A stretch of 64,000 nt of DNA from Phytoamicus setariae (lineage in GTDB: Bacteria; Pseudomonadota; Alphaproteobacteria; Rhizobiales; Rhizobiaceae): contig NZ_JAEQNC010000006.1 of assembly GCF_016722925.1 (NCBI RefSeq), forward strand, positions 62,001-126,000, given 5' to 3'. The notes under the pieces are model-generated. The model did no database searches and was not told the DNA's origin. It saw only the letters and a list, made by a program, of their open reading frames with translations. This document shows, piece after piece, positions 1 to 64,000 of the stretch. Each line of letters opens with the position of its first letter. Position 1 is the first letter of the stretch. The position numbers were made by a program, and so were the translations under genes.

Positions 1-2475
1 CAGGAAACCAGCGCGAGCGTCTTGATCAAGGGCCAGCTCGGCACACCGGAAGAATTCGGTTCGATTATTCTGCGCGCCAATCCGGACGGATCCAATGTCC
101 GACTTCGCGATATTGCGCGCATTGAGGTGGGTGGAGCGTCCTATAACTTCTCGAGCCGGCTGGATGGCCATCCTGCCGCCGCTGTCGGCGTGCAGCTTTC
201 GCCATCGGCCAATGCCATGGCGACCTCCGAGGCGGTCGAGGCGCGTATGGCGGAGCTTTCCAAGATGTTCCCGCCGGGTGTCAAGTACACCGTCCCGTAT
301 GACACCAGCCCGTTCGTGAAGATCTCGATCGAGAAGGTTCTGAGTACGCTGGTCGAAGCGGTTGTGCTCGTCTTTATCGTGATGTTCCTGTTCCTGCAGA
401 ACTTCCGTTACACGTTGATCCCGACCATCGTCGTGCCCATCGCACTTCTCGGAACCTGCGCCGTGATGCTCGCCACCGGGTTTTCGATCAACGTGCTGAC
501 CATGTTCGCCATGGTGCTGGCAATCGGCATCCTTGTCGATGACGCGATCATCGTGGTCGAGAACGTCGAACGCATCATGTCGGAAGAGGGACTGAGCCCG
601 CGGGAAGCGACCCGCAAGGCAATGAAGCAGATCACGGGCGCCGTCATCGGCATCACCCTTGTGCTCTGCGCAGTGTTCATCCCCATGGCCTTCTTCCCGG
701 GCGCGGTCGGCGTCATTTATCGCCAGTTCAGTCTGACGATGGTGGTTTCGATCCTGTTCTCGGCGCTGCTGGCTCTTTCGCTGACGCCTGCGCTGTGCGC
801 GACCTTCCTCAAGCAGATCCCCAAAGGTCATCACGCGACCAAGAGGGGCCCGTTCGGTTGGTTCAACCGAGGTTTCGACAAGGCCTCGCATGGTTACAGC
901 AAGGTCGTGGGTGGGCTCGTTCGCCGCACCGGTCGTTACATGGTGGTCTATCTGGCGCTGCTCGTCGGTCTCGGCTACCTGTTCGTAAGCCTGCCTGCTT
1001 CGTTCCTGCCGAATGAAGACCAGGGCTTTATCATCGTCAACGTTCAGGCTCCGACTGACGCGACATCGAACCGTACGACTGCAGTCATTGAACAGATCGA
1101 GGGTATTTTTGCCAACGAGCCCGCGGTCGCCAAGATCATTGCGATCAGCGGTTTCAGCTTCAACGGAACCGGCGACAATGCCGGCCTGGCCTTCGTAACG
1201 CTCCAGGATTGGAAGGAACGCGATCAAAACAACTCGGCCGAGGCAATTGCCGGTCGCGCCAGCATGCAGATGTTCGGCGGCATCAAGGATGCGATCAGCT
1301 TTGCGCTTTCGCCTCCGGCCATCCAGGGGCTCGGCACCACCAACGGCTTCTCCTTCCGCCTTCAGGATCGCGCCGGCCACGGATCGACAGCACTTGCTGC
1401 CGCTCGTGACCAGCTCCTGGCCGCAGCCTCGCAAAGCCCGGTACTACAGGGACTGCGCGTGGAAGGCATGCCGGAGGCCGCACAGGTCAATCTGGTCATC
1501 GACCGCGAAAAGGCCAACACGTTCGGCGTTTCGTTTGCGGACATCAATACGACGATTGCCACGAGCCTTGGCTCCAATTACGTCAACGACTTCCCCAATG
1601 CTGGCAGGTTGCAGCGCGTCACTGTTCAAGCCGACCAGAACAAGCGTATGCAGACTTCCGACCTGTTGAAGCTCAACGTCCGTAATTCGAATGGTGGCAT
1701 GGTGCCGATCTCTTCATTCGCATCGATCGATTGGACGACCGGCCCAGCGCAGACGGTTGGCTACAATGGTTATCCCTCGGTCCGCATCGGTGGCGAAGCC
1801 AAGCCTGGATATTCGTCCGGCGAAGCGATCACCGAGATGGAGCGTCTGGCTGGTCAGTTGCCGCCCGGTTTCGGTTTCGAGTGGACGGGGCAGTCGTTGC
1901 AGGAAATCCAGTCCGGCTCCCAGGCGCCGATGCTGATCGCCCTGTCGTGCCTGCTCATCTTCCTAGTGCTGGCCGCGCTCTACGAGAGCTGGTCCATTCC
2001 AGTCGCCGTCATGATGGTGGTGCCGCTGGGGGTCATCGGCTCGGTTCTTGCAGTCGTGCTGCGGGACATGTCCAACGACGTGTACTTCAAGGTCGGTCTC
2101 ATCGCCATCATCGGCCTGTCGGCAAAGAACGCGATCCTGATCATCGAGTTCGCCAAGGATCTGCACAAGGAAGGCAAGCCGCTGCTTGAGGCAACCATCG
2201 AAGCCGCTCACTTGCGGTTCCGGCCGATCCTCATGACCTCGTTGGCCTTCACGCTCGGCGTTCTGCCGCTCGCGATTGCTACCGGTGCCAGTGCTGGCAG
2301 CCAGCGCGCCATCGGTACGGGCGTTATGGGTGGAATGATCTCGGCAACCGTGCTTGCGGTGTTCTTTGTGCCGGTGTTCTTTGTCTTCGTCACCAAGCTT
2401 TTTCATAGAAAGCCGAAGGATGTTGCAGATACGAACGTCGGCTCGGGCGAACCGGTGGCTTCTGCCGCCGAGTGA
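1..2475 (+). CDS. RND (AcrB/HAE1-type) efflux permease, 5'-truncated by window edge
   Basis: Inner-membrane proton-driven permease of a tripartite efflux pump for drugs, detergents or plant phenolics. The frame is open from base 1, so the gene starts outside the window; about 220-230 N-terminal residues are missing relative to the usual ~1,040 aa. Visible are TM4 with the two proton-relay aspartates (LAIGILVDDAIIVVENVER, from base 517), the second periplasmic pore half, and TM10 with the relay lysine (GLIAIIGLSAKNAILIIEF, from base 2095). The C-terminus is charged and cytoplasmic. A TetR-family gene follows 51 bases downstream on the same strand. The family is certain; substrates cannot be read from sequence. 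Confidence 0.95.
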   Translation, partial: QETSASVLIKGQLGTPEEFGSIILRANPDGSNVRLRDIARIEVGGASYNFSSRLDGHPAAAVGVQLSPSANAMATSEAVEARMAELSKMFPPGVKYTVPYDTSPFVKISIEKVLSTLVEAVVLVFIVMFLFLQNFRYTLIPTIVVPIALLGTCAVMLATGFSINVLTMFAMVLAIGILVDDAIIVVENVERIMSEEGLSPREATRKAMKQITGAVIGITLVLCAVFIPMAFFPGAVGVIYRQFSLTMVVSILFSALLALSLTPALCATFLKQIPKGHHATKRGPFGWFNRGFDKASHGYSKVVGGLVRRTGRYMVVYLALLVGLGYLFVSLPASFLPNEDQGFIIVNVQAPTDATSNRTTAVIEQIEGIFANEPAVAKIIAISGFSFNGTGDNAGLAFVTLQDWKERDQNNSAEAIAGRASMQMFGGIKDAISFALSPPAIQGLGTTNGFSFRLQDRAGHGSTALAAARDQLLAAASQSPVLQGLRVEGMPEAAQVNLVIDREKANTFGVSFADINTTIATSLGSNYVNDFPNAGRLQRVTVQADQNKRMQTSDLLKLNVRNSNGGMVPISSFASIDWTTGPAQTVGYNGYPSVRIGGEAKPGYSSGEAITEMERLAGQLPPGFGFEWTGQSLQEIQSGSQAPMLIALSCLLIFLVLAALYESWSIPVAVMMVVPLGVIGSVLAVVLRDMSNDVYFKVGLIAIIGLSAKNAILIIEFAKDLHKEGKPLLEATIEAAHLRFRPILMTSLAFTLGVLPLAIATGASAGSQRAIGTGVMGGMISATVLAVFFVPVFFVFVTKLFHRKPKDVADTNVGSGEPVASAAE

Positions 2476-2497
2476 GGCGGGTAACCGTCAGTAGCTG

Positions 2498-2515
2498 CAC
2501 GCCCGGTTGGGCGTG
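2498..2515 (+). other. 7-bp hairpin in the pump-regulator gap
   Basis: CACGCCC-ggtt-GGGCGTG forms a perfect 7-bp stem with a 4-base loop between the efflux gene and the TetR gene. No U-run follows, and the TetR ribosome binding site (AAGGAGG) begins 2 bases later. It could attenuate read-through or shield an mRNA end rather than act as a strong terminator. Confidence 0.4.
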
Positions 2516-2526
2516 AAGGAGGCAGC

Positions 2527-3138
2527 ATGCGCAGGACCAAGGCGGAAGCAGCGGAGACGCGTTCGAGCATTATTGCTTCGGCGGAGCGCGTCTTCTACGA
2601 CAAGGGTATCGCGGAAACGACATTGGAGGATGTCGCCCGCGATGCCGGGGTTACCCGGGGTGCGATCTATTGGCATTTTGCCAACAAGACCGAGTTGCTG
2701 CTCGCACTCTATGATTCGGCACCGATGCCACACGAGGACATGATCCTCAGGGAGCTTCAGGCAAATCCGGACGATCCTCTGTCGGTTTTGGAAAGGACCT
2801 CGGCAAGCTGGCTCGATGAAATGTCGAAGGACGAACGCCGCAGCCGGATTTACACAATCCTGTTCCGCTGCGACTATAGCCCTGAAATGGCTGGTATCCT
2901 GCAGAAGCAGCGCGAGGCAGACGCCTCCAGCTGCCAGTTCTTGCTGACGGCATTCAAAGGTGCATACGAAAAAGGGCAGTTAGCATCCAGCTGGACACCC
3001 GATGTGGCCGCCAGAAGCTTTCTCTGGCTGATGAAGGGGGTCTATACGGATTGGCTTCGCTTCGGAATGCAGTTCGATCTCGCCACCGAAGGGGGGGCCT
3101 GCGTCAAGCAGCTTTTTTCCAGCTTCCGGCGCCAGTGA
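2527..3138 (+). CDS. TetR/AcrR-family transcriptional repressor of efflux pump
   Basis: A 203-aa TetR-family regulator. The N-terminal helix-turn-helix is textbook (LEDVARDAGVTRGAIYWHF at about residues 37-55), followed by an all-helical ligand-binding domain of the AcrR/TtgR C-terminal type. The start is supported by AAGGAGGCAGC directly upstream. It lies 51 bases after the RND permease on the same strand, so it most likely controls the pump in response to a pump substrate, although AcrR-type genes are more often divergent from their pump. No operator could be identified because the pump promoter is outside the window. Confidence 0.9.
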   Translation: MRRTKAEAAETRSSIIASAERVFYDKGIAETTLEDVARDAGVTRGAIYWHFANKTELLLALYDSAPMPHEDMILRELQANPDDPLSVLERTSASWLDEMSKDERRSRIYTILFRCDYSPEMAGILQKQREADASSCQFLLTAFKGAYEKGQLASSWTPDVAARSFLWLMKGVYTDWLRFGMQFDLATEGGACVKQLFSSFRRQ

Positions 3139-3198
3139 TTTGTCGTACCAGCCCCCCGGAAGTCCTGGCCAAGAAATTCGGACAGCTGAGACCGTCGG

Positions 3199-3441
3199 TT
3201 AACCTCGCTGTCCGGTAACGAGTCCGTGGACGTAGGCCGCGGTCATCAATCCCATCAACAGCACAATCGCATAGGCCTGTGAAAGTGCGCTGCTGTCCGC
3301 GCGGTTGCTGGCTACCGTTGCTCCGGGCGCCAGAATCGCACCTGCCTTCAGGATCTCGACCAGCCTCTCGTCGTTCTGGCTGTTGTCGCGGGCCTTCGGC
3401 GTAGCCTTTTTTCTATCGGCATCAGACGTTGGTTGCCGCAT
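3199..3441 (-). CDS. small hypothetical membrane protein (80 aa)
   Basis: Not recognised. The frame extends further upstream, but the ATG at 3441 is preferred because AAAGGG lies 9 bases before it. The N-terminal half is highly charged (QPTSDADRKKATPKARDNSQ), followed by one hydrophobic segment near the C-terminus (AYAIVLLMGLMTAAYVHGLV), so a single-pass membrane protein with a long polar N-terminus is predicted. It is convergent with the TetR gene and has no partner on its strand within 350 bases. Confidence 0.5.
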   Translation of the reverse strand: MRQPTSDADRKKATPKARDNSQNDERLVEILKAGAILAPGATVASNRADSSALSQAYAIVLLMGLMTAAYVHGLVTGQRG

Positions 3442-3627
3442 GCTGGTTCGCCCTTTCATGGTCAATAAAAGCTTAAATAAAATACGCAGCAACAGGCAAG
3501 CGATTAGAGACGCGGGTTGTGGCAATGGAGGTGTTTGCCAATAGCCGGGACGGTACTCAGCATCCCGTTTGCATGTTCGTTACGGCACTGCGCGAAAATG
3601 CGTATCTCATAAAGATTTGTTATTTCA

Positions 3628-3768
3628 ATGCCTTGCAAGGATTCGATTGTTGATCGTGCGGATCGGGCCTCGGTCGTAGAGGCGATTTTTTGGACGCAGC
3701 GAAATGGCATAAGCCTTTCGGATGAAACAGACGGTTATGTTTCAAAATGGCACAAGGATAAGCGGTGA
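3628..3768 (+). CDS. possible 46-aa small protein
   Basis: An ATG-initiated frame in the 350-base gap between two minus-strand genes encodes 46 residues with protein-like composition (ending YVSKWHKDKR). There is no good Shine-Dalgarno sequence, only TTATTTCA upstream. It may be a fragment of a lost gene. The rest of 3442-3791 holds no recognised element apart from a short TGAAAC/GTTTCA inverted repeat around 3723-3744. Confidence 0.2.
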   Translation: MPCKDSIVDRADRASVVEAIFWTQRNGISLSDETDGYVSKWHKDKR

Positions 3769-3791
3769 TGAGCCTGGTGCGGGCTCAAGCG

Positions 3792-4799
3792 TCACAATTC
3801 TGGAATGTTTTCCCGGAAGACCACCTGGAGCCGCGGAGCATGGTACTCGAATGATTTCTCCGTGATGGCGTTGACAAGCATCGAGATCGCCTCGCGTGCT
3901 TCCACGCGCGGGTTCTGGTCGATGACTGCATCCATCGTGCCGGAAATCAGCAGGGCTTTGGAGTTGTCGGTCAGTTCGTGGCCGATGAAGATGATCGATT
4001 TCTGCTTGCCGGTCTCGTTGATTGCCTGGCCGATGCCGGAATTGCCCCCGCCGATGTTGTAGACACCGGCGAGATCGGGGTGGCGCTTCAGCAGGGCGGC
4101 GGCTTCTTCATAGGCGCGGCTGCGGTCGTCGCGGATTTCGCGAAGTTCGACGATTTCAAGATGCGGAAATTCTTCCGAGATGATGTGGCGAAACCCCATC
4201 TCCCGCTCTTCATGACCGCGATAGGACAGTGAGCCAGCAAACAGCGCGATCTTGCGCGGTTCCTTCGATGGCAGAAGACGACCCAGCAGATAGCCGGCGA
4301 GTCTCCCGGCCGCGCGATTGTCGATGCCGACATAGCCGGACCTCGAGACATGAAGGATGTCAGAGACCAAAGTCACGACCTTGATGCCCGAATCGTGCAG
4401 CGCGCGCATGGCTTCCCGCACGGCCGGATGATCCTGCGCGATCAGGGCGACGCCTTGCGTTGTTTGCTTAAGCTCCATCAGCTTCTGCGCAAGCGAGATG
4501 GGATTGAACCCCTCGACCGTATGCATGGTGAAGCTGACCGACTCGTGCGCGGCGCCTTGCCGTTCGAGCTGGCTTTTCAGATTGAGGATGAACGAATTTG
4601 TCCCGATCGGCAGCACGAAGTCGAGCCGGATCTTGTCGGACGACGCAGATGTGGTGCCGAAATAGCCAAGCCTTCGTGCGGTATCCAGAACGATCGTGCG
4701 CGTCCTGTCACTGACGCCTGCTCGATCATTAAGGACACGATCCACCGTGGCGGTCGATACACCGGATTCCCTGGCTATGTCGATCAGCGTAGAGCGCAC
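3792..4799 (-). CDS. LacI-family transcriptional regulator of the sugar operon
   Basis: A 335-aa LacI/PurR-family repressor. The N-terminal helix-turn-helix (LIDIARESGVSTATVDRVLN, residues 5-24) is followed by a periplasmic-binding-protein-like sensor domain. It is divergent from the carbohydrate ABC operon starting at 5089 with about 290 bases between them, which makes it the obvious local regulator of that operon. The inducer is probably the imported sugar or an early intermediate; its identity cannot be read here. Length and domain order are normal for the family. Confidence 0.9.
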   Translation of the reverse strand: MRSTLIDIARESGVSTATVDRVLNDRAGVSDRTRTIVLDTARRLGYFGTTSASSDKIRLDFVLPIGTNSFILNLKSQLERQGAAHESVSFTMHTVEGFNPISLAQKLMELKQTTQGVALIAQDHPAVREAMRALHDSGIKVVTLVSDILHVSRSGYVGIDNRAAGRLAGYLLGRLLPSKEPRKIALFAGSLSYRGHEEREMGFRHIISEEFPHLEIVELREIRDDRSRAYEEAAALLKRHPDLAGVYNIGGGNSGIGQAINETGKQKSIIFIGHELTDNSKALLISGTMDAVIDQNPRVEAREAISMLVNAITEKSFEYHAPRLQVVFRENIPEL

Positions 4800-4959
4800 T
4801 CGCGATTCCCTTCACCTGCAAATGATTGGAAATGATGTAGTCCAAGACGCATCCTATGCAACAGAAAAATTACCTCTTGCGACCTCTGATTACATGTCCA
4901 TGGCAGGAAGCATCAAAAAACCTCACAAATTTCCAATGGTTTACACCAGAGTAGCCGTA

Positions 4960-5060
4960 AAGACGTAAATCTGATTTATCACGATGTGATTGATGCGGCA
5001 ATATGATTTAAAATGATGTTGACATTCGCGGCGATGTAAATCAATGTACCTCAAGTCGGA
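4960..5060. promoter_or_regulatory. divergent promoter/operator region of LacI gene and sugar operon
   Basis: The AT-rich gap before the solute-binding gene contains an odd-centred palindrome TAAATC-T-GATTTA (4966-4978), a further GATTTA (5005-5010) and GTAAATC (5036-5042). These three related half-sites in about 80 bases are candidate operators for the divergent LacI-type repressor. TTGACA at about 5020 could be a -35 element. The palindrome lacks the central CG usual for LacI operators, so the assignment is tentative. Confidence 0.45.
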
Positions 5061-5088
5061 TGGAGGTCCGGCGTGAGGGAGGTTTTCT

Positions 5089-6699
5089 ATGTCTAGGAAT
5101 TTTGAAGTGTCACGCCGTGGATTCTTGTCCACGACGACAAGATTGGCCGGTGTTACGGCCGCTGTCGGTATTGCGCCGCAGTTCATCCGGCCCAGCAGGG
5201 CGCGCGCAGCGGATGCGCTTGCGTCCGGCATGATTGGTGGGCCAACCGGCTTCGATGGCGCTGAACGGTATCAGTATGGTGCCGATACGCCTGAAGGTCG
5301 CGCTGTCGAGGCGGCCAAGAGCCTGAAGGCTGCGGGCAAGGCTCCTGAGAAAATCGTGCTCGGACTTTCGGATGGTTCGATCGGTCAGTTGACGCAACCG
5401 TTCCCCAAGGGCGCTCCGTCGATCAAGGACCTTTGGGAAAAGGAAACCGGCATCAAGCTGGAGATCGTTGGCGTGCCCAATGGTCAGGAATTCACCAAGA
5501 CCATGCAGGACATCTCGACCAAGAGCGGTGCCTACGACATCTACTCGGTGGAATGGAACCGGCTCGGCGATCTTGCCGAAACCGGCGGCATCATCGCACT
5601 CGACGATTATGTGGCGGCCCACAAGCCGGAATGGGATGATCCGGAACGCGGTTATGTCGGCGGTGCTGCCGGCGTGTCCTTGCTGAACCAGTATCGTGGA
5701 TCGACCTACGGCGTGTCGCTGGATGGTGACTTTCAGACCTGGAACTACCGCACCGACCTGTTTGGTGACGAGAACGAGAAGAAAGCCTTCTCCGACAAGT
5801 ATGGCTATGAGCTTGCGCCGCCGAAGACATGGAAGCAGCATGCGGAAGTCGCGGCATTCTTCCAGCGTCCAGACAAGGGGCTGTTTGGTTGCACCGACCT
5901 GCGCAATCAGGGCTGGGGTTATACCAACTGGTATCAGCGCTTTGTGTCGATGGGCAATCCCAACCAGTTCCTCTTCGATGATGACGGTAAGGCGCTGATC
6001 AATTCCGATGCTGGCTATGCCGCTACGCTCGAATATGTCGAGTCGCTTTCGCACCACTCCCCCGACGCGATCTCCTGGGGCTGGCCTGAGCAGTATGGCA
6101 ACTTCGCCGGTGGCGGCGCTGCCATGACCTGCGCCTTCTCGAACCTGCCGAAGTTTCTCGACAACGCGGCAAACGAAGGGTCGAAGGTTACAGGCAAGAT
6201 CGGTTCCATGCTTCCGCCGGGTCGCGAGATCGACGGCAAGCTTATCCAGCGCACGGTATTGTGGCTCAATCTTTCGGCTTCCGTCTCTTCGCAGAGCAAG
6301 CATCCGGAGGTCTGCTACCTGCTGCTGCAGTGGCTGGGCTCCAGCCGCATCTGTTCGTGGATGACGGCCAATCCGGGTGGCTACTTCGACCCGTTCCAGC
6401 TTGCGAACTTCGCCGATCCGCTGGTGCGGGAGACTTACCATGCCTACCACATGGATGTCGTTCGCGAGAGCGTCGCCCGGACTGTGCCGACGATCAACTA
6501 CCCTGGCGCAACGGCATTCCACAACGCGCTCGACGAGAACCTGATGGCCGCACTGACCAAGGCCAAGACGCCGGAACAGGCAATGGCCGACACCGAAACA
6601 CAGTGGAAGCGCATCGCGCGCCGCACTGGTGAGGACAAGTTGGTCGAAGCGATCAAGGCCAACAAGGCAGCGTGGCCGACGGTCACCGACTCGGTGTGA
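5089..6699 (+). CDS. Tat-exported carbohydrate ABC solute-binding protein
   Basis: A 536-aa extracellular solute-binding protein, first gene of the sugar operon. The N-terminus carries a twin-arginine signal (SRRGFLSTT at residues 8-16, then a hydrophobic stretch and a cleavage region near RARAADA), implying folded export to the periplasm. The remainder has the family-1 (CUT1, MalE-like) fold pattern, longer than average. GGGAGG upstream supports the start. It delivers ligand to the two permeases encoded next. The neighbouring isomerase, oxidoreductase and epimerase-like genes suggest a sugar, polyol or sugar acid; the exact ligand is unknown. Confidence 0.88.
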   Translation: MSRNFEVSRRGFLSTTTRLAGVTAAVGIAPQFIRPSRARAADALASGMIGGPTGFDGAERYQYGADTPEGRAVEAAKSLKAAGKAPEKIVLGLSDGSIGQLTQPFPKGAPSIKDLWEKETGIKLEIVGVPNGQEFTKTMQDISTKSGAYDIYSVEWNRLGDLAETGGIIALDDYVAAHKPEWDDPERGYVGGAAGVSLLNQYRGSTYGVSLDGDFQTWNYRTDLFGDENEKKAFSDKYGYELAPPKTWKQHAEVAAFFQRPDKGLFGCTDLRNQGWGYTNWYQRFVSMGNPNQFLFDDDGKALINSDAGYAATLEYVESLSHHSPDAISWGWPEQYGNFAGGGAAMTCAFSNLPKFLDNAANEGSKVTGKIGSMLPPGREIDGKLIQRTVLWLNLSASVSSQSKHPEVCYLLLQWLGSSRICSWMTANPGGYFDPFQLANFADPLVRETYHAYHMDVVRESVARTVPTINYPGATAFHNALDENLMAALTKAKTPEQAMADTETQWKRIARRTGEDKLVEAIKANKAAWPTVTDSV

Positions 6700-6749
6700 A
6701 TACTCACCATACCTGAATTGAAACCATGGGAGGCGGGCGGCCGCCTTCC

Positions 6750-7643
6750 ATGCAAGTTGCAGACGATATTCAGATTGAGACGATGACCCGTTCACCTATT
6801 TTCGAAACGTTCAGGTATCTGGCCATTGTCGCGGCGGTGGCCGTGACCCTGGTGCCGATCCTGTGGATGGCGTCGATGGCCTTCAAGCCGATTGCCGAAT
6901 GGTCCGCCTCCGGCGCCGACCTGACCTGGTGGCCGAAGATCCCGACGCTCGACAATTTCCGCTTCATTTTCGGCACGTCGACCAGCGATCTGATCGTGGC
7001 GCTCGACAAGACCGCTGCAAAGCCCATCCTCTCCTCACTGTTGTCGGCGGTCTTCGGCACGCTGATTGCCATGATCGCCGGCACGTCGGCCGCCTATGGC
7101 CTGTCGCGCTTCGGCTCCGGCAACAACCTGCCGCTTGCACTGATCCAGCTTCGGCTATTTCCGCCAATGGCCGTGATGATACCCGTGATGATCATGTGGG
7201 CATTCCTCGGTTTGGTCGATACCTGGTGGGGACTGGCGCTGATCTATGGCATCGTCACGCTGCCTTTCGCCTTCTGGCTGATGAAAACTTTCTTCGATGA
7301 CATGCCGCGGGAAATCGAGGACGCCGCACGCGTCGAAGGCTGCTCTCGGTTCCGTGTCTTCACCCAGATCACCTTGCCGATGATGCGGGCACCACTGGCA
7401 AGCTCGGCCCTGTTCGTCTTCATCCTCAACTGGTCGGATTATCTGATCGGCCTGCTGCTGACGACGCGCGAGTGGGTGACGATTCCGGTCTATATGGCTT
7501 CGCTTTCCTCCTCGATGACCGGCCAGTTGTATGGCGCCAAGGCCGCGCTCGGCCTGATCGCCGCAGTGCCGCCGGTGATCATGGGTATCGCCATCCAGAA
7601 GCATCTGGTGCGCGGCCTGACCTTTGGAGCTCTCAAGCAATGA
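6750..7643 (+). CDS. carbohydrate ABC transporter permease, MalG-like
   Basis: Inner-membrane permease of about 297 aa with six predicted helices and the cytoplasmic EAA loop ([17 protein letters not shown]) that docks on an ATPase, typical of the MalG branch of CUT1 importers. In-frame ATGs at 6726, 6750 and 6783 are possible; 6750 is preferred because purine/G-rich sequence lies upstream while 6726 has no ribosome binding site. A GC palindrome (GGCGGCCGCC) lies just before this start. Its stop overlaps the next start as ATGA, indicating translational coupling. Confidence 0.88.
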
Positions 7644-8590
7644 CCGATGCCATTTCCATTCCGACAGTGGCTGTCGCTGTGATCGCCGGAACTGATCGAG
7701 AAAGTCGCAAGCTCGGTTTCCGCCTGACGCTGCCCGCACAGATTCTCGTGCTGTTCATTTCAGTCTTCCCGCTGCTGATGCAGCTTTACATTTCGATGAC
7801 AGACTGGTCACCGCTGGACGGCGTGGGCTGGTGGATGGCCTGGGAATCTTGGAACACATTCGCCAACTACACCGACCTTGCCGTCGATACGCGCTTCTGG
7901 GACGCGCTCGGCCGTACCGTGCTGGTGATGCTGGTCTGCGTGCCTGCCGAATTCTTGCTCGGCTTTGCACTCGCGCTGCTGTTCATGGACGATTTTCGCG
8001 GCAAGCGGGTGTTCTATTCCATTCTGCTGATGCCGATGATGGTCGTGCCAGCCGTGGCCGGCTACATGTTCTTCATGCTGTTCCAATCCGGCGGACCGAT
8101 CAACGACATCATTTCGAACCTGACCGGAGCGCAGTTCACGCTTGCGTGGCTGTCCAGCCCCGGCTGGGCAATGGTGGCCGTGATGGTGGCTGATATATGG
8201 CAGTGGACGCCGCTGATGTTCCTCATCCTGTTGGCGGGGCTGGCCGGAGTGCCGGAAGACCAACTGCGCGCCGCCACTTTGCTCGGTGCAAGTTGGCCAC
8301 AACGGTTCCGTACGATCATCCTGCCGAAGATGAAGACCATCATCATCATTGCATTGGCCATCCGCGTGATCGAGAACTTCAAGATCTTCGACACGCTCTA
8401 CATCATGACGGGCGGCGGCCCTGGCGTCGCGACCGAGACGATCTCTGTCTACATCTACAAGGTCACGCAGAACGACCTGATCTGGGGCTATGTCGCGGCA
8501 ATCGCGTTGGTGATCCTGATCGTCCTTTCCATCGCGGTGAACTTTGCCATCAAGAAAATGAACGCCGCGCGCGAAGGAGGCCGGGCATGA
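7640..8590 (+). CDS. carbohydrate ABC transporter permease, MalF-like
   Basis: Second membrane subunit, 316 aa. The start ATG at 7640 overlaps the preceding TGA (ATGA). It has six or so transmembrane segments and an EAA-type loop ([19 protein letters not shown]) in the C-terminal half. It probably forms a heterodimeric channel with the MalG-like partner. The stop overlaps the first ATPase start, again as ATGA. Gene order here is binding protein, MalG-like, MalF-like, ATPase, ATPase, the reverse of the commoner MalF-MalG order. Confidence 0.9.
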
Positions 8591-9678
8591 CCTCCATCCA
8601 TCTCGAAAACCTCAAGAAGAGTTTTGGGGCATTCCAAGCGCTCAAGACCATGGATCTGAAAATCAACGACGGCGAGTTCGTCGCGCTGCTGGGCCCATCC
8701 GGCTGCGGCAAGTCGACGACCATGAACATGATCGCCGGCATGGAAGACCCGTCCGAAGGCCGCATCCTGTTCGACGGCCGCGACATGTCGGGCGTGTCCA
8801 TGGGCAAGCGCGGCGTCGGCTTCGTATTCCAGAACTATGCGATTTTCACGCATATGAACGTCTACGAAAACCTCGCCTACGGACTGAGGGTGCGCAAGCT
8901 GCCAGAGGCCGAAATTGACCGCAGGGTCAGGGCGATAGCCGAATTCCTGCAACTCGGGCCGCTCCTCAAGCAGCCGTCGGCGAAGCTATCGGTCAATATC
9001 CTGCAGCGGCTTGCGATTGGCCGGTCGGCAATCGTGGAGCCGGCAATCTTCCTGCTCGACGAGCCCTTGTCTAATGTCGATGCGGCCTTCCGCGCCGTCA
9101 TGCGCACCGAGCTCAAGCATTTGCAGCGACAGTTCAAGCAGACGATGGTCTACGTCACGCACGACCAGCTCGAAGCCATGACTATGGCCGACCGCATCGC
9201 CGTCATGGACCATGGCGTGTTGCAACAGAGTGGTTCGCCCGTCGAGGTCTACAACAACCCGACCAATACCTTCGTCGCCGGCTTTCTCGGTTCGCCCGGC
9301 ATGAACCTCGTCAGGTCGACATTGGCAGACAGTGGCGGCAGCCTTGCCGCTGATATGGGTACCTTCGGCATGTCCGATACGCTCGAAGACAGCCTGGCAC
9401 GCTGCGCGGCCAACGAAAACCGTCGCGAAGTCTATTACGGCTTCCGGCCGGAACAGGCGACCTTGGCCGCGACGGGCGAGGGCGGGATACCGGTATTCTT
9501 CGTCGAGCGGATCGGCGCGCGCACCATCGTTCATCTCGGTCGCGACAAGGCAACGATCAAGATCGTCATGGACAACGACAACGGGCTGGAAGCCGGCATG
9601 TGCGCCAGGCTGACGGTCAATCCGGGTGCGGTGCGCCTCTTCGATGCCGAAAGCGGCATGGCAATCGGGAGGGCATGA
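8587..9678 (+). CDS. sugar ABC transporter ATPase 1, degenerate signature motif
   Basis: MalK-type ATPase of 363 aa with a nucleotide-binding domain and C-terminal TOBE-like regulatory region. Walker A (GPSGCGKST, 36-44), Q-loop, Walker B with catalytic glutamate (IFLLDEP, 154-160) and switch histidine (H192) are intact. The ABC signature, normally LSGGQ, reads LSVNI (134-138), so both glycines that grip ATP across the dimer are gone; the codons (cta tcg gtc aat atc at 8986-9000) leave no doubt. The next gene encodes a second ATPase with a complementary defect. ATGA overlap with the upstream permease shows coupling. Confidence 0.92.
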   Translation: MTSIHLENLKKSFGAFQALKTMDLKINDGEFVALLGPSGCGKSTTMNMIAGMEDPSEGRILFDGRDMSGVSMGKRGVGFVFQNYAIFTHMNVYENLAYGLRVRKLPEAEIDRRVRAIAEFLQLGPLLKQPSAKLSVNILQRLAIGRSAIVEPAIFLLDEPLSNVDAAFRAVMRTELKHLQRQFKQTMVYVTHDQLEAMTMADRIAVMDHGVLQQSGSPVEVYNNPTNTFVAGFLGSPGMNLVRSTLADSGGSLAADMGTFGMSDTLEDSLARCAANENRREVYYGFRPEQATLAATGEGGIPVFFVERIGARTIVHLGRDKATIKIVMDNDNGLEAGMCARLTVNPGAVRLFDAESGMAIGRA

Positions 9679-9681
9679 ACT

Positions 9682-10746
9682 ATGGCCAGCATTTCATTCC
9701 GCAATGTCACCAGGCGGTTCGGCAATACGATTGCGGTCAACAACGTCTCGTTTGACATCGCTGATAACGAGTTCTTCTGTTTTTTTGGTCCGCCGCTTTC
9801 CGGCAAGTCGACGATCCTGAAAATGATCCTCGGGCTCGAAATGCCTGACAGTGGAGAGATCCTGATCGGCGGCAAGCCGGTCAACGCGCTGTCGCCGGCC
9901 GAGCGCAACGTGGCGATGGTGTTCCAGAACCTGGCACTTTTCCCGCATATGACAGCCGAGCAGAATGTCCGCTTTCCGCTTGTCGAGCGCAAGGTGCCAG
10001 AAGACAAGATCAGGGCGCGGGTTGCCGCAGTGTCGGAGAAGCTTCATATCGGTCACCTCCTGCATAAACCGCCGGCGCAGCTTTCCGGCGGCGAACGGCA
10101 GCGCGTGGCGATTGCCCGGGCCTTGGTGCGCGATCCCGCCGCTTATCTCATGGACGACCCGATTTCGGCTCTCGACGCACGTCTCCGGGAGGAGACACGC
10201 GTGGAACTCAAGCGCATCCAGCGCGAGCTCGGCCACACGCTGGTCTACGTAACGCACGACCAGGAAGAGGCGATGTCCATCGCCGACCGGATGGCGATCA
10301 TGGAAAACGGTCACATCCGCCAGACCGGCAAGCCATCCGAGATCTACGATCATCCAGAGAGCCAGTATGTGGCACGCCTGCTGGGGTCGCCGGCGATCAA
10401 CCTGCTTGCCCTCAATAATGGATCGGCAGGTGCCGGCACGATTGACCTTGGCGGTCTGGCTGTTCCGGCTGGTGCATCCGGCATCGGAATACGCCCGGAA
10501 GACCTGAAGGCTGAGCCGTGGACCTCCGGAAAGGCGGGGACACCAGCGAAGGTCTTTGAGGTCGAGCCGCTGGGCGGCTACACCGTCGTGACGCTGACGG
10601 CGGGCGAGGAAAAGTTGCGCGCCCTGATGCGCGGCCATCCGGACATCAGGGTAGACACCGATGTGGCGCTGTCGTGCGATCCGCGCCGCATCCATTTCTT
10701 CAAGCCGGACGGACTAGCGCTAGCGCCTGTTCAGTCCGGGCAATAA
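9682..10746 (+). CDS. sugar ABC transporter ATPase 2, catalytic Glu replaced by Asp
   Basis: Second MalK-type ATPase (354 aa), starting 3 bases after the first. Walker A is GPPLSGKST (36-44), the signature is canonical (LSGGERQR, 134-141) and the switch histidine H192 is present. Walker B reads AYLMDDP (154-160), so the residue at the catalytic glutamate position (159) is aspartate. It aligns without gaps through these motifs with ATPase 1. Two-ATPase importers of this class are known, for example the rhizobial glycerol transporter GlpS/GlpT. Here the sequence predicts one competent and one degenerate composite ATP site. Confidence 0.92.
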   Translation: MASISFRNVTRRFGNTIAVNNVSFDIADNEFFCFFGPPLSGKSTILKMILGLEMPDSGEILIGGKPVNALSPAERNVAMVFQNLALFPHMTAEQNVRFPLVERKVPEDKIRARVAAVSEKLHIGHLLHKPPAQLSGGERQRVAIARALVRDPAAYLMDDPISALDARLREETRVELKRIQRELGHTLVYVTHDQEEAMSIADRMAIMENGHIRQTGKPSEIYDHPESQYVARLLGSPAINLLALNNGSAGAGTIDLGGLAVPAGASGIGIRPEDLKAEPWTSGKAGTPAKVFEVEPLGGYTVVTLTAGEEKLRALMRGHPDIRVDTDVALSCDPRRIHFFKPDGLALAPVQSGQ

Positions 10747-10760
10747 TGGGAGGAGTTTTC

Positions 10761-11852
10761 ATGGCTGACGCCAAGGGGTTCAAACCGGACGTCGATGTCC
10801 GGGTCAAGGAGTACAGGGTCGGCTGCATCGGCGCCGGCATGATCATGGCCGAATGCCACCTGGCCGCCTACAAGGAAGCCGGCTTCAATGTTGCGGCGAT
10901 TGCCTCGCGCACCAGGGCCAATGCCCAGAAAGTCGCCGACCGCTGGGGCATTCCCAAAGTACATGACACGCCGGAAAACCTGATCAAGGACCCGTCGATC
11001 GAGATCATCGACCTTGCCTTCCCGCCGGACCAGCAGCCCGCTTTGATCCGTGAGGCTCTCAAGCAGCCTCACATCAAGGGAATTCTGGCGCAGAAGCCGC
11101 TGGCACTATCGCTCGATGAGGCCCGCCAGCTACGCGATGAGGCGCAAGCGGCCGGCAAGACGCTCTCCGTCAACCAGAACATGCGCTACGACCAGTCGAT
11201 GCAGGTTCTCAAGCAGATCCTAGACAAGGGCGAACTCGGCCAGGTGGTCATGGCAACCATCGACATGCGGGCAATCCCGCATTGGCAGACGTTTCTCGAA
11301 GAATTCGACCGGCTGACGCTGTCGAACATGAGCGTGCATCATCTCGACGTGCTGCGCTTCCTGTTCGGAGATCCTGAGGAGATCTACACCGCCACCCGCT
11401 CGGACCCGCGCACGAAATTCAAGCACAAGGACGGAATCACCGTCTCGACCATCAAGTTCCCCAACAACGTGTTGGCGGTCTCGATGGAAGACGTCTGGGC
11501 CGGTCCGCGCGAAGAGGGCTTCGACAGCGAGTTCTACATCAAGTGGCGCGTCGAAGGCACAGATGGGGTCGCGTATGGCACGATCGGCTGGCCGAACGGC
11601 GAAGCGTCCACACTGACCTACGCCTCGAAAAGGACTACGGGCGGAAAATGGGTGACGCCGACCTGGGACACGATGTGGTTCCCGCATGCCTTCATCGGCG
11701 TCATGGAACAACTTCAATATGCCGTCAAGCATGACGAGACGCCGGTGCTCAACATCGCCGACAACGTCAAGACCATGGCGCTCGTCGAGGCAGGCTACAG
11801 GTCGATGGACGAAGGCCGCGCCATCAAGCTCAACGAAATTTCGATTATCTGA
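10761..11852 (+). CDS. Gfo/Idh/MocA-family oxidoreductase
   Basis: NAD(P)-dependent sugar or cyclitol dehydrogenase family protein of 363 aa. The N-terminal Rossmann fold shows VGCIGAGMIMAECHLAAY near residue 17, and the conserved family lysine sits in GILAQKPLALS. The start at 10761 follows a strong GGGAGGAG site. It lies in the sugar operon just after the transporter, before a TIM-barrel isomerase and a DUF4432 protein, so it probably oxidises the imported sugar or polyol. The substrate is not deducible. Confidence 0.87.
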   Translation: MADAKGFKPDVDVRVKEYRVGCIGAGMIMAECHLAAYKEAGFNVAAIASRTRANAQKVADRWGIPKVHDTPENLIKDPSIEIIDLAFPPDQQPALIREALKQPHIKGILAQKPLALSLDEARQLRDEAQAAGKTLSVNQNMRYDQSMQVLKQILDKGELGQVVMATIDMRAIPHWQTFLEEFDRLTLSNMSVHHLDVLRFLFGDPEEIYTATRSDPRTKFKHKDGITVSTIKFPNNVLAVSMEDVWAGPREEGFDSEFYIKWRVEGTDGVAYGTIGWPNGEASTLTYASKRTTGGKWVTPTWDTMWFPHAFIGVMEQLQYAVKHDETPVLNIADNVKTMALVEAGYRSMDEGRAIKLNEISII

Positions 11853-11873
11853 TCAATAGGGAGGACTATCACC

Positions 11874-12788
11874 ATGATGCAAACCGGCATTTTTACCGCC
11901 TATTTCCCGTACACGCTCGAGGAAACCGCCAGGAAGATCCGTTCGCTGGATTTCAACACCGTGCAGCTCGACATGCACTTCAAGGATATCGACCTTAGTG
12001 CAGGTCAGATCACCAAGGACAAGTGCAACACGATCCGTAACACCTTCCGTGACCACAACCTGCCGATCTGCTGCATTTCCGGCTACACCAACATCATCCA
12101 TCCGGACAAGGACGAGCGCGCCCGCCGGGTTGGCTACCTCAAGGAAATCATCCGGCATGCCCAGTATCTCGGCACGCCCTATGTGATCTCCGAGACAGGA
12201 ACCTACAACACCGAGTCCGATTGGGTGCATCACCCGAAGAACAAGACCGAGGAAGGCTTCGAGGAATGCCGCAAGGTCATCGCCGACCTCAGCCAGTTCG
12301 CCTATGACCATGGTGCGACGTTCCTTTTAGAAACCTACGTCAACAACGTTGTGGGTTCGGTCGAAGAAACGGTGAAGATGTTCGCGCAGGTGGATCATCC
12401 GGGCCTCGGATTGCTCATGGATCCGACGAACTACTTCGAGACCCACAACATCGACGACATGGACAGGATCCTGAACCAGGTCTTCGATACGTTGCAGGAC
12501 AAGATCAAGATCGGCCATGCCAAGGACGTCAAGCGCTCGGGCGGTGACAAGTCCGAAAAGCATGCCGACATCGGCGACGCCGATGCGTCCGAGAGCCACA
12601 CATTCCGTGGCGTTGGCGAAATCGAGCTGCCGGCTCCTGGCCTCGGTTCCTTGAACTACGATCTCTATCTGAAGCTGCTCGCCCGCAAGCATCCGAACAT
12701 TCCGATGATCATCGAGCACCTGGAAGAATCCGACGTGCCGCGTGCCAAAAAGTTCCTCGACGGCAAGCTGCGCGCCCAAGGGCTCTAA
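11874..12788 (+). CDS. sugar phosphate isomerase/epimerase (xylose-isomerase-like TIM barrel)
   Basis: A 304-aa member of the AP-endonuclease-2/xylose-isomerase-like TIM-barrel family that interconverts keto sugars or inosose-type compounds using a divalent metal. Candidate metal-ligand strands are seen in the C-terminal half (LLETYVNNV, LLMDPTNYF, IGHAKDVK, IIEHLEE). ATG at 11874 or 11877 is preceded by GGGAGGACTATCACC. Such proteins recur beside Gfo/Idh/MocA dehydrogenases in rhizobial sugar and inositol operons. Exact reaction unknown. Confidence 0.85.
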   Translation: MMQTGIFTAYFPYTLEETARKIRSLDFNTVQLDMHFKDIDLSAGQITKDKCNTIRNTFRDHNLPICCISGYTNIIHPDKDERARRVGYLKEIIRHAQYLGTPYVISETGTYNTESDWVHHPKNKTEEGFEECRKVIADLSQFAYDHGATFLLETYVNNVVGSVEETVKMFAQVDHPGLGLLMDPTNYFETHNIDDMDRILNQVFDTLQDKIKIGHAKDVKRSGGDKSEKHADIGDADASESHTFRGVGEIELPAPGLGSLNYDLYLKLLARKHPNIPMIIEHLEESDVPRAKKFLDGKLRAQGL

Positions 12789-12857
12789 GACGCATAAGGG
12801 CGGCCGGAGATATTCGGTCGCCCGCCTGTTCGCAGGACAAAAATAGGGAAGCAAGAC

Positions 12858-14036
12858 ATGGTTGAGTTATATGGCGGGCAAAGATCGCGACGCGATCTTT
12901 CGGCTCATGCAGGTTCATTGTCGCAATTTGCCGGTGTCCGGCTGGTGACGTTGGGTGATGGCGTCGAACGCGGCATCCGTATGCTGGAGTTTCGCAGCGG
13001 CACGGGATTGCGTTTCACGGTCCTGATCGACCGCGCCTTCGATATCGCCGATTGCGAGTTTCGCGGCATGGGTATCGGCTGGAATTCGCCCGCCGGCTTC
13101 AAGCATCCTGGCTTGCATGAATATGAAGGCGAGGGTGGCCTCGGCTGGTTGCGCTCATTTTCTGGTCTGATGGTCACCTGCGGTCTCGACCATATCCTGT
13201 TCATGAACGACGAGCCAGGCGACCACTACGTCTATGGCCCGCGCAAGACCATCAGCCACTCGCTACACGGACGGATCGGCACGATCCCCGCCAAGCTCAA
13301 CGGCTATGGCGAGCGTTGGGACGGCGACGATTGCTATCTCTGGGCCGAAGGCGTCGTGACGCAGGGCGCGGTATTCGCCGAACATCTCGAGCTGACGCGC
13401 CGCATCGAAATCAAGGTCGGCACAAACGATATCAAGATCTCCGACCGTGTGGTCAATCGCGGCTTTTATCGGACGCCGCACATGTACTGTTATCACATCA
13501 ATGTTGGCCATCCCGTTCTGGCCGAGGGCTCGCGCTATATCGCGCCGATCCGCGATGTTGTCTGGGCGGCGCATGCCGGAGCGGATTACAAGAAACAGGA
13601 CGTTGGCTACCGCACCATGCCGGCGCCACAGAAGAATTTCCATGAGCAGGTCTGGCAGCACGAAATGGGGGCCGATTCAAATGGCGAAGTCCCCGTGGCT
13701 CTGGTCAACGAAGATCTCGGCATCGGCTTCGAAGTCATCACCCGCAAGGACCAGTTTCCCTGCATGTACGAGTGGCAGAACCTGCAGGCCGGGCAATACG
13801 CACTCGGCCTTGAACCGTCGAGCAACCACGTTCTCGGCAAGGACTATGCACGCGACAAGGGCGAGTTGATCTGGCTCGAGCACGGCGACGAACGCCGCTA
13901 TGACACCACCTTCCGTATTCTGGCGAGCAAGGACGAAATCGCTTCTGAGGAGAAGCGGATCCGCGCCATCTCCACACAGCCGCAGGAAGAATATCCGCAG
14001 CCCTCCGGCAAGCACCTGCCGATCGGAGGCCGCTGA
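12858..14036 (+). CDS. DUF4432 / aldose-1-epimerase-like protein
   Basis: A 392-aa DUF4432-family protein with a galactose-mutarotase-like beta-sandwich expected; it is likely to handle ring forms or anomers of the operon's sugar. Histidine-rich segments in the middle (THE region around HMYCYHINVGHP and CGLDHILFMND) may form the pocket. No signal peptide, so cytoplasmic. Its stop TGA shares a base with the next ATG. Assignment to the fold is by recognition of family sequence; the reaction is an inference. Confidence 0.78.
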   Translation: MVELYGGQRSRRDLSAHAGSLSQFAGVRLVTLGDGVERGIRMLEFRSGTGLRFTVLIDRAFDIADCEFRGMGIGWNSPAGFKHPGLHEYEGEGGLGWLRSFSGLMVTCGLDHILFMNDEPGDHYVYGPRKTISHSLHGRIGTIPAKLNGYGERWDGDDCYLWAEGVVTQGAVFAEHLELTRRIEIKVGTNDIKISDRVVNRGFYRTPHMYCYHINVGHPVLAEGSRYIAPIRDVVWAAHAGADYKKQDVGYRTMPAPQKNFHEQVWQHEMGADSNGEVPVALVNEDLGIGFEVITRKDQFPCMYEWQNLQAGQYALGLEPSSNHVLGKDYARDKGELIWLEHGDERRYDTTFRILASKDEIASEEKRIRAISTQPQEEYPQPSGKHLPIGGR

Positions 14037-14791
14037 TGTTCGACATGAAGGGCAGGACCATCCTCTATACCGGTGGTGCGGGTGGGCTGGGATTGGAAAC
14101 GACGATGCATTTTCTCGATGCTGGCGCGCGCGTCATCGTCATCGACCGCGACAAGGCCAAGATGGCAGCGCTTTCCGAGGCCGCGGAGGCACATCATGCG
14201 GAACGTCTGCTGATCCGCGAATTCGATCTCGCCGATCTCGATGGGTTGAGGAACGAACTGGCCGAGATCCAGGCGACTTTCGGTGGCATAGATGTGGTTA
14301 TCAATAATGCCGCGATCTATCCTTCCAAGCCGTTCCACGAATTCACCGTCGAGGAGCATCAGGCGGTACAGCGTGTGAATGTCGATGCGGCCATCGTCTG
14401 CGTGCAGGCCGCACTTCCGCACATGCGCAAGAACCAGTGGGGCCGCATCATCAATATTGCCAGCATCACCGTCTATGGCGGCTGGGCTCTGCTTGCGCCT
14501 TACGTCCAGTCAAAGGGCGCGCTGATTGGTCTTGCCCGCGCCTGGGCGCGGGAATACGGCCCCGATGGAATAACCGCCAACGCGGTTTCTCCGGGAGCGT
14601 TTCCGACCGATGCGGAAAAGATCCATCCGGATCCCGAGGGCTACACGAAATTCGTGCTCGATCACCAATCCGTAAAATATCGCGGGGAACCTGCCGATAT
14701 TGCCAACGCGCTGATGTTCTTTGCATCCGATGGCTCGAGATTTGTGACTGGTCAGACCCTGAATGTCGACGGCGGCTGGGTGATGCACTGA
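14036..14791 (+). CDS. short-chain dehydrogenase/reductase (SDR)
   Basis: Classical SDR of 251 aa. Cofactor-binding TGGAGGLG lies near residue 12, the NNA motif reads VVINNAAIYPS, the catalytic serine is in IINIASITVYGG and the Tyr-Lys pair is Y-x3-K in YVQSKGALIG. The C-terminal VTGQTLNVDGGW is typical. It starts at the overlapped TGATG of the preceding gene and ends in TGATG with the next, so it sits firmly inside the operon and probably oxidises a sugar hydroxyl or lactol. Confidence 0.88.
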   Translation: MFDMKGRTILYTGGAGGLGLETTMHFLDAGARVIVIDRDKAKMAALSEAAEAHHAERLLIREFDLADLDGLRNELAEIQATFGGIDVVINNAAIYPSKPFHEFTVEEHQAVQRVNVDAAIVCVQAALPHMRKNQWGRIINIASITVYGGWALLAPYVQSKGALIGLARAWAREYGPDGITANAVSPGAFPTDAEKIHPDPEGYTKFVLDHQSVKYRGEPADIANALMFFASDGSRFVTGQTLNVDGGWVMH

Positions 14792-15930
14792 TGAAGAACT
14801 ACAGGGCTCTCACCTGGGATCATCCCCGGGGTTATCATGCTTTAGCGGCGGCTTCCGATGTCGCGCGCGGAGAAAAACTGGTCGACATCGTTTGGGATAA
14901 ACATCCTCTTGAAGGTTTTGAATCCCATCCGATCGCCGAGCTATGCGAAAAGTACGATCTTGTCGTGCTCGATCATCCGCATGTCGGCGAGGCGGTGGCG
15001 GAGAATTGCCTGCAGCCGCTTGAAAGCATCTTCAGCATGGAGGTGCTCGCCAAAATCGGTCAGGAAACAATTGGGCCCTGTCTCGAGAGTTATTTTTATG
15101 ACGGCTCAACCTGGGCTTTGCCGCTCGATGCCGCGACGCAGGTTATGGCCGTAAGGCCTGAACTACTCGATGGTCCAGTACCCGTGACATGGGCCGATGT
15201 CGCGGCATTTTCGGAACGATCGGGCAAGGTCGCATTATCGCTGGCCGGGCCGCATGCTGCCCTGTCCTTCCTGTCCGTCTGCGCCTCGCTTGGCGAAGAG
15301 CCGGGCAGGGACGGCAACGAGTTTCTCGTGAGCGAACCGGTAGGCGAGGCGGCGTTCGATCTGATGGCGCGGCTTGCAGCCAAAAGTCTCCGATCGGTGA
15401 TGTCGCTCAATCCGATAGGCATCCTCGCCCACATGGCGTCGCAGGACGATGTTGCACTTTGCCCGCTGATCTATGGCTATGTGAACTATTCGGCTCCGAA
15501 ATCAGGAAATCGCGTTTCGTTTCACAACGCGCCACGCGAAGCCGTTGGCGGCCGACCGGGTTCGACGCTGGGCGGCACCGGTATCGGCATATCGAAAAGA
15601 TGCGAGGTCACGCCGGACCTGAAGCATCATCTGTTGTGGCTGATGAGTTCAGAAGCACAGTCGCGCTTCATACCAGGCCACGAGGGACAGCCTTCGCAAC
15701 GGTCCGCCTGGCATGATGGCGGTGTGAACGGCGCATGGGGCGACTTTTATAGGAACACCGCTGATACGCTGGAAGCGGCCTATGTGCGGCCGCGCTTCAA
15801 TGGATATATCGGCTTCCAGGCCGAGGCGTCGGCGATATTGCGTGACGCCTTTGAGAACAGGCAACCTGCCGCACAGGCGGTGCTCACATTGAATGACACT
15901 TACCGGAAAGCATTGGAGAGATCCCGATGA
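14791..15930 (+). CDS. leaderless solute-binding-protein-like protein
   Basis: A 379-aa protein resembling periplasmic family-1 solute-binding proteins (WALPLDAATQVMAVRPELL and VALCPLIYGYVNYS match the type), but the N-terminus (MKNYRALTWDHPRGYHALAA) has no signal peptide or lipobox. The start is fixed by the shared-base TGATG with the SDR gene, so a missed upstream leader is unlikely. Its stop overlaps the following enoyl-CoA hydratase-like start (ATGA). A cytoplasmic ligand-binding or enzyme role is inferred. It is odd that the operon already has a normal exported binding protein as its first gene. Confidence 0.75.
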   Translation: MKNYRALTWDHPRGYHALAAASDVARGEKLVDIVWDKHPLEGFESHPIAELCEKYDLVVLDHPHVGEAVAENCLQPLESIFSMEVLAKIGQETIGPCLESYFYDGSTWALPLDAATQVMAVRPELLDGPVPVTWADVAAFSERSGKVALSLAGPHAALSFLSVCASLGEEPGRDGNEFLVSEPVGEAAFDLMARLAAKSLRSVMSLNPIGILAHMASQDDVALCPLIYGYVNYSAPKSGNRVSFHNAPREAVGGRPGSTLGGTGIGISKRCEVTPDLKHHLLWLMSSEAQSRFIPGHEGQPSQRSAWHDGGVNGAWGDFYRNTADTLEAAYVRPRFNGYIGFQAEASAILRDAFENRQPAAQAVLTLNDTYRKALERSR

Positions 15931-16697
15931 CCGAAGACGTCCACTTCGAAATTGACGGCGACATTGCCATCATCACGCTCAACCGCCCGCAAAAGCTCAA
16001 TGCAGTTACACCCGAAATGGCCGATGCGGTCGTCGCGGCAGTTACAGAATGCAATGACAGCGACACGATCCGCTGCGTCATCGTTACCGGCGCGGGTGAA
16101 AAGGCGTTTTGTGCCGGCTCCGATATCAAGGAGTTGGATACATATGAGACCCCATGGGAGTTCCGTAATCGGCCTGACTATTGCGATGCGATCCGAGCGC
16201 TGCTCAAGCCGTCGATTGCCGCGGTCAACGGTTATGCCTTCGGCGGCGGCCTGGAGACGTCACTGTCCTGTGACATCCGCATCGCCTCCGAAAACGCCCA
16301 GTTTGCTGCACCCGAGATCAAGCTTGGCTGGATCGGCGGCGGTGGAATGGCCGTGCACCTGGCCCATTCGATCGGGCCTTCGAACGCGGCCTTGATGATC
16401 ATGACTGGCGATCCGGTTTCCGCGCCGAGAGCCAAGGAATGGGGATTGGTCTCGGAAGTGGTGCCGCAGGCGGATTTGCTGGCAAGGGCAAAGCAGCTTG
16501 CAAGGACGATTGCATCGCGCGCCCCGATTGCAGCGGAGACCGCGAAAATCAATCTCAAGGCAGCCTTTTCGATACCGGTGGAAAAGGCTATCGAATATGA
16601 ACGCGACCTCCAAACCATATGTTTCGCGACAGCCGATGCTGCTGAAGGTCGCGCCGCATTCAAGGAGAAGCGTCCGCCTGTATTCAAGCGGCGCTGA
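15927..16697 (+). CDS. enoyl-CoA hydratase/isomerase family protein
   Basis: Crotonase-fold protein of 256 aa. The oxyanion-hole segments GAGEKAFCAGSDIKEL and AVNGYAFGGGLETSLSCD are present, with the acidic residues of a hydratase in place (E in GGGLETS, E in FAAPEIKLGWIGGGG). Cytoplasmic. It is translationally coupled to the leaderless binding-like gene. Its position within a carbohydrate operon implies an acyl-CoA intermediate, or a crotonase-fold enzyme working on a non-CoA substrate. A class III CoA-transferase lies beyond the next minus-strand gene. Confidence 0.85.
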   Translation: MTEDVHFEIDGDIAIITLNRPQKLNAVTPEMADAVVAAVTECNDSDTIRCVIVTGAGEKAFCAGSDIKELDTYETPWEFRNRPDYCDAIRALLKPSIAAVNGYAFGGGLETSLSCDIRIASENAQFAAPEIKLGWIGGGGMAVHLAHSIGPSNAALMIMTGDPVSAPRAKEWGLVSEVVPQADLLARAKQLARTIASRAPIAAETAKINLKAAFSIPVEKAIEYERDLQTICFATADAAEGRAAFKEKRPPVFKRR

Positions 16698-16721
16698 AGG
16701 ACTATTCAGGGAGACTTTGAC

Positions 16722-17849
16722 GTGAGCCTTAATCCAGATACTTTCGCGTCCGGCACATTTGTCGGCCGTGTGTGGCTGCGTGACGTGAACGGCCCAGCGG
16801 TCGTGCAAATTAGAAATGGCATGCTGCATGACGTGACGAGCCGCGATATCCCGACGATGCGGGATTTGCTCGAAAGCAATGACCCGGTCGCGTGGCTGAA
16901 AGCCCAGCCGAGCAAGCCTCTGATGTCACTTCACGATGCTGTCTCGAGCGGGGCTCTCCTGGCTCCCTGCGACCTGCAGGCGGTCAAGGCCTGTGGCGTG
17001 ACCTTTGCCCGTTCGATGATCGAGCGCGTCATCGAGGAAAAGGCGGCGGGTAATCCGGGGCTGGCGGAAAAGATGCGCGAGAAGGTGATGGCTCTGATCG
17101 GCGACTCCCTCCGCAACCTGAAGGCCGGCTCGGAAGAGGCCGCCAAGGTCAAGGCGGCGCTGATCGAGGAAGGCGTCTGGTCGCAATATCTCGAAGTCGG
17201 CATCGGTCCGGATGCGGAAGTTTTCACCAAAGGACAACCGATGTCGTCGGTCGGCTATGGCGCCGAAGTGGGGCTGCATCCGATCTCCAAGTGGAACAAT
17301 CCGGAGCCGGAGGTGGTGCTTGCGGTCAATTCACGTGGAGAGGTCAAGGGTGCAACGCTTGGCAACGACGTCAACCTGCGCGATGTCGAAGGCCGCTCGG
17401 CGCTGTTGCTCGGCAAGGCAAAGGACAACAACGCGTCCTGCTCCATCGGCCCTTTCATCCGGCTCTTTGACGAGACCTACTCCATGGATGACGTCCGCAA
17501 TGCCGATCTCGATCTCGCCGTGACCGGCGAGGACGGTTTCAAGCTTGCCGGCAAAAGCTCGATGAAGGAAATCAGCCGCGACCCGCTCGATCTGGTTTCC
17601 CAGACCATTGGCAAGCACCATCAGTATCCCGATGGCTTCATGCTGTTCATGGGGACGTTGTTTGCGCCGGTCGAAGATAGGGACTTCAAGGGGCAGGGGT
17701 TCACCCACAAGATCGGCGATGTCGTGACGATATCCAATGATAAGCTGGGAAGCCTGACCAATACTGTGCGTCTATCGACGGAATGTGCGCCATGGACCTT
17801 CGGTACGACTGCGCTGATGCGCAATCTGGCGGCGCGCGCGCTGCTCTGA
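16722..17849 (+). CDS. fumarylacetoacetate-hydrolase-family 2-keto-3-deoxy-acid dehydratase (XylX-like)
   Basis: A 375-aa FAH-superfamily enzyme. The sequence closely recalls Caulobacter XylX, the 2-keto-3-deoxy-pentonate dehydratase of the Weimberg pathway: KACGVTFARSMIERVIEE, WSQYLEVGIGPDAEVFTK, NNPEPEVVLAV and LGNDVNLRDVEGRSALLLGK are the characteristic blocks, the last three containing metal-binding acidic residues. It starts with GTG at 16722 behind GGGAG. The inferred product would be a 2-oxoglutarate-semialdehyde-type compound. No sugar-acid dehydratase (IlvD/EDD) is present in the window. Confidence 0.82.
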   Translation: MSLNPDTFASGTFVGRVWLRDVNGPAVVQIRNGMLHDVTSRDIPTMRDLLESNDPVAWLKAQPSKPLMSLHDAVSSGALLAPCDLQAVKACGVTFARSMIERVIEEKAAGNPGLAEKMREKVMALIGDSLRNLKAGSEEAAKVKAALIEEGVWSQYLEVGIGPDAEVFTKGQPMSSVGYGAEVGLHPISKWNNPEPEVVLAVNSRGEVKGATLGNDVNLRDVEGRSALLLGKAKDNNASCSIGPFIRLFDETYSMDDVRNADLDLAVTGEDGFKLAGKSSMKEISRDPLDLVSQTIGKHHQYPDGFMLFMGTLFAPVEDRDFKGQGFTHKIGDVVTISNDKLGSLTNTVRLSTECAPWTFGTTALMRNLAARALL

Positions 17850-17873
17850 AGTTTTCCATCCTGGAGAATTGCA

Positions 17874-17901
17874 AAGGGGCGGATCGTGAGATCCGCCCCT
17901 T
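17874..17901 (+). terminator. terminator of the sugar operon, probably bidirectional
   Basis: A 12-bp perfect stem, AAGGGGCGGATC-gtga-GATCCGCCCCTT, followed by GTTGTTT. It lies 24 bases after the last sugar-operon gene and 24 bases before the end of the convergent RTX gene, so it can serve both strands. Confidence 0.8.
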
Positions 17902-17925
17902 GTTGTTTCTGCTCAAGCTGCAATC

Positions 17926-20247
17926 TTACAGCACGAAGAAATCGGCCTTGAAGTTGATGGCGTCATCGAAATGGATGGCGAAGTCGGCCTTCTTGTCGCC
18001 GTCGGTGTCGCCGAAGACATAGGTTTCGCCCTTGATCTGCTGGAAGCGGAGTTCGCCAGCGTCGCCGGAGAACTTGTCGGTGCCGATGAAGCTGAAAGCC
18101 TGGTCGCCTTTCCTGCCTTCGTTGGCATCGATGCCGGCGAGGTTGATGTGGTCGCCCTGCTTGCCGTTGAAGTCGAAGATCGTGTCGGCCTTCGCCTTTG
18201 CCGCAGAGGTGTCGCCACTTGCGAAGAAGAACGTGTCCGCTCCACCATTGCCGTAGAGATCGTCCTGGCCAGCGCCGCCATAGATCTTGTCGTTGCCTGC
18301 GCCACCCTTGAGGATGTCCTTGCCGACATCACCCTTCAGGATGTCGTTGCCCGCCCCGCCGTTGATCTTGTCATTACCGCCCAGTCCCAGCAGCGTGTTG
18401 TTGCCGCTGTTGCCGTTAAGCGTGTTGGCAAGCGAATTGCCGGTGCCGTTGAAGTTTCCTGAACCCGTCAGCGTCAGATTCTCGATGAAATTGGCGAGCG
18501 TGAAACTGACCGAAGCCTTGACGAGATCGATGCCGCCGGCATCAGCACCACCCTGTGTCAGCTCGGTTACGGTATCGCCCTTGCCCACGACATATGTGTC
18601 GTTGCCGCCCAAGCCGGCAAGGAAGTTCTTGCCATCATTGCCAGTCAAAACGTTGTCCAGCTCATTGCCGTAGCCAAACAGATCGTCGCTGCCTGCAAGC
18701 GTCAGGTTTTCGATGAATGCGCCAAGCGGGTAGTGGTTCAGCGTGGTGATGACCGTATCGGTACCTTCTCCGGCAAGTTCGGTCACGACGTCACCTGCAT
18801 TGTCGACAATGTATGTATCGTTGCCAATACCGCCGACGAGAGTGTCAGCGCCCGCACCGCCATCGAGAGTGTCATCGCCTGCGAAGCCATAGAGCGTGTT
18901 GGCGCCGGAATTGCCCGTGATGACGTTGTTCAAGGCGTTACCGTTGCCCACGAGGTCAGCGGTGCCTGTCAGGATGAGATTTTCGACAAAAGCGCCAAGT
19001 GTATAGGCATCAAGAGCGGTTTTGACGGTGTCCGTACCCTCGCCATCAAGTTCGGTGACCACATCACCTGCGTCGTCGACGACATAGGTGTCGTCACCGG
19101 TTCCGCCGACCATTGTGTCGGCGCCGGCCTTGCCGTCGAGCGTGTCATTGCCAGCAAGACCGTAGAGCGTGTTGTTGCCTGCGTTACCGGTGAGAACGTT
19201 GTCGAGTCCGTTGCCGGTCCCCGTAAGGTTCGCCGTGCCGCTGAGCGTAAGATTCTCGATATTTGCACCAAGCACATAGTTGTCGAGACCCGTCCTGACC
19301 GTGTCTGTGCCTTCACCAGCTTGTTCGACGACGACATCGCCGGCATCAGCAACGTAGTAGGTATCGTTGCCAAGACCCCCGATCATCGTGTCGTTGCCAC
19401 CCATGCCCATAAGGGTGTTGTTGCCGCTGTTGCCGGTAAGGATGTTGTCCAGTTCATTGCCGTAGCCCCAGAGGTCGGCGGTGCCGGTCATGGTGAGGTT
19501 CTCGACATTGGCCTTCAGATCGTAGTGATCGACGCTGACCCGCACTGTATCGATTCCGCCGTCTGCGGCTTCAGTCGTTACGTCTCCGAGATTGTCGACA
19601 ATGTAGGTGTCGTTGCCGAGCCCGCCGATCATCGTGTCGGCGCCGGCACCACCGTCCAGGGTGTCGTTGCCGTCATTGCCTTCGATCAGATCGGCGAAAG
19701 CTGTCCCCGTATAGACATCGTCGCCGGCAGAACCGATAAAATGTTGTGCTTGAGCAGCCAGCAAGTCATAGATCTGCTGGATGTAGGTCGCTCCTGACGT
19801 GGCGTCATTGGCCTTGCGCAGGGCGCCATAAAGCGCGTTGACGGGATTGGTCAAACCGCTGCCGGCTGCGGCAGTGATATCGAGCCCAGAAATCACGAGC
19901 CCCGGAATTACATTCTGCAGCTCGCTCACTTCACCGGTTACGGGGTCGATGACAGTCGAAGTCGTCGTCTCATCATAATAGCCAAGCGTGAAGCCGGTGA
20001 TGTTGCCCGTAATGGCATGCGTCGAACCGTCATAGGCAAGATCGCTGCCTTCGATCAACACCTGGCCATTGTTCGTGGTGCCTCCAAAGCGAAACCCGAC
20101 CTGCGTCACATCGGCGTAGGGAATACCGCCGTACCAGGACGAGGTACCCGCCGTCGTTCCCAACGGCTTGAAATAGGCGGCAATTGCCTCCTGGTAATTG
20201 ACCGATGACATCTCCGATGCATCGATAGTGATCATAGTGCTCGCCAT
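17926..20247 (-). CDS. RTX calcium-binding secreted protein with HasA-like N-terminal domain
   Basis: A 773-aa acidic, glycine/aspartate-rich, cysteine-free protein. Residues ~1-175 resemble the HasA hemophore: SVNYQEAIAAY at 15-25, GSDLAYDGSTHAITG at 67-81 aligning with the HasA segment that holds the heme-ligand tyrosine and its helper histidine (here Y72 and H77), and a C-terminal helix region. Residues ~208-630 hold five imperfect ~82-91 aa repeats, each with nonapeptide-like GGxGxDT calcium motifs and a VENLTLTGTA beta unit. The C-terminus, ending FKADFFVL, fits an uncleaved type I secretion signal. There is no N-terminal leader. AGGAG precedes the ATG. No HlyB/HlyD/TolC genes are adjacent. 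Confidence 0.85.
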   Translation of the reverse strand: MASTMITIDASEMSSVNYQEAIAAYFKPLGTTAGTSSWYGGIPYADVTQVGFRFGGTTNNGQVLIEGSDLAYDGSTHAITGNITGFTLGYYDETTTSTVIDPVTGEVSELQNVIPGLVISGLDITAAAGSGLTNPVNALYGALRKANDATSGATYIQQIYDLLAAQAQHFIGSAGDDVYTGTAFADLIEGNDGNDTLDGGAGADTMIGGLGNDTYIVDNLGDVTTEAADGGIDTVRVSVDHYDLKANVENLTMTGTADLWGYGNELDNILTGNSGNNTLMGMGGNDTMIGGLGNDTYYVADAGDVVVEQAGEGTDTVRTGLDNYVLGANIENLTLSGTANLTGTGNGLDNVLTGNAGNNTLYGLAGNDTLDGKAGADTMVGGTGDDTYVVDDAGDVVTELDGEGTDTVKTALDAYTLGAFVENLILTGTADLVGNGNALNNVITGNSGANTLYGFAGDDTLDGGAGADTLVGGIGNDTYIVDNAGDVVTELAGEGTDTVITTLNHYPLGAFIENLTLAGSDDLFGYGNELDNVLTGNDGKNFLAGLGGNDTYVVGKGDTVTELTQGGADAGGIDLVKASVSFTLANFIENLTLTGSGNFNGTGNSLANTLNGNSGNNTLLGLGGNDKINGGAGNDILKGDVGKDILKGGAGNDKIYGGAGQDDLYGNGGADTFFFASGDTSAAKAKADTIFDFNGKQGDHINLAGIDANEGRKGDQAFSFIGTDKFSGDAGELRFQQIKGETYVFGDTDGDKKADFAIHFDDAINFKADFFVL
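18360..19626 (-). repeat. tandem ~91-residue repeat units inside the RTX gene
   Basis: Five consecutive units recur with phases of 82, 91, 91, 75 and about 83 residues. Each begins with a GGxGxDTY(I/V)VD motif, runs through GDVVTEL, a DTV strand, VENLTLTGTADL and ends LDNVLTGNSGNNTLYG. At DNA level units 2 to 4 are strongly alike (273-base period), so unit number could vary by recombination. It is coding and not an intergenic array. Confidence 0.75.
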
Positions 20248-20897
20248 GTTGTTCTCCTTGTTTCCGGGGCGCGTGCGCCGCCTGCGTATTCACGGTCAAA
20301 GTGACCCGCCCCCGGGATAGCCGCAGGCTGGCTGGATTGTTCGTGAGGGGGTGAACGGCTCGGCCTAGGCCGGTGCAACAAGGTGCGGTGCTGTGAGAAG
20401 CCCGTGCCCCTATTGTGCGCTCTGGACAAGCAGTTCGCGCCCATGCGTCAACGCTGGCGCCGACCGTCGTCGTCGCATTGTCGTGTCGCAAGTCGTGATC
20501 GAAGCTTCCTGTTTCCCGCTCAAAGTGGGTCGAGTTGGTTAAATCGGGTTAACCAGCTTTGCCTTCTCCGGCGCTTTCTATAAAACATGAGTATCTCAGT
20601 CAACATGAAAGAGGCGTCCGGCATCAATAACATGATAAAAAATGTCATGTTATTGACGTGTGGCTGGCATGGTCGACAATCACCGGGAGTATTGGAAGAA
20701 TGGCAGGGGGACTGAGGGGCATCGGACAGCTTAGACGAGGCCCCTCGGGTAGGGTGCCGGCACGTCCCCTTGCGTATGGACGAATCGCCAGCCGTCGAGC
20801 CGTTCAAACTGGACTTGACCTGGCTGAGGGCGTATCCAAACGTCATGACCGAGCATTGTCACGGGGACAGTGCTCCTGCTGCATGAAGGTTGACAAT
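20248..20897. other. 650-base intergenic region between RTX gene and CoA-transferase
   Basis: Divergent promoters for the RTX gene (minus) and the CoA-transferase (plus) must lie here. Apart from the inverted repeat at 20624-20656 and two nearby CATGA half-sites (20586-20590, 20604-20608), no gene, RNA or known element is recognised. Short frames present have no credible start or family resemblance. Confidence 0.5.
20624..20656. promoter_or_regulatory. 12-bp perfect inverted repeat, operator-like
   Basis: TCAATAACATGA and TCATGTTATTGA form perfect 12-base arms around a 9-base A-rich spacer. No U-run follows and the arms are AT-rich, so an operator for a dimeric regulator is more likely than a terminator. 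It lies about 240 bases before the CoA-transferase start and about 375 before the RTX start. Confidence 0.55.
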
Positions 20898-22046
20898 ATG
20901 ACTGAGAATACGCCGCTTTCCGGAATAAAAGTGCTTGAACTTGCCCGCATTCTTGCTGGACCATGGTGTGGGCAGACGCTCGCCGATCTCGGCGCCGACG
21001 TCATCAAGGTCGAGAGCCCGGAAGGCGACGACACCCGCAAGTGGGGCCCTCCCTATATCGAGAAAGACGGCGAGAAGTCTGCTGCCTATTTCCATGCGGC
21101 CAATCGCGGCAAGCGCTCGATTACTGCCGACTTCACCACCGAAGAGGGCAAGGAGCTCGTGCGGCGCCTGGCCGCGCAATCCGACGTTCTCATCGAGAAT
21201 TTCAAGCTGGGCGGCCTGAAGAAGTACGGCCTCGATTATGAAAGCCTGAAAAAGGTCAATCCAAGGCTCATTTACTGCTCGGTCACTGGCTTTGGGCAGG
21301 ATGGTCCCTATGCGCCGCGCGCCGGCTATGACTTCATGATCCAGGGCATGGGCGGCATCATGGACCTGACCGGCGAGCCAGACCGGGAGCCGCAGAAGAT
21401 CGGCGTCGCCTTTGCCGACATATTTACAGGTCTCTATTCGGTCATCGCGGTTCAGGCGGCGTTGATCGCGCGCGAGAAGACCGGGCAAGGCCAGCATATC
21501 GATATGTCCCTGTTTGATTGCATGACCGGCGTTCTCGCCAACCAGGCCATGAACTATCTCGCCTCCGGCAATGTACCGAAGCGGCTGGGCAATGCGCACC
21601 CGAACATTGCGCCATACCAGACGTTCCCGGTCAGCGATGGGCATCTGATCGTCGCCTGCGGCAATGACGGCCAGTTCGGACGACTGGCAGCCTTGCTCGG
21701 GCTTCCGGAACTGGCGGCAGATGAGGATTTCAAGACCAATGCGGCGCGCGTGCGCAATCGTGAGCGGTTGAGCACGACGATGGAAGAGAAGACCAGGATA
21801 TGGTTGCGCGACGACCTGCTGGCGGCGCTCGAGAAGGAAGGCGTGCCGGCAGGCCCGATCAACAGCGTCGCTGATGTGTTTGAGGACCCCCAGTTCATTC
21901 ACAGGCAGATGAAGGTCGAGCCGGAAGGGGTCCCGGGAATCAGGACGCCGATCCGTTTTTCGGAGTCGTCGCTGGATCTATCCCGCGGAGCGCCCAAGCT
22001 TGGCGCGCATTCCGCCGAGATTCTTGCTGAACTCGACCGGAAATAG
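20898..22046 (+). CDS. class III CoA-transferase (CaiB/BaiF family)
   Basis: A 382-aa family III CoA-transferase moving CoA between an acyl-CoA and a carboxylic acid. Typical blocks are present: GIKVLELARILAGPWCGQ, LGADVIKVESPEGDD, and the catalytic-aspartate region GQHIDMSLFDCMTG; SVTGFGQDGPYAPRAGYDF is a family hallmark. ATG at 20898 is chosen because AAGG lies 8 bases before it; ATG 20883 is an alternative. It is downstream of the sugar operon on the same strand but separated by the minus-strand RTX gene. It may activate an acid produced there, or one from the aromatic operon; the acid is unknown. Confidence 0.9.
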   Translation: MTENTPLSGIKVLELARILAGPWCGQTLADLGADVIKVESPEGDDTRKWGPPYIEKDGEKSAAYFHAANRGKRSITADFTTEEGKELVRRLAAQSDVLIENFKLGGLKKYGLDYESLKKVNPRLIYCSVTGFGQDGPYAPRAGYDFMIQGMGGIMDLTGEPDREPQKIGVAFADIFTGLYSVIAVQAALIAREKTGQGQHIDMSLFDCMTGVLANQAMNYLASGNVPKRLGNAHPNIAPYQTFPVSDGHLIVACGNDGQFGRLAALLGLPELAADEDFKTNAARVRNRERLSTTMEEKTRIWLRDDLLAALEKEGVPAGPINSVADVFEDPQFIHRQMKVEPEGVPGIRTPIRFSESSLDLSRGAPKLGAHSAEILAELDRK

Positions 22047-22303
22047 ACTGTTTCGCGGCTGACCAGAATCGGGTGGTCCTTTGGCCGCCCGATTGCCGCA
22101 AAAGGTACTTTTCCAACGTTTTCCAGCAGAGCTTCGGATATCTTTCAAGCCGATAAAAAACAAGTAAATACAAATGGTTATGGTGAGGCGTGAGATAAAA
22201 GAACCGGGTTCTGGCAATTTGTCACAAAACCTGCTTGACACTTTAGGCCTGACCCCTTAGTTAGCCGCTCACGGGCAGCGAAACACTGCCCCGAAGGAAA
22301 TGC

Positions 22304-22380
22304 GCGGGTGTAGCTCAGTTGGTTAGAGTGCCGGCCTGTCACGCCGGAGGTCGCGGGTTCGAGCCCCGTCACTCGCGCCA
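22304..22380 (+). tRNA. tRNA-Asp (anticodon GTC), copy 1
   Basis: A 77-base tRNA with CCA encoded. The acceptor stem GCGGGTG pairs with CACTCGC (one G-U), the anticodon loop reads CTGTCAC with GTC, the T-loop is TTCGAGC, and the discriminator is G. The sequence is identical to the copy 180 bases downstream. Confidence 0.97.
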
Positions 22381-22483
22381 TTCTCTTCATCGGATGCAGT
22401 TGATGCATTCGGAAATCTTCGCGAAAGCGGTGGTTTCATGTTTCAGAGGTTACGAGATGGAACTCCATCTCATTTAAAAATGC

Positions 22484-22560
22484 GCGGGTGTAGCTCAGTT
22501 GGTTAGAGTGCCGGCCTGTCACGCCGGAGGTCGCGGGTTCGAGCCCCGTCACTCGCGCCA
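22484..22560 (+). tRNA. tRNA-Asp (anticodon GTC), copy 2
   Basis: Identical to copy 1 over all 77 bases, including the two preceding bases GC and encoded CCA. The two genes are separated by 103 bases of unrelated sequence and are probably cotranscribed. A short T-run (ATTTTTAATCC) follows and may end the transcript. Confidence 0.97.
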
Positions 22561-22697
22561 TTTTTAATCCTCAAAAGAAATCGACATTCCTCTGTAATAT
22601 ATTGGTCACGTCACTTTCAGCGTGCCATGCACGTTGTGCATCTTGACTGCACGCATATGCTTGGCCCGGGAAACTACGTGGACCACGAATCGACAAA

Positions 22698-22766
22698 CCC
22701 GCCGGCTCGTGAACCGAGACCGAAAGTGGTTACCCAACTTTCAGTCTCGGTTCACGAGCCGGTGGG
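22698..22766. repeat. 30-bp-arm intergenic palindrome
   Basis: Left arm 22698-22727 and right arm 22737-22766 are inverted copies with two mismatches (28 of 30 matching), separated by GGTTACCCA. It is centred on an ACCGAGAC / GTCTCGGT core within CCGGCTCGTGAACC. It lies between the tRNA-Asp pair and the 3' end of the minus-strand aromatic operon, 24 bases from that gene's stop. There is no U-run on either strand. It may be a bidirectional terminator/mRNA 3' stabiliser or one member of a dispersed repeat family. Confidence 0.8.
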
Positions 22767-22790
22767 ATTGCAACGTTTTACAGTGGCTGT

Positions 22791-24785
22791 TTAGCCCTGG
22801 ATTTCTGCCGCGTACATCGGCCCACCCTTGTGGGCTGGGAAGCCATATCCATTGATCATCACCAGGTCGATATCGCTGGCGCGAGCGGCGATCTTTTCGT
22901 CCAGCAACTTGCGGCCTCCATCCGCCATGGCTCCGAGCAGGCGCGCGACGATCTCGTCAGCGCCGATTGAGCGCGTGACGATGCCCTTGGCTGCACGTGC
23001 TTCCGCGATCATCGCAGACACTTCAGGCGCAGGCACCCGCTTTCCGGCTTCGTAGTTGTACCAGCCGGAGCCGGATTTCTGACCGAATCGCCCAGCTTCG
23101 CAGAGACGGTCGGCGATATCCACGTATCGGGCTGAGGGATCACGGCTCGCCGCCTGGCGCTTGCGCCGCGCCCATGCAATTTCCAGTCCGGCAAGGTCGA
23201 AGACCGCAAACGGTCCCATTGCCAGGCCGTACGCCTCCATGGCGGCGTCGATCTCGCGGGGCTCGGCGCCGTCCTCGATGAGGAATTCCGCCTCGCGCCG
23301 GTAGGCCGAGAAGATTCGGTTGCCGATGAAGCCTTCGGTGACGCCGGAAATGATCGGCAGCTTGCCGAACTTCCTGGCAACGGCAAATCCGCTCGCCAGC
23401 ACTTCAGGCGCAGTTTTTGCGCAGCGAACCACTTCCACCAGCCGCATGATGTTGGCCGGTGAGAAAAAGTGCAGGCCGACGACGCGCTCCGGATATCGGG
23501 TTGCAGCGGCGATGACGTCCGGATCGAGATAGGAGGTGTTGGTCGCAAGAATCGCGTCGGGCCGGACGATGTCATCAAGCGCGCGGAAAAGATTGGTCTT
23601 TACCGCGAGGTCGTCGAACACCGCTTCGATAACGAGGTCGGCAGCGGCGATTTCACCAAGCGAACCGCGAACGGTCAGACGCGACAAACGGTCGGCAAGT
23701 CCCTGCTCGGTGATGCGGCCGGATTTGAAGTTCTTGTCCAGCATGCCGACGATGCGTTCGAGACCTCTTTGCGCGGCCTCGTCGGTCTGTTCGATACCGA
23801 TGACCCGATAGCCGGCGTCCAATGCGGCCACTGCGATGCCCGAGCCCATCAGGCCCGTGCCAACCACCCCGATGGTCGAGACCGGCCGTGCGGTGACGTT
23901 TTCCAGCCCCTCGATCTTGGCGGCAGCTCGCTCGGCGAAGAACACATGCCGGAGCGCGGCAGCTTCCGCCGAATCCCTGAGAGCGACGAACGTCTTGCGC
24001 TCGTCGGCAAGGCCCGCTGCGAAATCCGTATCCTGTGTGGCGCGAACCAGGCGAACAGCCTCTGCCGGTGCCTTTTGGCCGCGTGATTTTGCCAGAATTT
24101 TTGTTGCGGCTGCCTCGATTGCCTCGCCAGGTGCAGTGATTACCGGCTGTTCCGATGACTTGCGAAACAAGTTCCGGTCGCCGCGGATCGCGATCTCGAT
24201 AGCCTGGGACAGTACGTCGCCTTCAGCCAGCGCGTCGATGATACCGGCAGTCTTGGCAGCTTCTGCCTTGAGGCTGCGGCCTGTGGCGATCAGTTCGACC
24301 GCTTGATCGAGCGGTGTCAAACGGGGCAGGCGCTGTGTTCCGCCTGCGCCTGGCACGATGCCGAGCTTGACCTCTGGGAAAGCGACGATCGCGGTTTTTG
24401 CGCCGAGCCGATAATGGCAGGCGAGAGCGATTTCGAGCCCGCCGCCGAGTGCTGCACCATTGAGTGCGGCAACAACCGGCTTGGTCGAGCCTTCGATTCG
24501 GGCGACGACTTCAGGCAGGCTCGGATCAGCCGGCACCTTGCCGAATTCGGTGATGTCTGCCCCGCCGACGAAGATCTTGCCGGCACCGGTCAGGACGACC
24601 GCGTCGACATCGGAAGCCGCCTCCGCATGGGCAAAGGCAGCATATAGTCCCGCCCGCACCGCGGCAGAAGCCGCATTGACGGGCGGATTGTCGATCGTCA
24701 CGACGAGTACGCCGTTTTCAGTACGGCCGCGCACATTGGCCGAAAATTCGTGGTTCATTTCGCCCTCGGCCTTTGTGCTCGACAT
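22791..24785 (-). CDS. enoyl-CoA hydratase/3-hydroxyacyl-CoA dehydrogenase fusion (FadB/FadJ-like)
   Basis: A 664-aa bifunctional beta-oxidation enzyme. The N-terminal crotonase domain shows NGAALGGGLEIALACHY (about 109-125) and the second catalytic glutamate in FPEVKLGIVPGAGGTQRL. The C-terminal dehydrogenase has the NAD fold GVVGTGLMGSGIAVAALDAGY and the catalytic-histidine motif VVGLHFFSPANIMRLVEVV. It is the last gene of the aromatic CoA operon, 7 bases after the RidA stop; ATG 24785 is chosen, ATG 24758 (MNHEF) is also possible. Likely role: hydration and oxidation of the ring-opened C7 dicarboxyl-CoA chain. Confidence 0.9.
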   Translation of the reverse strand: MSSTKAEGEMNHEFSANVRGRTENGVLVVTIDNPPVNAASAAVRAGLYAAFAHAEAASDVDAVVLTGAGKIFVGGADITEFGKVPADPSLPEVVARIEGSTKPVVAALNGAALGGGLEIALACHYRLGAKTAIVAFPEVKLGIVPGAGGTQRLPRLTPLDQAVELIATGRSLKAEAAKTAGIIDALAEGDVLSQAIEIAIRGDRNLFRKSSEQPVITAPGEAIEAAATKILAKSRGQKAPAEAVRLVRATQDTDFAAGLADERKTFVALRDSAEAAALRHVFFAERAAAKIEGLENVTARPVSTIGVVGTGLMGSGIAVAALDAGYRVIGIEQTDEAAQRGLERIVGMLDKNFKSGRITEQGLADRLSRLTVRGSLGEIAAADLVIEAVFDDLAVKTNLFRALDDIVRPDAILATNTSYLDPDVIAAATRYPERVVGLHFFSPANIMRLVEVVRCAKTAPEVLASGFAVARKFGKLPIISGVTEGFIGNRIFSAYRREAEFLIEDGAEPREIDAAMEAYGLAMGPFAVFDLAGLEIAWARRKRQAASRDPSARYVDIADRLCEAGRFGQKSGSGWYNYEAGKRVPAPEVSAMIAEARAAKGIVTRSIGADEIVARLLGAMADGGRKLLDEKIAARASDIDLVMINGYGFPAHKGGPMYAAEIQG

Positions 24786-24792
24786 TATCAGG

Positions 24793-25191
24793 TCACTCTT
24801 CCGGAATGACGGCGGTGGCCTGGATTTCGATCTTGGCACGGTCCTCGACCAGTGCCACGACCTGAACGGCGGCCATTGCCGGGAAATGCTTGCCGATGAC
24901 GTCGCGGTATGCCTGTCCCAGACCTTTCAGGTTCTCGGTGTATTCCTTCTTGTCGGTGAAATACCATGTCATGGTAGTGATGTGGTGCGGCTCGGCGCCG
25001 GCTACCTTCAGCACGTCGACGATATTCTGCAGCGTCTGACGAACCTGGCCGACGAAATCATCGGTCTCGAACTGGCATTGACCGTTCCAGCCGATCTGGC
25101 CGCCAACGAACACGGTCCGTCCGCTTGCTTCGACGCCATTGGAATAGCCGATGGGACGTGCCCAGCCCTCAGGCAGAAGTGTTTTATGCAT
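24793..25191 (-). CDS. RidA/YjgF-family enamine/imine deaminase
   Basis: A 132-aa RidA-superfamily protein that hydrolyses reactive enamines or imines to ketones and ammonia. The sequence has family elements GYSNGVEASGRTVFVGGQIGW, the middle FVGQVRQTLQNIVDVLKVAG block and the C-terminal AVQVVALVEDRAKIEIQATAV. It overlaps the thioesterase stop by 8 bases. In an operon for an aminated aromatic acid, this enzyme is the natural candidate for removing the amino group after ring reduction. That step is inferred from context. Confidence 0.9.
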   Translation of the reverse strand: MHKTLLPEGWARPIGYSNGVEASGRTVFVGGQIGWNGQCQFETDDFVGQVRQTLQNIVDVLKVAGAEPHHITTMTWYFTDKKEYTENLKGLGQAYRDVIGKHFPAMAAVQVVALVEDRAKIEIQATAVIPEE

Positions 25192-25597
25192 TGTTGGTCT
25201 CCAGATGGTGGCTAAGCGCGGCGCGGATATCGTCCGGCCATGCGCAGGCTTTGTGGGTTTTGAGCGAGGTGGCGACTAGCCTCTGGCGCGCGGACCAGAG
25301 CGTGTTACCATTCGCAGACACGGTGTGCTCCAGGTCGAGCGACGAGCCGCCGATCCTGGTAACGCGGATGTCGAATGTCAGATCGCTGCCGTGGAAGCCC
25401 GGCTTGACGAAGGTCAGGTCGAGCGTCAGCGTCGGTGTGCCGATCTTCCGGTCGTCGATCATTTCCTTCCGCGGGGCACCGAGCGAGGCGAAGAAATCCT
25501 CCACCACGCTGTCCATAAGTTTAAGATAGGACGGGTAGTAGGCGATGCCCGAAGGGTCGCAGTCTCCGAAGTGAAGGGGGCGTATGGCTGAATACAT
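25184..25597 (-). CDS. 4-hydroxybenzoyl-CoA-type (hot-dog) thioesterase
   Basis: A 137-aa acyl-CoA thioesterase of the 4HBT/YbgC class. The active-site motif HFGDCDPSGIAYYPSYLKLMD (about residues 9-29) contains the conserved aspartate and GIAYYPxY pattern. It could release CoA from a dead-end or final intermediate of the pathway. The gene is 4 bases from the acyl-CoA dehydrogenase stop and overlaps RidA, within the same minus-strand operon. Confidence 0.88.
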   Translation of the reverse strand: MYSAIRPLHFGDCDPSGIAYYPSYLKLMDSVVEDFFASLGAPRKEMIDDRKIGTPTLTLDLTFVKPGFHGSDLTFDIRVTRIGGSSLDLEHTVSANGNTLWSARQRLVATSLKTHKACAWPDDIRAALSHHLETNNA

Positions 25598-25601
25598 CGC
25601 C

Positions 25602-26765
25602 TTACTCCGCCTTCAGCAGTTCTCGTGCGATGATCAGCTTCTGCACTTCGGTCGCGCCTTCGTAGATGCGCAGTGCGCGGATCTCGCGATAAAGCTTCTC
25701 GGTGATCTCACCGCATGCTACGCCACGACCCCCGAACATCTGCAAAGCGCGATCGATTACAGTTTGAGCGTTTTCCGTGGCCGTCATCTTGGCCATTGCC
25801 GCTTCCTTGGTGGTCGGCAGCTTCTGCACGTCGCGGCGCCATGCGGCGCGATAGGTCAGAAGCGCCGCCGAATCCATCGCGGTTGCCATGTCGCCGAGTG
25901 CGGCCTGCGTAAGCTGCAGGTCACCAAGCGTGGCGCCGAACATCTTGCGGGCCTTGGCATGCGCCAGCGCCTCGTCCAGCGCGCGGCGACCGAAACCGAT
26001 CGAGGCAGCAGCCACCGAAGCGCGGAAGATGTCGAGCGTGCGCATGGCGATCTTGAAGCCTTCGCCGGGCGCACCCAGCCGGCGCGACGCGGGAATGCGG
26101 CAATTGTCAAATCGGATCGTCGCCAGCGGATGCGGCGCGATCACGTCGATGCGTTCGGCAATCGAGAAGCCAGGATCGTCGGCAAACACCACGAAGGCGG
26201 AGATGCCGCGTGTGCCCGGCGCTTCGCCGGTGCGGGCAAATACAGTGTAGACATCGGCGATGCCGCCGTTGGAAATCCAGGTCTTTTCGCCATCGAGAAC
26301 ATAGGAATCACCGTCGGCGCGCGCCGCACATGCCATGGCCGCAACATCGGAACCCGCTTCTTTCTCGGACAGCGCGAAAGCGGCGAGCCATTCGCCTGAT
26401 GTGACCTTGGGCAGCACGGCCGCCTTCAGTTCCTCGCTGCCGGAAAGTCCGATCGCGCCCGTACCGAGGCCCTGCATGGCAAAGGCGAAATCGGCCAATC
26501 CGTCGTGCCAGGCAAGCGTCTCGCGCGCCAGGCAAACCGAACGGGAATCGATGGCTGACGTGCCGGCGTTGCCGGTCGCGGCAGCCAGCAGACCGGCATC
26601 ACCCAGCAGCTTCACCAGCGAGCGACAGGCCTTGTCGGTGTCGTGGTGATCGACGCTATCCAGCACGCCCGAGGCTGCGAACGCGTCGATGCGGGCGGCA
26701 AAATCCGCATGCGCTTTGTCAAAGAAAGGCCAGTCGAGATGTTCACGGGTTGGTGCTGAACTCAT
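25602..26765 (-). CDS. acyl-CoA dehydrogenase
   Basis: A 387-aa FAD acyl-CoA dehydrogenase. The FAD/substrate signature [16 protein letters not shown] and [15 protein letters not shown] lie mid-protein, [19 protein letters not shown] is the C-terminal family motif, and the catalytic-base region is [19 protein letters not shown]. The start at ATG 26765 has GAGG 8 bases upstream; ATG 26771 is closer to the site. It probably dehydrogenates a cyclohexane-carboxyl-CoA or ring-opened acyl-CoA in the aminobenzoyl-CoA route. Confidence 0.92.
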
Positions 26766-26775
26766 CGTCATGGCC

Positions 26776-27627
26776 TCAGTTCCCTTCGAAAACGGGCTTC
26801 TTCTTGGCGGCGAAGGCCTCGAAGGCACGGCGGAAATCGCCAGTCGCCATGCAGATCGCCTGCGCCTGCGCTTCGGATTCGATCATCTCCTCGATGCCCA
26901 TCGCCCATTCCTGGTTCAGCATCGTCTTGGTGATGCCATGCGCGAACCACGGGCCATCGGCGATCTGGCGAGCCAGCTTGGCCGCCGCGGCTTCGACTTC
27001 ATCGGCGGCATGCAGCGAGTTAAAGAAACCCCAGCGCTCGCCTTCGTCGGCCGACATCGAGCGGCCGGTATAGAGCAGTTCCGAGGCGCGGCCCTGACCG
27101 ATGATGCGCGGAAGGATGCCGCAGGCGCCCATGTCAGCGCCGGCAAGGCCGACACGGGTGAACAGGAACGCCGTCTTGGCTTCGGGCGTGGCAAGGCGCA
27201 TGTCGGACGCCATGGCAAGGATCGCGCCGGCGCCGGCGCAGATGCCGTCGACAGCCGAAATGATCTGCTGCGGGCACTTGCGCATCGCCTTGACGAGATC
27301 GCCGGTCATGCGCGTGAAGGCCAGAAGATCCGGCATCGCCATGCGGGTGAGGGGCTCGATGATTTCGAACACGTCGCCACCCGAGGAGAAGTTGCCACCG
27401 GCACCGGCAAGCACCACGACGCGTACGTCGGAGGCATAGACGAGGTCGCGGAACAGGTCGCGCATCTCGGCATAGCTTTCGAAGGTCAGCGGATTCTTGC
27501 GTTCCGGGCGGTTGAGGCGAAGGGTCGCAACACGACCGTCTTCGCTGACATCCCAAAGAAAATTCTTTGCCTGATAATTTTTGAAGGGCTTGAGATGGCC
27601 TTGCATCGATGCCGGAGCTTCACTCAT
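26776..27627 (-). CDS. enoyl-CoA hydratase family protein of aromatic CoA operon
   Basis: Crotonase-family enzyme of 283 aa. The oxyanion-hole elements are [17 protein letters not shown] and [20 protein letters not shown]; the central region [21 protein letters not shown] replaces the usual hydratase glutamate pattern and suggests a specialised reaction such as ring hydrolysis. It resembles the crotonase found beside aminobenzoyl-CoA monooxygenase/reductase in other bacteria. Stop and the following start are about 10 bases apart, consistent with one operon. Confidence 0.87.
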
Positions 27628-27629
27628 GA

Positions 27630-28415
27630 CTACATTACCTCTCCACCGGCAATCGCGATTGCCTGTCCATTGATTGAGCCTGCCGCTTCAGAGGCAAGCC
27701 ACAGCACAGTGCCGGCCACTTCTTCCGGTGAGATAAGACGGCCCTGCGGGTTGGCCTTGGTGAACTCAGCCAAAGCCTGTTCCTGGGTACGGCCGGTCTT
27801 GGCGACGATCTCAGCGATCGATCGGGCGATCATCGGCGTATCGGTAAAGCCAGGGCAGACCGCGTTGACGGTGACGCCCTTTCTTGCCAATTCGAGCGCC
27901 AGCGCTCGCGTCAGCCCGACCACGCCATGCTTGGCGGCGCAATAGGCAGACACATAGGCGTAACCAGTCAAACCGGCAGTCGAGGCGATGTTGATGATCC
28001 GCGCGCCCTGGCCTTTGGCCTTGAGGTCGGGCAAAACGGCCTGCGTCACATTGAAGACACCGGTCAGGTCGACCGACAGCACATGCGACCACATGTCGAG
28101 CGACGTCTTTTCGAACGGAGCGCTTGGAGCTTCCCCGGCATTGTTGACGAGGATCGAGACCGGGCCGAATGCTTCATGGGCATTTGCAAGTCCGGCCGAG
28201 ATTTTGTCGCAGTTCGTCACATCAAAATCGTCGGCGATGAAGACATGGCTTCGACCGAGTTCGTCAGCCAGCGCTTCGAGCGGTTCCTTGCGGCGGCCGG
28301 CGACAGTGACCTTTGCGCCGGCTTTGACGAGCGCCCGGGCGATTGCCGCACCGATGCCGCTGCCGGCACCGGTGACGAGTGCATGATGTCCGGAAAGGCT
28401 TGCCAATTCAGACAT
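27630..28415 (-). CDS. SDR oxidoreductase of aromatic CoA operon
   Basis: A 261-aa classical [23 protein letters not shown] binds the cofactor, [12 protein letters not shown] is the NNAG motif, the catalytic serine lies in [15 protein letters not shown], and the active pair is in [14 protein letters not shown] 28415 is chosen; a GTG at 28427 that overlaps the previous stop (GTGA) would add four residues. It probably oxidises a ring alcohol to the ketone in the aminobenzoyl-CoA pathway. Confidence 0.9.
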
Positions 28416-28423
28416 GTTCTCGC

Positions 28424-30748
28424 TCACTTTGTTCCTGCGGCAGCCGCCTTTTCGCGCGCCAGGTTGGTCTCGAACTGCGACTTTGCAGAATAGTACTGCT
28501 TCGGCCACTGAATCGTGTTCAGTCCGATCTTGGCCGCTTCATGCAACGCCCAAGCCGGATCCGCAAGATGCGGACGGGCAACGGCGCAAAGATCGGCACG
28601 ACCGGCAGCGATGATCGAGTTCGCATGATCGGCTTCCGAGATCGCGCCGACGGCAATGGTCGGGATGCCGACCTCGTTGCGGATCTTGTCGGAGAAAGGT
28701 GTCTGGAAGAGACGGCCATAGACCGGCTTTTCTTCCTTCCATACCTGGCCTGACGAGCAGTCGATCAGGTCGGCACCGGCGTCCTTGAACATCTGGGCGA
28801 AGATCGCTGCATCTTCCGGCGTGTTGCCGCCTTCGAACCAGTCGTGGCAGGACAGTCGAACCGAGATCGGCTTGTCTGCGGGCCAGACTTCGCGGACAGC
28901 CTTGAAAACTTCGAGCGGATACCGTGCCCGGTTTTCGTGGCTGCCACCGTATTCGTCGGTGCGGCGGTTGGTCAGTGGCGACAGGAAACTCGACAGCAGG
29001 TAGCCGTGGGCGCAGTGCAGTTCGAGCCAGTCGGCGCCGACCTCGGCCGCATATTTTGCGGAGCGAACATGGTCTGCCAGCACGCGGTCCATGTCGGCGC
29101 GGTCCATGGCTTTGGGCACCTGGCTGTGCTTGAGATAGGGCAGGGCAGATGCCGAGATGAGTGGCCAGCCGCCTTCCTCAACCGGTTGGTCGATACCTTC
29201 CCAGGCTACTTTTGTTGAGCCCTTGCGTCCGGCATGACCGATCTGGATACCGATCTTGGCCGGTGTCGTGTTGTGCACGAACTCCACGAGCCGCTTCCAC
29301 TGCGCAGCCTGTTCGTCGTTCCACAGGCCGAGGCAGCCTGGTGTAATGCGGCCGTCGGGGGATGTGCAGGTCATTTCCGCAAAGACGAGGCCTGCGCCGC
29401 CCATGGCGCGCGAGCCGATGTGAACCAGGTGGAAATCGTCAATCAACCCGTCCTTGGCCGAATACATGGCCATAGGCGACATGACGATGCGGTTGGCCAG
29501 TGTCGTGCCCCGCAACGTATAGGGGGTAAACATCGGCGGCAGCGTGCGGCCGTTGGTGGATGTATCGAGGCCGGATTTCTCGGCAAACCAGCGCTCGTAG
29601 CCCTCCAGCCAGTTGGCGTCGCGCAGGCGCAGGTTTTCGTGGCTGATGCGCTGCGAGCGGGTCAGCATCGAATACATGAACTGTTCGGGCTCGAGCGTGT
29701 CGGCATAGCGGCGACCGACGACTTCGAACCATTCCATGGCATTGCGCGCGGCGTTCTGGATGCGGGCCACGTCGACGCGGCGAATTTCCTCGTAAGCGGA
29801 AAGGACAGCAGGAATCTTGTCCTTTTCGTGCCCGAGTTCCTGGAACTGGCGGGTCAACTCGATCGCATCGTCGATGGCGAGCTTGGTGCCGGAGCCGATG
29901 GCGAAGTGGGCTGTATGGGCGGCGTCGCCCATCAGCACGACATGCGAGTTGCCGTTGAAATGGCTCCACTTGCCGCAGATCAGGCGGGAGAAATTCAGCC
30001 AGGCCGAACCGCGCAGGTGGCGCGCATTGGTCATCAGCGAGGAACCTTCGAGCACTTCGGAGAACAGGTCCTGGCAGAAATCGATCGAACCCTGCTGGTC
30101 CATCTCGCCGAGGCCGTGCGCCTGATAGGCTTCTTCGGTCGTTTCGATGATGAATGTCGAGGTTTTGTCGTCGAACTTGTAGATATGCGCCTGGAACCAG
30201 CCGTGATCCGTCTTGCGGAAATCGAAGGTGAAGGCGTCAAACAATTTGTCGGTGCCGAGCCAGATATAGCGGTTCGGGCGGACAACCATGTCCGGCTGGA
30301 AGACTTCCGGATAGTGAAGGCGGATCTTAGAATTCAAGCCGTCAGAGGCGATCACCAGATCGGCATCGGGGAAATCGAGATCGTTGTTGACGTCGGTCTC
30401 GAACTTGAGTTCGACGCCGAGCGCTTCGCAACGCGCTTGAAGGATGTTCAGCAGCTTCTTGCGGCCGATACCGACAAAGCCATGGCCCGACGTGCGCTGG
30501 CGGGTGCCCTTGAACAGAACCTCAATGTCGTCCCAATGATTGAAGGCGTCCTGGATTTCTGCCGCGCTTTCGGCATCCCAGACTTTCATCGACTCCATCG
30601 TTGCGTCAGAGAACACCACGCCCCAGCCGAACGTGTCGTAGGGCTTGTTGCGTTCCACAACCGTGATCGAATGCTGCGGATGCAGCTTCTTCATCAGGAG
30701 TCCGAAATAGAGCCCGGCGGGCCCGCCACCGACACATACGATGCGCAT
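28424..30748 (-). CDS. bifunctional FAD monooxygenase/old yellow enzyme (2-aminobenzoyl-CoA monooxygenase/reductase type; salicylyl-CoA 5-hydroxylase family)
   Basis: A 774-aa fusion. Residues 1 to ~390 are an aromatic-ring FAD hydroxylase (CVGGGPAGLYFGLLMKK at 5-21; GDAAHTAHFAIGSGTKLAID is the second FAD motif). Residues ~400-774 are an old-yellow-enzyme FMN reductase (MFTPYTLRGTTLANRIVMSP, HCAHGYLLSSFLSPLTNRRT). Exactly this fusion is the 2-aminobenzoyl-CoA monooxygenase/reductase described in Azoarcus evansii, which hydroxylates and then reduces the ring; salicylyl-CoA 5-hydroxylases share the layout. RidA and the beta-oxidation genes favour the amino compound. It is first in the operon, with GGAGGTCAAG before ATG 30748. 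Confidence 0.92.
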   Translation of the reverse strand: MRIVCVGGGPAGLYFGLLMKKLHPQHSITVVERNKPYDTFGWGVVFSDATMESMKVWDAESAAEIQDAFNHWDDIEVLFKGTRQRTSGHGFVGIGRKKLLNILQARCEALGVELKFETDVNNDLDFPDADLVIASDGLNSKIRLHYPEVFQPDMVVRPNRYIWLGTDKLFDAFTFDFRKTDHGWFQAHIYKFDDKTSTFIIETTEEAYQAHGLGEMDQQGSIDFCQDLFSEVLEGSSLMTNARHLRGSAWLNFSRLICGKWSHFNGNSHVVLMGDAAHTAHFAIGSGTKLAIDDAIELTRQFQELGHEKDKIPAVLSAYEEIRRVDVARIQNAARNAMEWFEVVGRRYADTLEPEQFMYSMLTRSQRISHENLRLRDANWLEGYERWFAEKSGLDTSTNGRTLPPMFTPYTLRGTTLANRIVMSPMAMYSAKDGLIDDFHLVHIGSRAMGGAGLVFAEMTCTSPDGRITPGCLGLWNDEQAAQWKRLVEFVHNTTPAKIGIQIGHAGRKGSTKVAWEGIDQPVEEGGWPLISASALPYLKHSQVPKAMDRADMDRVLADHVRSAKYAAEVGADWLELHCAHGYLLSSFLSPLTNRRTDEYGGSHENRARYPLEVFKAVREVWPADKPISVRLSCHDWFEGGNTPEDAAIFAQMFKDAGADLIDCSSGQVWKEEKPVYGRLFQTPFSDKIRNEVGIPTIAVGAISEADHANSIIAAGRADLCAVARPHLADPAWALHEAAKIGLNTIQWPKQYYSAKSQFETNLAREKAAAAGTK

Positions 30749-30797
30749 CTTGACCTCCATGAAAGTGATGCTGGAGAAGAGCCGTGCTCTTCATTTG

Positions 30798-30880
30798 CTT
30801 TAAGTTTAAAGTATAAGCCTGCGGCCGGCTTGTCAACCTTTTCGCGGTTGTGCGTGCCTTTTATTTTAGGTTTAAAGTAA
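30798..30880 (-). promoter_or_regulatory. two TTTA-N4-TAAAGTA operator-like sites before the aromatic CoA operon
   Basis: TTTAAGTTTAAAGTA (30799-30813) and TTTAGGTTTAAAGTA (30865-30879) are two near-identical palindrome-based elements, 66 bases apart, at about 51 and 117 bases upstream of the monooxygenase/reductase start. The first extends to CTTTA-N4-TAAAG. A third copy, in the same orientation, lies at 42358-42372 before the indole-type oxygenase operon. They look like binding sites of one shared regulator. Confidence 0.6.
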
Positions 30881-30952
30881 CTTCCTTGCACATATTCGCG
30901 CGCCGGGATGTCGCCATCCCGGCGCGGAACCGGATCGTCCTTTCGGTTGATT

Positions 30953-31465
30953 TCAGTGGCCTAGCGGATGATATGCGCCACGCCAATAGGTAAGCGCTCC
31001 GTCATTGTGGCTGGTATGGACTGCACGAACGCGTCCGATCAGGATCGAGTGGGTCGCCCTATCGATCATTTCTTCAAGCTCGCAGTCGAGCGCAACCGGT
31101 GCGTCCTTCAGGAGCGCAGCGCCGGTGATATCGGTTATCCAGTTGCCGAGCGCATAGCGATCAGCTCCCTTGATGCCGCCCGCGCCGGAAAATCGCTCTG
31201 CGATCGTTTGCTGCTGGGGCGAAAGCGAATTGACGCCGAAATGCCCATACCTCTGGAAAAGCTGCCATGCCGAAGCGCTGCGGTTCACGCAGACGATGAC
31301 TGTCGGTGGTTCGACCGAAAGCGAGATCGCCGAGGTGGCGACGAGACCTGAGCGGTCTTCTCCGGTGCCGACGGTAATGATGCTGACATTGCCGACGAAA
31401 TGGCGCATTGCAGCGCGGAATTCATCACTCGATGCCATGACGGGGTTTTCAGGCCTGTTTAGCAT
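30953..31465 (-). CDS. flavin reductase (DIM6/NtaB, HpaC-like)
   Basis: A 170-aa flavin reductase domain protein. The FMN-binding family pattern includes RHFVGNVSIITVGTG, GLVATSAISLSVEPPTVIVCVN and FGVNSLSPQQQTIAERFSG. It supplies reduced FMN to a partner monooxygenase; the LLM monooxygenase gene lies 104 bases upstream on the same strand. ATG 31465 has GGAGAGAGACC before it. It is separated from the monooxygenase/reductase gene by a 200-base regulatory gap, so it belongs to the LLM unit. Confidence 0.88.
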   Translation of the reverse strand: MLNRPENPVMASSDEFRAAMRHFVGNVSIITVGTGEDRSGLVATSAISLSVEPPTVIVCVNRSASAWQLFQRYGHFGVNSLSPQQQTIAERFSGAGGIKGADRYALGNWITDITGAALLKDAPVALDCELEEMIDRATHSILIGRVRAVHTSHNDGALTYWRGAYHPLGH

Positions 31466-31569
31466 GGTCTCTCTCCGGTGACATCAGGCCGCAAAGGCCT
31501 CGACCGAGATTGATGGAAGCTGCGCGACCGGAGCCGCGCAGCACGTGATCGACGAGGACCCCGCTCGGA

Positions 31570-32694
31570 TCACGCCGCGACCGCTGCTGCCTTGACGGGC
31601 CTGCGGATGCCCGCAGCCTCAAGAATTGGCAACACGGTGTCGCGGAAATAGGGAAACTCCTCGGCATAATCGACGAAGGAGAGGGTGGTGCCGTTGAAGC
31701 CCGCCTTGTGCAGCGAGATCAGGCCGTCGGCGACCTGCTCCGGTGTGCCGACGAGCGGGAAGCCGCCGTGGCCGGCCGCCATGCGGTCGCGGATCAGGGC
31801 GAGCAGGTCATGCGGGAACGATTGGGCGTGGGCAAACTGCAGGCGGACGAGATTGTCGACCGCATCCCAATCGGCATTGTCCTGGCCGAAATGCTGCAGA
31901 TAATCGCGGGCTTCCTTTTCGGTGGGCCGGCAGACGACATGCGAGAATGTCAGCACGCCGGTGTTGCGGCCGGCATCCTTGCCCTGCTGCTTGAGTGCGG
32001 CGATCTCTTCGGACGAACGGTTGAGGTCGATTGCAGGTGTGAAGAGGAAATCGGCATTGCGCACGGCGAATTCGCGGCCCTGGCCGGAACCGGCGGCATT
32101 CAGGATCGGTACCTTACGGGATGGGCGCGGGTCGCCAAGGATGTTCTTGAGATGGAAGAATTCGCCTTCCCAATCGAAAGCCTCGGTCTTCTCCCAGAGC
32201 GCCTTGATGATGCTGAACCATTCTTCGGCGTAGGCGTAGCGCTCTTCGTGGCCGGCCGGCAGATTGAGCCCGAGTGCCTCGTATTCCGGCTGGTTCCAGC
32301 CGGCGACGATGTTGAGGCCGACCCGGCCCTTGGAAATCTGGTCGATGGTGGCGATCTGCTTGGCGACGATGGCCGGATGATTGGCCGCGACATGGATGGT
32401 CGCGAAGACATTGAGGTCGCGGGTATGCGCCAGCAGGCCAGCCGCCCAGGTCATGGTCTCCAGCACGCCGCCATGGAAATTGGTTTCTCCTCCGTAGCCG
32501 ATCCAGCGGGCGATCGGCAGCATGAACTCGATCCCGGCATCGTCGAGCAGTTTGGCGAGCTTGAGATTGTTGTCCCAGGAATTGTTCCAGCGCTCGGGCA
32601 CCTTGGTTACGGACATGCCACCCGAACAGTTGGATGCAAAGGTCCCGAGCACGAACTGGTTTTCGGCAAACATGCTGTTTTCGCTGATGGTCAT
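31570..32694 (-). CDS. LLM-class flavin-dependent monooxygenase (RutA/SfnG-like)
   Basis: A 374-aa luciferase-like FMNH2-dependent monooxygenase. Family blocks: FVLGTFASNCSGGMSVTK, AKQIATIDQISKGRVGLNIV, AGWNQPEYEALGLN and the C-terminal LVGTPEQVADGLISLHKAGF. The true start is ATG 32694; codons before it (GGAGGAGGTAGAA) are its Shine-Dalgarno. With the adjacent flavin reductase it forms a two-component oxygenase. RutA acts on uracil and SfnG on dimethyl sulfone; which type applies cannot be decided. An inverted repeat lies 16 bases upstream. Confidence 0.88.
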   Translation of the reverse strand: MTISENSMFAENQFVLGTFASNCSGGMSVTKVPERWNNSWDNNLKLAKLLDDAGIEFMLPIARWIGYGGETNFHGGVLETMTWAAGLLAHTRDLNVFATIHVAANHPAIVAKQIATIDQISKGRVGLNIVAGWNQPEYEALGLNLPAGHEERYAYAEEWFSIIKALWEKTEAFDWEGEFFHLKNILGDPRPSRKVPILNAAGSGQGREFAVRNADFLFTPAIDLNRSSEEIAALKQQGKDAGRNTGVLTFSHVVCRPTEKEARDYLQHFGQDNADWDAVDNLVRLQFAHAQSFPHDLLALIRDRMAAGHGGFPLVGTPEQVADGLISLHKAGFNGTTLSFVDYAEEFPYFRDTVLPILEAAGIRRPVKAAAVAA

Positions 32695-32709
32695 TTCTAC
32701 CTCCTCCAC

Positions 32710-32746
32710 TTATTGATAGAATTTACGATAGAAAGTCTATCAATAA
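32710..32746. promoter_or_regulatory. 11-bp inverted repeat operator between LLM and winged-helix genes
   Basis: TTATTGATAGA (32710-32720) and TCTATCAATAA (32736-32746) are perfect 11-base arms with a 15-base spacer that contains a third GATAGA. The site lies 16 bases upstream of the LLM monooxygenase ATG and 76 bases before the divergent regulator, an ideal place for repression by that regulator. Confidence 0.7.
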
Positions 32747-32821
32747 AACGACCCTTGTCAATCGGGCCAAATCCGATAGGTCTGTGAATGGACGAAGGCT
32801 GGCATTTCAGTGGGGGGAGCG

Positions 32822-33376
32822 ATGATTCAAAAGGACAAGCGGTCCTCGAAGGCCACGGATGGCATCGACAGGCGTTGGCATCTGGCGCGCAACGACGTGG
32901 AAATCGACGTCACCGAGATCGAGTATGCGCTGATGCGCGCCAACCAGGCCTTCGAACGCTGGCAGACAGAATGCCTGGAAACGGTCATCGATCTTGCGGC
33001 GAGTGGTCAGGAAAATGCCATGCTGCACATCATTCGCATGCATGAGCGTCCCAAGACGATCAAGGACCTCGCGCGACTGGCCAACCGCGAGGATATTCCC
33101 AACATTCAGTACAGCCTGCGCAAGCTGATCGCGGCAGGGTTGGTGGTGCGCGAAGGCAGTGGCCGGGCAGGGGTGACCTATTCTGTCACCGAGCGGGGAC
33201 GCGAAGTCACCGACCGCTATGCCGAGGTTCGCGGCGCATTGCTTGTAGAGTCAATCGAGGCCGTGCCGGACTTTCCGCAGAAGCTCGAAGAAGCCACCCG
33301 GACTTTGGAACTGCTGACCGGCATTTATGAGCAGATGGCACGTGTAGCGGCCACGCACAGGCGGAGCAGCCGGTAG
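32822..33376 (+). CDS. winged-helix (MarR-like) transcriptional regulator
   Basis: A 184-aa cytoplasmic protein with a MarR-type winged helix (TIKDLARLANREDIPNIQYS for the HTH, then LIAAGLVVREGSGRAGVTYS for the wing). ATG 32822 lies behind GGGGGGAGCG; an upstream GTG at 32810 is less likely. It is divergent from the LLM monooxygenase/flavin reductase pair and probably controls it through the GATAGA palindrome. The effector is unknown. Confidence 0.85.
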   Translation: MIQKDKRSSKATDGIDRRWHLARNDVEIDVTEIEYALMRANQAFERWQTECLETVIDLAASGQENAMLHIIRMHERPKTIKDLARLANREDIPNIQYSLRKLIAAGLVVREGSGRAGVTYSVTERGREVTDRYAEVRGALLVESIEAVPDFPQKLEEATRTLELLTGIYEQMARVAATHRRSSR

Positions 33377-33404
33377 GGTGAAGTGCTGCAGCCCGTGCCT
33401 TTCT

Positions 33405-34418
<1,014 letters not shown>

Positions 34419-34669
34419 TTACGTTCTTGCGATACTGAACGTCCGTCCACTTGGGTGCAAGCAATCGATGAGTCTTCCGGACGGCTCCACGGCCATCTGA
34501 CCGATGGAAATGAATGACCGGTAGCCAGCGTCATGGTCGCAAACTGCCCCGGCAATGGCCGGTGTCACTATTGGCAGACAGGATTATTGATGTTGGTGCC
34601 GGAGGTTTGGGCTTGAGATGGCCCCGACCGGGCGTGTAATGCGGCTGTGCAAAGTGAAGGGACTGAAAT

Positions 34670-34888
34670 ATGGGCGACGATGTTACGGAATTGACGGCCC
34701 TTCTGAAGGCGATCGCTGAAAGCCCCAAGCGCGACAATACCGTGTATCACAAGGCAATGTCCGAAGCCCGCCAAGCCTTTCAAGACGCGGAGGCCGCCTT
34801 GGGCGGGCCGGTTCGCCTCAAGACGAAAACCAAGATGAAGCGCAACGGCGAATTCATCGTGAAGTGGACGTTCAAGCGCGAAAAATGA
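34670..34888 (+). CDS. small basic hypothetical protein (72 aa)
   Basis: Not recognised. A soluble protein without membrane segments; the N-terminal half is predicted helical (TELTALLKAIAESPKRDNTV) and the C-terminus is lysine/arginine-rich (KTKTKMKRNGEFIVKWTFKR), which would fit nucleic-acid binding. AAGGGA lies upstream of the ATG. It is flanked by about 280 bases and 240 bases of non-coding sequence with no recognised element. Confidence 0.5.
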   Translation: MGDDVTELTALLKAIAESPKRDNTVYHKAMSEARQAFQDAEAALGGPVRLKTKTKMKRNGEFIVKWTFKREK

Positions 34889-35130
34889 TCGTGTTATGCG
34901 ATGTCGCAGCTGCACCGGCTACCGCAACAGAATAAATGATCCTGCGACAATGGCACCGTTGCTTGGCCTGAACTGGCCGAGGTGCCTGCGATATTTTCTA
35001 CGGCTGTTTGCATGGGCGTAATTTTCATGGCTTTGGTTGTGCAAATGGACCTATAAAATGATCCCGGCACACCAAGCGACATTCCGTGGTGGAGCACTGC
35101 ACGTCTTTTATACGATTTCCGGTGGTTTCA

Positions 35131-37032
35131 ATGGCATCCGATAAGAAGACCGTCTCGGTGGAATCCGGCAAGACCCTCAAGACGATCTATAATCTCTGGC
35201 CGTATATGTGGCCTTCGGGGCGGATGGATTTGAAGATGCGGGTTGTCTGGGCCACGCTCTTCCTCCTGCTTTCGAAGATCGTGCTGCTGTCCGTACCCTA
35301 CTTTTTCAAGTGGTCGACCGATGCGTTGGCCGGCAATCTGGACGCGGCCGGCGACCTGCTTCCGTTCGTGCTGGGCGTGCTGGCTCTGGTGGCGGCCTAC
35401 AATCTGGCGCGCGTCATCCAGGCCGGGTTCAACCAATTGCGTGATGCGCTGTTTGCCAGCGTCGGCCAATATGCGGTGCGCCAACTTGCCTTGAAGACAT
35501 TCCTGCATCTGCATCGATTGTCGTTGCGCTTTCATCTGGAACGCCGCACGGGCGGTCTGTCGCGCGCCATCGATCGCGGCACCAAGGGGATCGAGACGAT
35601 CGTTCGCTTCGTCATCCTCAACAGCATGCCAACGGTCATCGAATTTTCCATGACGGCGGCGATACTCGCCTGGAGCTATGGCTGGAGCTACCTGGCTGTG
35701 ACCGCGCTGATGATCGCCAGCTACATCTGGTTCACGATCCGGGCGAGCGACTGGCGGATCGATGTTCGACGCAGCATGAATGCTTCCGACGCCGAGGCCA
35801 ACTCCAAGGCGATCGACTCGCTCTTGAATTTCGAGACCGTCAAGTATTTCGGCAACGAGGAGATGGAGGCCAGGCGCTTCGATCAATCCATGGAGGGCTA
35901 TGAGAAGGCCGCCACCAAGGTCTCGACCTCGCAAGGCTTGCTGAACTTCGGCCAGGTGGTGATCTTCGCTGCCGGCATGATGACGATGATGACGATGTCC
36001 GCGCTTGCGATCCGTGCCGGGACACAGACGGTCGGCGATTTCGTCTTCATCAATGTGCTGCTCATGCAGCTTTCCCTGCCGCTTGGCGTCATCGGTTTTG
36101 TCTATAGTGAAGTGCGCCAGGCTCTCGCCAATATCGAACAGATGTTTGACCTGCTTGATATGGATGCGGAGATCGAGGACGCGCCGGGCGCGAAGGAGTT
36201 GATGGTCGCATCGGGGGCCATTTCATTCAAGGATGTGCATTTTGCTTACGACAAGGCGCGACCAATTCTCAAAGGCGTTTCCTTCGACGTGCCCGCAGGC
36301 CATACGATTGCGGTTGTTGGTCCGTCGGGCGCTGGCAAGTCCACAATTTCGCGGCTGCTCTACAGGTTCTACGATGTGCAGGCAGGCTCCGTCAGCATCG
36401 ACGGGCAGGATGTGCGTACGGTCACGCAAAAGAGTCTCAGAGCGGCAATCGGCATGGTGCCGCAGGACACCGTGCTGTTCAACGAGACGATTGCCTACAA
36501 CATCCGCTACGGTCGACCGTCTGCAACGCAGGAGGACGTCGAACGTGCCGCCGAGATCGCTCAGGTCGACCATTTCATCCACAGTCTTCCGGAAGGCTAC
36601 AAGTCCATGGTGGGCGAGCGCGGGCTGAAGCTCTCGGGGGGAGAAAAGCAGCGCGTTGCGATTGCCCGCACGATCTTGAAGTCGCCGCCGATCTTGATCC
36701 TTGACGAAGCGACATCGGCTCTCGATACCCACACCGAGCAGGAAATCCAGGCGGCTCTTGATGAGGTGTCGAAGAACAGAACCACCCTGATTATCGCTCA
36801 CCGCCTTTCCACGGTGATCAATGCCGACGAGATCATCGTGCTTAAGGATGGCCGTATCGCCGAGCGAGGCAGGCACGCCGAACTTCTCGATCAGAACGGT
36901 CTCTATGCCCGCATGTGGAACCGCCAGCGCGAGGCGACGGAAGTCGAGGAGCATTTGACGAAAGTGCGGGCGGAAGACGATCTGGGTGCACTGGCAGACC
37001 GAACGAAAAATACCATCGAAAATCGGCCGTAA
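35131..37032 (+). CDS. Atm1/HMT1-type ABC exporter (half-transporter)
   Basis: A 633-aa half-transporter with an N-terminal six-helix ABC-transporter type 1 domain and a C-terminal ATPase. The family-specific FETVKYFGNEEMEARRFD motif identifies the Atm1/ABCB7 branch, which exports glutathione-linked compounds or metal conjugates. The ATPase has Walker A (GPSGAGKST), signature LSGGEKQRVAIAR, Walker B ILILDEATSALD and the H-loop (AHRLSTV). It functions as a homodimer in the inner membrane. ATG 35131 (MASDKK) is preferred over the upstream frame. No operon partner apart from the following GNAT gene. Confidence 0.93.
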   Translation: MASDKKTVSVESGKTLKTIYNLWPYMWPSGRMDLKMRVVWATLFLLLSKIVLLSVPYFFKWSTDALAGNLDAAGDLLPFVLGVLALVAAYNLARVIQAGFNQLRDALFASVGQYAVRQLALKTFLHLHRLSLRFHLERRTGGLSRAIDRGTKGIETIVRFVILNSMPTVIEFSMTAAILAWSYGWSYLAVTALMIASYIWFTIRASDWRIDVRRSMNASDAEANSKAIDSLLNFETVKYFGNEEMEARRFDQSMEGYEKAATKVSTSQGLLNFGQVVIFAAGMMTMMTMSALAIRAGTQTVGDFVFINVLLMQLSLPLGVIGFVYSEVRQALANIEQMFDLLDMDAEIEDAPGAKELMVASGAISFKDVHFAYDKARPILKGVSFDVPAGHTIAVVGPSGAGKSTISRLLYRFYDVQAGSVSIDGQDVRTVTQKSLRAAIGMVPQDTVLFNETIAYNIRYGRPSATQEDVERAAEIAQVDHFIHSLPEGYKSMVGERGLKLSGGEKQRVAIARTILKSPPILILDEATSALDTHTEQEIQAALDEVSKNRTTLIIAHRLSTVINADEIIVLKDGRIAERGRHAELLDQNGLYARMWNRQREATEVEEHLTKVRAEDDLGALADRTKNTIENRP

Positions 37033-37140
37033 TTGCGTTTGAAAACGCTTGGGATGCCATCGCCGGTATGACTTCTTGGGAACTGGCGGCTTCCTCGTAC
37101 ACCAGGCTGGCATGAAGGTGATCACGCTTTTGGGGCGAGC

Positions 37141-37605
37141 ATGCGCGCAATGAATTCGACCTTCGAACTCCGATTGGCATCTCAGCCCGACTATGAAGCT
37201 ATTGCCTCCGTATGGCATAGCAGCGCGAGCCTTCCCGGAGTCGGTCCGCCCGTGATGCCGACGCAAAATGAGCTCAGACGGCGCATCGATCTGGAGTTTG
37301 CTGCAGGTTGGGAAGTGACGGTCGCGGTTCGCAGGAGTGATGTCATCGGGTTTGTCGCACTCAAGCCGCGGGAAGGTGTTCTCGACCAATTGTTTGTTCG
37401 ACCCGCCTTGGTCGGAGGCGGTATCGGCAAAGCGTTGCTTGCCCATGCCATGGCTGCCATGCCCAAGGGTTTCACGCTGTTCACGGCGTCGTCCAATGCG
37501 AAGGCTCGCATATTTTACGAAAAGGCGGGCCTCATTCCAATGCGTGACGATGCGCATCCGCGGACCGGTCATCCGGTGACTTACTACGGCTGGAAGGTCG
37601 TCTGA
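37141..37605 (+). CDS. GNAT-family N-acetyltransferase
   Basis: A 154-aa single GNAT domain. The acetyl-CoA-binding motif A is LDQLFVRPALVGGGIGKALL and motif B region GFTLFTASSNAKARIFYEKAG ends in the typical aromatic FYEKAGL. GGGGCGAGC precedes ATG 37141; ATG 37150 is also possible. Substrate unknown. It follows the Atm1-type exporter by 108 bases on the same strand. Confidence 0.88.
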   Translation: MRAMNSTFELRLASQPDYEAIASVWHSSASLPGVGPPVMPTQNELRRRIDLEFAAGWEVTVAVRRSDVIGFVALKPREGVLDQLFVRPALVGGGIGKALLAHAMAAMPKGFTLFTASSNAKARIFYEKAGLIPMRDDAHPRTGHPVTYYGWKVV

Positions 37606-37715
37606 GTGCTGATTTTCGAAGTGGCGCAATTTAGCATTCGGCGCCGACAGGCCGACGCCGTCATGCGCGGGACAATGGCGCGCGCGAAAAGACGCGCTAC
37701 CACGTCTACGTCAAC

Positions 37716-39386
37716 TCATTTTCCGACGGAGGTCGGTTGCTGCAGCTTGTCCAGGACATTGCCGAGAGAGAAGCTGCCTGGCTTTTGACGCGGCGGGAAT
37801 TCCACGTAGGTCTGCAGATGCTGTGCGACGAAGGCCTGCGCCGGTACCAATGCGAAGGCGTGTTCGACCCGCCAGCGATCATAATCTCCCGCATCGACTT
37901 GGGCGCGTTCGAATGGGTCGGCTCTTAGATCGATCAGTTTCGGGAAACGAAGTTCGACCAGTGGGTCCTGCCAAACGGCGAGGCCTTCCGCGCGCTGTTC
38001 GAGGAATACCAGCTTCCAGCGGTCATATCGCAAGCAGGCAAGATCGCCGCCGTCCGTCCAGTAGAAATACTCCTTGCGGGCTCCTTCACCGGTGCCGGCG
38101 AGCAACTCTCGTTGATCATAGCCGTCCAGGTGCACCTTGAAAGTTTTGCCCGCCGCGTCATATCCGGAAAGGAGTTGCTTGGTTATATCCGGATTGCCCG
38201 CCGCCGCCACAAGCGTTGGTACAAAGTCCTCATGCGATGTGATGGCATTGATCTGCGTCCCCGGCTTGACGAGGCCCGGCCAGCGTACCAGGCAGGGAAC
38301 GCGGTATCCGCCTTCCCAGTTGGTGTTCTTCTCGCCCTTGAAAGGGGTGGTGCCACCGTCTGGCCATGAGAAGACCTCTGCACCATTGTCTGTGGTCCAG
38401 ATGACGATTGTATCTTCGGCGATGCCGAGATCATCCAGTTTCTTGAGGAGTTGGCCGACCATGCCATCAAACTCGACCATGCCGTCCGCTTCGATCCCCA
38501 GTCCGGTCTTGCCTTTCGACGCGGCTTTCAGGAATGTGTAGATGTGCATGCGTGTCGAGTTGAACCAGCAGAAGAACGGCTTGTTTGCCGCATGCTGGCG
38601 GTCGATGAAGTCCAGAGTCGCACCGAGGAATTCCTCATCCACCGTTTCCATCCGTTTGCGGGTCAGCGGACCTGTGTCCTCAATGGTTTGCATTCCGACT
38701 CGGCCGAAACGGGGATCCTCGGAAGGATCGTCCTTGTCCGTCGCCTTGCATTTGAGGACGCCGCGCGGACCAAATTTCGCGCGGAACTCCGGATTCTTCG
38801 GGTAGTCGGGGTTCTCCGGCTCATCCTCCGCATTCAGATGGTAGAGGTTGCCGAAGAACTCGTCGAATCCATGGACGGTTGGCAGAAACTCATTTCGGTC
38901 GCCCAGGTGGTTTTTGCCGAATTGGCCGCACATGTAGCCTTGCGGCTTGAGCAGTTCGGCAAGGGTCGGATCCTTTGCGGACAATCCTTCCTTCGCGCCG
39001 GGCAAGCCCACCTTGAGAAGCCCCGTCCGGAAACAGGACTGCCCGGTGATGAATGCGGCGCGTCCCGCGGTGCACGACTGCTGCGCATAGTGATCGGTGA
39101 AGATCGCGCCTTCCTTGGCAATGCGATCGATATTTGGAGTTCGATAGCCCATCATGCCCTGGTTGTAGGCACTCGTATTCCAGAATCCGATGTCGTCCCC
39201 GAAGATGACGAGGATGTTCGGCTTCTTGCCTGACGGCGCAGCAGCCTGTGCGTAAGCTGCTGCAGTTTGCGCCATGTTAATTGCGGCCGCCCCGACTGCG
39301 AATGCAGTCGTCGCCTTGAGCAGATTTCTTCGGGTTACCGGTGGTGACGCGGTTCTATCCTGCGTCGATATGCCGATATCGCTCAT
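37716..39386 (-). CDS. Tat-exported arylsulfatase (type I, formylglycine)
   Basis: A 556-aa type I sulfatase. The N-terminus has a twin-arginine signal (TRRNLLK at 18-24 followed by an alanine-rich stretch), placing it in the periplasm. The sulfatase active-site motif CTAGR (C105-R109) supplies the cysteine converted to formylglycine, and ILVIFGDDIG (58-67) gives metal-binding aspartates. GGGAGG precedes ATG 39386. No sulfatase-modifying enzyme is adjacent. It lies just downstream of the indole-type oxygenase operon but behind that operon's terminator, so it has its own promoter. Confidence 0.92.
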   Translation of the reverse strand: MSDIGISTQDRTASPPVTRRNLLKATTAFAVGAAAINMAQTAAAYAQAAAPSGKKPNILVIFGDDIGFWNTSAYNQGMMGYRTPNIDRIAKEGAIFTDHYAQQSCTAGRAAFITGQSCFRTGLLKVGLPGAKEGLSAKDPTLAELLKPQGYMCGQFGKNHLGDRNEFLPTVHGFDEFFGNLYHLNAEDEPENPDYPKNPEFRAKFGPRGVLKCKATDKDDPSEDPRFGRVGMQTIEDTGPLTRKRMETVDEEFLGATLDFIDRQHAANKPFFCWFNSTRMHIYTFLKAASKGKTGLGIEADGMVEFDGMVGQLLKKLDDLGIAEDTIVIWTTDNGAEVFSWPDGGTTPFKGEKNTNWEGGYRVPCLVRWPGLVKPGTQINAITSHEDFVPTLVAAAGNPDITKQLLSGYDAAGKTFKVHLDGYDQRELLAGTGEGARKEYFYWTDGGDLACLRYDRWKLVFLEQRAEGLAVWQDPLVELRFPKLIDLRADPFERAQVDAGDYDRWRVEHAFALVPAQAFVAQHLQTYVEFPPRQKPGSFSLGNVLDKLQQPTSVGK

Positions 39387-39590
39387 TGCATGCCTCCCTT
39401 GCGTTTGATGAACTGCAATGCGGATGCTGAATGCGCATAGACTTGCGAGCTGAGCGGCAAAATTACCCAGCCGACGGAAAATCAAAATCCAAGTCGGGGA
39501 TGGAGGCAAGTACGTTACGGTAACACAGGGTCAAATAAAGCCGGAAAGCGAGGCCTGACCGGACTGTCGGAGCGAGGATCGGTTGCCTCG

Positions 39591-39624
39591 GAAAATAAAA
39601 ACCCGCCGGATCGCTCCGGCGGGT
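39591..39624 (-). terminator. rho-independent terminator of the indole-type oxygenase operon
   Basis: On the minus strand ACCCGCCGGA-gcga-TCCGGCGGGT (10-bp stem, 4-base loop) is followed directly by TTTTATTTT. It lies 26 bases after the oxygenase stop. Confidence 0.92.
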
Positions 39625-39649
39625 CGCTATGTGTGATTGTATCGGTTGA

Positions 39650-40885
39650 TCAGGCCGCGAGCTTCTGCAGGTAGGCGTCTGCTTCTTCCGGAATGGCAAA
39701 CCACGGGAAGAAATCGACCGGGTTGTTGAAGCCGTTGGCGATACGCTTGGCGAGTGCCGGAAAGGCCTGGGCCGAACCCATGATGTTGAGCACGTGTGGC
39801 GGTGGCGGCTGCAGCAGGGCATTGGTCCAGCCGACTACGAACTGGGCGTAGTTCCAGTACGTGTCGAAGGTCGCCTGCATGAAGGCGGCGTCGTAGGGCC
39901 GGTCGCCATGTGCAAGGATCGCATCCATATAGGCCTTGGCGGCCTTGGAAGCGTTGTTGGACCCCTGACCGGTGATCGGGTCGTTCAGGCATACGGCATC
40001 GGCCATGCCGAGCACGATTGCGCCCGATGGCAGCCTGCCGATCGGCTTGCGGACGGTGGGCGCGAAAGCGCCTGCCAGAATGCCGTTGTCGTCAGTCAAC
40101 TCGATGTTGCGGCAGCGCTCGGCTTCCCACGGCAGGAAGGTATCGAGGATCCACTTGGACTTGGCCAGATGTTCCTCGGGCGTCTTCACATCCTTCCAGC
40201 AGTCCATAGGGCCGCCCGGAATGCCTTCGAGAACCATGATCTCGCAGGGACCGGTTGTCGTCAGTGCCGGAAACACGAAATACTCGCCAACCGTCGGGAT
40301 CAGATTGAAGGCGACAGCGGAATGTTCCGGGCGTGGGGTCATGCCGGTCACATAGGTGAGCGCAAGCGCGCGCTGCGGCTTGTCGAACGGCGATTTTTCG
40401 GCATCGCGCTCGAACAGCTTGGCAATATCGCCCTTGCCCGCGGCAACGATCACGAGGTCCGACGACTTGGCATACTTTTCCAAATCCTCGATGCCAGCAT
40501 CAAGAATGGTCATCTGGCCGCCGCGTTTTTCGAACTCGGTCATCCAGACCGGAATCTTGACGCGCTGGTCGACGCTCTGGGCATATTTGTCGAGCTTGCC
40601 GTTCCAGTCGATTGCCTTGGTGCCGGAACCGTCCGGAGCCGGAACGACGAAATTGATCGAGTCGACCGTCGGGCATTCCTTCTCCCAGAAGTTCAGCCCG
40701 AGGTCGCGCTCGTTCTGCAGCGCCTGATCGAACATGCACTGGCTGGACAACACCTTGCCGGTGCGGACCTGTTCTGCCGTGCGGTTCTGGACGATTTCGA
40801 CTTCGTAGCCGTTTGACAGCAGGCCGCAGCCGAGCTGCAAACCTGACTGGCCACCGCCGACGATGGTAATCTTGCGTTTTGTCAT
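39650..40885 (-). CDS. styrene/indole monooxygenase-family flavoprotein (StyA/IifC-like)
   Basis: A 411-aa group E flavoprotein monooxygenase, oxygenase half of a two-component system. The FAD Rossmann motif is ITIVGGGQSGLQLG (6-19). The block KLFERDAEKSPFDKPQRALA corresponds closely to the KVFEKQSENSPFEKPQRAL segment of StyA, and LNDPITGQGSNNASKAA is the second FAD motif. GGGGA lies 9 bases before ATG 40885. With an SDR, a flavin reductase and an AraC gene alongside, the layout matches the indole-oxidising iif/ind loci, in which the StyA-like enzyme dihydroxylates or epoxidises indole. Indole as substrate is inferred. Confidence 0.9.
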   Translation of the reverse strand: MTKRKITIVGGGQSGLQLGCGLLSNGYEVEIVQNRTAEQVRTGKVLSSQCMFDQALQNERDLGLNFWEKECPTVDSINFVVPAPDGSGTKAIDWNGKLDKYAQSVDQRVKIPVWMTEFEKRGGQMTILDAGIEDLEKYAKSSDLVIVAAGKGDIAKLFERDAEKSPFDKPQRALALTYVTGMTPRPEHSAVAFNLIPTVGEYFVFPALTTTGPCEIMVLEGIPGGPMDCWKDVKTPEEHLAKSKWILDTFLPWEAERCRNIELTDDNGILAGAFAPTVRKPIGRLPSGAIVLGMADAVCLNDPITGQGSNNASKAAKAYMDAILAHGDRPYDAAFMQATFDTYWNYAQFVVGWTNALLQPPPPHVLNIMGSAQAFPALAKRIANGFNNPVDFFPWFAIPEEADAYLQKLAA

Positions 40886-40934
40886 GGTTTTATTCCCCAT
40901 TTGTTTTGACGTTCGATGGCAAAAACTGAATTCT

Positions 40935-41720
40935 CTATTCCATCAGCTTCGGGATGGCCGGGACGTTCTGTTCCGGGCCCATGGCCGTGTAGCCGCCATC
41001 GACGCAGATATCCGTGCCGGTGACGAAACTTGCATTGTCGGACAGCAGGAAGGCGATGGCTTCGGCGACTTCCTCCGGATTGCCGGTGCGGCCGAGCATA
41101 TGGAAGGGGGCGGCGACCTTGTCAGTCTTTTCGCGATTGCCGTTGGTCAGCTGCACCATGATGTTGCTCCAAGTCCAGCCCGGCGAAACGGCGTTGACGC
41201 GGATGCCGTCCGGCGCCAGGTCCATAGCCTGGTTGCGGGTTAGCTGTAGGATGGCAGCCTTGGAAACCGGATAGACCCAGCGGCCGGTCTGCGCGACGCG
41301 TGCCGAAATCGAGCCGAAATTGACGATGGCGCCCTTGTTGGCCGCAAGATGCGGACGCGCTGCCTGCATCAGCATCACGGAGCTGACGATGTTGACGTCG
41401 AGCGCCTTCAGCCAATCCGAGCGGGTGGTTTCAGCGCCGTTGTCGAGATAGGTGCAGGCAACATTGACGAGAAAGTCGAGCCGGCCGGTCGTCTCCACCG
41501 TCTTGGCGACAAGCGCTGCGATGTCGTCGTCATTGGTGACGTCGGTCCTGATGAAGCTGGCATTCGCGCCGAGACGGGCGGCGACGTCGGTACCGTCTTT
41601 TTCATTGATGTCGGCGATCACCACCTTGGTGCCGTAGCCGATCAGTGTCTTGGCCACGCCCTCGCCAATCAGTGTCGCACCGCCGGAGACAATTGCAGTC
41701 TTTCCGCTTAATCCACGCAT
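40935..41720 (-). CDS. SDR dehydrogenase of the indole-type oxygenase operon
   Basis: A 261-aa classical SDR. Cofactor segment VSGGATLIGEGVAKTL (11-26); catalytic serines in NFGSISARVA; Tyr150 and Lys154 in YPVSK; VTGTDICVDGGYTAM at the C-terminus. The usual NNAG reads VNVACTY, a mild departure. GGGGAA precedes ATG 41720. In the known indole locus an SDR (IifA) oxidises the indole dihydrodiol to 3-hydroxyindolin-2-one, and this gene sits between oxygenase and reductase on the same strand. Confidence 0.9.
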   Translation of the reverse strand: MRGLSGKTAIVSGGATLIGEGVAKTLIGYGTKVVIADINEKDGTDVAARLGANASFIRTDVTNDDDIAALVAKTVETTGRLDFLVNVACTYLDNGAETTRSDWLKALDVNIVSSVMLMQAARPHLAANKGAIVNFGSISARVAQTGRWVYPVSKAAILQLTRNQAMDLAPDGIRVNAVSPGWTWSNIMVQLTNGNREKTDKVAAPFHMLGRTGNPEEVAEAIAFLLSDNASFVTGTDICVDGGYTAMGPEQNVPAIPKLME

Positions 41721-41785
41721 GGAGTTCCCCATCCTTTTTGTTAGATTTGAACCGTAAGGCAATAATTTGTATTGCTAATATATAA

Positions 41786-42298
41786 TCAGGCGCTCTGCAG
41801 CAGCGGCATTTCCGGATGCGTCGTGGTAAAGGCGCCGCCCACATAGACGAGTGGCTCGGCCGCGCTGTTGTCGCTCACCGTCTTTTGCACCCTGCCAATC
41901 AGAATAACATGGGTTGCGAAATCTACAGCCTGTTCCAGTTCGCAATCGAAACTGGCAATCGCGCCCTCGAGTACCGGTGCCCCGGTCTGGGCATCCGACC
42001 AGCCGCCCACCTGAAACCGGTCGGTCGCCGATAGCTCTGTTCGTCCGGCAAACGTCTCGGCGACCGATTGTTGGTCGCGGGCGAGAACGTTGACGCAGAA
42101 ATTTTTGCTCTCAGGAGCGAACTGGCCGACCCAGGTTTCGCGATTGATGCAGGCGATAACGGAGGGAGGGTCGACAGTAAGCGAACATACAGCGGTGGCT
42201 GTGACGCCGCGCGGCTCGCCATTGACGCCGCGCGTGGTGACGATAGTCACCGCACCGGCAACCTGGCGCATCGCCGACCTAAACAGATTCTTGTCCAT
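41786..42298 (-). CDS. flavin reductase partner (StyB/IifD-like)
   Basis: A 170-aa flavin reductase domain protein giving reduced FAD to the StyA-like oxygenase. Motifs: RQVAGAVTIVTTRGVNGEPRG, GVTATAVCSLTVDPPSVIACIN, FCVNVLARDQQSVAETFAG, and the C-terminal HVILIGRVQK. It is 35-40% alike by eye to the flavin reductase at 30953. AGGAGGAAGAG precedes ATG 42298. First gene of the operon; the operator-like site at 42358 lies 60 bases upstream. Confidence 0.88.
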   Translation of the reverse strand: MDKNLFRSAMRQVAGAVTIVTTRGVNGEPRGVTATAVCSLTVDPPSVIACINRETWVGQFAPESKNFCVNVLARDQQSVAETFAGRTELSATDRFQVGGWSDAQTGAPVLEGAIASFDCELEQAVDFATHVILIGRVQKTVSDNSAAEPLVYVGGAFTTTHPEMPLLQSA

Positions 42299-42357
42299 GG
42301 CGCTCTTCCTCCTGACCGCGTGGGACTTCATTCGCTCCAGATCCGACTTCCATTCAG

Positions 42358-42373
42358 TTTAGATCTAAAGTAT
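42358..42373 (-). promoter_or_regulatory. TTTAGATCTAAAGTA operator-like site before the indole-type operon
   Basis: A perfect 12-base palindrome TTTAGATCTAAA followed by GTAT, 60 bases upstream of the flavin reductase ATG and in the gap shared with the divergent AraC gene. It matches the two sites before the aminobenzoyl-CoA operon (consensus TTTARRTYTAAAGTA), and all three have the same orientation relative to their operon. Confidence 0.6.
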
Positions 42374-42492
42374 GTTGATGATCCGTCCGAAAGGCCTGCT
42401 TCGCAATCCACATTGCGCGGGCCGTGATCCAGATCCGGCAAGCCGGGGCATCTGGCCGGGACCATTGATATCGTCGCAGAATTGCGGAGTGA

Positions 42493-43482
42493 ATGCCGAT
42501 GCAGACACAGAACGTGCCGCTATCCCGCTTTCCGGCAGTGGATACCCATGCGCCGGACGATGCGCGCGAAGCAATCGGCCGTATTTTCTGTCCGCATTTC
42601 CTCAGTCCGGTCGAGCGCAATCCTAGGGCGTTTCACGCCCGTCACCATACGGTGGAGCAGGCGGACTATTCGGTCAATTTCGTCAGCTACGGCGCCACCG
42701 TCGATATCGATCCCGGCGAACTGTCGCGGTTCTTCCTGCTGCAGATACCGATTGAGGGTGCCGCACGGGTTCGCTGCGGCACGGTGTCGACCGATGTTGT
42801 GTCGGGGCAGTCGGCTTCGTTGCTTTCACCGACTCTGCCGACGCGCATGACCTGGCAGGAGGGCTGCGAAAAACTCATCCTGCTGGTTCGTCGTGAGGCG
42901 GTCGAAGCGCAGTTTCAGGCGCTGACGCATGAAGTCGGTCGGGATATCGAGTTCGATCCGAGGATTGATTTGAGCGCGCCGATGGGGCAGGCCCTGTGGC
43001 GGCACAGCATGATGATGCTGGCTGCGGCGGAAGAGCCAGGGGCAACGCCGCGCGCCTACCAGATTCTGTTGCGCGACGGTTTGACGACGTTGTTGCTGAC
43101 AGGCTTTGCCAACAACCGCAGCCGTGCTTTTTCAAGCCCTGCGCCAACCGCGGGCCCAAGCGCCGTCATGCGCGCCAAGGAGTTCATCCGGGCAAATGCC
43201 GCCCGGGCTGTTTCCATGGAGGAGGTGGCCGCCGCCGCTGGCGTGTCGCTTCGCTCATTGCAGGACAGCTACAAGCGCAGTCAGGGTTTGACGCTCGGCG
43301 AGGGGCTTCTCGATGCTCGATTGATTTGCTTTCGGGAGGGATTGCTGGCCGCAGGGCCGAGCGCGACGGTTGCGGAAATCGCGTTCGCTGCCGGCTTCGG
43401 TCATCTCGGTCGCGCCGCTGCCGCCTATCGCGCGCGTTTCGGCGAAACGCCGTCGGAAACGCTACGCCGGCGCAAGCAATAG
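42493..43482 (+). CDS. AraC-family transcriptional activator
   Basis: A 329-aa regulator with an N-terminal AraC_binding_2-type ligand domain (SYGATVDIDPGELSRFFLLQ) and a C-terminal double helix-turn-helix (SMEEVAAAAGVSLRSLQDSY and TVAEIAFAAGFGHLGRAAAA), ending FGETPSETLRRR. ATG 42493 or 42499 (GGAG 9 bases before the latter). It is divergent from the flavin reductase/SDR/oxygenase operon, as the AraC-type regulators of indole and styrene oxygenase loci are, so it probably activates it in response to the aromatic. Confidence 0.9.
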   Translation: MPMQTQNVPLSRFPAVDTHAPDDAREAIGRIFCPHFLSPVERNPRAFHARHHTVEQADYSVNFVSYGATVDIDPGELSRFFLLQIPIEGAARVRCGTVSTDVVSGQSASLLSPTLPTRMTWQEGCEKLILLVRREAVEAQFQALTHEVGRDIEFDPRIDLSAPMGQALWRHSMMMLAAAEEPGATPRAYQILLRDGLTTLLLTGFANNRSRAFSSPAPTAGPSAVMRAKEFIRANAARAVSMEEVAAAAGVSLRSLQDSYKRSQGLTLGEGLLDARLICFREGLLAAGPSATVAEIAFAAGFGHLGRAAAAYRARFGETPSETLRRRKQ

Positions 43483-43508
43483 GAAGCGGATCTTTGACGA
43501 TCCGCTTC
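43483..43508 (+). terminator. hairpin after the AraC gene
   Basis: GAAGCGGATC-tttgac-GATCCGCTTC, a 10-bp perfect stem beginning immediately after the AraC stop codon and 14 bases from the convergent VOC remnant. There is no U-run, so it is a stem-loop 3' end rather than a strict rho-independent terminator. Confidence 0.6.
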
Positions 43509-43521
43509 GCAATCGAGAAAT

Positions 43522-44009
43522 CTACTTTGACGGATTCTTGGGATCCCAGAGCTTGGTTTCGGCATCCTTTTCGTATGCCATGCCTTTGGGATAGCTGATC
43601 GCTTCGAACTGCAAACCCCAGGGTGCCTGGAAATAGAGGATCGTCTGGCCGGCAGCCGGTCCATCGTTTATCGGCAGCGGCCCAAGTCTGGTGGCAACGC
43701 CCTTTTCGTCGAGATACTTTTTCGCTGCCGCTACGTCGTCGACATAGAGCGCTATGTGGAACGCGCCAATGTCGCTGTTCTTCTGCTGAAGGTCCCGCTG
43801 CCTTTGTCATCGGCGAATGGGCCGAAAGACATGGCCGTCTTGCAGCCGACGACATTCTCGAGGAAATCCACCGCCTGTTTCATGTCGGGGACGGTAATCC
43901 TGGTATGGTCATGTCCGCGCAAGCCGGGAAGCGAATCCGCTGATGCGGCGGTTCCCAGTCCCAATAGAAATGCCGATGCTGCAAGAGACAGCGAGAATAT
44001 GTGCTTCAT
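43522..44009 (-). pseudogene. VOC/glyoxalase-family protein, frameshifted and internally deleted
   Basis: The start is intact: ATG 44009 behind GGTGGAGGACC, then a signal peptide (MKHIFSLSLAASAFLLGLGT), then HDHTRITVPDMKQAVDFLEN of a VOC fold. After FGPFADDKG near base 43800 the frame runs out, while QQKNSDIGAFHIALYVDDVA through to DPKNPSK and a TAG at 43522 continue in another frame. The two pieces together are only about 155 aa. The beta3-beta4 part of the first VOC half seems missing, so a non-triplet deletion is likelier than a sequencing slip. Ancestral role: exported dioxygenase/lyase-fold protein of unknown substrate. Confidence 0.75.
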
Positions 44010-44099
44010 GCTAGGTCCTCCACCAAAATGCGGGCACAGTTCTGCAATCCGCCGGCGCCCGCGCGGCCGACGTGAAAACAACCGGCAATTACCCTTGAT

Positions 44100-44119
44100 G
44101 TCCGCCCCTTGAGGCGGAC
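44100..44119 (-). terminator. short hairpin after dipeptide-type ABC operon
   Basis: GTCCGCC-ccttga-GGCGGAC, 7-bp stem just beyond the end of the last ABC gene on the minus strand. Only a weak pyrimidine stretch follows. Confidence 0.4.
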
Positions 44120-44125
44120 TATTCG

Positions 44126-44971
44126 CTAAGCGTTGGCCGCTTCATCGACAGCGCTCTTGCGCTCCAGCCATTCCGGATCGATTTCCGGCAGCGGGATGGC
44201 GTCGAGCAGGGCCTTGGTGTAGTCGGATTTAGGGGCCGCGTAGACATCGTCGCAACGGCCCTCCTCCACCACCTTGCCGAAGCGAAGCACGTAGATGCGG
44301 TCGCAGACGGCGCGGATGACCGACAGGTCGTGGCTGATGAAGGCCATGGCCAGGCCGAGTTCGCGCGACAGGTCCTTCAGCAGGTTGAGCGCTTCGGCCT
44401 GGGTGGAGACATCGAGGCCGGAGACGATTTCATCGGCGAGCACGAAATCGGGTTCGAGCAGGGCGGCGCGGGCAATGCCGACGCGCTGGCGCTGGCCGCC
44501 GGACAGCTCGTGCGGATTGCGATCAAGTGCGGCCTTCGGCAGCTTGAAGCGGTCGAGGAGTTTTGTCACGCGCGTCTCGGCATCCCGCGCGTTGGCGGCC
44601 ACCTTGTGCAGCAGCATCGGCTCGACAAGGATCCGCCGCACCGAGTGGCGCGGATTGAGCGAGGCCATTGGGTCCTGGAAGATCATCTGCATGCGCCGCC
44701 GGAGCGGCCGCATCTGATCGTCACCGAGACGGGTGATGTCACGTCCGTCGAAGTGAATTTCTCCGGCGGAGGTGTCGACCAACCGCAGCAACGCGCGGCC
44801 GAGCGTCGTCTTGCCGGAACCGGATTCGCCGACGATGCCAATGGTTTCGCCACGCTTGATGTTGATATCGACGCCGTGCAGCACCTTGTGGCCGCCCTTG
44901 CGCGCACCGAGCAGGCGGCTTGCGCCATAGGTCACTTCAATTCCGCGAGCGATGAGCAGATCTTCAGACAT
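44126..44971 (-). CDS. oligopeptide/dipeptide-type ABC ATPase (DppF/OppF-like)
   Basis: A 281-aa ATPase of the peptide/nickel/opine import family. Walker A is GESGSGKTT, signature LSGGQRQRVGIAR, Walker B FVLADEIVSGLD, switch histidine in AFISHDLSVI. The C-terminal extension typical of this family (YTKALLDAIPLPEIDPEWLE) is partly present; it ends before the usual iron-sulfur cysteines. In Walker B alanine replaces the usual leucine before DE, normal for this family. Last gene of a five-gene minus-strand operon. Confidence 0.9.
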   Translation of the reverse strand: MSEDLLIARGIEVTYGASRLLGARKGGHKVLHGVDINIKRGETIGIVGESGSGKTTLGRALLRLVDTSAGEIHFDGRDITRLGDDQMRPLRRRMQMIFQDPMASLNPRHSVRRILVEPMLLHKVAANARDAETRVTKLLDRFKLPKAALDRNPHELSGGQRQRVGIARAALLEPDFVLADEIVSGLDVSTQAEALNLLKDLSRELGLAMAFISHDLSVIRAVCDRIYVLRFGKVVEEGRCDDVYAAPKSDYTKALLDAIPLPEIDPEWLERKSAVDEAANA

Positions 44972-44983
44972 GGACGAAAATCC

Positions 44984-45844
44984 TCACTTGATGCCGATCT
45001 CGGCGCGCAACTGTTCGAACACCGCCTGCGGTACCGGCTCGAGGCCCGCTTCAGGACGATCGTAGCGCGGGCCGGCGGCCATCAGCGCCCGGGTGTAGAT
45101 GTGTTTGGGGTTCTGCAGGACGTCAGCCGTCGAGCCCTGCTCAATGACCTTGCCGGCATAGAGCAGCGTGACGCTGTCGCAGATCTGGGCAACGACGCCG
45201 AGGTCGTGAGTGACGAAGATCACCCCGGTGCCTGTCTGGCGCTGCATGCCGCGGATCAGCCTGAGAATCTGTTTTTGTACGGTGACGTCGAGCGCGGTGG
45301 TCGGCTCGTCGGCGACGACGAGTTTCGGGTCGAGCGCAAACGCCGCCGCGATCAGCACACGCTGGCGCATGCCGCCAGACAGTTCGTGCGGATAGGCCTT
45401 GAGCACCCGCTCGGGATCGCGGATGTGCACTTCGGCCAGCAGCGCCAGCGCCTTGTCGTGGGCCGCCTGCTTCGACATGCCACGGCGCATTCTGAGCCCA
45501 TCGGTCAATTGCGCCTCGATGCGCCGGCCGGGATTGAGGGCGGTCTGCGGGTCCTGCGGGATCAGCGCAATATCCTCGCCCATGACGTCGCGCAATTCGC
45601 GCGCCGGCATGGTCAGGAGGTCGCGGTCTTCAAAGCGGATGGCGCCTGACGTGACGCGCACCGTGCGGGGAAGAATGCCGAGCAGCGCCTTGGCGATGGT
45701 CGATTTGCCCGCACCGCTTTCGCCGACAAGCCCACGGACTTCGCCGCGGTTGAGGGTCAGCGACACGTCGCGCAGGATGGGCGAGCCGCCGTCGCGGTCG
45801 GAAACCGCCGATAGGCCTGATATGGTGAGCAAAGTATCGGTCAT
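44984..45844 (-). CDS. oligopeptide/dipeptide-type ABC ATPase (DppD/OppD-like)
   Basis: A 286-aa partner ATPase. Walker [13 protein letters not shown], signature [15 protein letters not shown], Walker [14 protein letters not shown]-loop [14 protein letters not shown]. The C-terminal oligo_HPY region ([20 protein letters not shown]) is short. It overlaps the preceding permease gene by four bases (stop/start), and the DppF-like gene follows after 12 bases. Both ATP sites of this importer look competent, unlike the sugar importer at 8.6-10.7 kb. Confidence 0.9.
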
Positions 45845-46689
45845 CGGCGCATCATCGGGTCAAGGGCGCGGCGCAGGCCGTCGCCGAGCTGGTTGAAGGC
45901 AAGGACGGTGGCGAACAGCACCACCAGTGGTGCGACCAGCACCCACCAGCCGTGATGAACGATCTGCCGGCCTTGCGCGATCATGCCGCCCCAGGTCGGG
46001 GTGTCTGACGAGACCGACAGGCCGACGAAGGACAGGATCGCTTCGACGATGACGGCAATGCCCATTTCGAGGCTGACCAGCGCGATCAGCACCGGGGCGA
46101 CATTCGGCAATACTTCCCGCATCAGGATGGTGAAGGAGGGAAAGCCGATGGTCTTGGCGGCCGTCACGTAGTCCTGGCTGGCCTGCGCCATGGTTTCGGA
46201 GCGGACGACACGGCAGAAGCGGGTCCAGTCGATGATGACGATCGCCGCGATCACCGAATGCACGCCCGAGCCGAACACGGCCACCAGCAGGATCGACAGC
46301 AGCACCGGCGGAAACGCCATCCAGATATCGACCAGACGCGAGATGACCACATCGACCCAGCCGCGGTACCAGCCGGCGAGCAGGCCGAGCGTGGTGCCGA
46401 CCAGCGCCGAAAGTCCGGCTGCGACGAAGGCGACGATCAGCGCGATGCGGCTGCCATAGATAAGCCGGGAAAGCACGTCGCGGCCGAGATCGTCAGTGCC
46501 GAACCAGTAGCCCGGCTCAGCGCCGGCATTGCCCGCCGGCGGCAGCGTTCCCAGCATCAGGTCCTGCTCGAGCGGATCCTTCGGCGCCAGATAAGGCGCG
46601 AAGATCGCCACGAGAATGAGCAGCAGAATGAAGCCGCCGCCGATGACGGCCTTGGGTTCTGCAAGAATCGAGCGCAAAGTCTTAGCCAT
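45841..46689 (-). CDS. ABC permease, DppC-like
   Basis: A 282-aa inner-membrane permease. An N-terminal helix (IGGGFILLLILVAIFAPYLA) is followed by the OppC_N-type leader and a binding-protein-dependent transport domain with the EAA-like loop YVTAAKTIGFPSFTILMRE. ATG 46689 lies inside the end of the upstream permease gene (8-base overlap). Works with the DppB-like subunit. Confidence 0.9.
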   Translation of the reverse strand: MAKTLRSILAEPKAVIGGGFILLLILVAIFAPYLAPKDPLEQDLMLGTLPPAGNAGAEPGYWFGTDDLGRDVLSRLIYGSRIALIVAFVAAGLSALVGTTLGLLAGWYRGWVDVVISRLVDIWMAFPPVLLSILLVAVFGSGVHSVIAAIVIIDWTRFCRVVRSETMAQASQDYVTAAKTIGFPSFTILMREVLPNVAPVLIALVSLEMGIAVIVEAILSFVGLSVSSDTPTWGGMIAQGRQIVHHGWWVLVAPLVVLFATVLAFNQLGDGLRRALDPMMRR

Positions 46690-47689
46690 GCCGAAGCCTC
46701 GGATTGAAGGCCGCGACCAGCAGGTCGACCAGCAGGTTGATGACGATGAACAGCGCGCCGAACACCAGGACAAGCCCCTGGATCAACGGCAGGTCGCGAT
46801 TGATGACCGCATCGATCGCCATGTTGCCGATGCCCGGATAGGCGAAGATGCGCTCGACGATAACCGTGCCGCCGATGAGGAAGGTGAACTGCACGCCGGT
46901 GAGCGCAATGGTCGGGCCGACGGCGTTTCGAAGCGCCTCCTGCAGCACCAGCCTGAGCGTCGACTTGCCCTTCAGCCGTGCCAGCAGTACGTAGTCCTGC
47001 ACCATGGCTTCCAGCAGCGCTTCCTTGAGCACGCGGGCGATGATGGCCGCGAGCGGAAGGCCCAGCGCCAGCACCGGCATGGTCATATGCGCGAGGAGAT
47101 TGCCGAACACGGCGAATTTGAAAGTAACCAGGCTTTCGATGAGGTAGAATGGCGTCGAGAAATCCACCTGCAAGCCGGGATCGAGACGACCCGACAGCGG
47201 CAGCACCGGCAGGAACACGCCGAGCACCAGCACCAGCGCTAAGGCCCAGACGAAGTCCGGCACCGCCAGCATGATGCCGTTGAAGGTATCGATGACGGGT
47301 TCGAAGAAAGTCCGGCGCAGCATGGTGCCGAGCACGGCGATCGCGCCGCCGAGGGCCACGGCGAACACCAGCGCGGCAAACGCCAGCTCCAGCGTCGCTG
47401 GCAGCCGTTCGCCGAGCAGTTCGAGGACATCGCGGCGCAGCGAGATCGAGGTGCCGAAATCGCCGACGAGGATGGCTTTGAGCCAGACCCAGAACTGAAC
47501 CGGCAAGCTTGCGTCGAGCCCGTAATGGGCGCGCAATTGCGCGATCTGCTCGGGACTTGCGCCCGGCGAAATCATCATGGCGATCGGGTCGCCCGGCACG
47601 ACGCGCAGCAGCACGAACACGATCAGCGCCACGCCGAACAGTGTGATCGCTGCAAGCACCAGCCGGTTAAGGATGGATAGGGCAATCAT
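46682..47689 (-). CDS. ABC permease, DppB-like
   Basis: A 335-aa permease with six helices. It has the classic start ILNRLVLAAITLFGVALIVF and the motif VVPGDPIAMMISPG, with EAA loop YVLLARLKGKSTLRLVLQE. Peptide/opine/nickel family. It is preceded on the minus strand by a ~250-base gap carrying a GC hairpin, after the solute-binding gene. Confidence 0.9.
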   Translation of the reverse strand: MIALSILNRLVLAAITLFGVALIVFVLLRVVPGDPIAMMISPGASPEQIAQLRAHYGLDASLPVQFWVWLKAILVGDFGTSISLRRDVLELLGERLPATLELAFAALVFAVALGGAIAVLGTMLRRTFFEPVIDTFNGIMLAVPDFVWALALVLVLGVFLPVLPLSGRLDPGLQVDFSTPFYLIESLVTFKFAVFGNLLAHMTMPVLALGLPLAAIIARVLKEALLEAMVQDYVLLARLKGKSTLRLVLQEALRNAVGPTIALTGVQFTFLIGGTVIVERIFAYPGIGNMAIDAVINRDLPLIQGLVLVFGALFIVINLLVDLLVAAFNPRLRHG

Positions 47690-47891
47690 CAGATTTGCAT
47701 TCCGGTCGCGCGCGCATCGCGCGAAAAAAGCGTAGCGAAGGACGGCTGATCCAGCAAGGTGCGGCGCGCCATGGAAAAAGACGAGATAACTGAATCTCGA
47801 GACAACTGAATCTAATGCCCTTCATCCGGATGCCGACAGCTTCTCTCCCCGTTCAGACGAAGAGCAAGGGCCGGCGATCTCCGAGAAAATT

Positions 47892-47917
47892 CCCTCTCCC
47901 CGTTTGCGGGGAGAGGG
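47892..47917. repeat. GC-rich intergenic hairpin element (CCCTCTCCCC...GGGGAGAGGG)
   Basis: CCCTCTCCCC-gtttgc-GGGGAGAGGG, a 10-bp stem followed by TCAGGGTGAGGGGC. This layout is a common dispersed repeat in rhizobial and other proteobacterial genomes. It sits in the gap between the binding-protein gene and the permease genes, where such stem-loops can protect the upstream mRNA and lower downstream expression. A second partial CTCTCCCC lies at about 47843. Confidence 0.75.
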
Positions 47918-47940
47918 TCAGGGTGAGGGGCAAATGTCGA

Positions 47941-49476
47941 TCAGGCCTTGGAAACCTGTATCGGCTGCAGGGCGCCCGAGACGTTCGGGGTCACCTTCAG
48001 CGAGGCTTTGTAGACGATCGGCTGGGCATACTGCAGTAGCGGAATGACGTATCCCTGTTCCGCAATATACTTGCAGACAGCCTTCCAGCCGTCGATGCGC
48101 TTGGCTTCATCCTTCTCGCCCCAGAGCGGGCCGATCATGCCGTCGAGATCGTCCGTGTTCCACACCGAGTGCGGCGACGGGCCGAACATGGCAAAACCGG
48201 TCGAGGTGGTCGGATCGCCGATGGCGTTACCCCAGTTGTAGAAAGCAGCCGGTGCAAGCTGGTCGGCGGCGCGAAGCTCGTAGTGCTTGGCGATTTCATA
48301 GACTTCGATTTCCGCCTCGATGCCAACCTTGCGCCACATGCCGACGATCGCCTGGACCATTTCGTAGTCCTTGGGCTTCAGGCCGCGCGTCGTCTGGATC
48401 TTGAACTTTGCTGGCTTGTCGGTCGAGTAACCGGAATCCGCCAGCAGCTTCTTGGCCAGTTCGGGGTCGTAGGGCACCTTGATCGACGCGTCGTAGGCCG
48501 AGTATTCCGGCGCTTCGAGTGTGTCGAGTGGCACGCCATAACCGCGCAGCAGACGCTTGACGATCGCTTCCTTGTCGATCGCGTGATTGGCGGCAAGACG
48601 GACGTTCTTGTCGTTCATCACTTCGATGTTGTTGAGGAAGATCATGCCGATGTCGGAAATCGGAGTCGCCACGCCAGCGAGACCGTCTACCGCCTTCAGG
48701 CGGTCGAATTCCTCATAGGGCACTTCGAGCGTGATATCAGACGAACCGGATTCGATTTCGGCAACGCGGCTCGTACCGTCAGGCACGAACTTGAAGATCA
48801 CGGTTTCGAAGGCCGGCTTGCCGCCATAATAGTTCGGGTTGGCCTTGAGGCGCAGGAAGGCGTTGCCTTCGTAAGCGTCGACCATGTACGGACCGGTGCC
48901 GATCGGTGCTTTTTCGAAACCTTCTGCGCCGACCTTTTCGTAATAGGCCTTCGGCAGGATGTATCCCGTCAGGAACGCCATCCACATGAAGTAGGTGGGT
49001 TCGAAACGCAGCACGTCGCCGGTGATCTTGTTGCCTTCGATCTTGTAGTTGCCGGCAGTCGACCAGATGAACTGGATGGGGTTGCCGGTCTTTTCGTTGG
49101 CTGCGCGTTCGAGCGACCAGACGACGTCTTCCGGCGTAAATGGCGTGCCATCGTGCCAGGTGACGCCTTCGCGCACATCCATCCAGACTTTGGTTTTGTC
49201 GTCGTTCCAGCCCCAGGCGGTGAGAAGTCCGGGCTGGAACTTCAGGTCGGGCCCCTGGCCGACATACTGGTCGAAGATCGAACGATAGATTGCCTGGATG
49301 GTCGGGTTGACCGCGGACGGTCCAACAGTCGGATCAAAAGAGGGCAGGTTGACGTTATAGGCAATCGTCAAAGTGTCGGTTTCGGCTGCCTGCACGAAAT
49401 TGCGGCCAGAAAATACGCTGGTCAGAAATGCAGCTGCGCCAAGGCCCAAAGCCTGGCGACGGGAAATATCCATCAT
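47941..49476 (-). CDS. Tat-exported dipeptide/oligopeptide-type solute-binding protein
   Basis: A 511-aa family-5 (DppA/OppA-type) periplasmic binding protein. The N-terminus SRRQALGLGAAAFLTSVFSG resembles a twin-arginine signal. VNLPSFDPTVGPS, VWMDVREGVTWHDGTPFTPEDVVWSLE and APIGTGPYMVDAYEG are typical family-5 segments. First gene of the operon and divergent from iorA. Family-5 proteins bind peptides, nickel, opines or amino-acid conjugates; next to the 2-oxoacid oxidoreductase genes, an amino-acid or indole conjugate is possible but unproven. Confidence 0.9.
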   Translation of the reverse strand: MMDISRRQALGLGAAAFLTSVFSGRNFVQAAETDTLTIAYNVNLPSFDPTVGPSAVNPTIQAIYRSIFDQYVGQGPDLKFQPGLLTAWGWNDDKTKVWMDVREGVTWHDGTPFTPEDVVWSLERAANEKTGNPIQFIWSTAGNYKIEGNKITGDVLRFEPTYFMWMAFLTGYILPKAYYEKVGAEGFEKAPIGTGPYMVDAYEGNAFLRLKANPNYYGGKPAFETVIFKFVPDGTSRVAEIESGSSDITLEVPYEEFDRLKAVDGLAGVATPISDIGMIFLNNIEVMNDKNVRLAANHAIDKEAIVKRLLRGYGVPLDTLEAPEYSAYDASIKVPYDPELAKKLLADSGYSTDKPAKFKIQTTRGLKPKDYEMVQAIVGMWRKVGIEAEIEVYEIAKHYELRAADQLAPAAFYNWGNAIGDPTTSTGFAMFGPSPHSVWNTDDLDGMIGPLWGEKDEAKRIDGWKAVCKYIAEQGYVIPLLQYAQPIVYKASLKVTPNVSGALQPIQVSKA

Positions 49477-49877
49477 GTTGAGCTCCGTCGTTCCCTTGTT
49501 TCTCCGGCAGGAAGCGGGCGCCCCGAAATCCTGCCGTCGATGCTATTTGTCGGAATGCTTTAATGTTAAAATAGTTTTGAGGGAGTGGCAAGCGGATTTT
49601 ATACACGACGCAAGTGAATTCATTGAATTCTATAGACGTTTCAGGTCCGGTTATCAGAGAATCCGTCTTGCTGTCGTCACGATTCCCAAAGTATAAATAT
49701 GCATATGCATATTATTGTGCGTGTGACTGGCTTATTAGAAAGTCCCGCGATCGCGGCGTTTGCGGGTATTTTTCGCCTTTGAACATTTGTCATTTGACAA
49801 AAGTCCTGTGACAGAAATATGATTTTGCAAATTAAATGGCGATTGCAGACCTCGAAAATGAGGCAAGGGGAAATCCG
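49477..49877. promoter_or_regulatory. divergent promoter region with 18-bp palindrome
   Basis: A 400-base AT-rich gap between the family-5 binding protein gene (minus) and iorA (plus). It contains AATATGCATATGCATATT at 49696-49713, a perfect 18-base palindrome with GCATATGC at its centre, about 165 bases before the chosen iorA start. The same GCATATGC octamer recurs twice in the divergent promoter at 56982-57283. No small gene is supported here. Confidence 0.55.
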
Positions 49878-52031
49878 ATGGCGGAAAGATCATTTGCGCG
49901 CGAAGTTGAAGATCTGAAACTTGGGGATGGCGACATCTTCCGGGGGGAGGGTATTCTCGCGATTACCAAAGCGCTGCTCCAGTCGGGAGTTTCCTATGTT
50001 GGTGGCTACCAGGGCTCGCCGATTTCGCATTTGATGGACGTTTTGGCCGATGCCAAGGATGTCATGCAGGATCTCGGCGTTCATTTCGAAACGTCGGCTT
50101 CCGAGGCAGCGGCGGCTGCGATGCTATCCGCATCGGTCATGTATCCGATCCGTGGCGCGGTGACCTGGAAATCATCTGCCGGCACCAACGTGGCCTCGGA
50201 TGCGCTTTCCAATCTTTCCTCCGGTGGTGTCACCGGCGGCGCGTTGATCATTATCGGCGAAGACTACGGCGAGGGCTCGTCGATCATGCAGGAACGCAGC
50301 CATGCGTTTGCGATGAAGTCGCAGATGTGGCTGCTGACCCCACGTCCCAACCTGCCTTCCATCGTCGAAGCAGTGGAGATGGGGTTCGAGCTTTCGGAAG
50401 CCTCCAACACACCGGTCATGCTGCAGGTCGGAATCCGTAGCTGTCACGTCCATGGTCAGTTCGAAGCCAAGGACAACAAGAAGCCGGCCTACACGTTGAA
50501 GCAGGCGCTGGAAAACCCGATCAGCGACGTCAACCGAATCGTTCTTCCGCCAGCATCCTTCGTTCATGAAAAGGAAAAACTGGAGAAGCGCTGGCCGGCT
50601 GCCGTCGAGTTCATCAAGTCGCGCAAGATCAACGAGTATTTCGGCCCGGAAACCGGTGATGTCGGCATCATCCTTCAGGGCGGTCTCTACAACAGCGTCA
50701 TGCGTTCGCTGCAGCAGCTCGGGCTTGCCGATGTTTACGGCAATTCGAGAATTCCACTCTATGTCATGAACGTCTCCTATCCGATGATCGACGACGAAGT
50801 CGCCGATTTCTGCATCGGCAAGAAGGCCGTTCTGATGGTCGAGGAAGGCGCGCCTGAATATATCGAGCACACGCTCAACACGCTGCTTCGTCGTCGCGAT
50901 ATTCAGACGGCCGTATCCGGCAAGGGTGTGTTGCCGCTCGGTGGCGAATACACAACGCCGGTGCTGACCAAGGGCCTCAAGACCTTCGTCGAGACTTATG
51001 ATCGTCTGCTCCTGGGCAACCAGCCGCCGATTCCCGATCCGACTCACGTTCTGCAGGATCCCAAGATCAAGGCACTGGCCGAAGTCGTGCCGCCACGTCC
51101 CGCCGGTTTCTGCACGGGCTGTCCCGAGCGGCCGATCTTCGCGGCCATGAAGCTGGTCGAGAAGGAACTTGGAAAGCACCATGTATCGGCCGATATCGGC
51201 TGTCATCTGTTCTCGATCCTGCCGCCGTTCAACATCGGCGGCACGACGATGGGCTACGGTCTTGGGCCGGCATCTGCCTCCGCCTTCAACGTCGAGGCTG
51301 ACAAGCGGTCCATCGCCGTCATGGGCGACGGTGGCTTCTGGCACAACGGTCTGGCAACGTCGGTCGGCAACGCGGTCTTCAACAAGCAGGATGGCGTCAT
51401 CCTGGTGGTCGACAACTACTATTCGGCGGCGACCGGTGGTCAGGACATCATGTCCTCGCGCGCCATCAATCCGCGCCGCAAGACCAACAATTCCATTGTC
51501 AACGCGGTCAAGGGCATCGGCGCGACCTGGGTTCGCCAGATCGACCGCACCTACGACGTCGCCAAGATGCGCGACACGCTGCGCGAAGCGCTGACCACCA
51601 AGGAGACGGGTCCGAAGATCATCGTCGCATCCTCCGAATGCAGCCTCAACAAGCAGCGCCGGGTAAAGCCGGAATTCGCCAAGGCCGTCAAGGATGGCAA
51701 GCGGATGGTCAAGGAACGATTCGGCGTCGATGAAGACGTCTGCACCGGCGATCACGCCTGTATCCGTCTTTCCGGCTGTCCATCGCTTTCGGTCAAGCAC
51801 ACCGACGATCCGCTGAGGGATGATCCGGTGGCGGCGATCGACAACACCTGCGTCGGTTGCGGCAATTGCGGCGAAGTCTCCGAAGCCGCAGTGCTTTGCC
51901 CGTCCTTCTATCGCGCCGATATCATTCATAACCCCACTGGCTGGGACAAGTTCGCCGCCCGCATGCGGGCAGCGGTGATCGGCTGGCTGCAACGCCGCCG
52001 TCAGTCCAAGCGCGTTCTGTTTGCCGGTTGA
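49878..52031 (+). CDS. iorA: indolepyruvate:ferredoxin oxidoreductase alpha-type subunit
   Basis: A 717-aa thiamine-pyrophosphate enzyme decarboxylating aryl-2-oxoacids to acyl-CoA with ferredoxin as acceptor. N-terminal pyrimidine domain with the conserved glutamate in FETSASEAAAA (E76); TPP/Mg motif VMGDGGFWHNGLATSVGNAV with VVDNYYSAATGGQD; C-terminal iron-sulfur region with CTGDHACIRLSGCPS and CVGCGNCGEVSEAAVLCPSF. ATG 49878 follows AAGGGGAAA; an upstream in-frame ATG at 49836 lacks a good site. The beta subunit follows 11 bases later. Indolepyruvate is the best-known substrate; phenyl- or hydroxyphenylpyruvate are alternatives. Confidence 0.9.
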   Translation: MAERSFAREVEDLKLGDGDIFRGEGILAITKALLQSGVSYVGGYQGSPISHLMDVLADAKDVMQDLGVHFETSASEAAAAAMLSASVMYPIRGAVTWKSSAGTNVASDALSNLSSGGVTGGALIIIGEDYGEGSSIMQERSHAFAMKSQMWLLTPRPNLPSIVEAVEMGFELSEASNTPVMLQVGIRSCHVHGQFEAKDNKKPAYTLKQALENPISDVNRIVLPPASFVHEKEKLEKRWPAAVEFIKSRKINEYFGPETGDVGIILQGGLYNSVMRSLQQLGLADVYGNSRIPLYVMNVSYPMIDDEVADFCIGKKAVLMVEEGAPEYIEHTLNTLLRRRDIQTAVSGKGVLPLGGEYTTPVLTKGLKTFVETYDRLLLGNQPPIPDPTHVLQDPKIKALAEVVPPRPAGFCTGCPERPIFAAMKLVEKELGKHHVSADIGCHLFSILPPFNIGGTTMGYGLGPASASAFNVEADKRSIAVMGDGGFWHNGLATSVGNAVFNKQDGVILVVDNYYSAATGGQDIMSSRAINPRRKTNNSIVNAVKGIGATWVRQIDRTYDVAKMRDTLREALTTKETGPKIIVASSECSLNKQRRVKPEFAKAVKDGKRMVKERFGVDEDVCTGDHACIRLSGCPSLSVKHTDDPLRDDPVAAIDNTCVGCGNCGEVSEAAVLCPSFYRADIIHNPTGWDKFAARMRAAVIGWLQRRRQSKRVLFAG

Positions 52032-52042
52032 GGAGTATAGCC

Positions 52043-53590
52043 ATGAATGAGATGGTCAGGTTCGACGCACAGCTTTCCACCGACAAGCCGATTTCGATCG
52101 CTATCCTCGCCATGGGCGGGCAGGGCGGCGGTGTTCTCGCCGACTGGGTCGTGGCGCTGGCAGAATCGCAAGGGTGGATGGCGCAGTCGACATCAGTGCC
52201 GGGTGTTGCCCAGCGCACTGGCGCAACGATCTATTATGTCGAGGTGATGCGGGCGCGTGAAGGCGCCGAGCCGATCCTTTCGCTGATGCCGACGCCCGGC
52301 GACGTCGATCTCGTCATTGCTGCGGAACTCATGGAAGCAGGCCGCTCGGTGCTGCGCGGGCTGGTAACGCCCGACAAGACCACACTGATTGCTTCGACGC
52401 ACCGTTCATTTGCGATTGTGGAGAAGGAACGTCCGGGCGACGGCATCGGCAACCCGACTGTCGTCATCGATGCGACCGATTTTGCCGCCAAGCGCACGAT
52501 TGCCTTCGACATGGAAGCGATAGCCGTCAAAAGCGGAACCGTTGTGTCGTCTTCGTTGTTCGGCGCGCTGGCGGGCTCGGATGTCCTGCCATTTACCAAG
52601 GAAATGTTCGAGGCGACCATCCGCGCTGGCGGCAAGGGCATCGAATCGAGCGTTAAAGCGTTCAGTGCCGCCTACGATCGGGCGAAGGCAAAGTCCAACG
52701 ACAAGGTATCGGCGCTGCCGACCAAGCGGTTTGACGCATTGCCCGAGAAGGCCGGCCACCCGAAGCTCGACCGGCTGGTTTCTCGCATTCGCTCGGAATT
52801 TCCCGAGGAAGCGCACGCGCTGCTGTTTGCCGGCGCCAAGAAGGTGACCGACTTCCAGGATACGGATTACGCCGAGGATTATCTCGATCGCATGCTTCGC
52901 CTGCTGGCGCTGGACCGGAAGGTCGGCGGCGAGGAGAGGGGTTTTACCTTCACGGTCCAGGCTGCGAAATACCTTGCCAACGCCATGGCCTATGACGACG
53001 TCATTCGGGTTGCTGACCTCAAGGTGCGCGAAAGCCGATTCGAGCGCGTGCGCAAGGAAGTCGGCGCCAAGGCCGATCAGATCGTCTACATGACCGAATA
53101 CATGCATCCGCGCATGGAAGAAATCTGCGGCACGATGCCCAAGGCTATGGGGCTTTTCATAGAAAACCGCCCGAAGCTTTTTGCGCGCCTCGACAAGATG
53201 GTCAACAAGGGTCGTCGGGTGCAGACGGGAACGGTGTTCTGGTTCCTCGGGCTCTACATGGTTTCTGCCCTCAGGGGGCGCCGGCGCGGTACGTTGCGTC
53301 ATGCAAGAGAGATGCAACATCTCGACGCCTGGCTGAAGCAGGCCACCGATCTTGCGAGCACCAACTATCCGCTCGCGGTCGAGATTCTCAACTGTCGCCG
53401 GCTGGTGAAGGGCTATTCCGATACCCATTCGCGCGGTTTGTCGAAGTTTGACCGGGTCATGTCGGCGCTGCCGTTGCTGGCCGCGCGCGAAGACGGCGGC
53501 GACTGGATGAAGCGCCTCCGGCAGGCGGCCTTGCTCGACGAGGATGGTGTCGCACTCGATGGTGCTTTGAAGACGATCGCGACCCTCTGA
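52043..53590 (+). CDS. iorB: indolepyruvate oxidoreductase beta-type subunit, long form
   Basis: A 515-aa protein. The first ~200 residues form the gamma-type domain of 2-oxoacid:ferredoxin oxidoreductases (IAILAMGGQGGGVLADWVV, then SVPGVAQRTGATIYYVE). The following ~300 residues are a mainly helical extension found in long IorB forms (DUF6537-like) and include RLLALDRKVGGEERGFTFTV. Typical archaeal IorB is about 200 aa, so the extension more than doubles the length. GGAG sits 8 bases before ATG 52043. It is cotranscribed with iorA. Confidence 0.85.
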   Translation: MNEMVRFDAQLSTDKPISIAILAMGGQGGGVLADWVVALAESQGWMAQSTSVPGVAQRTGATIYYVEVMRAREGAEPILSLMPTPGDVDLVIAAELMEAGRSVLRGLVTPDKTTLIASTHRSFAIVEKERPGDGIGNPTVVIDATDFAAKRTIAFDMEAIAVKSGTVVSSSLFGALAGSDVLPFTKEMFEATIRAGGKGIESSVKAFSAAYDRAKAKSNDKVSALPTKRFDALPEKAGHPKLDRLVSRIRSEFPEEAHALLFAGAKKVTDFQDTDYAEDYLDRMLRLLALDRKVGGEERGFTFTVQAAKYLANAMAYDDVIRVADLKVRESRFERVRKEVGAKADQIVYMTEYMHPRMEEICGTMPKAMGLFIENRPKLFARLDKMVNKGRRVQTGTVFWFLGLYMVSALRGRRRGTLRHAREMQHLDAWLKQATDLASTNYPLAVEILNCRRLVKGYSDTHSRGLSKFDRVMSALPLLAAREDGGDWMKRLRQAALLDEDGVALDGALKTIATL

Positions 53591-53606
53591 GGGCAGGTCT
53601 CCAACT

Positions 53607-53638
53607 GGTGGCGGGCCTCATGCGAAGGCCCGCCCACC
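53607..53638. terminator. GC-rich hairpin after iorB
   Basis: GGTGGCGGGCCT and AGGCCCGCCCACC pair around TCATGCGA with one bulged base. It begins 16 bases after the iorB stop and lies before the 3' end of a convergent small gene; no U-run follows. Probably a shared 3' end. Confidence 0.5.
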
Positions 53639-53686
53639 GAATGCCAACCGAAAACGTGCGGGAAAACGCCGCCACGGCACACGCTG

Positions 53687-53899
53687 TCAGGCGCTGCCGC
53701 TGTCCCAGCCGAGTTGTTCCAACTCGTCCGCGTCTTCTCTCAATTGATGCAGATGCTCGTTGACGGCGTTCAATATTCTCGATTTGACGGCGACTTCCGG
53801 ACCAGCGTGCAACTGCCGGGCAAACTCTTCGGTCGCCTGAATGTGATGTGCCGTTGCATCATATAGGCGACGGTATCCCTGCCTGTCTTCCTCGTTCAT
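53687..53899 (-). CDS. small acidic hypothetical protein (70 aa)
   Basis: Not recognised. AGGAAAGC precedes ATG 53899. It is soluble, helical and acidic, with several histidines (ATAHHIQATEEFARQLHAG, EHLHQLREDADELEQLGW), no membrane segment. It is upstream-neighboured by a MarR gene on the same strand, about 95 bases away. Composition and Shine-Dalgarno support coding, but no function can be given. Confidence 0.55.
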   Translation of the reverse strand: MNEEDRQGYRRLYDATAHHIQATEEFARQLHAGPEVAVKSRILNAVNEHLHQLREDADELEQLGWDSGSA

Positions 53900-53994
53900 G
53901 CTTTCCTCCCGCACGCGAACTGAGAGCGGGAATATTCTATTCCGAAAAGCGCCCGGCACCTATAAATTTCGTCATGGCCAGCAGGTGGCAGACT

Positions 53995-54501
53995 TCAGAA
54001 ATCATGCTTGCGGATGTTGACGAGCATCTTGTGCAGCGTGCCGATGAAAGCCCGGTATTCTTCTTCTTCGATGCCATGAAACATCTGCAGGAGCGAATCG
54101 TACATCGTCGGCCAAAGCTTTTCGAACGCGGCGCGTCCTTCCTTGGTGATCGTGACATCGCGCACACGCATGTCATCGGGCCGTGGCTGGCGTTTGATGT
54201 AGCCCTGGTCCTCCAGGGAATCGACGGTGCGGCTCATCGTCGATTGTTCGGTAACGGCGAACACCGAGAGCTCATTAATGGTGACGGATGGCGTGATCGA
54301 CAAGATTGCCAGCGCCCGCATCTTGGCAGTCGTGATATCGAGCGCCTTGAGTTCGCTTGCGAGATTGGCATTCCATCGCGCCATGACGCGGTTCATCAGA
54401 TAGGGCGCGAAATGGTTAAGGCCAATTTCGCCCATGGTGGGGCGCTTGGTCTCTGAACCATCCACTTCCCGCAATACGGTGCCGGCAAAGCGTTCTTTCA
54501 T
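53995..54501 (-). CDS. MarR-family transcriptional regulator
   Basis: A 168-aa MarR protein with winged helix: TINELSVFAVTEQSTMSRTV for the HTH, and QGYIKRQPRPDDMRVRDVTI for the wing with the DxR motif. Dimerisation helices lie at both ends. It is 29 bases downstream of the FAD oxidoreductase gene start side, on the same minus strand, and sits between iorAB and the cyclase cluster. It may recognise the palindromes of this region. Confidence 0.9.
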   Translation of the reverse strand: MKERFAGTVLREVDGSETKRPTMGEIGLNHFAPYLMNRVMARWNANLASELKALDITTAKMRALAILSITPSVTINELSVFAVTEQSTMSRTVDSLEDQGYIKRQPRPDDMRVRDVTITKEGRAAFEKLWPTMYDSLLQMFHGIEEEEYRAFIGTLHKMLVNIRKHDF

Positions 54502-54530
54502 TGCTGCGTCCCGATCATGTTCGATGCGAA

Positions 54531-56117
54531 TTACTTGAGCGAAGAGGCGAGCAGGAAGCCCGAACCGCCGCCCAGTCCCGGGCCCGGATGCGTCGATGCG
54601 CCGATGTGGTAAAGTCCCGGCACATGGGTACGGTGATTGACCGACGATTTGAACGGCCGCCAGAGGAAGAACTGGTCCACGCCGCAGAAGCCGCCATAGG
54701 GATCGCCGCCGACGAGATTCATGTTCATCTTCTCGAGATCGGTCGGCGAATAGGATTTACGGTGCAGGATATTCTCGGAAAACCCTTCGATATGGCTTTC
54801 GAGAATGCGCTGAACCCGGTCCGCGAAACGCTCGCGCAATTCTTCGGTCCATTGACCGTCAGCGGGAATCGGCAGTTCTGCCGCGGCGTCGCCCTTTATA
54901 TATCGGGGAGCCTCCGGCAGCTGCAACCACAGGATCGATTGGCCTTCGGGCGCGCGGCTCGGGTCGAAGGATGCCGGCTGCCCGACGCAGATGGTTGGAA
55001 CTGACGGCAACAGGCCGCGTTCTGCTTCGTTGGCGGCACGTGACACGCCGTCGAGGCCGGGCGTCAGGTGCAGCAGCGCCACTTTGCCCAGTTCCTCCGA
55101 ACCCTTCCAGCGCGGCGGCGATTTCAAGGCGTAATGGATCTGCATGTTGCCCTTGCCGTAACGGAAGTTCTTCAGGCCTTCCGTTACGTCAGCGGGGATT
55201 TTCGTATCGTTCTTGAGCAGGCGCCCATAGAGCTGGGTCGGCGTCACCGAGGCAATCACGCCCTGGTTCGCCACAATCGTCTCGCCACTTGCGAGCTTTA
55301 CGCCATTGGCCTTGCCGTTGGCGTCATGCAGGATCGTTTCGACATCGGCGTTCGTCCGGATCGCTCCGCCGTGGTCGGTGATCAGTCGCTCGAAGGCCTT
55401 GACGAGGTTTTCCGAGCCGCCCTTGACGATCGGGCAACCGGCCAGCTCGATCGCAAAGCCGACAACCTTGACCATTTCGGCGGAGTAGGCGGCTTCCGGT
55501 CCGAGGCCGCAATGCAGTACCCAGGGCGCCCAGAGGGCTTTCGTCGTTTCGGACTGGTAGGTTGATTCAAGATGTGACCGGGCGGAGACAAGGGCTTCGC
55601 CGAACCAGCCGGCCAGTCCGCGAAGGCCTCGCTTCCAGGCTTCCTTGAGCACGGTCTTCAGAACAGTCGAAGACCAGAGCGAGCCGCCGAGCAGTGAAAA
55701 AAGGAATGGTGCATCCGCACCCAGCCTGTCCATTTCGCGTGCGAAGGCGCGCCCGTCACCCGCTGCAAGCGCTTCGAAAGTCGCGATGTTGCGCTGGCGA
55801 TCCTTGGAGAGGATGGCGTGGCTGCCATCAGGCTGCAATACGCCGGTGGGAAGGTCTGCATGGGCAAATTCGAGGCCGCGCGCTTCAAGGTCCTTGCCGA
55901 GCGCGCCGAAAGCCGGCGACGTCATGAACAGCACCATCGTCGTCGCCATTACATCGTGCTTGAAGCCCGGCCCCGTGATTTCCTCGGTCCGCAGGCACCC
56001 GCCAAGGCGATCGTTGCGTTCCAGCACCAGGACCTTGCGGCCCTTCTTGCCGAGAAGCGAGGCTGCGACCAGCGCATTGATGCCGCTGCCGATGATGATG
56101 TAGTCGTAACTGGCCAT
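54531..56117 (-). CDS. PYROXD2/phytoene-desaturase-like FAD oxidoreductase 1
   Basis: A 528-aa flavin-dependent amine-oxidase/phytoene-desaturase-fold enzyme. The FAD motif is YIIIGSGINALVAASLLGKKG (7-27), with LERNDRLGGCLRTEE following, and the C-terminal LYHIGASTHPGPGLGGGSGF completes the FAD site. ATG 56117 (MASYDY). A second enzyme of the same family is encoded at 57284 on the other strand; together they flank a cyclase-family hydrolase. Substrate unknown; an oxidation or desaturation in the indole or aromatic amine route is conceivable. Confidence 0.85.
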   Translation of the reverse strand: MASYDYIIIGSGINALVAASLLGKKGRKVLVLERNDRLGGCLRTEEITGPGFKHDVMATTMVLFMTSPAFGALGKDLEARGLEFAHADLPTGVLQPDGSHAILSKDRQRNIATFEALAAGDGRAFAREMDRLGADAPFLFSLLGGSLWSSTVLKTVLKEAWKRGLRGLAGWFGEALVSARSHLESTYQSETTKALWAPWVLHCGLGPEAAYSAEMVKVVGFAIELAGCPIVKGGSENLVKAFERLITDHGGAIRTNADVETILHDANGKANGVKLASGETIVANQGVIASVTPTQLYGRLLKNDTKIPADVTEGLKNFRYGKGNMQIHYALKSPPRWKGSEELGKVALLHLTPGLDGVSRAANEAERGLLPSVPTICVGQPASFDPSRAPEGQSILWLQLPEAPRYIKGDAAAELPIPADGQWTEELRERFADRVQRILESHIEGFSENILHRKSYSPTDLEKMNMNLVGGDPYGGFCGVDQFFLWRPFKSSVNHRTHVPGLYHIGASTHPGPGLGGGSGFLLASSLK

Positions 56118-56150
56118 ATGCAGGGATACCAATGCGTTGGATTGATTGAC

Positions 56151-56185
56151 AAGGAAAAGGCCGGCGCAGCCATGCCGCGCCGGCC
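56151..56185 (-). terminator. rho-independent terminator of the cyclase gene
   Basis: On the minus strand GGCCGGCGC-ggcatggct-GCGCCGGCC (9-bp stem) is followed by TTTTCCTTG. It lies 8 bases after the cyclase-family stop and upstream of the FAD oxidoreductase 1 start, so that gene probably has its own promoter in the next 40 bases or relies on read-through. Confidence 0.8.
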
Positions 56186-56192
56186 GAAGTGA

Positions 56193-56981
56193 TTACTTCG
56201 ATACCAGTGCGAGCGCACGGACCGGCGAGCCGGTGCCCTTGACGAACTTCAGCGGCGCAGCGATCAGGATCGCACCCTTGGCCGGCAGTTCATCCAGATG
56301 GCAGAGGCTGGCGAGACCATACTTGTTGGCCTTGTGCATCAGGTTGTGGGCCGGGAAGGGCGGGTTCATGCCGCCGGCGGAACCGGCGTCGGTGCCGATC
56401 GTCTCCTGGCCCCAGCCGATGATGTTCTTGGTCAGCAGGTACTCGATCGCTTCAGCCGTCGGGCCGGGCGAATGCGGGCCGTTCTCGTCGGCATTGAGGA
56501 AGGTTTCGGTCGAGCCGTTGCGCTTGTACCAGTCGGTACGCAGGACCACCCAGCTGCCGGCTTCGATTTCGCCGTGCTCGGCTTCCCATTCCTTGATGCT
56601 TTCGACGGTCAGCAGGTAGTCCGGGTTGGCGGCTCCTTCCTTGGAGCGGTCGATGACATTGACCGGAGCCACGAAGTTCTGCGGCGGAATGGTGTCTGTC
56701 GTGTTGCCCTTGTGGTCCTTGCCGGTGATCCAGTGCGACGGGGCATCGAAGTGTGTGCCGGTATGCTCGCCGAGTTCCAGCCAGTTCCATGCCCAGAAAG
56801 GACCGTTCTCGTCATATTCCGAGATGGTATGAACTTTTACGCTTGGCGTGTTCTTGCCGAACTGCGGCGGAAGATAAAGCACCGGGGTATCGGGGCCGAG
56901 GGGCGCGGTCAGGTCAACGACCTTCACCGAGCCGGAAAGAAGAGCCGATGCAATGTTGGAAAGAGTGTTAGCTGAAGTCAT
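56193..56981 (-). CDS. cyclase-family metal hydrolase (isatin hydrolase / kynurenine formamidase type)
   Basis: A 262-aa cyclase/KynB-superfamily hydrolase. The metal-binding signature ELGEHTGTHFDAPSHW contains the HxGTHxDxPxH pattern, with further DLTAPLGPDTPVLY at the N-terminus and GTDAGSAGGMNPPFPAHNLM downstream. Known members open isatin to isatinate (part of indole-3-acetate degradation in bradyrhizobia) or hydrolyse N-formylkynurenine. Both lead to anthranilate, for which this window has a dedicated CoA operon. GGGAACATCACC precedes the ATG. No signal peptide. Confidence 0.85.
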   Translation of the reverse strand: MTSANTLSNIASALLSGSVKVVDLTAPLGPDTPVLYLPPQFGKNTPSVKVHTISEYDENGPFWAWNWLELGEHTGTHFDAPSHWITGKDHKGNTTDTIPPQNFVAPVNVIDRSKEGAANPDYLLTVESIKEWEAEHGEIEAGSWVVLRTDWYKRNGSTETFLNADENGPHSPGPTAEAIEYLLTKNIIGWGQETIGTDAGSAGGMNPPFPAHNLMHKANKYGLASLCHLDELPAKGAILIAAPLKFVKGTGSPVRALALVSK

Positions 56982-57283
56982 GGTGATGTTCCCTATTGGA
57001 CAGGGTCTGCGTCCGGCTGGTTTCCTCGCCGTCATGCCGCCCCCCGTGGAAAAAAGTTATGCGAATAAATATGGAATTGCAAGCATCAGGCGGGGCAGGA
57101 GAGGGAGTTGCAGTGTAGTAGCCAATTGGTCCTATCACCCTGCATATGCTGGATTATTCGTACTTTTGACTTCGAAGAGAAAAACTCTTTATGCTTAAAA
57201 TATTTTCCGCTTGCCGATGCTCGGTGAAAATGTATGCATATGCGTTTAAAGCTATAGACCGACAAAACTAGGGGAACAAGTTC
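56982..57283. promoter_or_regulatory. divergent promoter of cyclase and FAD oxidoreductase 2, with GCATATGC sites
   Basis: A 300-base AT-rich gap. GCATATGC occurs at 57142-57149 and 57236-57243 (the latter inside TGTATGCATATGCGTTTAAAG), 40-140 bases before the FAD oxidoreductase 2 start. The octamer is the centre of the perfect 18-bp palindrome upstream of iorA. No gene is seen in this gap. Confidence 0.5.
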
Positions 57284-58852
57284 ATGGAATATGATGCCGT
57301 GGTGATTGGCGCGGGACACAATGGACTTGCTGCGGCTGTCGAGTTGGCGTCCAGGGGCTGGTCGGTTGCCGTTGTCGAGGCAAAGGACGAGGCGGGTGGT
57401 GCGGTCAAAACTCGCGAGGTTACACTGCCCGGCTTCCGCCATGACCTCTGTGCCATGAACCTGTCGATGTTTGCCGGCTCCGCATTCTTCAACAAGAACA
57501 AGGATGCGCTGTTTGCCAATGGGCTCGGCATAGTGCCTGCGCCGCGATGCTTCGCGAGCGTCTTCCGCGACCACACATACCTGGGGGTCGGGCCGGATCT
57601 TGAGCGGACAGTCGCAGATATCCGGGCGCTCTCTCCAAAGGATGCCGATGCATGGCGGGCGATGGTCTCCGAGTTCGGCGCCGATGCGCCGCATATTTTC
57701 GGGTTGCTCGCTTCCCCCATGCCGTCGTTTGCAGCGGCAAAGGTTGCCTGGAAAGCCTGGCGCAGCCGCGGCACGGCCTGGCTGTATGAGACGGTCAAGT
57801 TGCTGCTGGCCTCACCGCGCGATTTCCTCGACGCTCGCTTCGAGAATCCCAAGGTGAAGGCGATGATGGGGGCTTGGGGGCTGCACCTGGATTTTGCTCC
57901 CGATGTCGCCGGCGGTGCGCTCTTTCCCTATCTCGAATCCATGGCCAACCAGTCGTTTGGCATGGTGATCGGGCAGGGTGGGGCCGACACGATCATTCGC
58001 TCCATGACGGCGCTTCTGAAGAATAAGGGCGGGGACCTGCTGCTGGGAACGCCGGTCGAGCAAATCGAAACGGCAGGTGGCGTTGCATCCGGCGTCCGGC
58101 TTGCCGATGGCCGTGTGATCAAGGCAAGGCGCGCTGTGATAGCCAACGCCCATCCGAAGCTGGTATTCGGAAAGCTGCTGGCAAAGGATGCGAGCCGTGC
58201 GGATTTCGATACGAAGGTCGAAAAGTTCCGCGCCGGACCGGGTACGATGATGATCCATCTTGCACTCGACGGGCTGCCTGACTGGCGTGCGGGCGAAGAA
58301 CTCAAGAATTACGCCTATGTCCATATCGCGCCTGATTTCGAGATGATGTCCAAAACCTATTCGGAAGCGATGGGCGGACTACTGCCGGCAGAGCCGGCAC
58401 TGGTCGTCGGCCAGCCCACGGCAATCGATCCGTCGCGTGCGCCTGATGGCAAACATGTGCTCTGGGTGCAGGTCCGTGTTCTGCCCGCCGAGATCAAGGG
58501 GGACGCCAAGGGAGAGATCGAGTCGACGGACTGGGACGCCATCAAGAAAGTCTATGCGGATCGGGTGCTTTCGATCCTGGACACCTATGCACCCGGCATC
58601 AACAACAAGATTCTCGGCAAGGCTGTCTACTCGCCCGTCGACCTCGAACGGGAAAATCCGAACCTGATCGGAGGCGACAATCTGTCTGGTAGCCACCATC
58701 TTGATCAGAACTTCCTGTTTAGGCCGGTCGCCGGTTATTCCCGTTACAAGACCCCCGTGAAGGGTCTGTATCTGTGCGGCGCTTCCACATGGCCGGGCGC
58801 GGGAACGGGCGCCGGTTCCGGCTTCATGCTCGCCGGCATGCTCGCGAAGTAG
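57284..58852 (+). CDS. PYROXD2/phytoene-desaturase-like FAD oxidoreductase 2
   Basis: A 522-aa FAD enzyme of the same fold as the 54531-56117 protein but only moderately similar. FAD motif AVVIGAGHNGLAAAVELASRG (5-25), then VEAKDEAGGAVKTREVTLPG; the C-terminal LYLCGASTWPGAGTGAGSGF closes the FAD site. GGGGAACAAG precedes the ATG. Divergent from the cyclase gene and followed by a MarR gene on the same strand 83 bases later. Substrate unknown. Confidence 0.87.
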   Translation: MEYDAVVIGAGHNGLAAAVELASRGWSVAVVEAKDEAGGAVKTREVTLPGFRHDLCAMNLSMFAGSAFFNKNKDALFANGLGIVPAPRCFASVFRDHTYLGVGPDLERTVADIRALSPKDADAWRAMVSEFGADAPHIFGLLASPMPSFAAAKVAWKAWRSRGTAWLYETVKLLLASPRDFLDARFENPKVKAMMGAWGLHLDFAPDVAGGALFPYLESMANQSFGMVIGQGGADTIIRSMTALLKNKGGDLLLGTPVEQIETAGGVASGVRLADGRVIKARRAVIANAHPKLVFGKLLAKDASRADFDTKVEKFRAGPGTMMIHLALDGLPDWRAGEELKNYAYVHIAPDFEMMSKTYSEAMGGLLPAEPALVVGQPTAIDPSRAPDGKHVLWVQVRVLPAEIKGDAKGEIESTDWDAIKKVYADRVLSILDTYAPGINNKILGKAVYSPVDLERENPNLIGGDNLSGSHHLDQNFLFRPVAGYSRYKTPVKGLYLCGASTWPGAGTGAGSGFMLAGMLAK

Positions 58853-58935
58853 CGGCGTGACGAATGCACACTTGCGACTGCATCGTTTGACATTTAAACT
58901 ATTCAATCATACAGCCGAACGTATCGGCTAGGGTG

Positions 58936-59466
58936 ATGGGCGGCACGGCAATGGCAGTGGCAGACAACGAAACGATCGACCTTGAGATCATCGTGCGTGA
59001 TACTCAGGAAGGCAAGAAGCCGGAGCTGCGTCTTTGGCTCAGGATGCTTTCGACGACCAAGCTGATCTCGCAGGAGGTCCGCCGTCGGTTGCGTACCGAA
59101 TTCGGAGCAACACTTCCCCAGTTCGATCTGCTCGCCCAATTGGATCGTGAGAAGAACGGCTTGCGTCTCGGCGAACTCTCCAAGCGTACGATGGTGACCA
59201 ATGGTAATGTCACCGGGCTTGTCGAGCGGCTCGAAGGCGAGGGGTTGATCGTCAGGGAAACGCCGGATGGCGATCGCCGGGTGACTGTAGCCAAGCTCAC
59301 GCCCCGGGGGGAGGAAGTGTTTACTTCCATGGCCAAGGCCCACGAGGGATGGCTGCGCGATATGATGGCCGACGTCGATCCTGCCCATATCGCCGAATTG
59401 CTCGAGGACATGCATCTGGTGAAGTTGTCCATCAGCAATCACCTTTCCGGCTCCGACAACGATTGA
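58936..59466 (+). CDS. MarR-family transcriptional regulator
   Basis: A 176-aa MarR regulator: LRLGELSKRTMVTNGNVTGL for the HTH, RETPDGDRRVTVAKLTPRG for the wing. Starts at 58936 or 58951 are both possible. TTGACA at about 58888 with AT-rich sequence (TTTAAACTATTCAATCATAC) may be its promoter. It is the second MarR in this cluster (the other at 53995), with different sequence. It probably governs the FAD-oxidoreductase/cyclase genes. Confidence 0.88.
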   Translation: MGGTAMAVADNETIDLEIIVRDTQEGKKPELRLWLRMLSTTKLISQEVRRRLRTEFGATLPQFDLLAQLDREKNGLRLGELSKRTMVTNGNVTGLVERLEGEGLIVRETPDGDRRVTVAKLTPRGEEVFTSMAKAHEGWLRDMMADVDPAHIAELLEDMHLVKLSISNHLSGSDND

Positions 59467-59751
59467 TGGTGCGGCGCGGTAGCGCGCTCAGGCCGAGCGA
59501 TCAGGCTGTGATGAGTCGATTGCTGCCTTCAATTTGCAAATCGATGCGAACCCTGATTTTTCAGGCGATCGCGACAGCTTGCCACAGGCGATTTTCAAAT
59601 ATGGCGACAATATGCTGAAAATATTCCGAGAGACTTGCTAAAGCAGGATAGCTGCGCTAACCACGGCGGCGTTGCAACAATTTTCGGCGTTGCCGGAGCG
59701 CACGATCGCAAGCTGCATTATCGTGTGCGCGGCAAGCGGGGTTGGATTGAA
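59467..59751. other. gap before the complex I operon
   Basis: About 285 bases separate the MarR gene from nuoA. The nuo promoter must lie here. Short AT-rich repeats (ATGGCGACAATATGCTGAAAAT) are present, but no recognisable -10/-35 pair or regulator site stands out. A frame running into nuoA from 59635 lacks a ribosome binding site and is not taken as coding. Confidence 0.4.
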
Positions 59752-60117
59752 ATGACTGCATTACTCGGCTCCTATCTGCCAATCGCCATCTTCATCGCCA
59801 TAGCTCTCGTTATCGGTATCGCGCTGTTGGTCACGCCTTTTGTCGTGGCATTCAAGGCTCCCGATTCGGAAAAGCTGTCAGCGTTCGAATGCGGATTCAA
59901 CGCATTTGACGACGCGCGCATGAAGTTCGACATCCGGTTCTATCTGGTCTCGATCCTCTTCATTATCTTCGATCTCGAAGTCGCGTTCCTGTTTCCGTGG
60001 GCCATTTCTTTCGGTGCTGTCGGTTGGTTCGGCTTCTGGTCGATGATGGTCTTCCTTGGTGTGCTGACCATCGGCTTTATCTATGAATGGAAGAAAGGAG
60101 CGCTCGAATGGGCGTGA
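59752..60117 (+). CDS. nuoA: NADH-quinone oxidoreductase subunit A
   Basis: A 121-aa three-helix membrane subunit of respiratory complex I. ATG 59752 gives [20 protein letters not shown], and the family motif [19 protein letters not shown] and [12 protein letters not shown] are present. It opens the nuo operon. Its stop lies within nuoB (10-base overlap). Confidence 0.96.
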
Positions 60118-60692
60118 CCTCCTCTAACGCGGCGCTTGTTGCGCCGCAGCCCAAGGGCATCATCGATCCGTCCACCGGCAAGCCGGTTGGCGCCAACGAT
60201 GCCTTCTTCGGTGAGATCAACAACGAGCTGGCCGACAAGGGATTTCTTGTCACCGCTACCGAAGACCTGATCACCTGGGCCCGTACAGGCTCGCTGATGT
60301 GGATGCAGTTCGGTCTGGCTTGCTGCGCGGTGGAAGGCCTGATGCAGGTTTCCGGTCCTCGTTATGACATGGAGCGCTTCGGCGTCGCGCCGCGCGCCTC
60401 TCCGCGTCAGTCGGACGTAATGATCGTTGCCGGCACCCTGACCAACAAGATGGCGCCTGCGCTTCGCAAGGTCTACGACCAGATGCCGGAGCCTCGCTAT
60501 GTGATATCCATGGGCTCGTGCGCCAACGGCGGCGGCTACTATCACTATTCCTATTCTGTCGTGCGTGGATGCGACCGCGTGGTACCCGTAGATATCTACG
60601 TGCCGGGCTGTCCCCCCACCGCCGAGGCGTTGCTTTACGGCGTGCTTCTGCTGCAGAAGAAAATCCGCCGCACCGGCACGATCGAGCGCTGA
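60108..60692 (+). CDS. nuoB: NADH-quinone oxidoreductase subunit B
   Basis: A 194-aa peripheral subunit carrying the N2 [4Fe-4S] cluster. The conserved cysteines are in [26 protein letters not shown] and [16 protein letters not shown] 60108 overlaps the nuoA end. Short N-terminal extension as in other alphaproteobacteria. Confidence 0.97.
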
Positions 60693-60704
60693 GGGAGATC
60701 GGAC

Positions 60705-61304
60705 ATGACGACTTCTCTTGAAGATCTCGCGGTATATCTCCGCGAAAGCCGTGGAGCAGCTGTTTCCGACGCGGCAATCGCCTATGGCGAACTGACACTC
60801 ACCACGCAGCTGGAATCCTATGTCGAGCTGCTGACCTTCTTGCGCGATGACGAGCGCTGCAAGTTCGTCAGCTTCATCGATCTCTGCGGAGTCGACTGGC
60901 CTGCTCGTGAAAAGCGTTTCGATGTTGTTGTTCATCTGCTTTCGCCAAAGCAGAACATGCGGATCCGGGTTAAGGTGGCTGTCGCGGAAGACGAATCCGT
61001 CCCGTCGTTGACCGGTCTTTACATGGGTGCAGAATGGTTCGAGCGCGAAGCTTGGGACATGTACGGTATTCCTTTTGCTGGCCATTCCGATCTGCGTCGT
61101 ATCCTGACGGACTATGGTTTCGAGGGCTTTCCGCTGCGCAAGGATTTCCCGACCACCGGCCTTGTCGAGGTTCGCTATGACGACTCCGTCAAGCGGGTCG
61201 TTTACGAACCGGTCGAGTTGAGACAGGAATTCCGCAATTTCGATTTTCTTTCGCCATGGGAAGGCACCGATTACGTGCTGCCCGGAGACGAAAAGGCCAA
61301 GTGA
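60705..61304 (+). CDS. nuoC: NADH-quinone oxidoreductase subunit C (30-kDa)
   Basis: A 199-aa 30-kDa subunit with the hallmark [20 protein letters not shown] and [17 protein letters not shown]. It is separate from nuoD, unlike the fused nuoCD of E. coli; that is the usual alphaproteobacterial state. GGGAG precedes the ATG. Confidence 0.97.
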
Positions 61305-61371
61305 GCAGGAGAGCCCCACGGCTTTTTGCAGGCTTTGCCAGACATTCTATTGAGCGCGGGAGCGCGTCGCC

Positions 61372-62562
61372 ATGACAGAACATAATGTCCGCAACTTCAC
61401 GATCAACTTCGGCCCGGAGCATCCATCCGCGCACGGGGTTCTGCGTCTCGTTCTCGAACTGGACGGCGAAATCGTGGAGCGCGTCGATCCGCATATCGGT
61501 CTGCTGCATCGCGGAACTGAAAAGCTGATCGAGACCAAGACCTACCTTCAGGCTGTTCCATATTTCGACCGGCTCGACTACGTCGCGCCAATGAACCAGG
61601 AACATGCTTTCGCCCTGGCCGTCGAGAAGATGCTGAACATCGAGATCCCGATCCGTGGCCAGCTGATCCGCGTGCTCTATTCGGAAATCGGCCGAATCCT
61701 GTCGCACCTGATGAACGTCACGACGCAGGCCATGGACGTCGGCGCGCTGACGCCGCCGCTTTGGGGCTTCGAAGAGCGTGAAAAGCTGATGGTGTTTTAC
61801 GAGCGCGCTTGTGGCGCGCGCATGCACTCGGCCTATTTCCGTCCGGGTGGCGTCCACCAGGACCTGCCTCCGGAACTCGTCGAAGATATCGGCAAGTGGT
61901 GCGACCAGTTCGATGCCAAAATTGACGATATCGAAGGCCTCTTGACCGGCAACCGTATCTTCAAGCAGCGCAACGTCGACATCGGTGTCGTGTCACTTGA
62001 GGATGCATGGGCCTGGGGCTTCTCCGGTGTGATGGTGCGCGGTTCGGGGGCTGCCTGGGACCTTCGTCGGTCGCAACCCTACGAGTGCTATTCGGATCTG
62101 GAATTCGACATCGCGGTCGGCAAGAACGGCGACTGTTACGATCGTTACCTCATCCGCATGTACGAAATGCGCCAGTCCAACCGCATCATGAAGCAATGCG
62201 TCAACCGTCTGCTCGGCGATGCCAAGACCGGTCCGGTGTCTTCCGATGATGGCAAGGTCGTGCCGCCGAAGCGCGGTGAGATGAAGCGTTCAATGGAAGC
62301 GCTGATTCACCATTTCAAGCTCTACACCGAAGGCTATCATGTTCCCGCCGGCGAGGCCTATGCAGCCGTCGAAGCTCCCAAGGGAGAATTCGGCGTGTAT
62401 CTGGTCGCCGACGGCACCAATAAGCCCTACAGATGCAAGATCCGCGCTCCGGGTTATGCCCATCTGCAGGCGATGGATTTCCTCTGCAAGGGTCATCAGT
62501 TGGCGGATATTTCAGCGGTTCTTGGCTCGCTCGACATCGTGTTCGGCGAGGTCGACCGCTGA
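61372..62562 (+). CDS. nuoD: NADH-quinone oxidoreductase subunit D (49-kDa)
   Basis: A 396-aa 49-kDa subunit forming the quinone site with NuoB. Family blocks: [41 protein letters not shown] and [13 protein letters not shown]. Its final base is shared with the start of a small secreted-protein gene (TGATG). Confidence 0.97.
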
Positions 62563-62807
62563 TGTCGAGACTTTTGCTCGTTGCCGGTCTGATCGGTTTT
62601 TCTTCCATCGCCTCGGCGCAGGAGGCAGGTCAGGCCTTGACGAGTTTCGAAGGCGCCTCCATGGGGAGGTTGCTGTCTGAGGGCTACGAGATCAAGGCTG
62701 CTATTCCGAATGGAAAGAAGTTCGTGGTCTTCCTTCAGAAAGATTCAACGGGTTACGCATGCGAGATGGTCAACCTGACCCGTTCGCAGTGTGGCGAAAT
62801 CAAGTGA
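62562..62807 (+). CDS. small exported protein inside the nuo operon (81 aa)
   Basis: Starts at the TGATG overlap with nuo[21 protein letters not shown] is a clear signal peptide, leaving about 62 mature residues with two cysteines ([17 protein letters not shown]) that could pair in the periplasm. The remainder ([20 protein letters not shown]) looks like a compact beta-rich domain. It lies between nuoD and nuoE, as a small gene does in related rhizobia. Function unknown; a complex I accessory role is only inferred from location. Confidence 0.75.
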
Positions 62808-62823
62808 TAGGGCGTGTAAGCGA

Positions 62824-63804
62824 ATGTCCGTACGTCGATTAGCCGAGGATAGCGTCCAGCCGGCAAGCTTTGCATTCAGCAAGGACAATGCGGTCTGGGC
62901 CAAGGCAACGATCAAGAAGTATCCGAAGGGCCGGGAGCAGTCTGCTGTTATTCCGTTGCTCATGCGCGCGCAGGAACAGGACGGCTGGGTTACCAAGGCG
63001 GCAATCGAGTCGATCGCCGACATGCTCGGCATGGCCTATATCCGTGTTCTCGAGGTTGCCACGTTCTATACCCAGTTCCAGTTGCAGCCGGTCGGCACGC
63101 GCGCCCATATTCAGGTCTGCGGAACGACACCGTGCATGCTGCGTGGCGCTGAGGACCTGATTTCGGTCTGCAAGTCCAAGATTCACGCGCAGCCCCACCA
63201 CCTGAATGCCGATGGTACGCTGTCGTGGGAAGAGGTCGAATGTCTCGGCGCCTGCGTCAATGCGCCGATGGTGGCGATCTTCAAGGATACCTTTGAAGAC
63301 CTCACCCCGCGCCAGCTCGAATACGTCATCGAACGCTTCGAAGCCGGTCGCGCCTCCGAGGTCAAGCCTGGGCCGCAGATCGATCGCGTCTTTTCCGCAC
63401 CGATCGGTGGTCTGACGACGCTGACGACGCCGGATCCCAAGCCTAAGGTTGCGCGGACTAAATCCGCCGCTGCTGAAGAGGTTGCCGCCGTAGCGCCGAC
63501 AGATTCGGCCAAGCCGTCGCTGGACGATCCGAACCGTCCCGCCGGCATCGAAAAACCCTCCCAGCCGGACGATCTCAAGATGATTTCCGGTGTCGGTCCC
63601 AAGATCGAGGGAATTCTCAACGAACTGGGAATATACACCTTTGCGCAGGTGGCAGGCTGGAAGCAGGCCGAACGCGACTGGGTCGACGGCTATCTGAACT
63701 TCAAGGGCCGGATCGACCGCGACGACTGGGTCAAGCAGGCTGACGCCTTGGCCAAGGGCGGCGAGGCGGAGTATATCAAGGTCTTCGGTAAGAAGCCGCG
63801 GTAA
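62824..63804 (+). CDS. nuoE: NADH-quinone oxidoreductase subunit E (24-kDa) with C-terminal extension
   Basis: A 326-aa protein; canonical NuoE is 160-180 aa. The N-terminal thioredoxin-like domain has the [2Fe-2S] cysteines in [14 protein letters not shown] and [11 protein letters not shown]. After ~residue 200 comes an Ala/Pro/Lys-rich linker, then a helix-hairpin-helix-like module ([20 protein letters not shown], then [16 protein letters not shown]) to the C-terminus. Such extensions are seen in rhizobial NuoE. ATG 62824 (MSVRRL) is chosen. nuoF follows 11 bases later. Confidence 0.95.
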
Positions 63805-63815
63805 GGATAGAAGTG

Positions 63816-64000
63816 ATGCTGGACGACAAGGATCGTATTTTCACCAATATCTACGGCCTCAAGGACAAGTCCTTGAAGGGCGCGATGTCACGCGGCCATT
63901 GGGATGGTACCAAGCAGATCCTCGAAAAGGGTCGCGACTGGATCATCAACGAGATGAAGGCTTCAGGTCTGCGCGGCCGTGGTGGCGCGGGCTTCCCGAC
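63816..64000 (+). CDS. nuoF: NADH-quinone oxidoreductase subunit F (51-kDa), cut by window end
   Basis: The first 61 codons of nuoF run to the last base. [17 protein letters not shown] and the FMN/NADH-site segment [12 protein letters not shown] identify the 51-kDa NADH-binding subunit. The remainder lies beyond the window. Confidence 0.93.

Follow-up and report, generated by a model that had tools for sequence, protein, structure and literature searches.

We analyzed a 64,000-nucleotide stretch of DNA (the window) from Phytoamicus setariae, a relative of Rhizobium. A catabolic island in it extends from 22.8 to 59.5 kb (Table 1). The island is collinear in the congener G003 except for a 6.4-kb insert at 33.2-39.6 kb, which carries an aldo/keto reductase, an ABC exporter, a GNAT and a sulfatase, and for which no counterpart was found in the collinear region of G003. 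A sequence-only reading had placed the island at 22791-42373; both of the operons it described are real, but the right end was set too early, as the island runs to about 59.5 kb. The right half holds a close relative of isatin hydrolase B and the IorAB genes.

Table 1. Features of the island, with positions in the window
Feature	Position	Strand	Basis
3-hydroxyacyl-CoA dehydrogenase/enoyl-CoA hydratase fusion, ABM/R operon	22791-24839	-	Pfam 3HCDH + ECH_1
RidA family protein	24793-25191	-	Pfam Ribonuc_L-PSP
Thioesterase	25184-25597	-	4HBT_2
Acyl-CoA dehydrogenase	25602-26828	-	domain scan
Enoyl-CoA hydratase	26776-27627	-	NF006107, 486 bits (cut-off 330)
SDR, ABM/R operon	27630-28508	-	adh_short
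Putative 2-aminobenzoyl-CoA monooxygenase/reductase (ABM/R)	28424-30760	-	NF006101, 1354.5 bits (cut-off 1078)
Flavin reductase, paired with the luciferase-like gene	30953-31465	-	Flavin_Reduct; pair kept in congener islands
Luciferase-like (SfnG/RutA type) flavin monooxygenase, often in the island	31570-32709	-	dimethylsulfone monooxygenase 8t0u, 149 bits
Indole monooxygenase, IifC/IndA type	39650-40900	-	Smoa_sbd
SDR, IifB type	40935-41762	-	NF006121, 408 bits (cut-off 294); position matches iif-type loci
Flavin reductase of the monooxygenase, IifD type	41786-42331	-	Flavin_Reduct
Divergent AraC-type regulator	42493-43482	+	AraC_binding_2 + HTH_18
Oligopeptide-type ABC transporter (2 ATPases, 2 permeases, family 5 binding protein at 47941-49476)	44126-49476	-	domain content
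IorA-like subunit with TPP site and Fe-S cysteines at the C-terminus; candidate large subunit of an isatinate:acceptor oxidoreductase (CoA-acylating)	49836-52031	+	TPP_enzyme_C
IorB-like subunit, POR gamma domain + DUF6537	52028-53590	+	NF006179, 708 bits (cut-off 348)
MarR regulator, adjoins IorAB	53995-54501	-	Pfam MarR
FAD oxidoreductase 1, phytoene-desaturase/amine-oxidase superfamily; proposed dioxindole to isatin	54531-56132	-	profile matches, gene context
Isatin hydrolase	56193-57035	-	E 3.8e-125 to isatin hydrolase B 4j0n
FAD oxidoreductase 2, phytoene-desaturase/amine-oxidase superfamily	57284-58852	+	profile matches
Second MarR regulator	58933-59466	+	Pfam MarR; same position in congeners

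The ABM/R operon occupies 22791-30760. By its sequence, ABM/R is a fused FAD monooxygenase and OYE-type reductase, with a putative 2-amino substrate as against the salicylyl ester; its NCBI name is bifunctional salicylyl-CoA 5-hydroxylase/oxidoreductase. The position of the dehydrogenase/hydratase fusion is kept in the congeners G001, G003 and G006, and also in G034. The gene order is that of the ligase-first aminobenzoate operon of Pseudochrobactrum L058 (ABM/R, SDR, enoyl-CoA hydratase, acyl-CoA dehydrogenase, thioesterase, RidA, 3HCDH), but the window's operon ends without a ligase and without a thiolase. The operon, which the earlier reading called full, is real but lacks an anthranilate-CoA ligase. 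A whole-genome search (E up to 1e-60) detected no such ligase in or beside the operon or on the window's contig (C34), and two close homologues (74-76%) on contigs C23 and C36.

The indole-monooxygenase cassette spans 39650-43482. Its oxygenase scored 647 bits against 7z4x, which we take to be an indole monooxygenase, and 129 bits against StyA (3ihm), which places it nearer to indole than to styrene monooxygenases; it also stayed below the StyA equivalog (215 of 550 bits) and was 61% identical to its counterpart in a Burkholderia locus with iif layout. All four members of the iif/ind set (monooxygenase, reductase, SDR, AraC regulator) occur together in the window, and domain and model matches confirmed the four genes previously read as a StyA/IifC-like oxygenase, an SDR, a flavin reductase and a divergent AraC gene. 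The regulator reached 146 bits against the AndR model NF041686, under the cut-off of 350. The cofactor-independent oxygenase, reported missing under the name IifB, is IifA according to section 8 of PMC6221969; PMC4577076 gives IifA as a 416-aa protein of dienelactone-hydrolase type and IifB as the SDR, which is present here. No IifA orthologue was found in any of 16 genomes, own included: matches to an IifA-type protein of 415 residues spanned about 230 residues at most, and the best one in the own genome had 33% over residues 14-233. The absence was thus rightly stated and wrongly named. In G002 the cassette is a 3.8-kb insert, and in G001 the core of hydrolase, IorAB and ABM/R occurs without it.

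The cyclase-family, isatin-hydrolase-type gene signaled at 56.2 kb was also confirmed. Crystallised isatin hydrolase B (4j0n) is its best PDB match, kynurenine formamidases being far weaker, and the metal motif HxGTHxDxPxH (PMC6117287) is conserved in 14/14 aligned sequences. Its assignment is well supported by sequence. Among the best 80 of 589 confirmed GTDB loci, isatin hydrolase is flanked by FAD oxidoreductase 1 in 65, by FAD oxidoreductase 2 in 61 and by the family 5 binding protein gene in 51; the same 80 loci include the luciferase-like monooxygenase at 60% or more in 8 and a ligase in 2. In Azospirillum, the FAD oxidoreductase 1 gene sits between the IMO and isatin hydrolase genes.

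IorAB bears the marks of the 2-oxoacid:acceptor oxidoreductase superfamily, namely a TPP motif, Fe-S cysteines and a POR gamma domain. Seven C-terminal cysteines of IorA were present in 56/56 distinct sequences. The fold model was weak (pLDDT 63.6). The pair, at 49836-53590, was absent from the earlier reading and is the probable joint of the island's two halves.

The association of IorAB with isatin hydrolase was counted in two samples. In 72 of the best 80 of 589 confirmed GTDB loci, IorA and/or IorB lay no more than 10 kb from isatin hydrolase, with a median IorA-isatin hydrolase gap of 2.2 kb; a contig end cuts the flank in 6 of the 8 loci without IorAB nearby. Of 385 genomes of the class, among them the own one, 13 had isatin hydrolase (E up to 1e-40), and every one of these carried IorA (E up to 1e-150), which occurred in 58 genomes overall (hypergeometric P 6e-12, kin genomes not being independent), and 12 of the 13 carried ABM/R. 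In 6 of these 13, isatin hydrolase (46-50% identity) lay on a different contig from IorA; G334 makes a seventh, with the two genes on separate short contigs. Isatin-hydrolase linkage was lacking in 15 of 62 scorable IorA rows, and the IorA family must therefore have further substrates. In G375 and G242, a Rieske oxygenase and iadF/G-like genes line up with isatin hydrolase and IorAB in a single row. In Azospirillum, IorAB and ABM/R lie with an orthologue of IadD (633 bits against 7yls), and isatin hydrolase shares a different plasmid with the monooxygenase.

Taken together, these genes suggest the following pathway. The monooxygenase and its reductase would oxygenate indole, and the IifB-type SDR would convert indole-2,3-dihydrodiol into 3-hydroxyindolin-2-one (dioxindole). 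Dioxindole would then be oxidized to isatin by one of the FAD oxidoreductases, most likely the first, and isatin hydrolase would open the isatin ring to give isatinate. Isatinate is chemically 2-aminophenylglyoxylate. IorAB would then perform an oxidative decarboxylation of isatinate with CoA to 2-aminobenzoyl-CoA and CO2, comparable to the formation of benzoyl-CoA by phenylglyoxylate oxidoreductase, and ABM/R would hydroxylate and reduce this ester, ready for ring cleavage. The monooxygenase, isatin hydrolase and ABM/R steps are supported by sequence, whereas we infer the SDR step by analogy and the FAD oxidoreductase step from gene context. Gene context also points to IorAB for the isatinate-to-2-aminobenzoyl-CoA step, a proposal which, on its own, we hold to be evenly poised; if it is right, the route could do without free anthranilate. 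To our knowledge, no enzyme has been described that converts isatinate directly into a CoA-bound aminobenzoate. For the island without its insert, aerobic indole catabolism through isatin and isatinate to 2-aminobenzoyl-CoA is the best explanation and one that we favor by a modest degree, and an isatin route in general is distinctly probable. An isatin/isatinate route feeding the CoA branch had already been put forward as a new combination; it is the best reading, but the combination of an indole cluster with the CoA branch is not new: section 8 of PMC6221969 gives it as shown for Cupriavidus, citing Qu 2017. Providencia, too, is described as having an indole cluster that includes a cyclase-family gene (PMC9871250).

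The island was compared with known systems. The iif/ind cluster of Acinetobacter and Cupriavidus (homologous to ipo/dho in Pseudomonas) shares the monooxygenase, flavin reductase, SDR and AraC genes; the island lacks an IifA orthologue and has, in its place, FAD oxidoreductases, isatin hydrolase and IorAB. The Providencia rettgeri GS-2 cluster has these four genes and a cyclase-family (PF04199) gene, GS-A, likened to the window's by description only, and isatin was detected; unlike here, the route proposed in PMC9871250 passes through N-formylanthranilate to catechol, and IorAB and ABM/R go unmentioned in the account drawn on. PadEFGHI (phenylglyoxylate:NAD oxidoreductase) has the same proposed reaction type, arylglyoxylate and CoA to aroyl-CoA and CO2, and is likened to IorAB by this only; it consists of five gene products in anaerobes (PMC5109826) versus two large subunits here. 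The iad locus of Variovorax and Bradyrhizobium has IorAB (IadAB) with an adjoining MarR, as in the window, whose MarR beside IorAB shows 56% to that of an Azospirillum iad-type locus; the iad-type loci of G375 and G242 also share isatin hydrolase. The iad route, as outlined in PMC9613470, leads from IAA through dioxindole, isatin and isatinic acid to anthranilate, and thus has these three intermediates in common with the island. iorAB (iadAB) are reported as exclusive iad markers and rose 30.7- and 7.6-fold in B. japonicum with IAA (PMC3788728). In contrast with the window, the iad locus starts from IAA by Rieske oxygenase, thiolase and ligase steps, and its reported product is free anthranilate; no Rieske gene (IadDE) was found among the scanned window proteins, 12858-16697 lying outside the scan.

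In the classic route, isatinate would give free anthranilate by another enzyme or spontaneously, a ligase encoded elsewhere would activate it for ABM/R, and IorAB would serve another substrate. The two ligase homologues of the own genome fit this reading, and so does the essential part that section 8 of PMC6221969 reports for the 2-aminobenzoyl-CoA cluster when Cupriavidus degrades anthranilate. According to section 5 of PMC12633357, Variovorax makes anthranilate without iadAB: the nine genes iadC-K2, which do not include them, fully restored it. In favor of the IorAB step, on the other hand, strong accumulation of C8H7NO3, the formula of isatinate, was seen only in strains overexpressing iadC-K2, although overexpression alone may have caused this build-up. 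In that section, C8H7NO3 and C7H7NO come after the product of IadI and before anthranilate, and no enzyme is named for the step. A ligase gene lies inside the G003 island and about 7 kb past IorAB on an Alloyangia plasmid. In the unselected class sample, ligase loss had no clear tie to isatin hydrolase (present in 2/7 ABM/R genomes without ligase versus 10/64 with it), and G360 (99% complete) has ABM/R and lacks ligase, IorA and isatin hydrolase. Against the classic route, ABM/R, IorA and isatin hydrolase occur without a ligase at E 1e-60 in 7 of 16 genomes, a set picked by kinship or by presence of isatin hydrolase or monooxygenase, 5 of these 7 being at least 90% complete. The route also gives no reason why isatin hydrolase should be so closely linked to IorAB (72 of the best 80 of 589 loci). 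We consider it unlikely, if with some weight.

It is more doubtful still that IorAB converts indolepyruvate from tryptophan into indoleacetyl-CoA, the island then being separate indolic pathways with shared regulators and transport. The beta subunit is above the cut-off of the indolepyruvate oxidoreductase beta family model, and all plasmid records naming IorAB annotate it so, whereas the alpha subunit reached 267.2 bits against the equivalog TIGR03336 and missed its cut-off of 650.9. Many of the same genomes hold separate long-frame homologues (~1,100-1,400 codons, 23-28% identity), the iad route that has iorAB as markers includes no indolepyruvate in its published outline, and the tight linkage to isatin hydrolase also argues against this function. 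Finally, the ABC transporter, both FAD oxidoreductases, isatin hydrolase and IorAB might form a module that breaks down another imported isatin-like heterocycle, the indole cassette being a later, optional feeder. This reading would fit the module without monooxygenase in G001 and G006, the 77 of the best 80 of 589 confirmed loci with no monooxygenase within 10 kb and a family 5 binding protein suggestive of a larger compound, but is highly improbable, as several lineages have the cassette within or beside the module and isatin hydrolase is the nearest solved enzyme.

Returning to the isatinate reading, we propose, with slightly less than balanced confidence, that IorAB here and iadAB of auxin loci are isatinate:acceptor oxidoreductases (CoA 2-aminobenzoylating), which would need neither free anthranilate nor a ligase that spends ATP. 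What becomes of isatin and isatinate is a question that both indole and auxin catabolism raise, and the role of isatin is among the key questions of PMC6221969 (section 8). If the proposal is true, indole and auxin breakdown would be joined directly to 2-aminobenzoyl-CoA and the ATP of the ligase spared. The 'indolepyruvate oxidoreductase' proteins adjoining isatin hydrolase would then be misnamed; with this misannotation corrected, a conserved gene pair of the indole and auxin pathways would gain a function.

The IorA- and IorB-like pair (IorAB) is, from its sequence, predicted to be a 2-oxoacid oxidoreductase of the TPP- and Fe-S-type. IorA fell short of the cut-off set for the equivalog of indolepyruvate oxidoreductase alpha, and PDB sequence searches with it, as a single sequence and as a profile, gave no match. 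Reading its pocket from the AlphaFold model was given up, the model being too weak (mean pLDDT 63.6); Foldseek with this model returned TPP enzymes in general, with 2-oxoglutarate:ferredoxin oxidoreductase 6n2n at rank 49 among the best 50 rows.

To describe the linkage of IorAB with isatin hydrolase, GTDB was scanned with 14 isatin hydrolases as seeds, and at least 589 relatives were confirmed. Among the best 80 of these 589, which cluster by kinship and do not amount to 80 independent cases, we observed IorA and/or IorB within 10 kb of the isatin hydrolase at 72 loci, with a median gap to IorA of 2.2 kb (71 loci). Of the eight loci without IorAB, six lie so near a contig end that a flank is cut short; the flanks are complete at the other two (L142 and L181). 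IorA lay downstream on the same strand at 51 of the 71 loci, downstream on the opposite strand at 19 and upstream at one; therefore, the linkage outlasted rearrangement. At 10 of the 80 loci, IorA was the sole partner of the eight scored. The comparison was a sample of 385 genomes of the class, used in place of a matched control gene: IorA was present in 58, and all 13 genomes with isatin hydrolase were among those 58. The isatin hydrolase (46-50% identity) was off IorA's contig in 6 of the 13, and genome G334 carries the two genes on separate short contigs.

The IorA tree, made by a quick method without bootstrap and with a flag for long branches on its unlinked group, comprised 47 sequences linked to isatin hydrolase (five labels set by hand, one of these across contigs), 15 unlinked and four undecided at contig edges, 66 in all. 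All 47 linked sequences fell in one 59-row group, split from seven unlinked rows with an SH-aLRT of 100, and the linkage label needed six changes on the tree, compared with 13.6 on average for shuffled labels (as few in 0 of 500 shuffles). At three IorA loci unlinked to isatin hydrolase, the 10 neighbours searched with Pfam were TonB receptors, TRAP transporters, an amine oxidase, a mandelate-racemase-like protein and a CoA-transferase, three being without family; no common substrate was seen among them. At four loci (L053, L054, L056 and L125), a thioesterase gene follows IorAB, with cupin, FAH, carbon-nitrogen hydrolase and Asp/Glu racemase genes close by, perhaps a second outlet via 5-hydroxyanthranilate and maleamate.

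Features of the window
Feature	Coordinates	Strand	Remark
RTX protein	17926-20247		773 aa; ten RTX calcium-binding repeat stretches; left of island
CoA-transferase	20658-22046
ABM/R	28424-30760
SfnG/RutA-like flavin monooxygenase	30953-32709 (with its flavin reductase)
Insert relative to G003 island	33405-39509		~6.4 kb; aldo/keto reductase, ABC exporter, GNAT and sulfatase genes
Oxygenase of the cassette	39650-40900		predicted indole monooxygenase
ABC transporter, family 5	44126-49476
IorAB	49836-53590	+	IorA-like 49836-52031; IorB-like 52028-53590
ORF	53848-54456	+	202 aa; no family match; antisense overlap with MarR gene
MarR gene	53995-54501	-
Cyclase-family protein	56193-57035		predicted isatin hydrolase

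The sequence-only reading had named a 2-aminobenzoyl-CoA monooxygenase/reductase (ABM/R) operon and an indole-oxidation cassette, and family scores and gene order confirm that both gene groups exist. Against NF006101, whose cut-off is 1078 bits, ABM/R reached 1354.5 bits; after it come genes for an SDR, an enoyl-CoA hydratase, an acyl-CoA dehydrogenase, a thioesterase, RidA and a 3HCDH/ECH fusion. The oxygenase of the cassette is predicted to be a monooxygenase of the indole and not the styrene type. It missed the cut-off of the StyA equivalog with 215 of 550 bits, reached 647 bits to 7z4x, an indole monooxygenase of Variovorax, against 129 bits to StyA 3ihm, and shares 61% identity with the oxygenase from a Burkholderia locus laid out like iif. 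In the iif pathway, as described in PMC6221969 and PMC4577076, indole is oxidized by IifC and IifD, the SDR is IifB and the cofactor-independent oxygenase is IifA. The absence of the latter, which the sequence-only reading had noted under the name IifB, was borne out (no IifA orthologue in 16 of 16 genomes searched, own genome among them); the name was mistaken. Its claim that an indole cluster with a 2-aminobenzoyl-CoA branch would be a new combination did not stand, as PMC6221969, citing Qu 2017, already states such feeding as shown for Cupriavidus.

The cyclase-family protein aligned across 261 residues with isatin hydrolase B (4j0n; E 3.8e-125); its match to isatin hydrolase A was at about 4e-90, and kynurenine formamidases came at 1e-4 or weaker. 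Among the matches listed, its nearest named relatives (84-92%) were mostly from Rhizobium and Neorhizobium, which makes a member of the Rhizobiaceae the probable source. The metal motif HxGTHxDxPxH, drawn from PMC6117287, was invariant in all 14 aligned relatives.

The window is collinear with the congener G003 over 22.8-59.3 kb, 33.2-39.6 kb excepted. Between G001 and G002, congeners of one genus, the flanks are 90-91% identical, and G002 carries the monooxygenase cassette as a 3.8-kb insert; no monooxygenase match was found in the G001 genome (86% complete). The core without the cassette consists of the ABM/R operon, ABC transporter, IorAB, MarR, FAD oxidoreductase 1, isatin hydrolase, FAD oxidoreductase 2 and MarR, the first MarR being mapped in the congener comparison through its antisense frame. 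The ORF opposite the MarR gene is probably no real gene. The family 5 ABC transporter accompanies the isatin hydrolase module, even where no monooxygenase was found nearby. The SfnG/RutA-like flavin monooxygenase, in most cases accompanied by a flavin reductase of its own, is retained in the islands of congeners and also occurs at 8 of the 80 isatin-hydrolase loci (best 80 of 589; L175, L183, L184, L185, L192, L198, L199 and L201). In Alloyangia pacifica, of another order, a compact version of the island including the monooxygenase is present on two plasmids.

Could anthranilate be activated otherwise? The CoA-transferase was rejected as activator, having no match in the mapped congener stretches at the thresholds used. 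With the ligase of the Pseudochrobactrum ABM/R operon as query, 9 of 16 genomes, selected as genus members or carriers of monooxygenase or isatin hydrolase and not at random, gave a hit with an E value of at most 1e-60, and seven gave none (G001, G002, G004, G006, G007, G022 and G242). All seven carry ABM/R, IorA and isatin hydrolase, and five are at least 90% complete; therefore, ligase-free islands exist. No close ligase lies on the window's contig, the two homologues of its own genome (74-76%) being on other contigs, and the Caballeronia and Shinella plasmids carrying IorAB with isatin hydrolase had no ligase match on those replicons. The idea that such islands generally lack a ligase was nevertheless rejected, since a ligase is found in the G003 island and on an Alloyangia plasmid, about 7 kb beyond IorAB, and the class sample gave no clear tie to isatin hydrolase. 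There, 7 of 71 ABM/R genomes had no ligase at 1e-100; isatin hydrolase was present in 2 of these 7 versus 10 of the 64 with ligase, no clear enrichment, and IorA in 4 of the 7. G360 (99% complete), a ligase-free ABM/R genome, has neither. Many strains probably have the ligase route as well.

In auxin-degrading iad loci, IAA enters by a Rieske oxygenase, and the reported intermediates on the way to anthranilate are dioxindole, isatin and isatinic acid (PMC9613470); the first steps of this route are revised in a later preprint (PMC12633357). Published sources describe iorAB (iadAB) as exclusive markers of iad-like operons, and report B. japonicum iorAB up 30.7- and 7.6-fold with IAA (PMC3788728). 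We found Rieske oxygenase, iadF/G-like genes, isatin hydrolase and IorAB together in genomes G375 and G242. Azospirillum has an IadD orthologue (633 bits to 7yls, the Variovorax IadD), IorAB and ABM/R in one row; an AMP-binding protein in this row scored best, under cut-off, against PRK06155 (acyl-CoA ligase), and the anthranilate ligase has a 55% homologue at another site of the same plasmid.

Because the proposed indole route of the window and the iad route both pass dioxindole, isatin and isatinate, and both keep isatin hydrolase and IorAB, isatinate, an arylglyoxylate, would be the simplest IorAB substrate. Its oxidative decarboxylation onto CoA, giving 2-aminobenzoyl-CoA, is proposed from gene context, and we give it an even chance. 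C8H7NO3 is the formula of isatinate and not of N-formylanthranilate. In PMC12633357, its strong accumulation is confined to strains that overexpress iadC-K2, a set of nine genes from which iadAB is left out; overexpression alone may explain this. Anthranilate was fully restored in the same setting; therefore, IorAB is dispensable for making anthranilate. The proposed reaction resembles the oxidative decarboxylation of phenylglyoxylate onto CoA (PMC5109826). No proposal of isatinate conversion to 2-aminobenzoyl-CoA was found in the accessible literature, a scope mostly outside subscription journals in which novelty is not proven; the available parts of PMC10374108 and PMC11630574 hold nothing on IorAB function, and the terms sought were absent from the skatole paper PMC13101512. 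Oxidative decarboxylation of isatinate by IorAB would yield exactly the ABM/R substrate, and the difference from the Cupriavidus case lies in the middle of the route.
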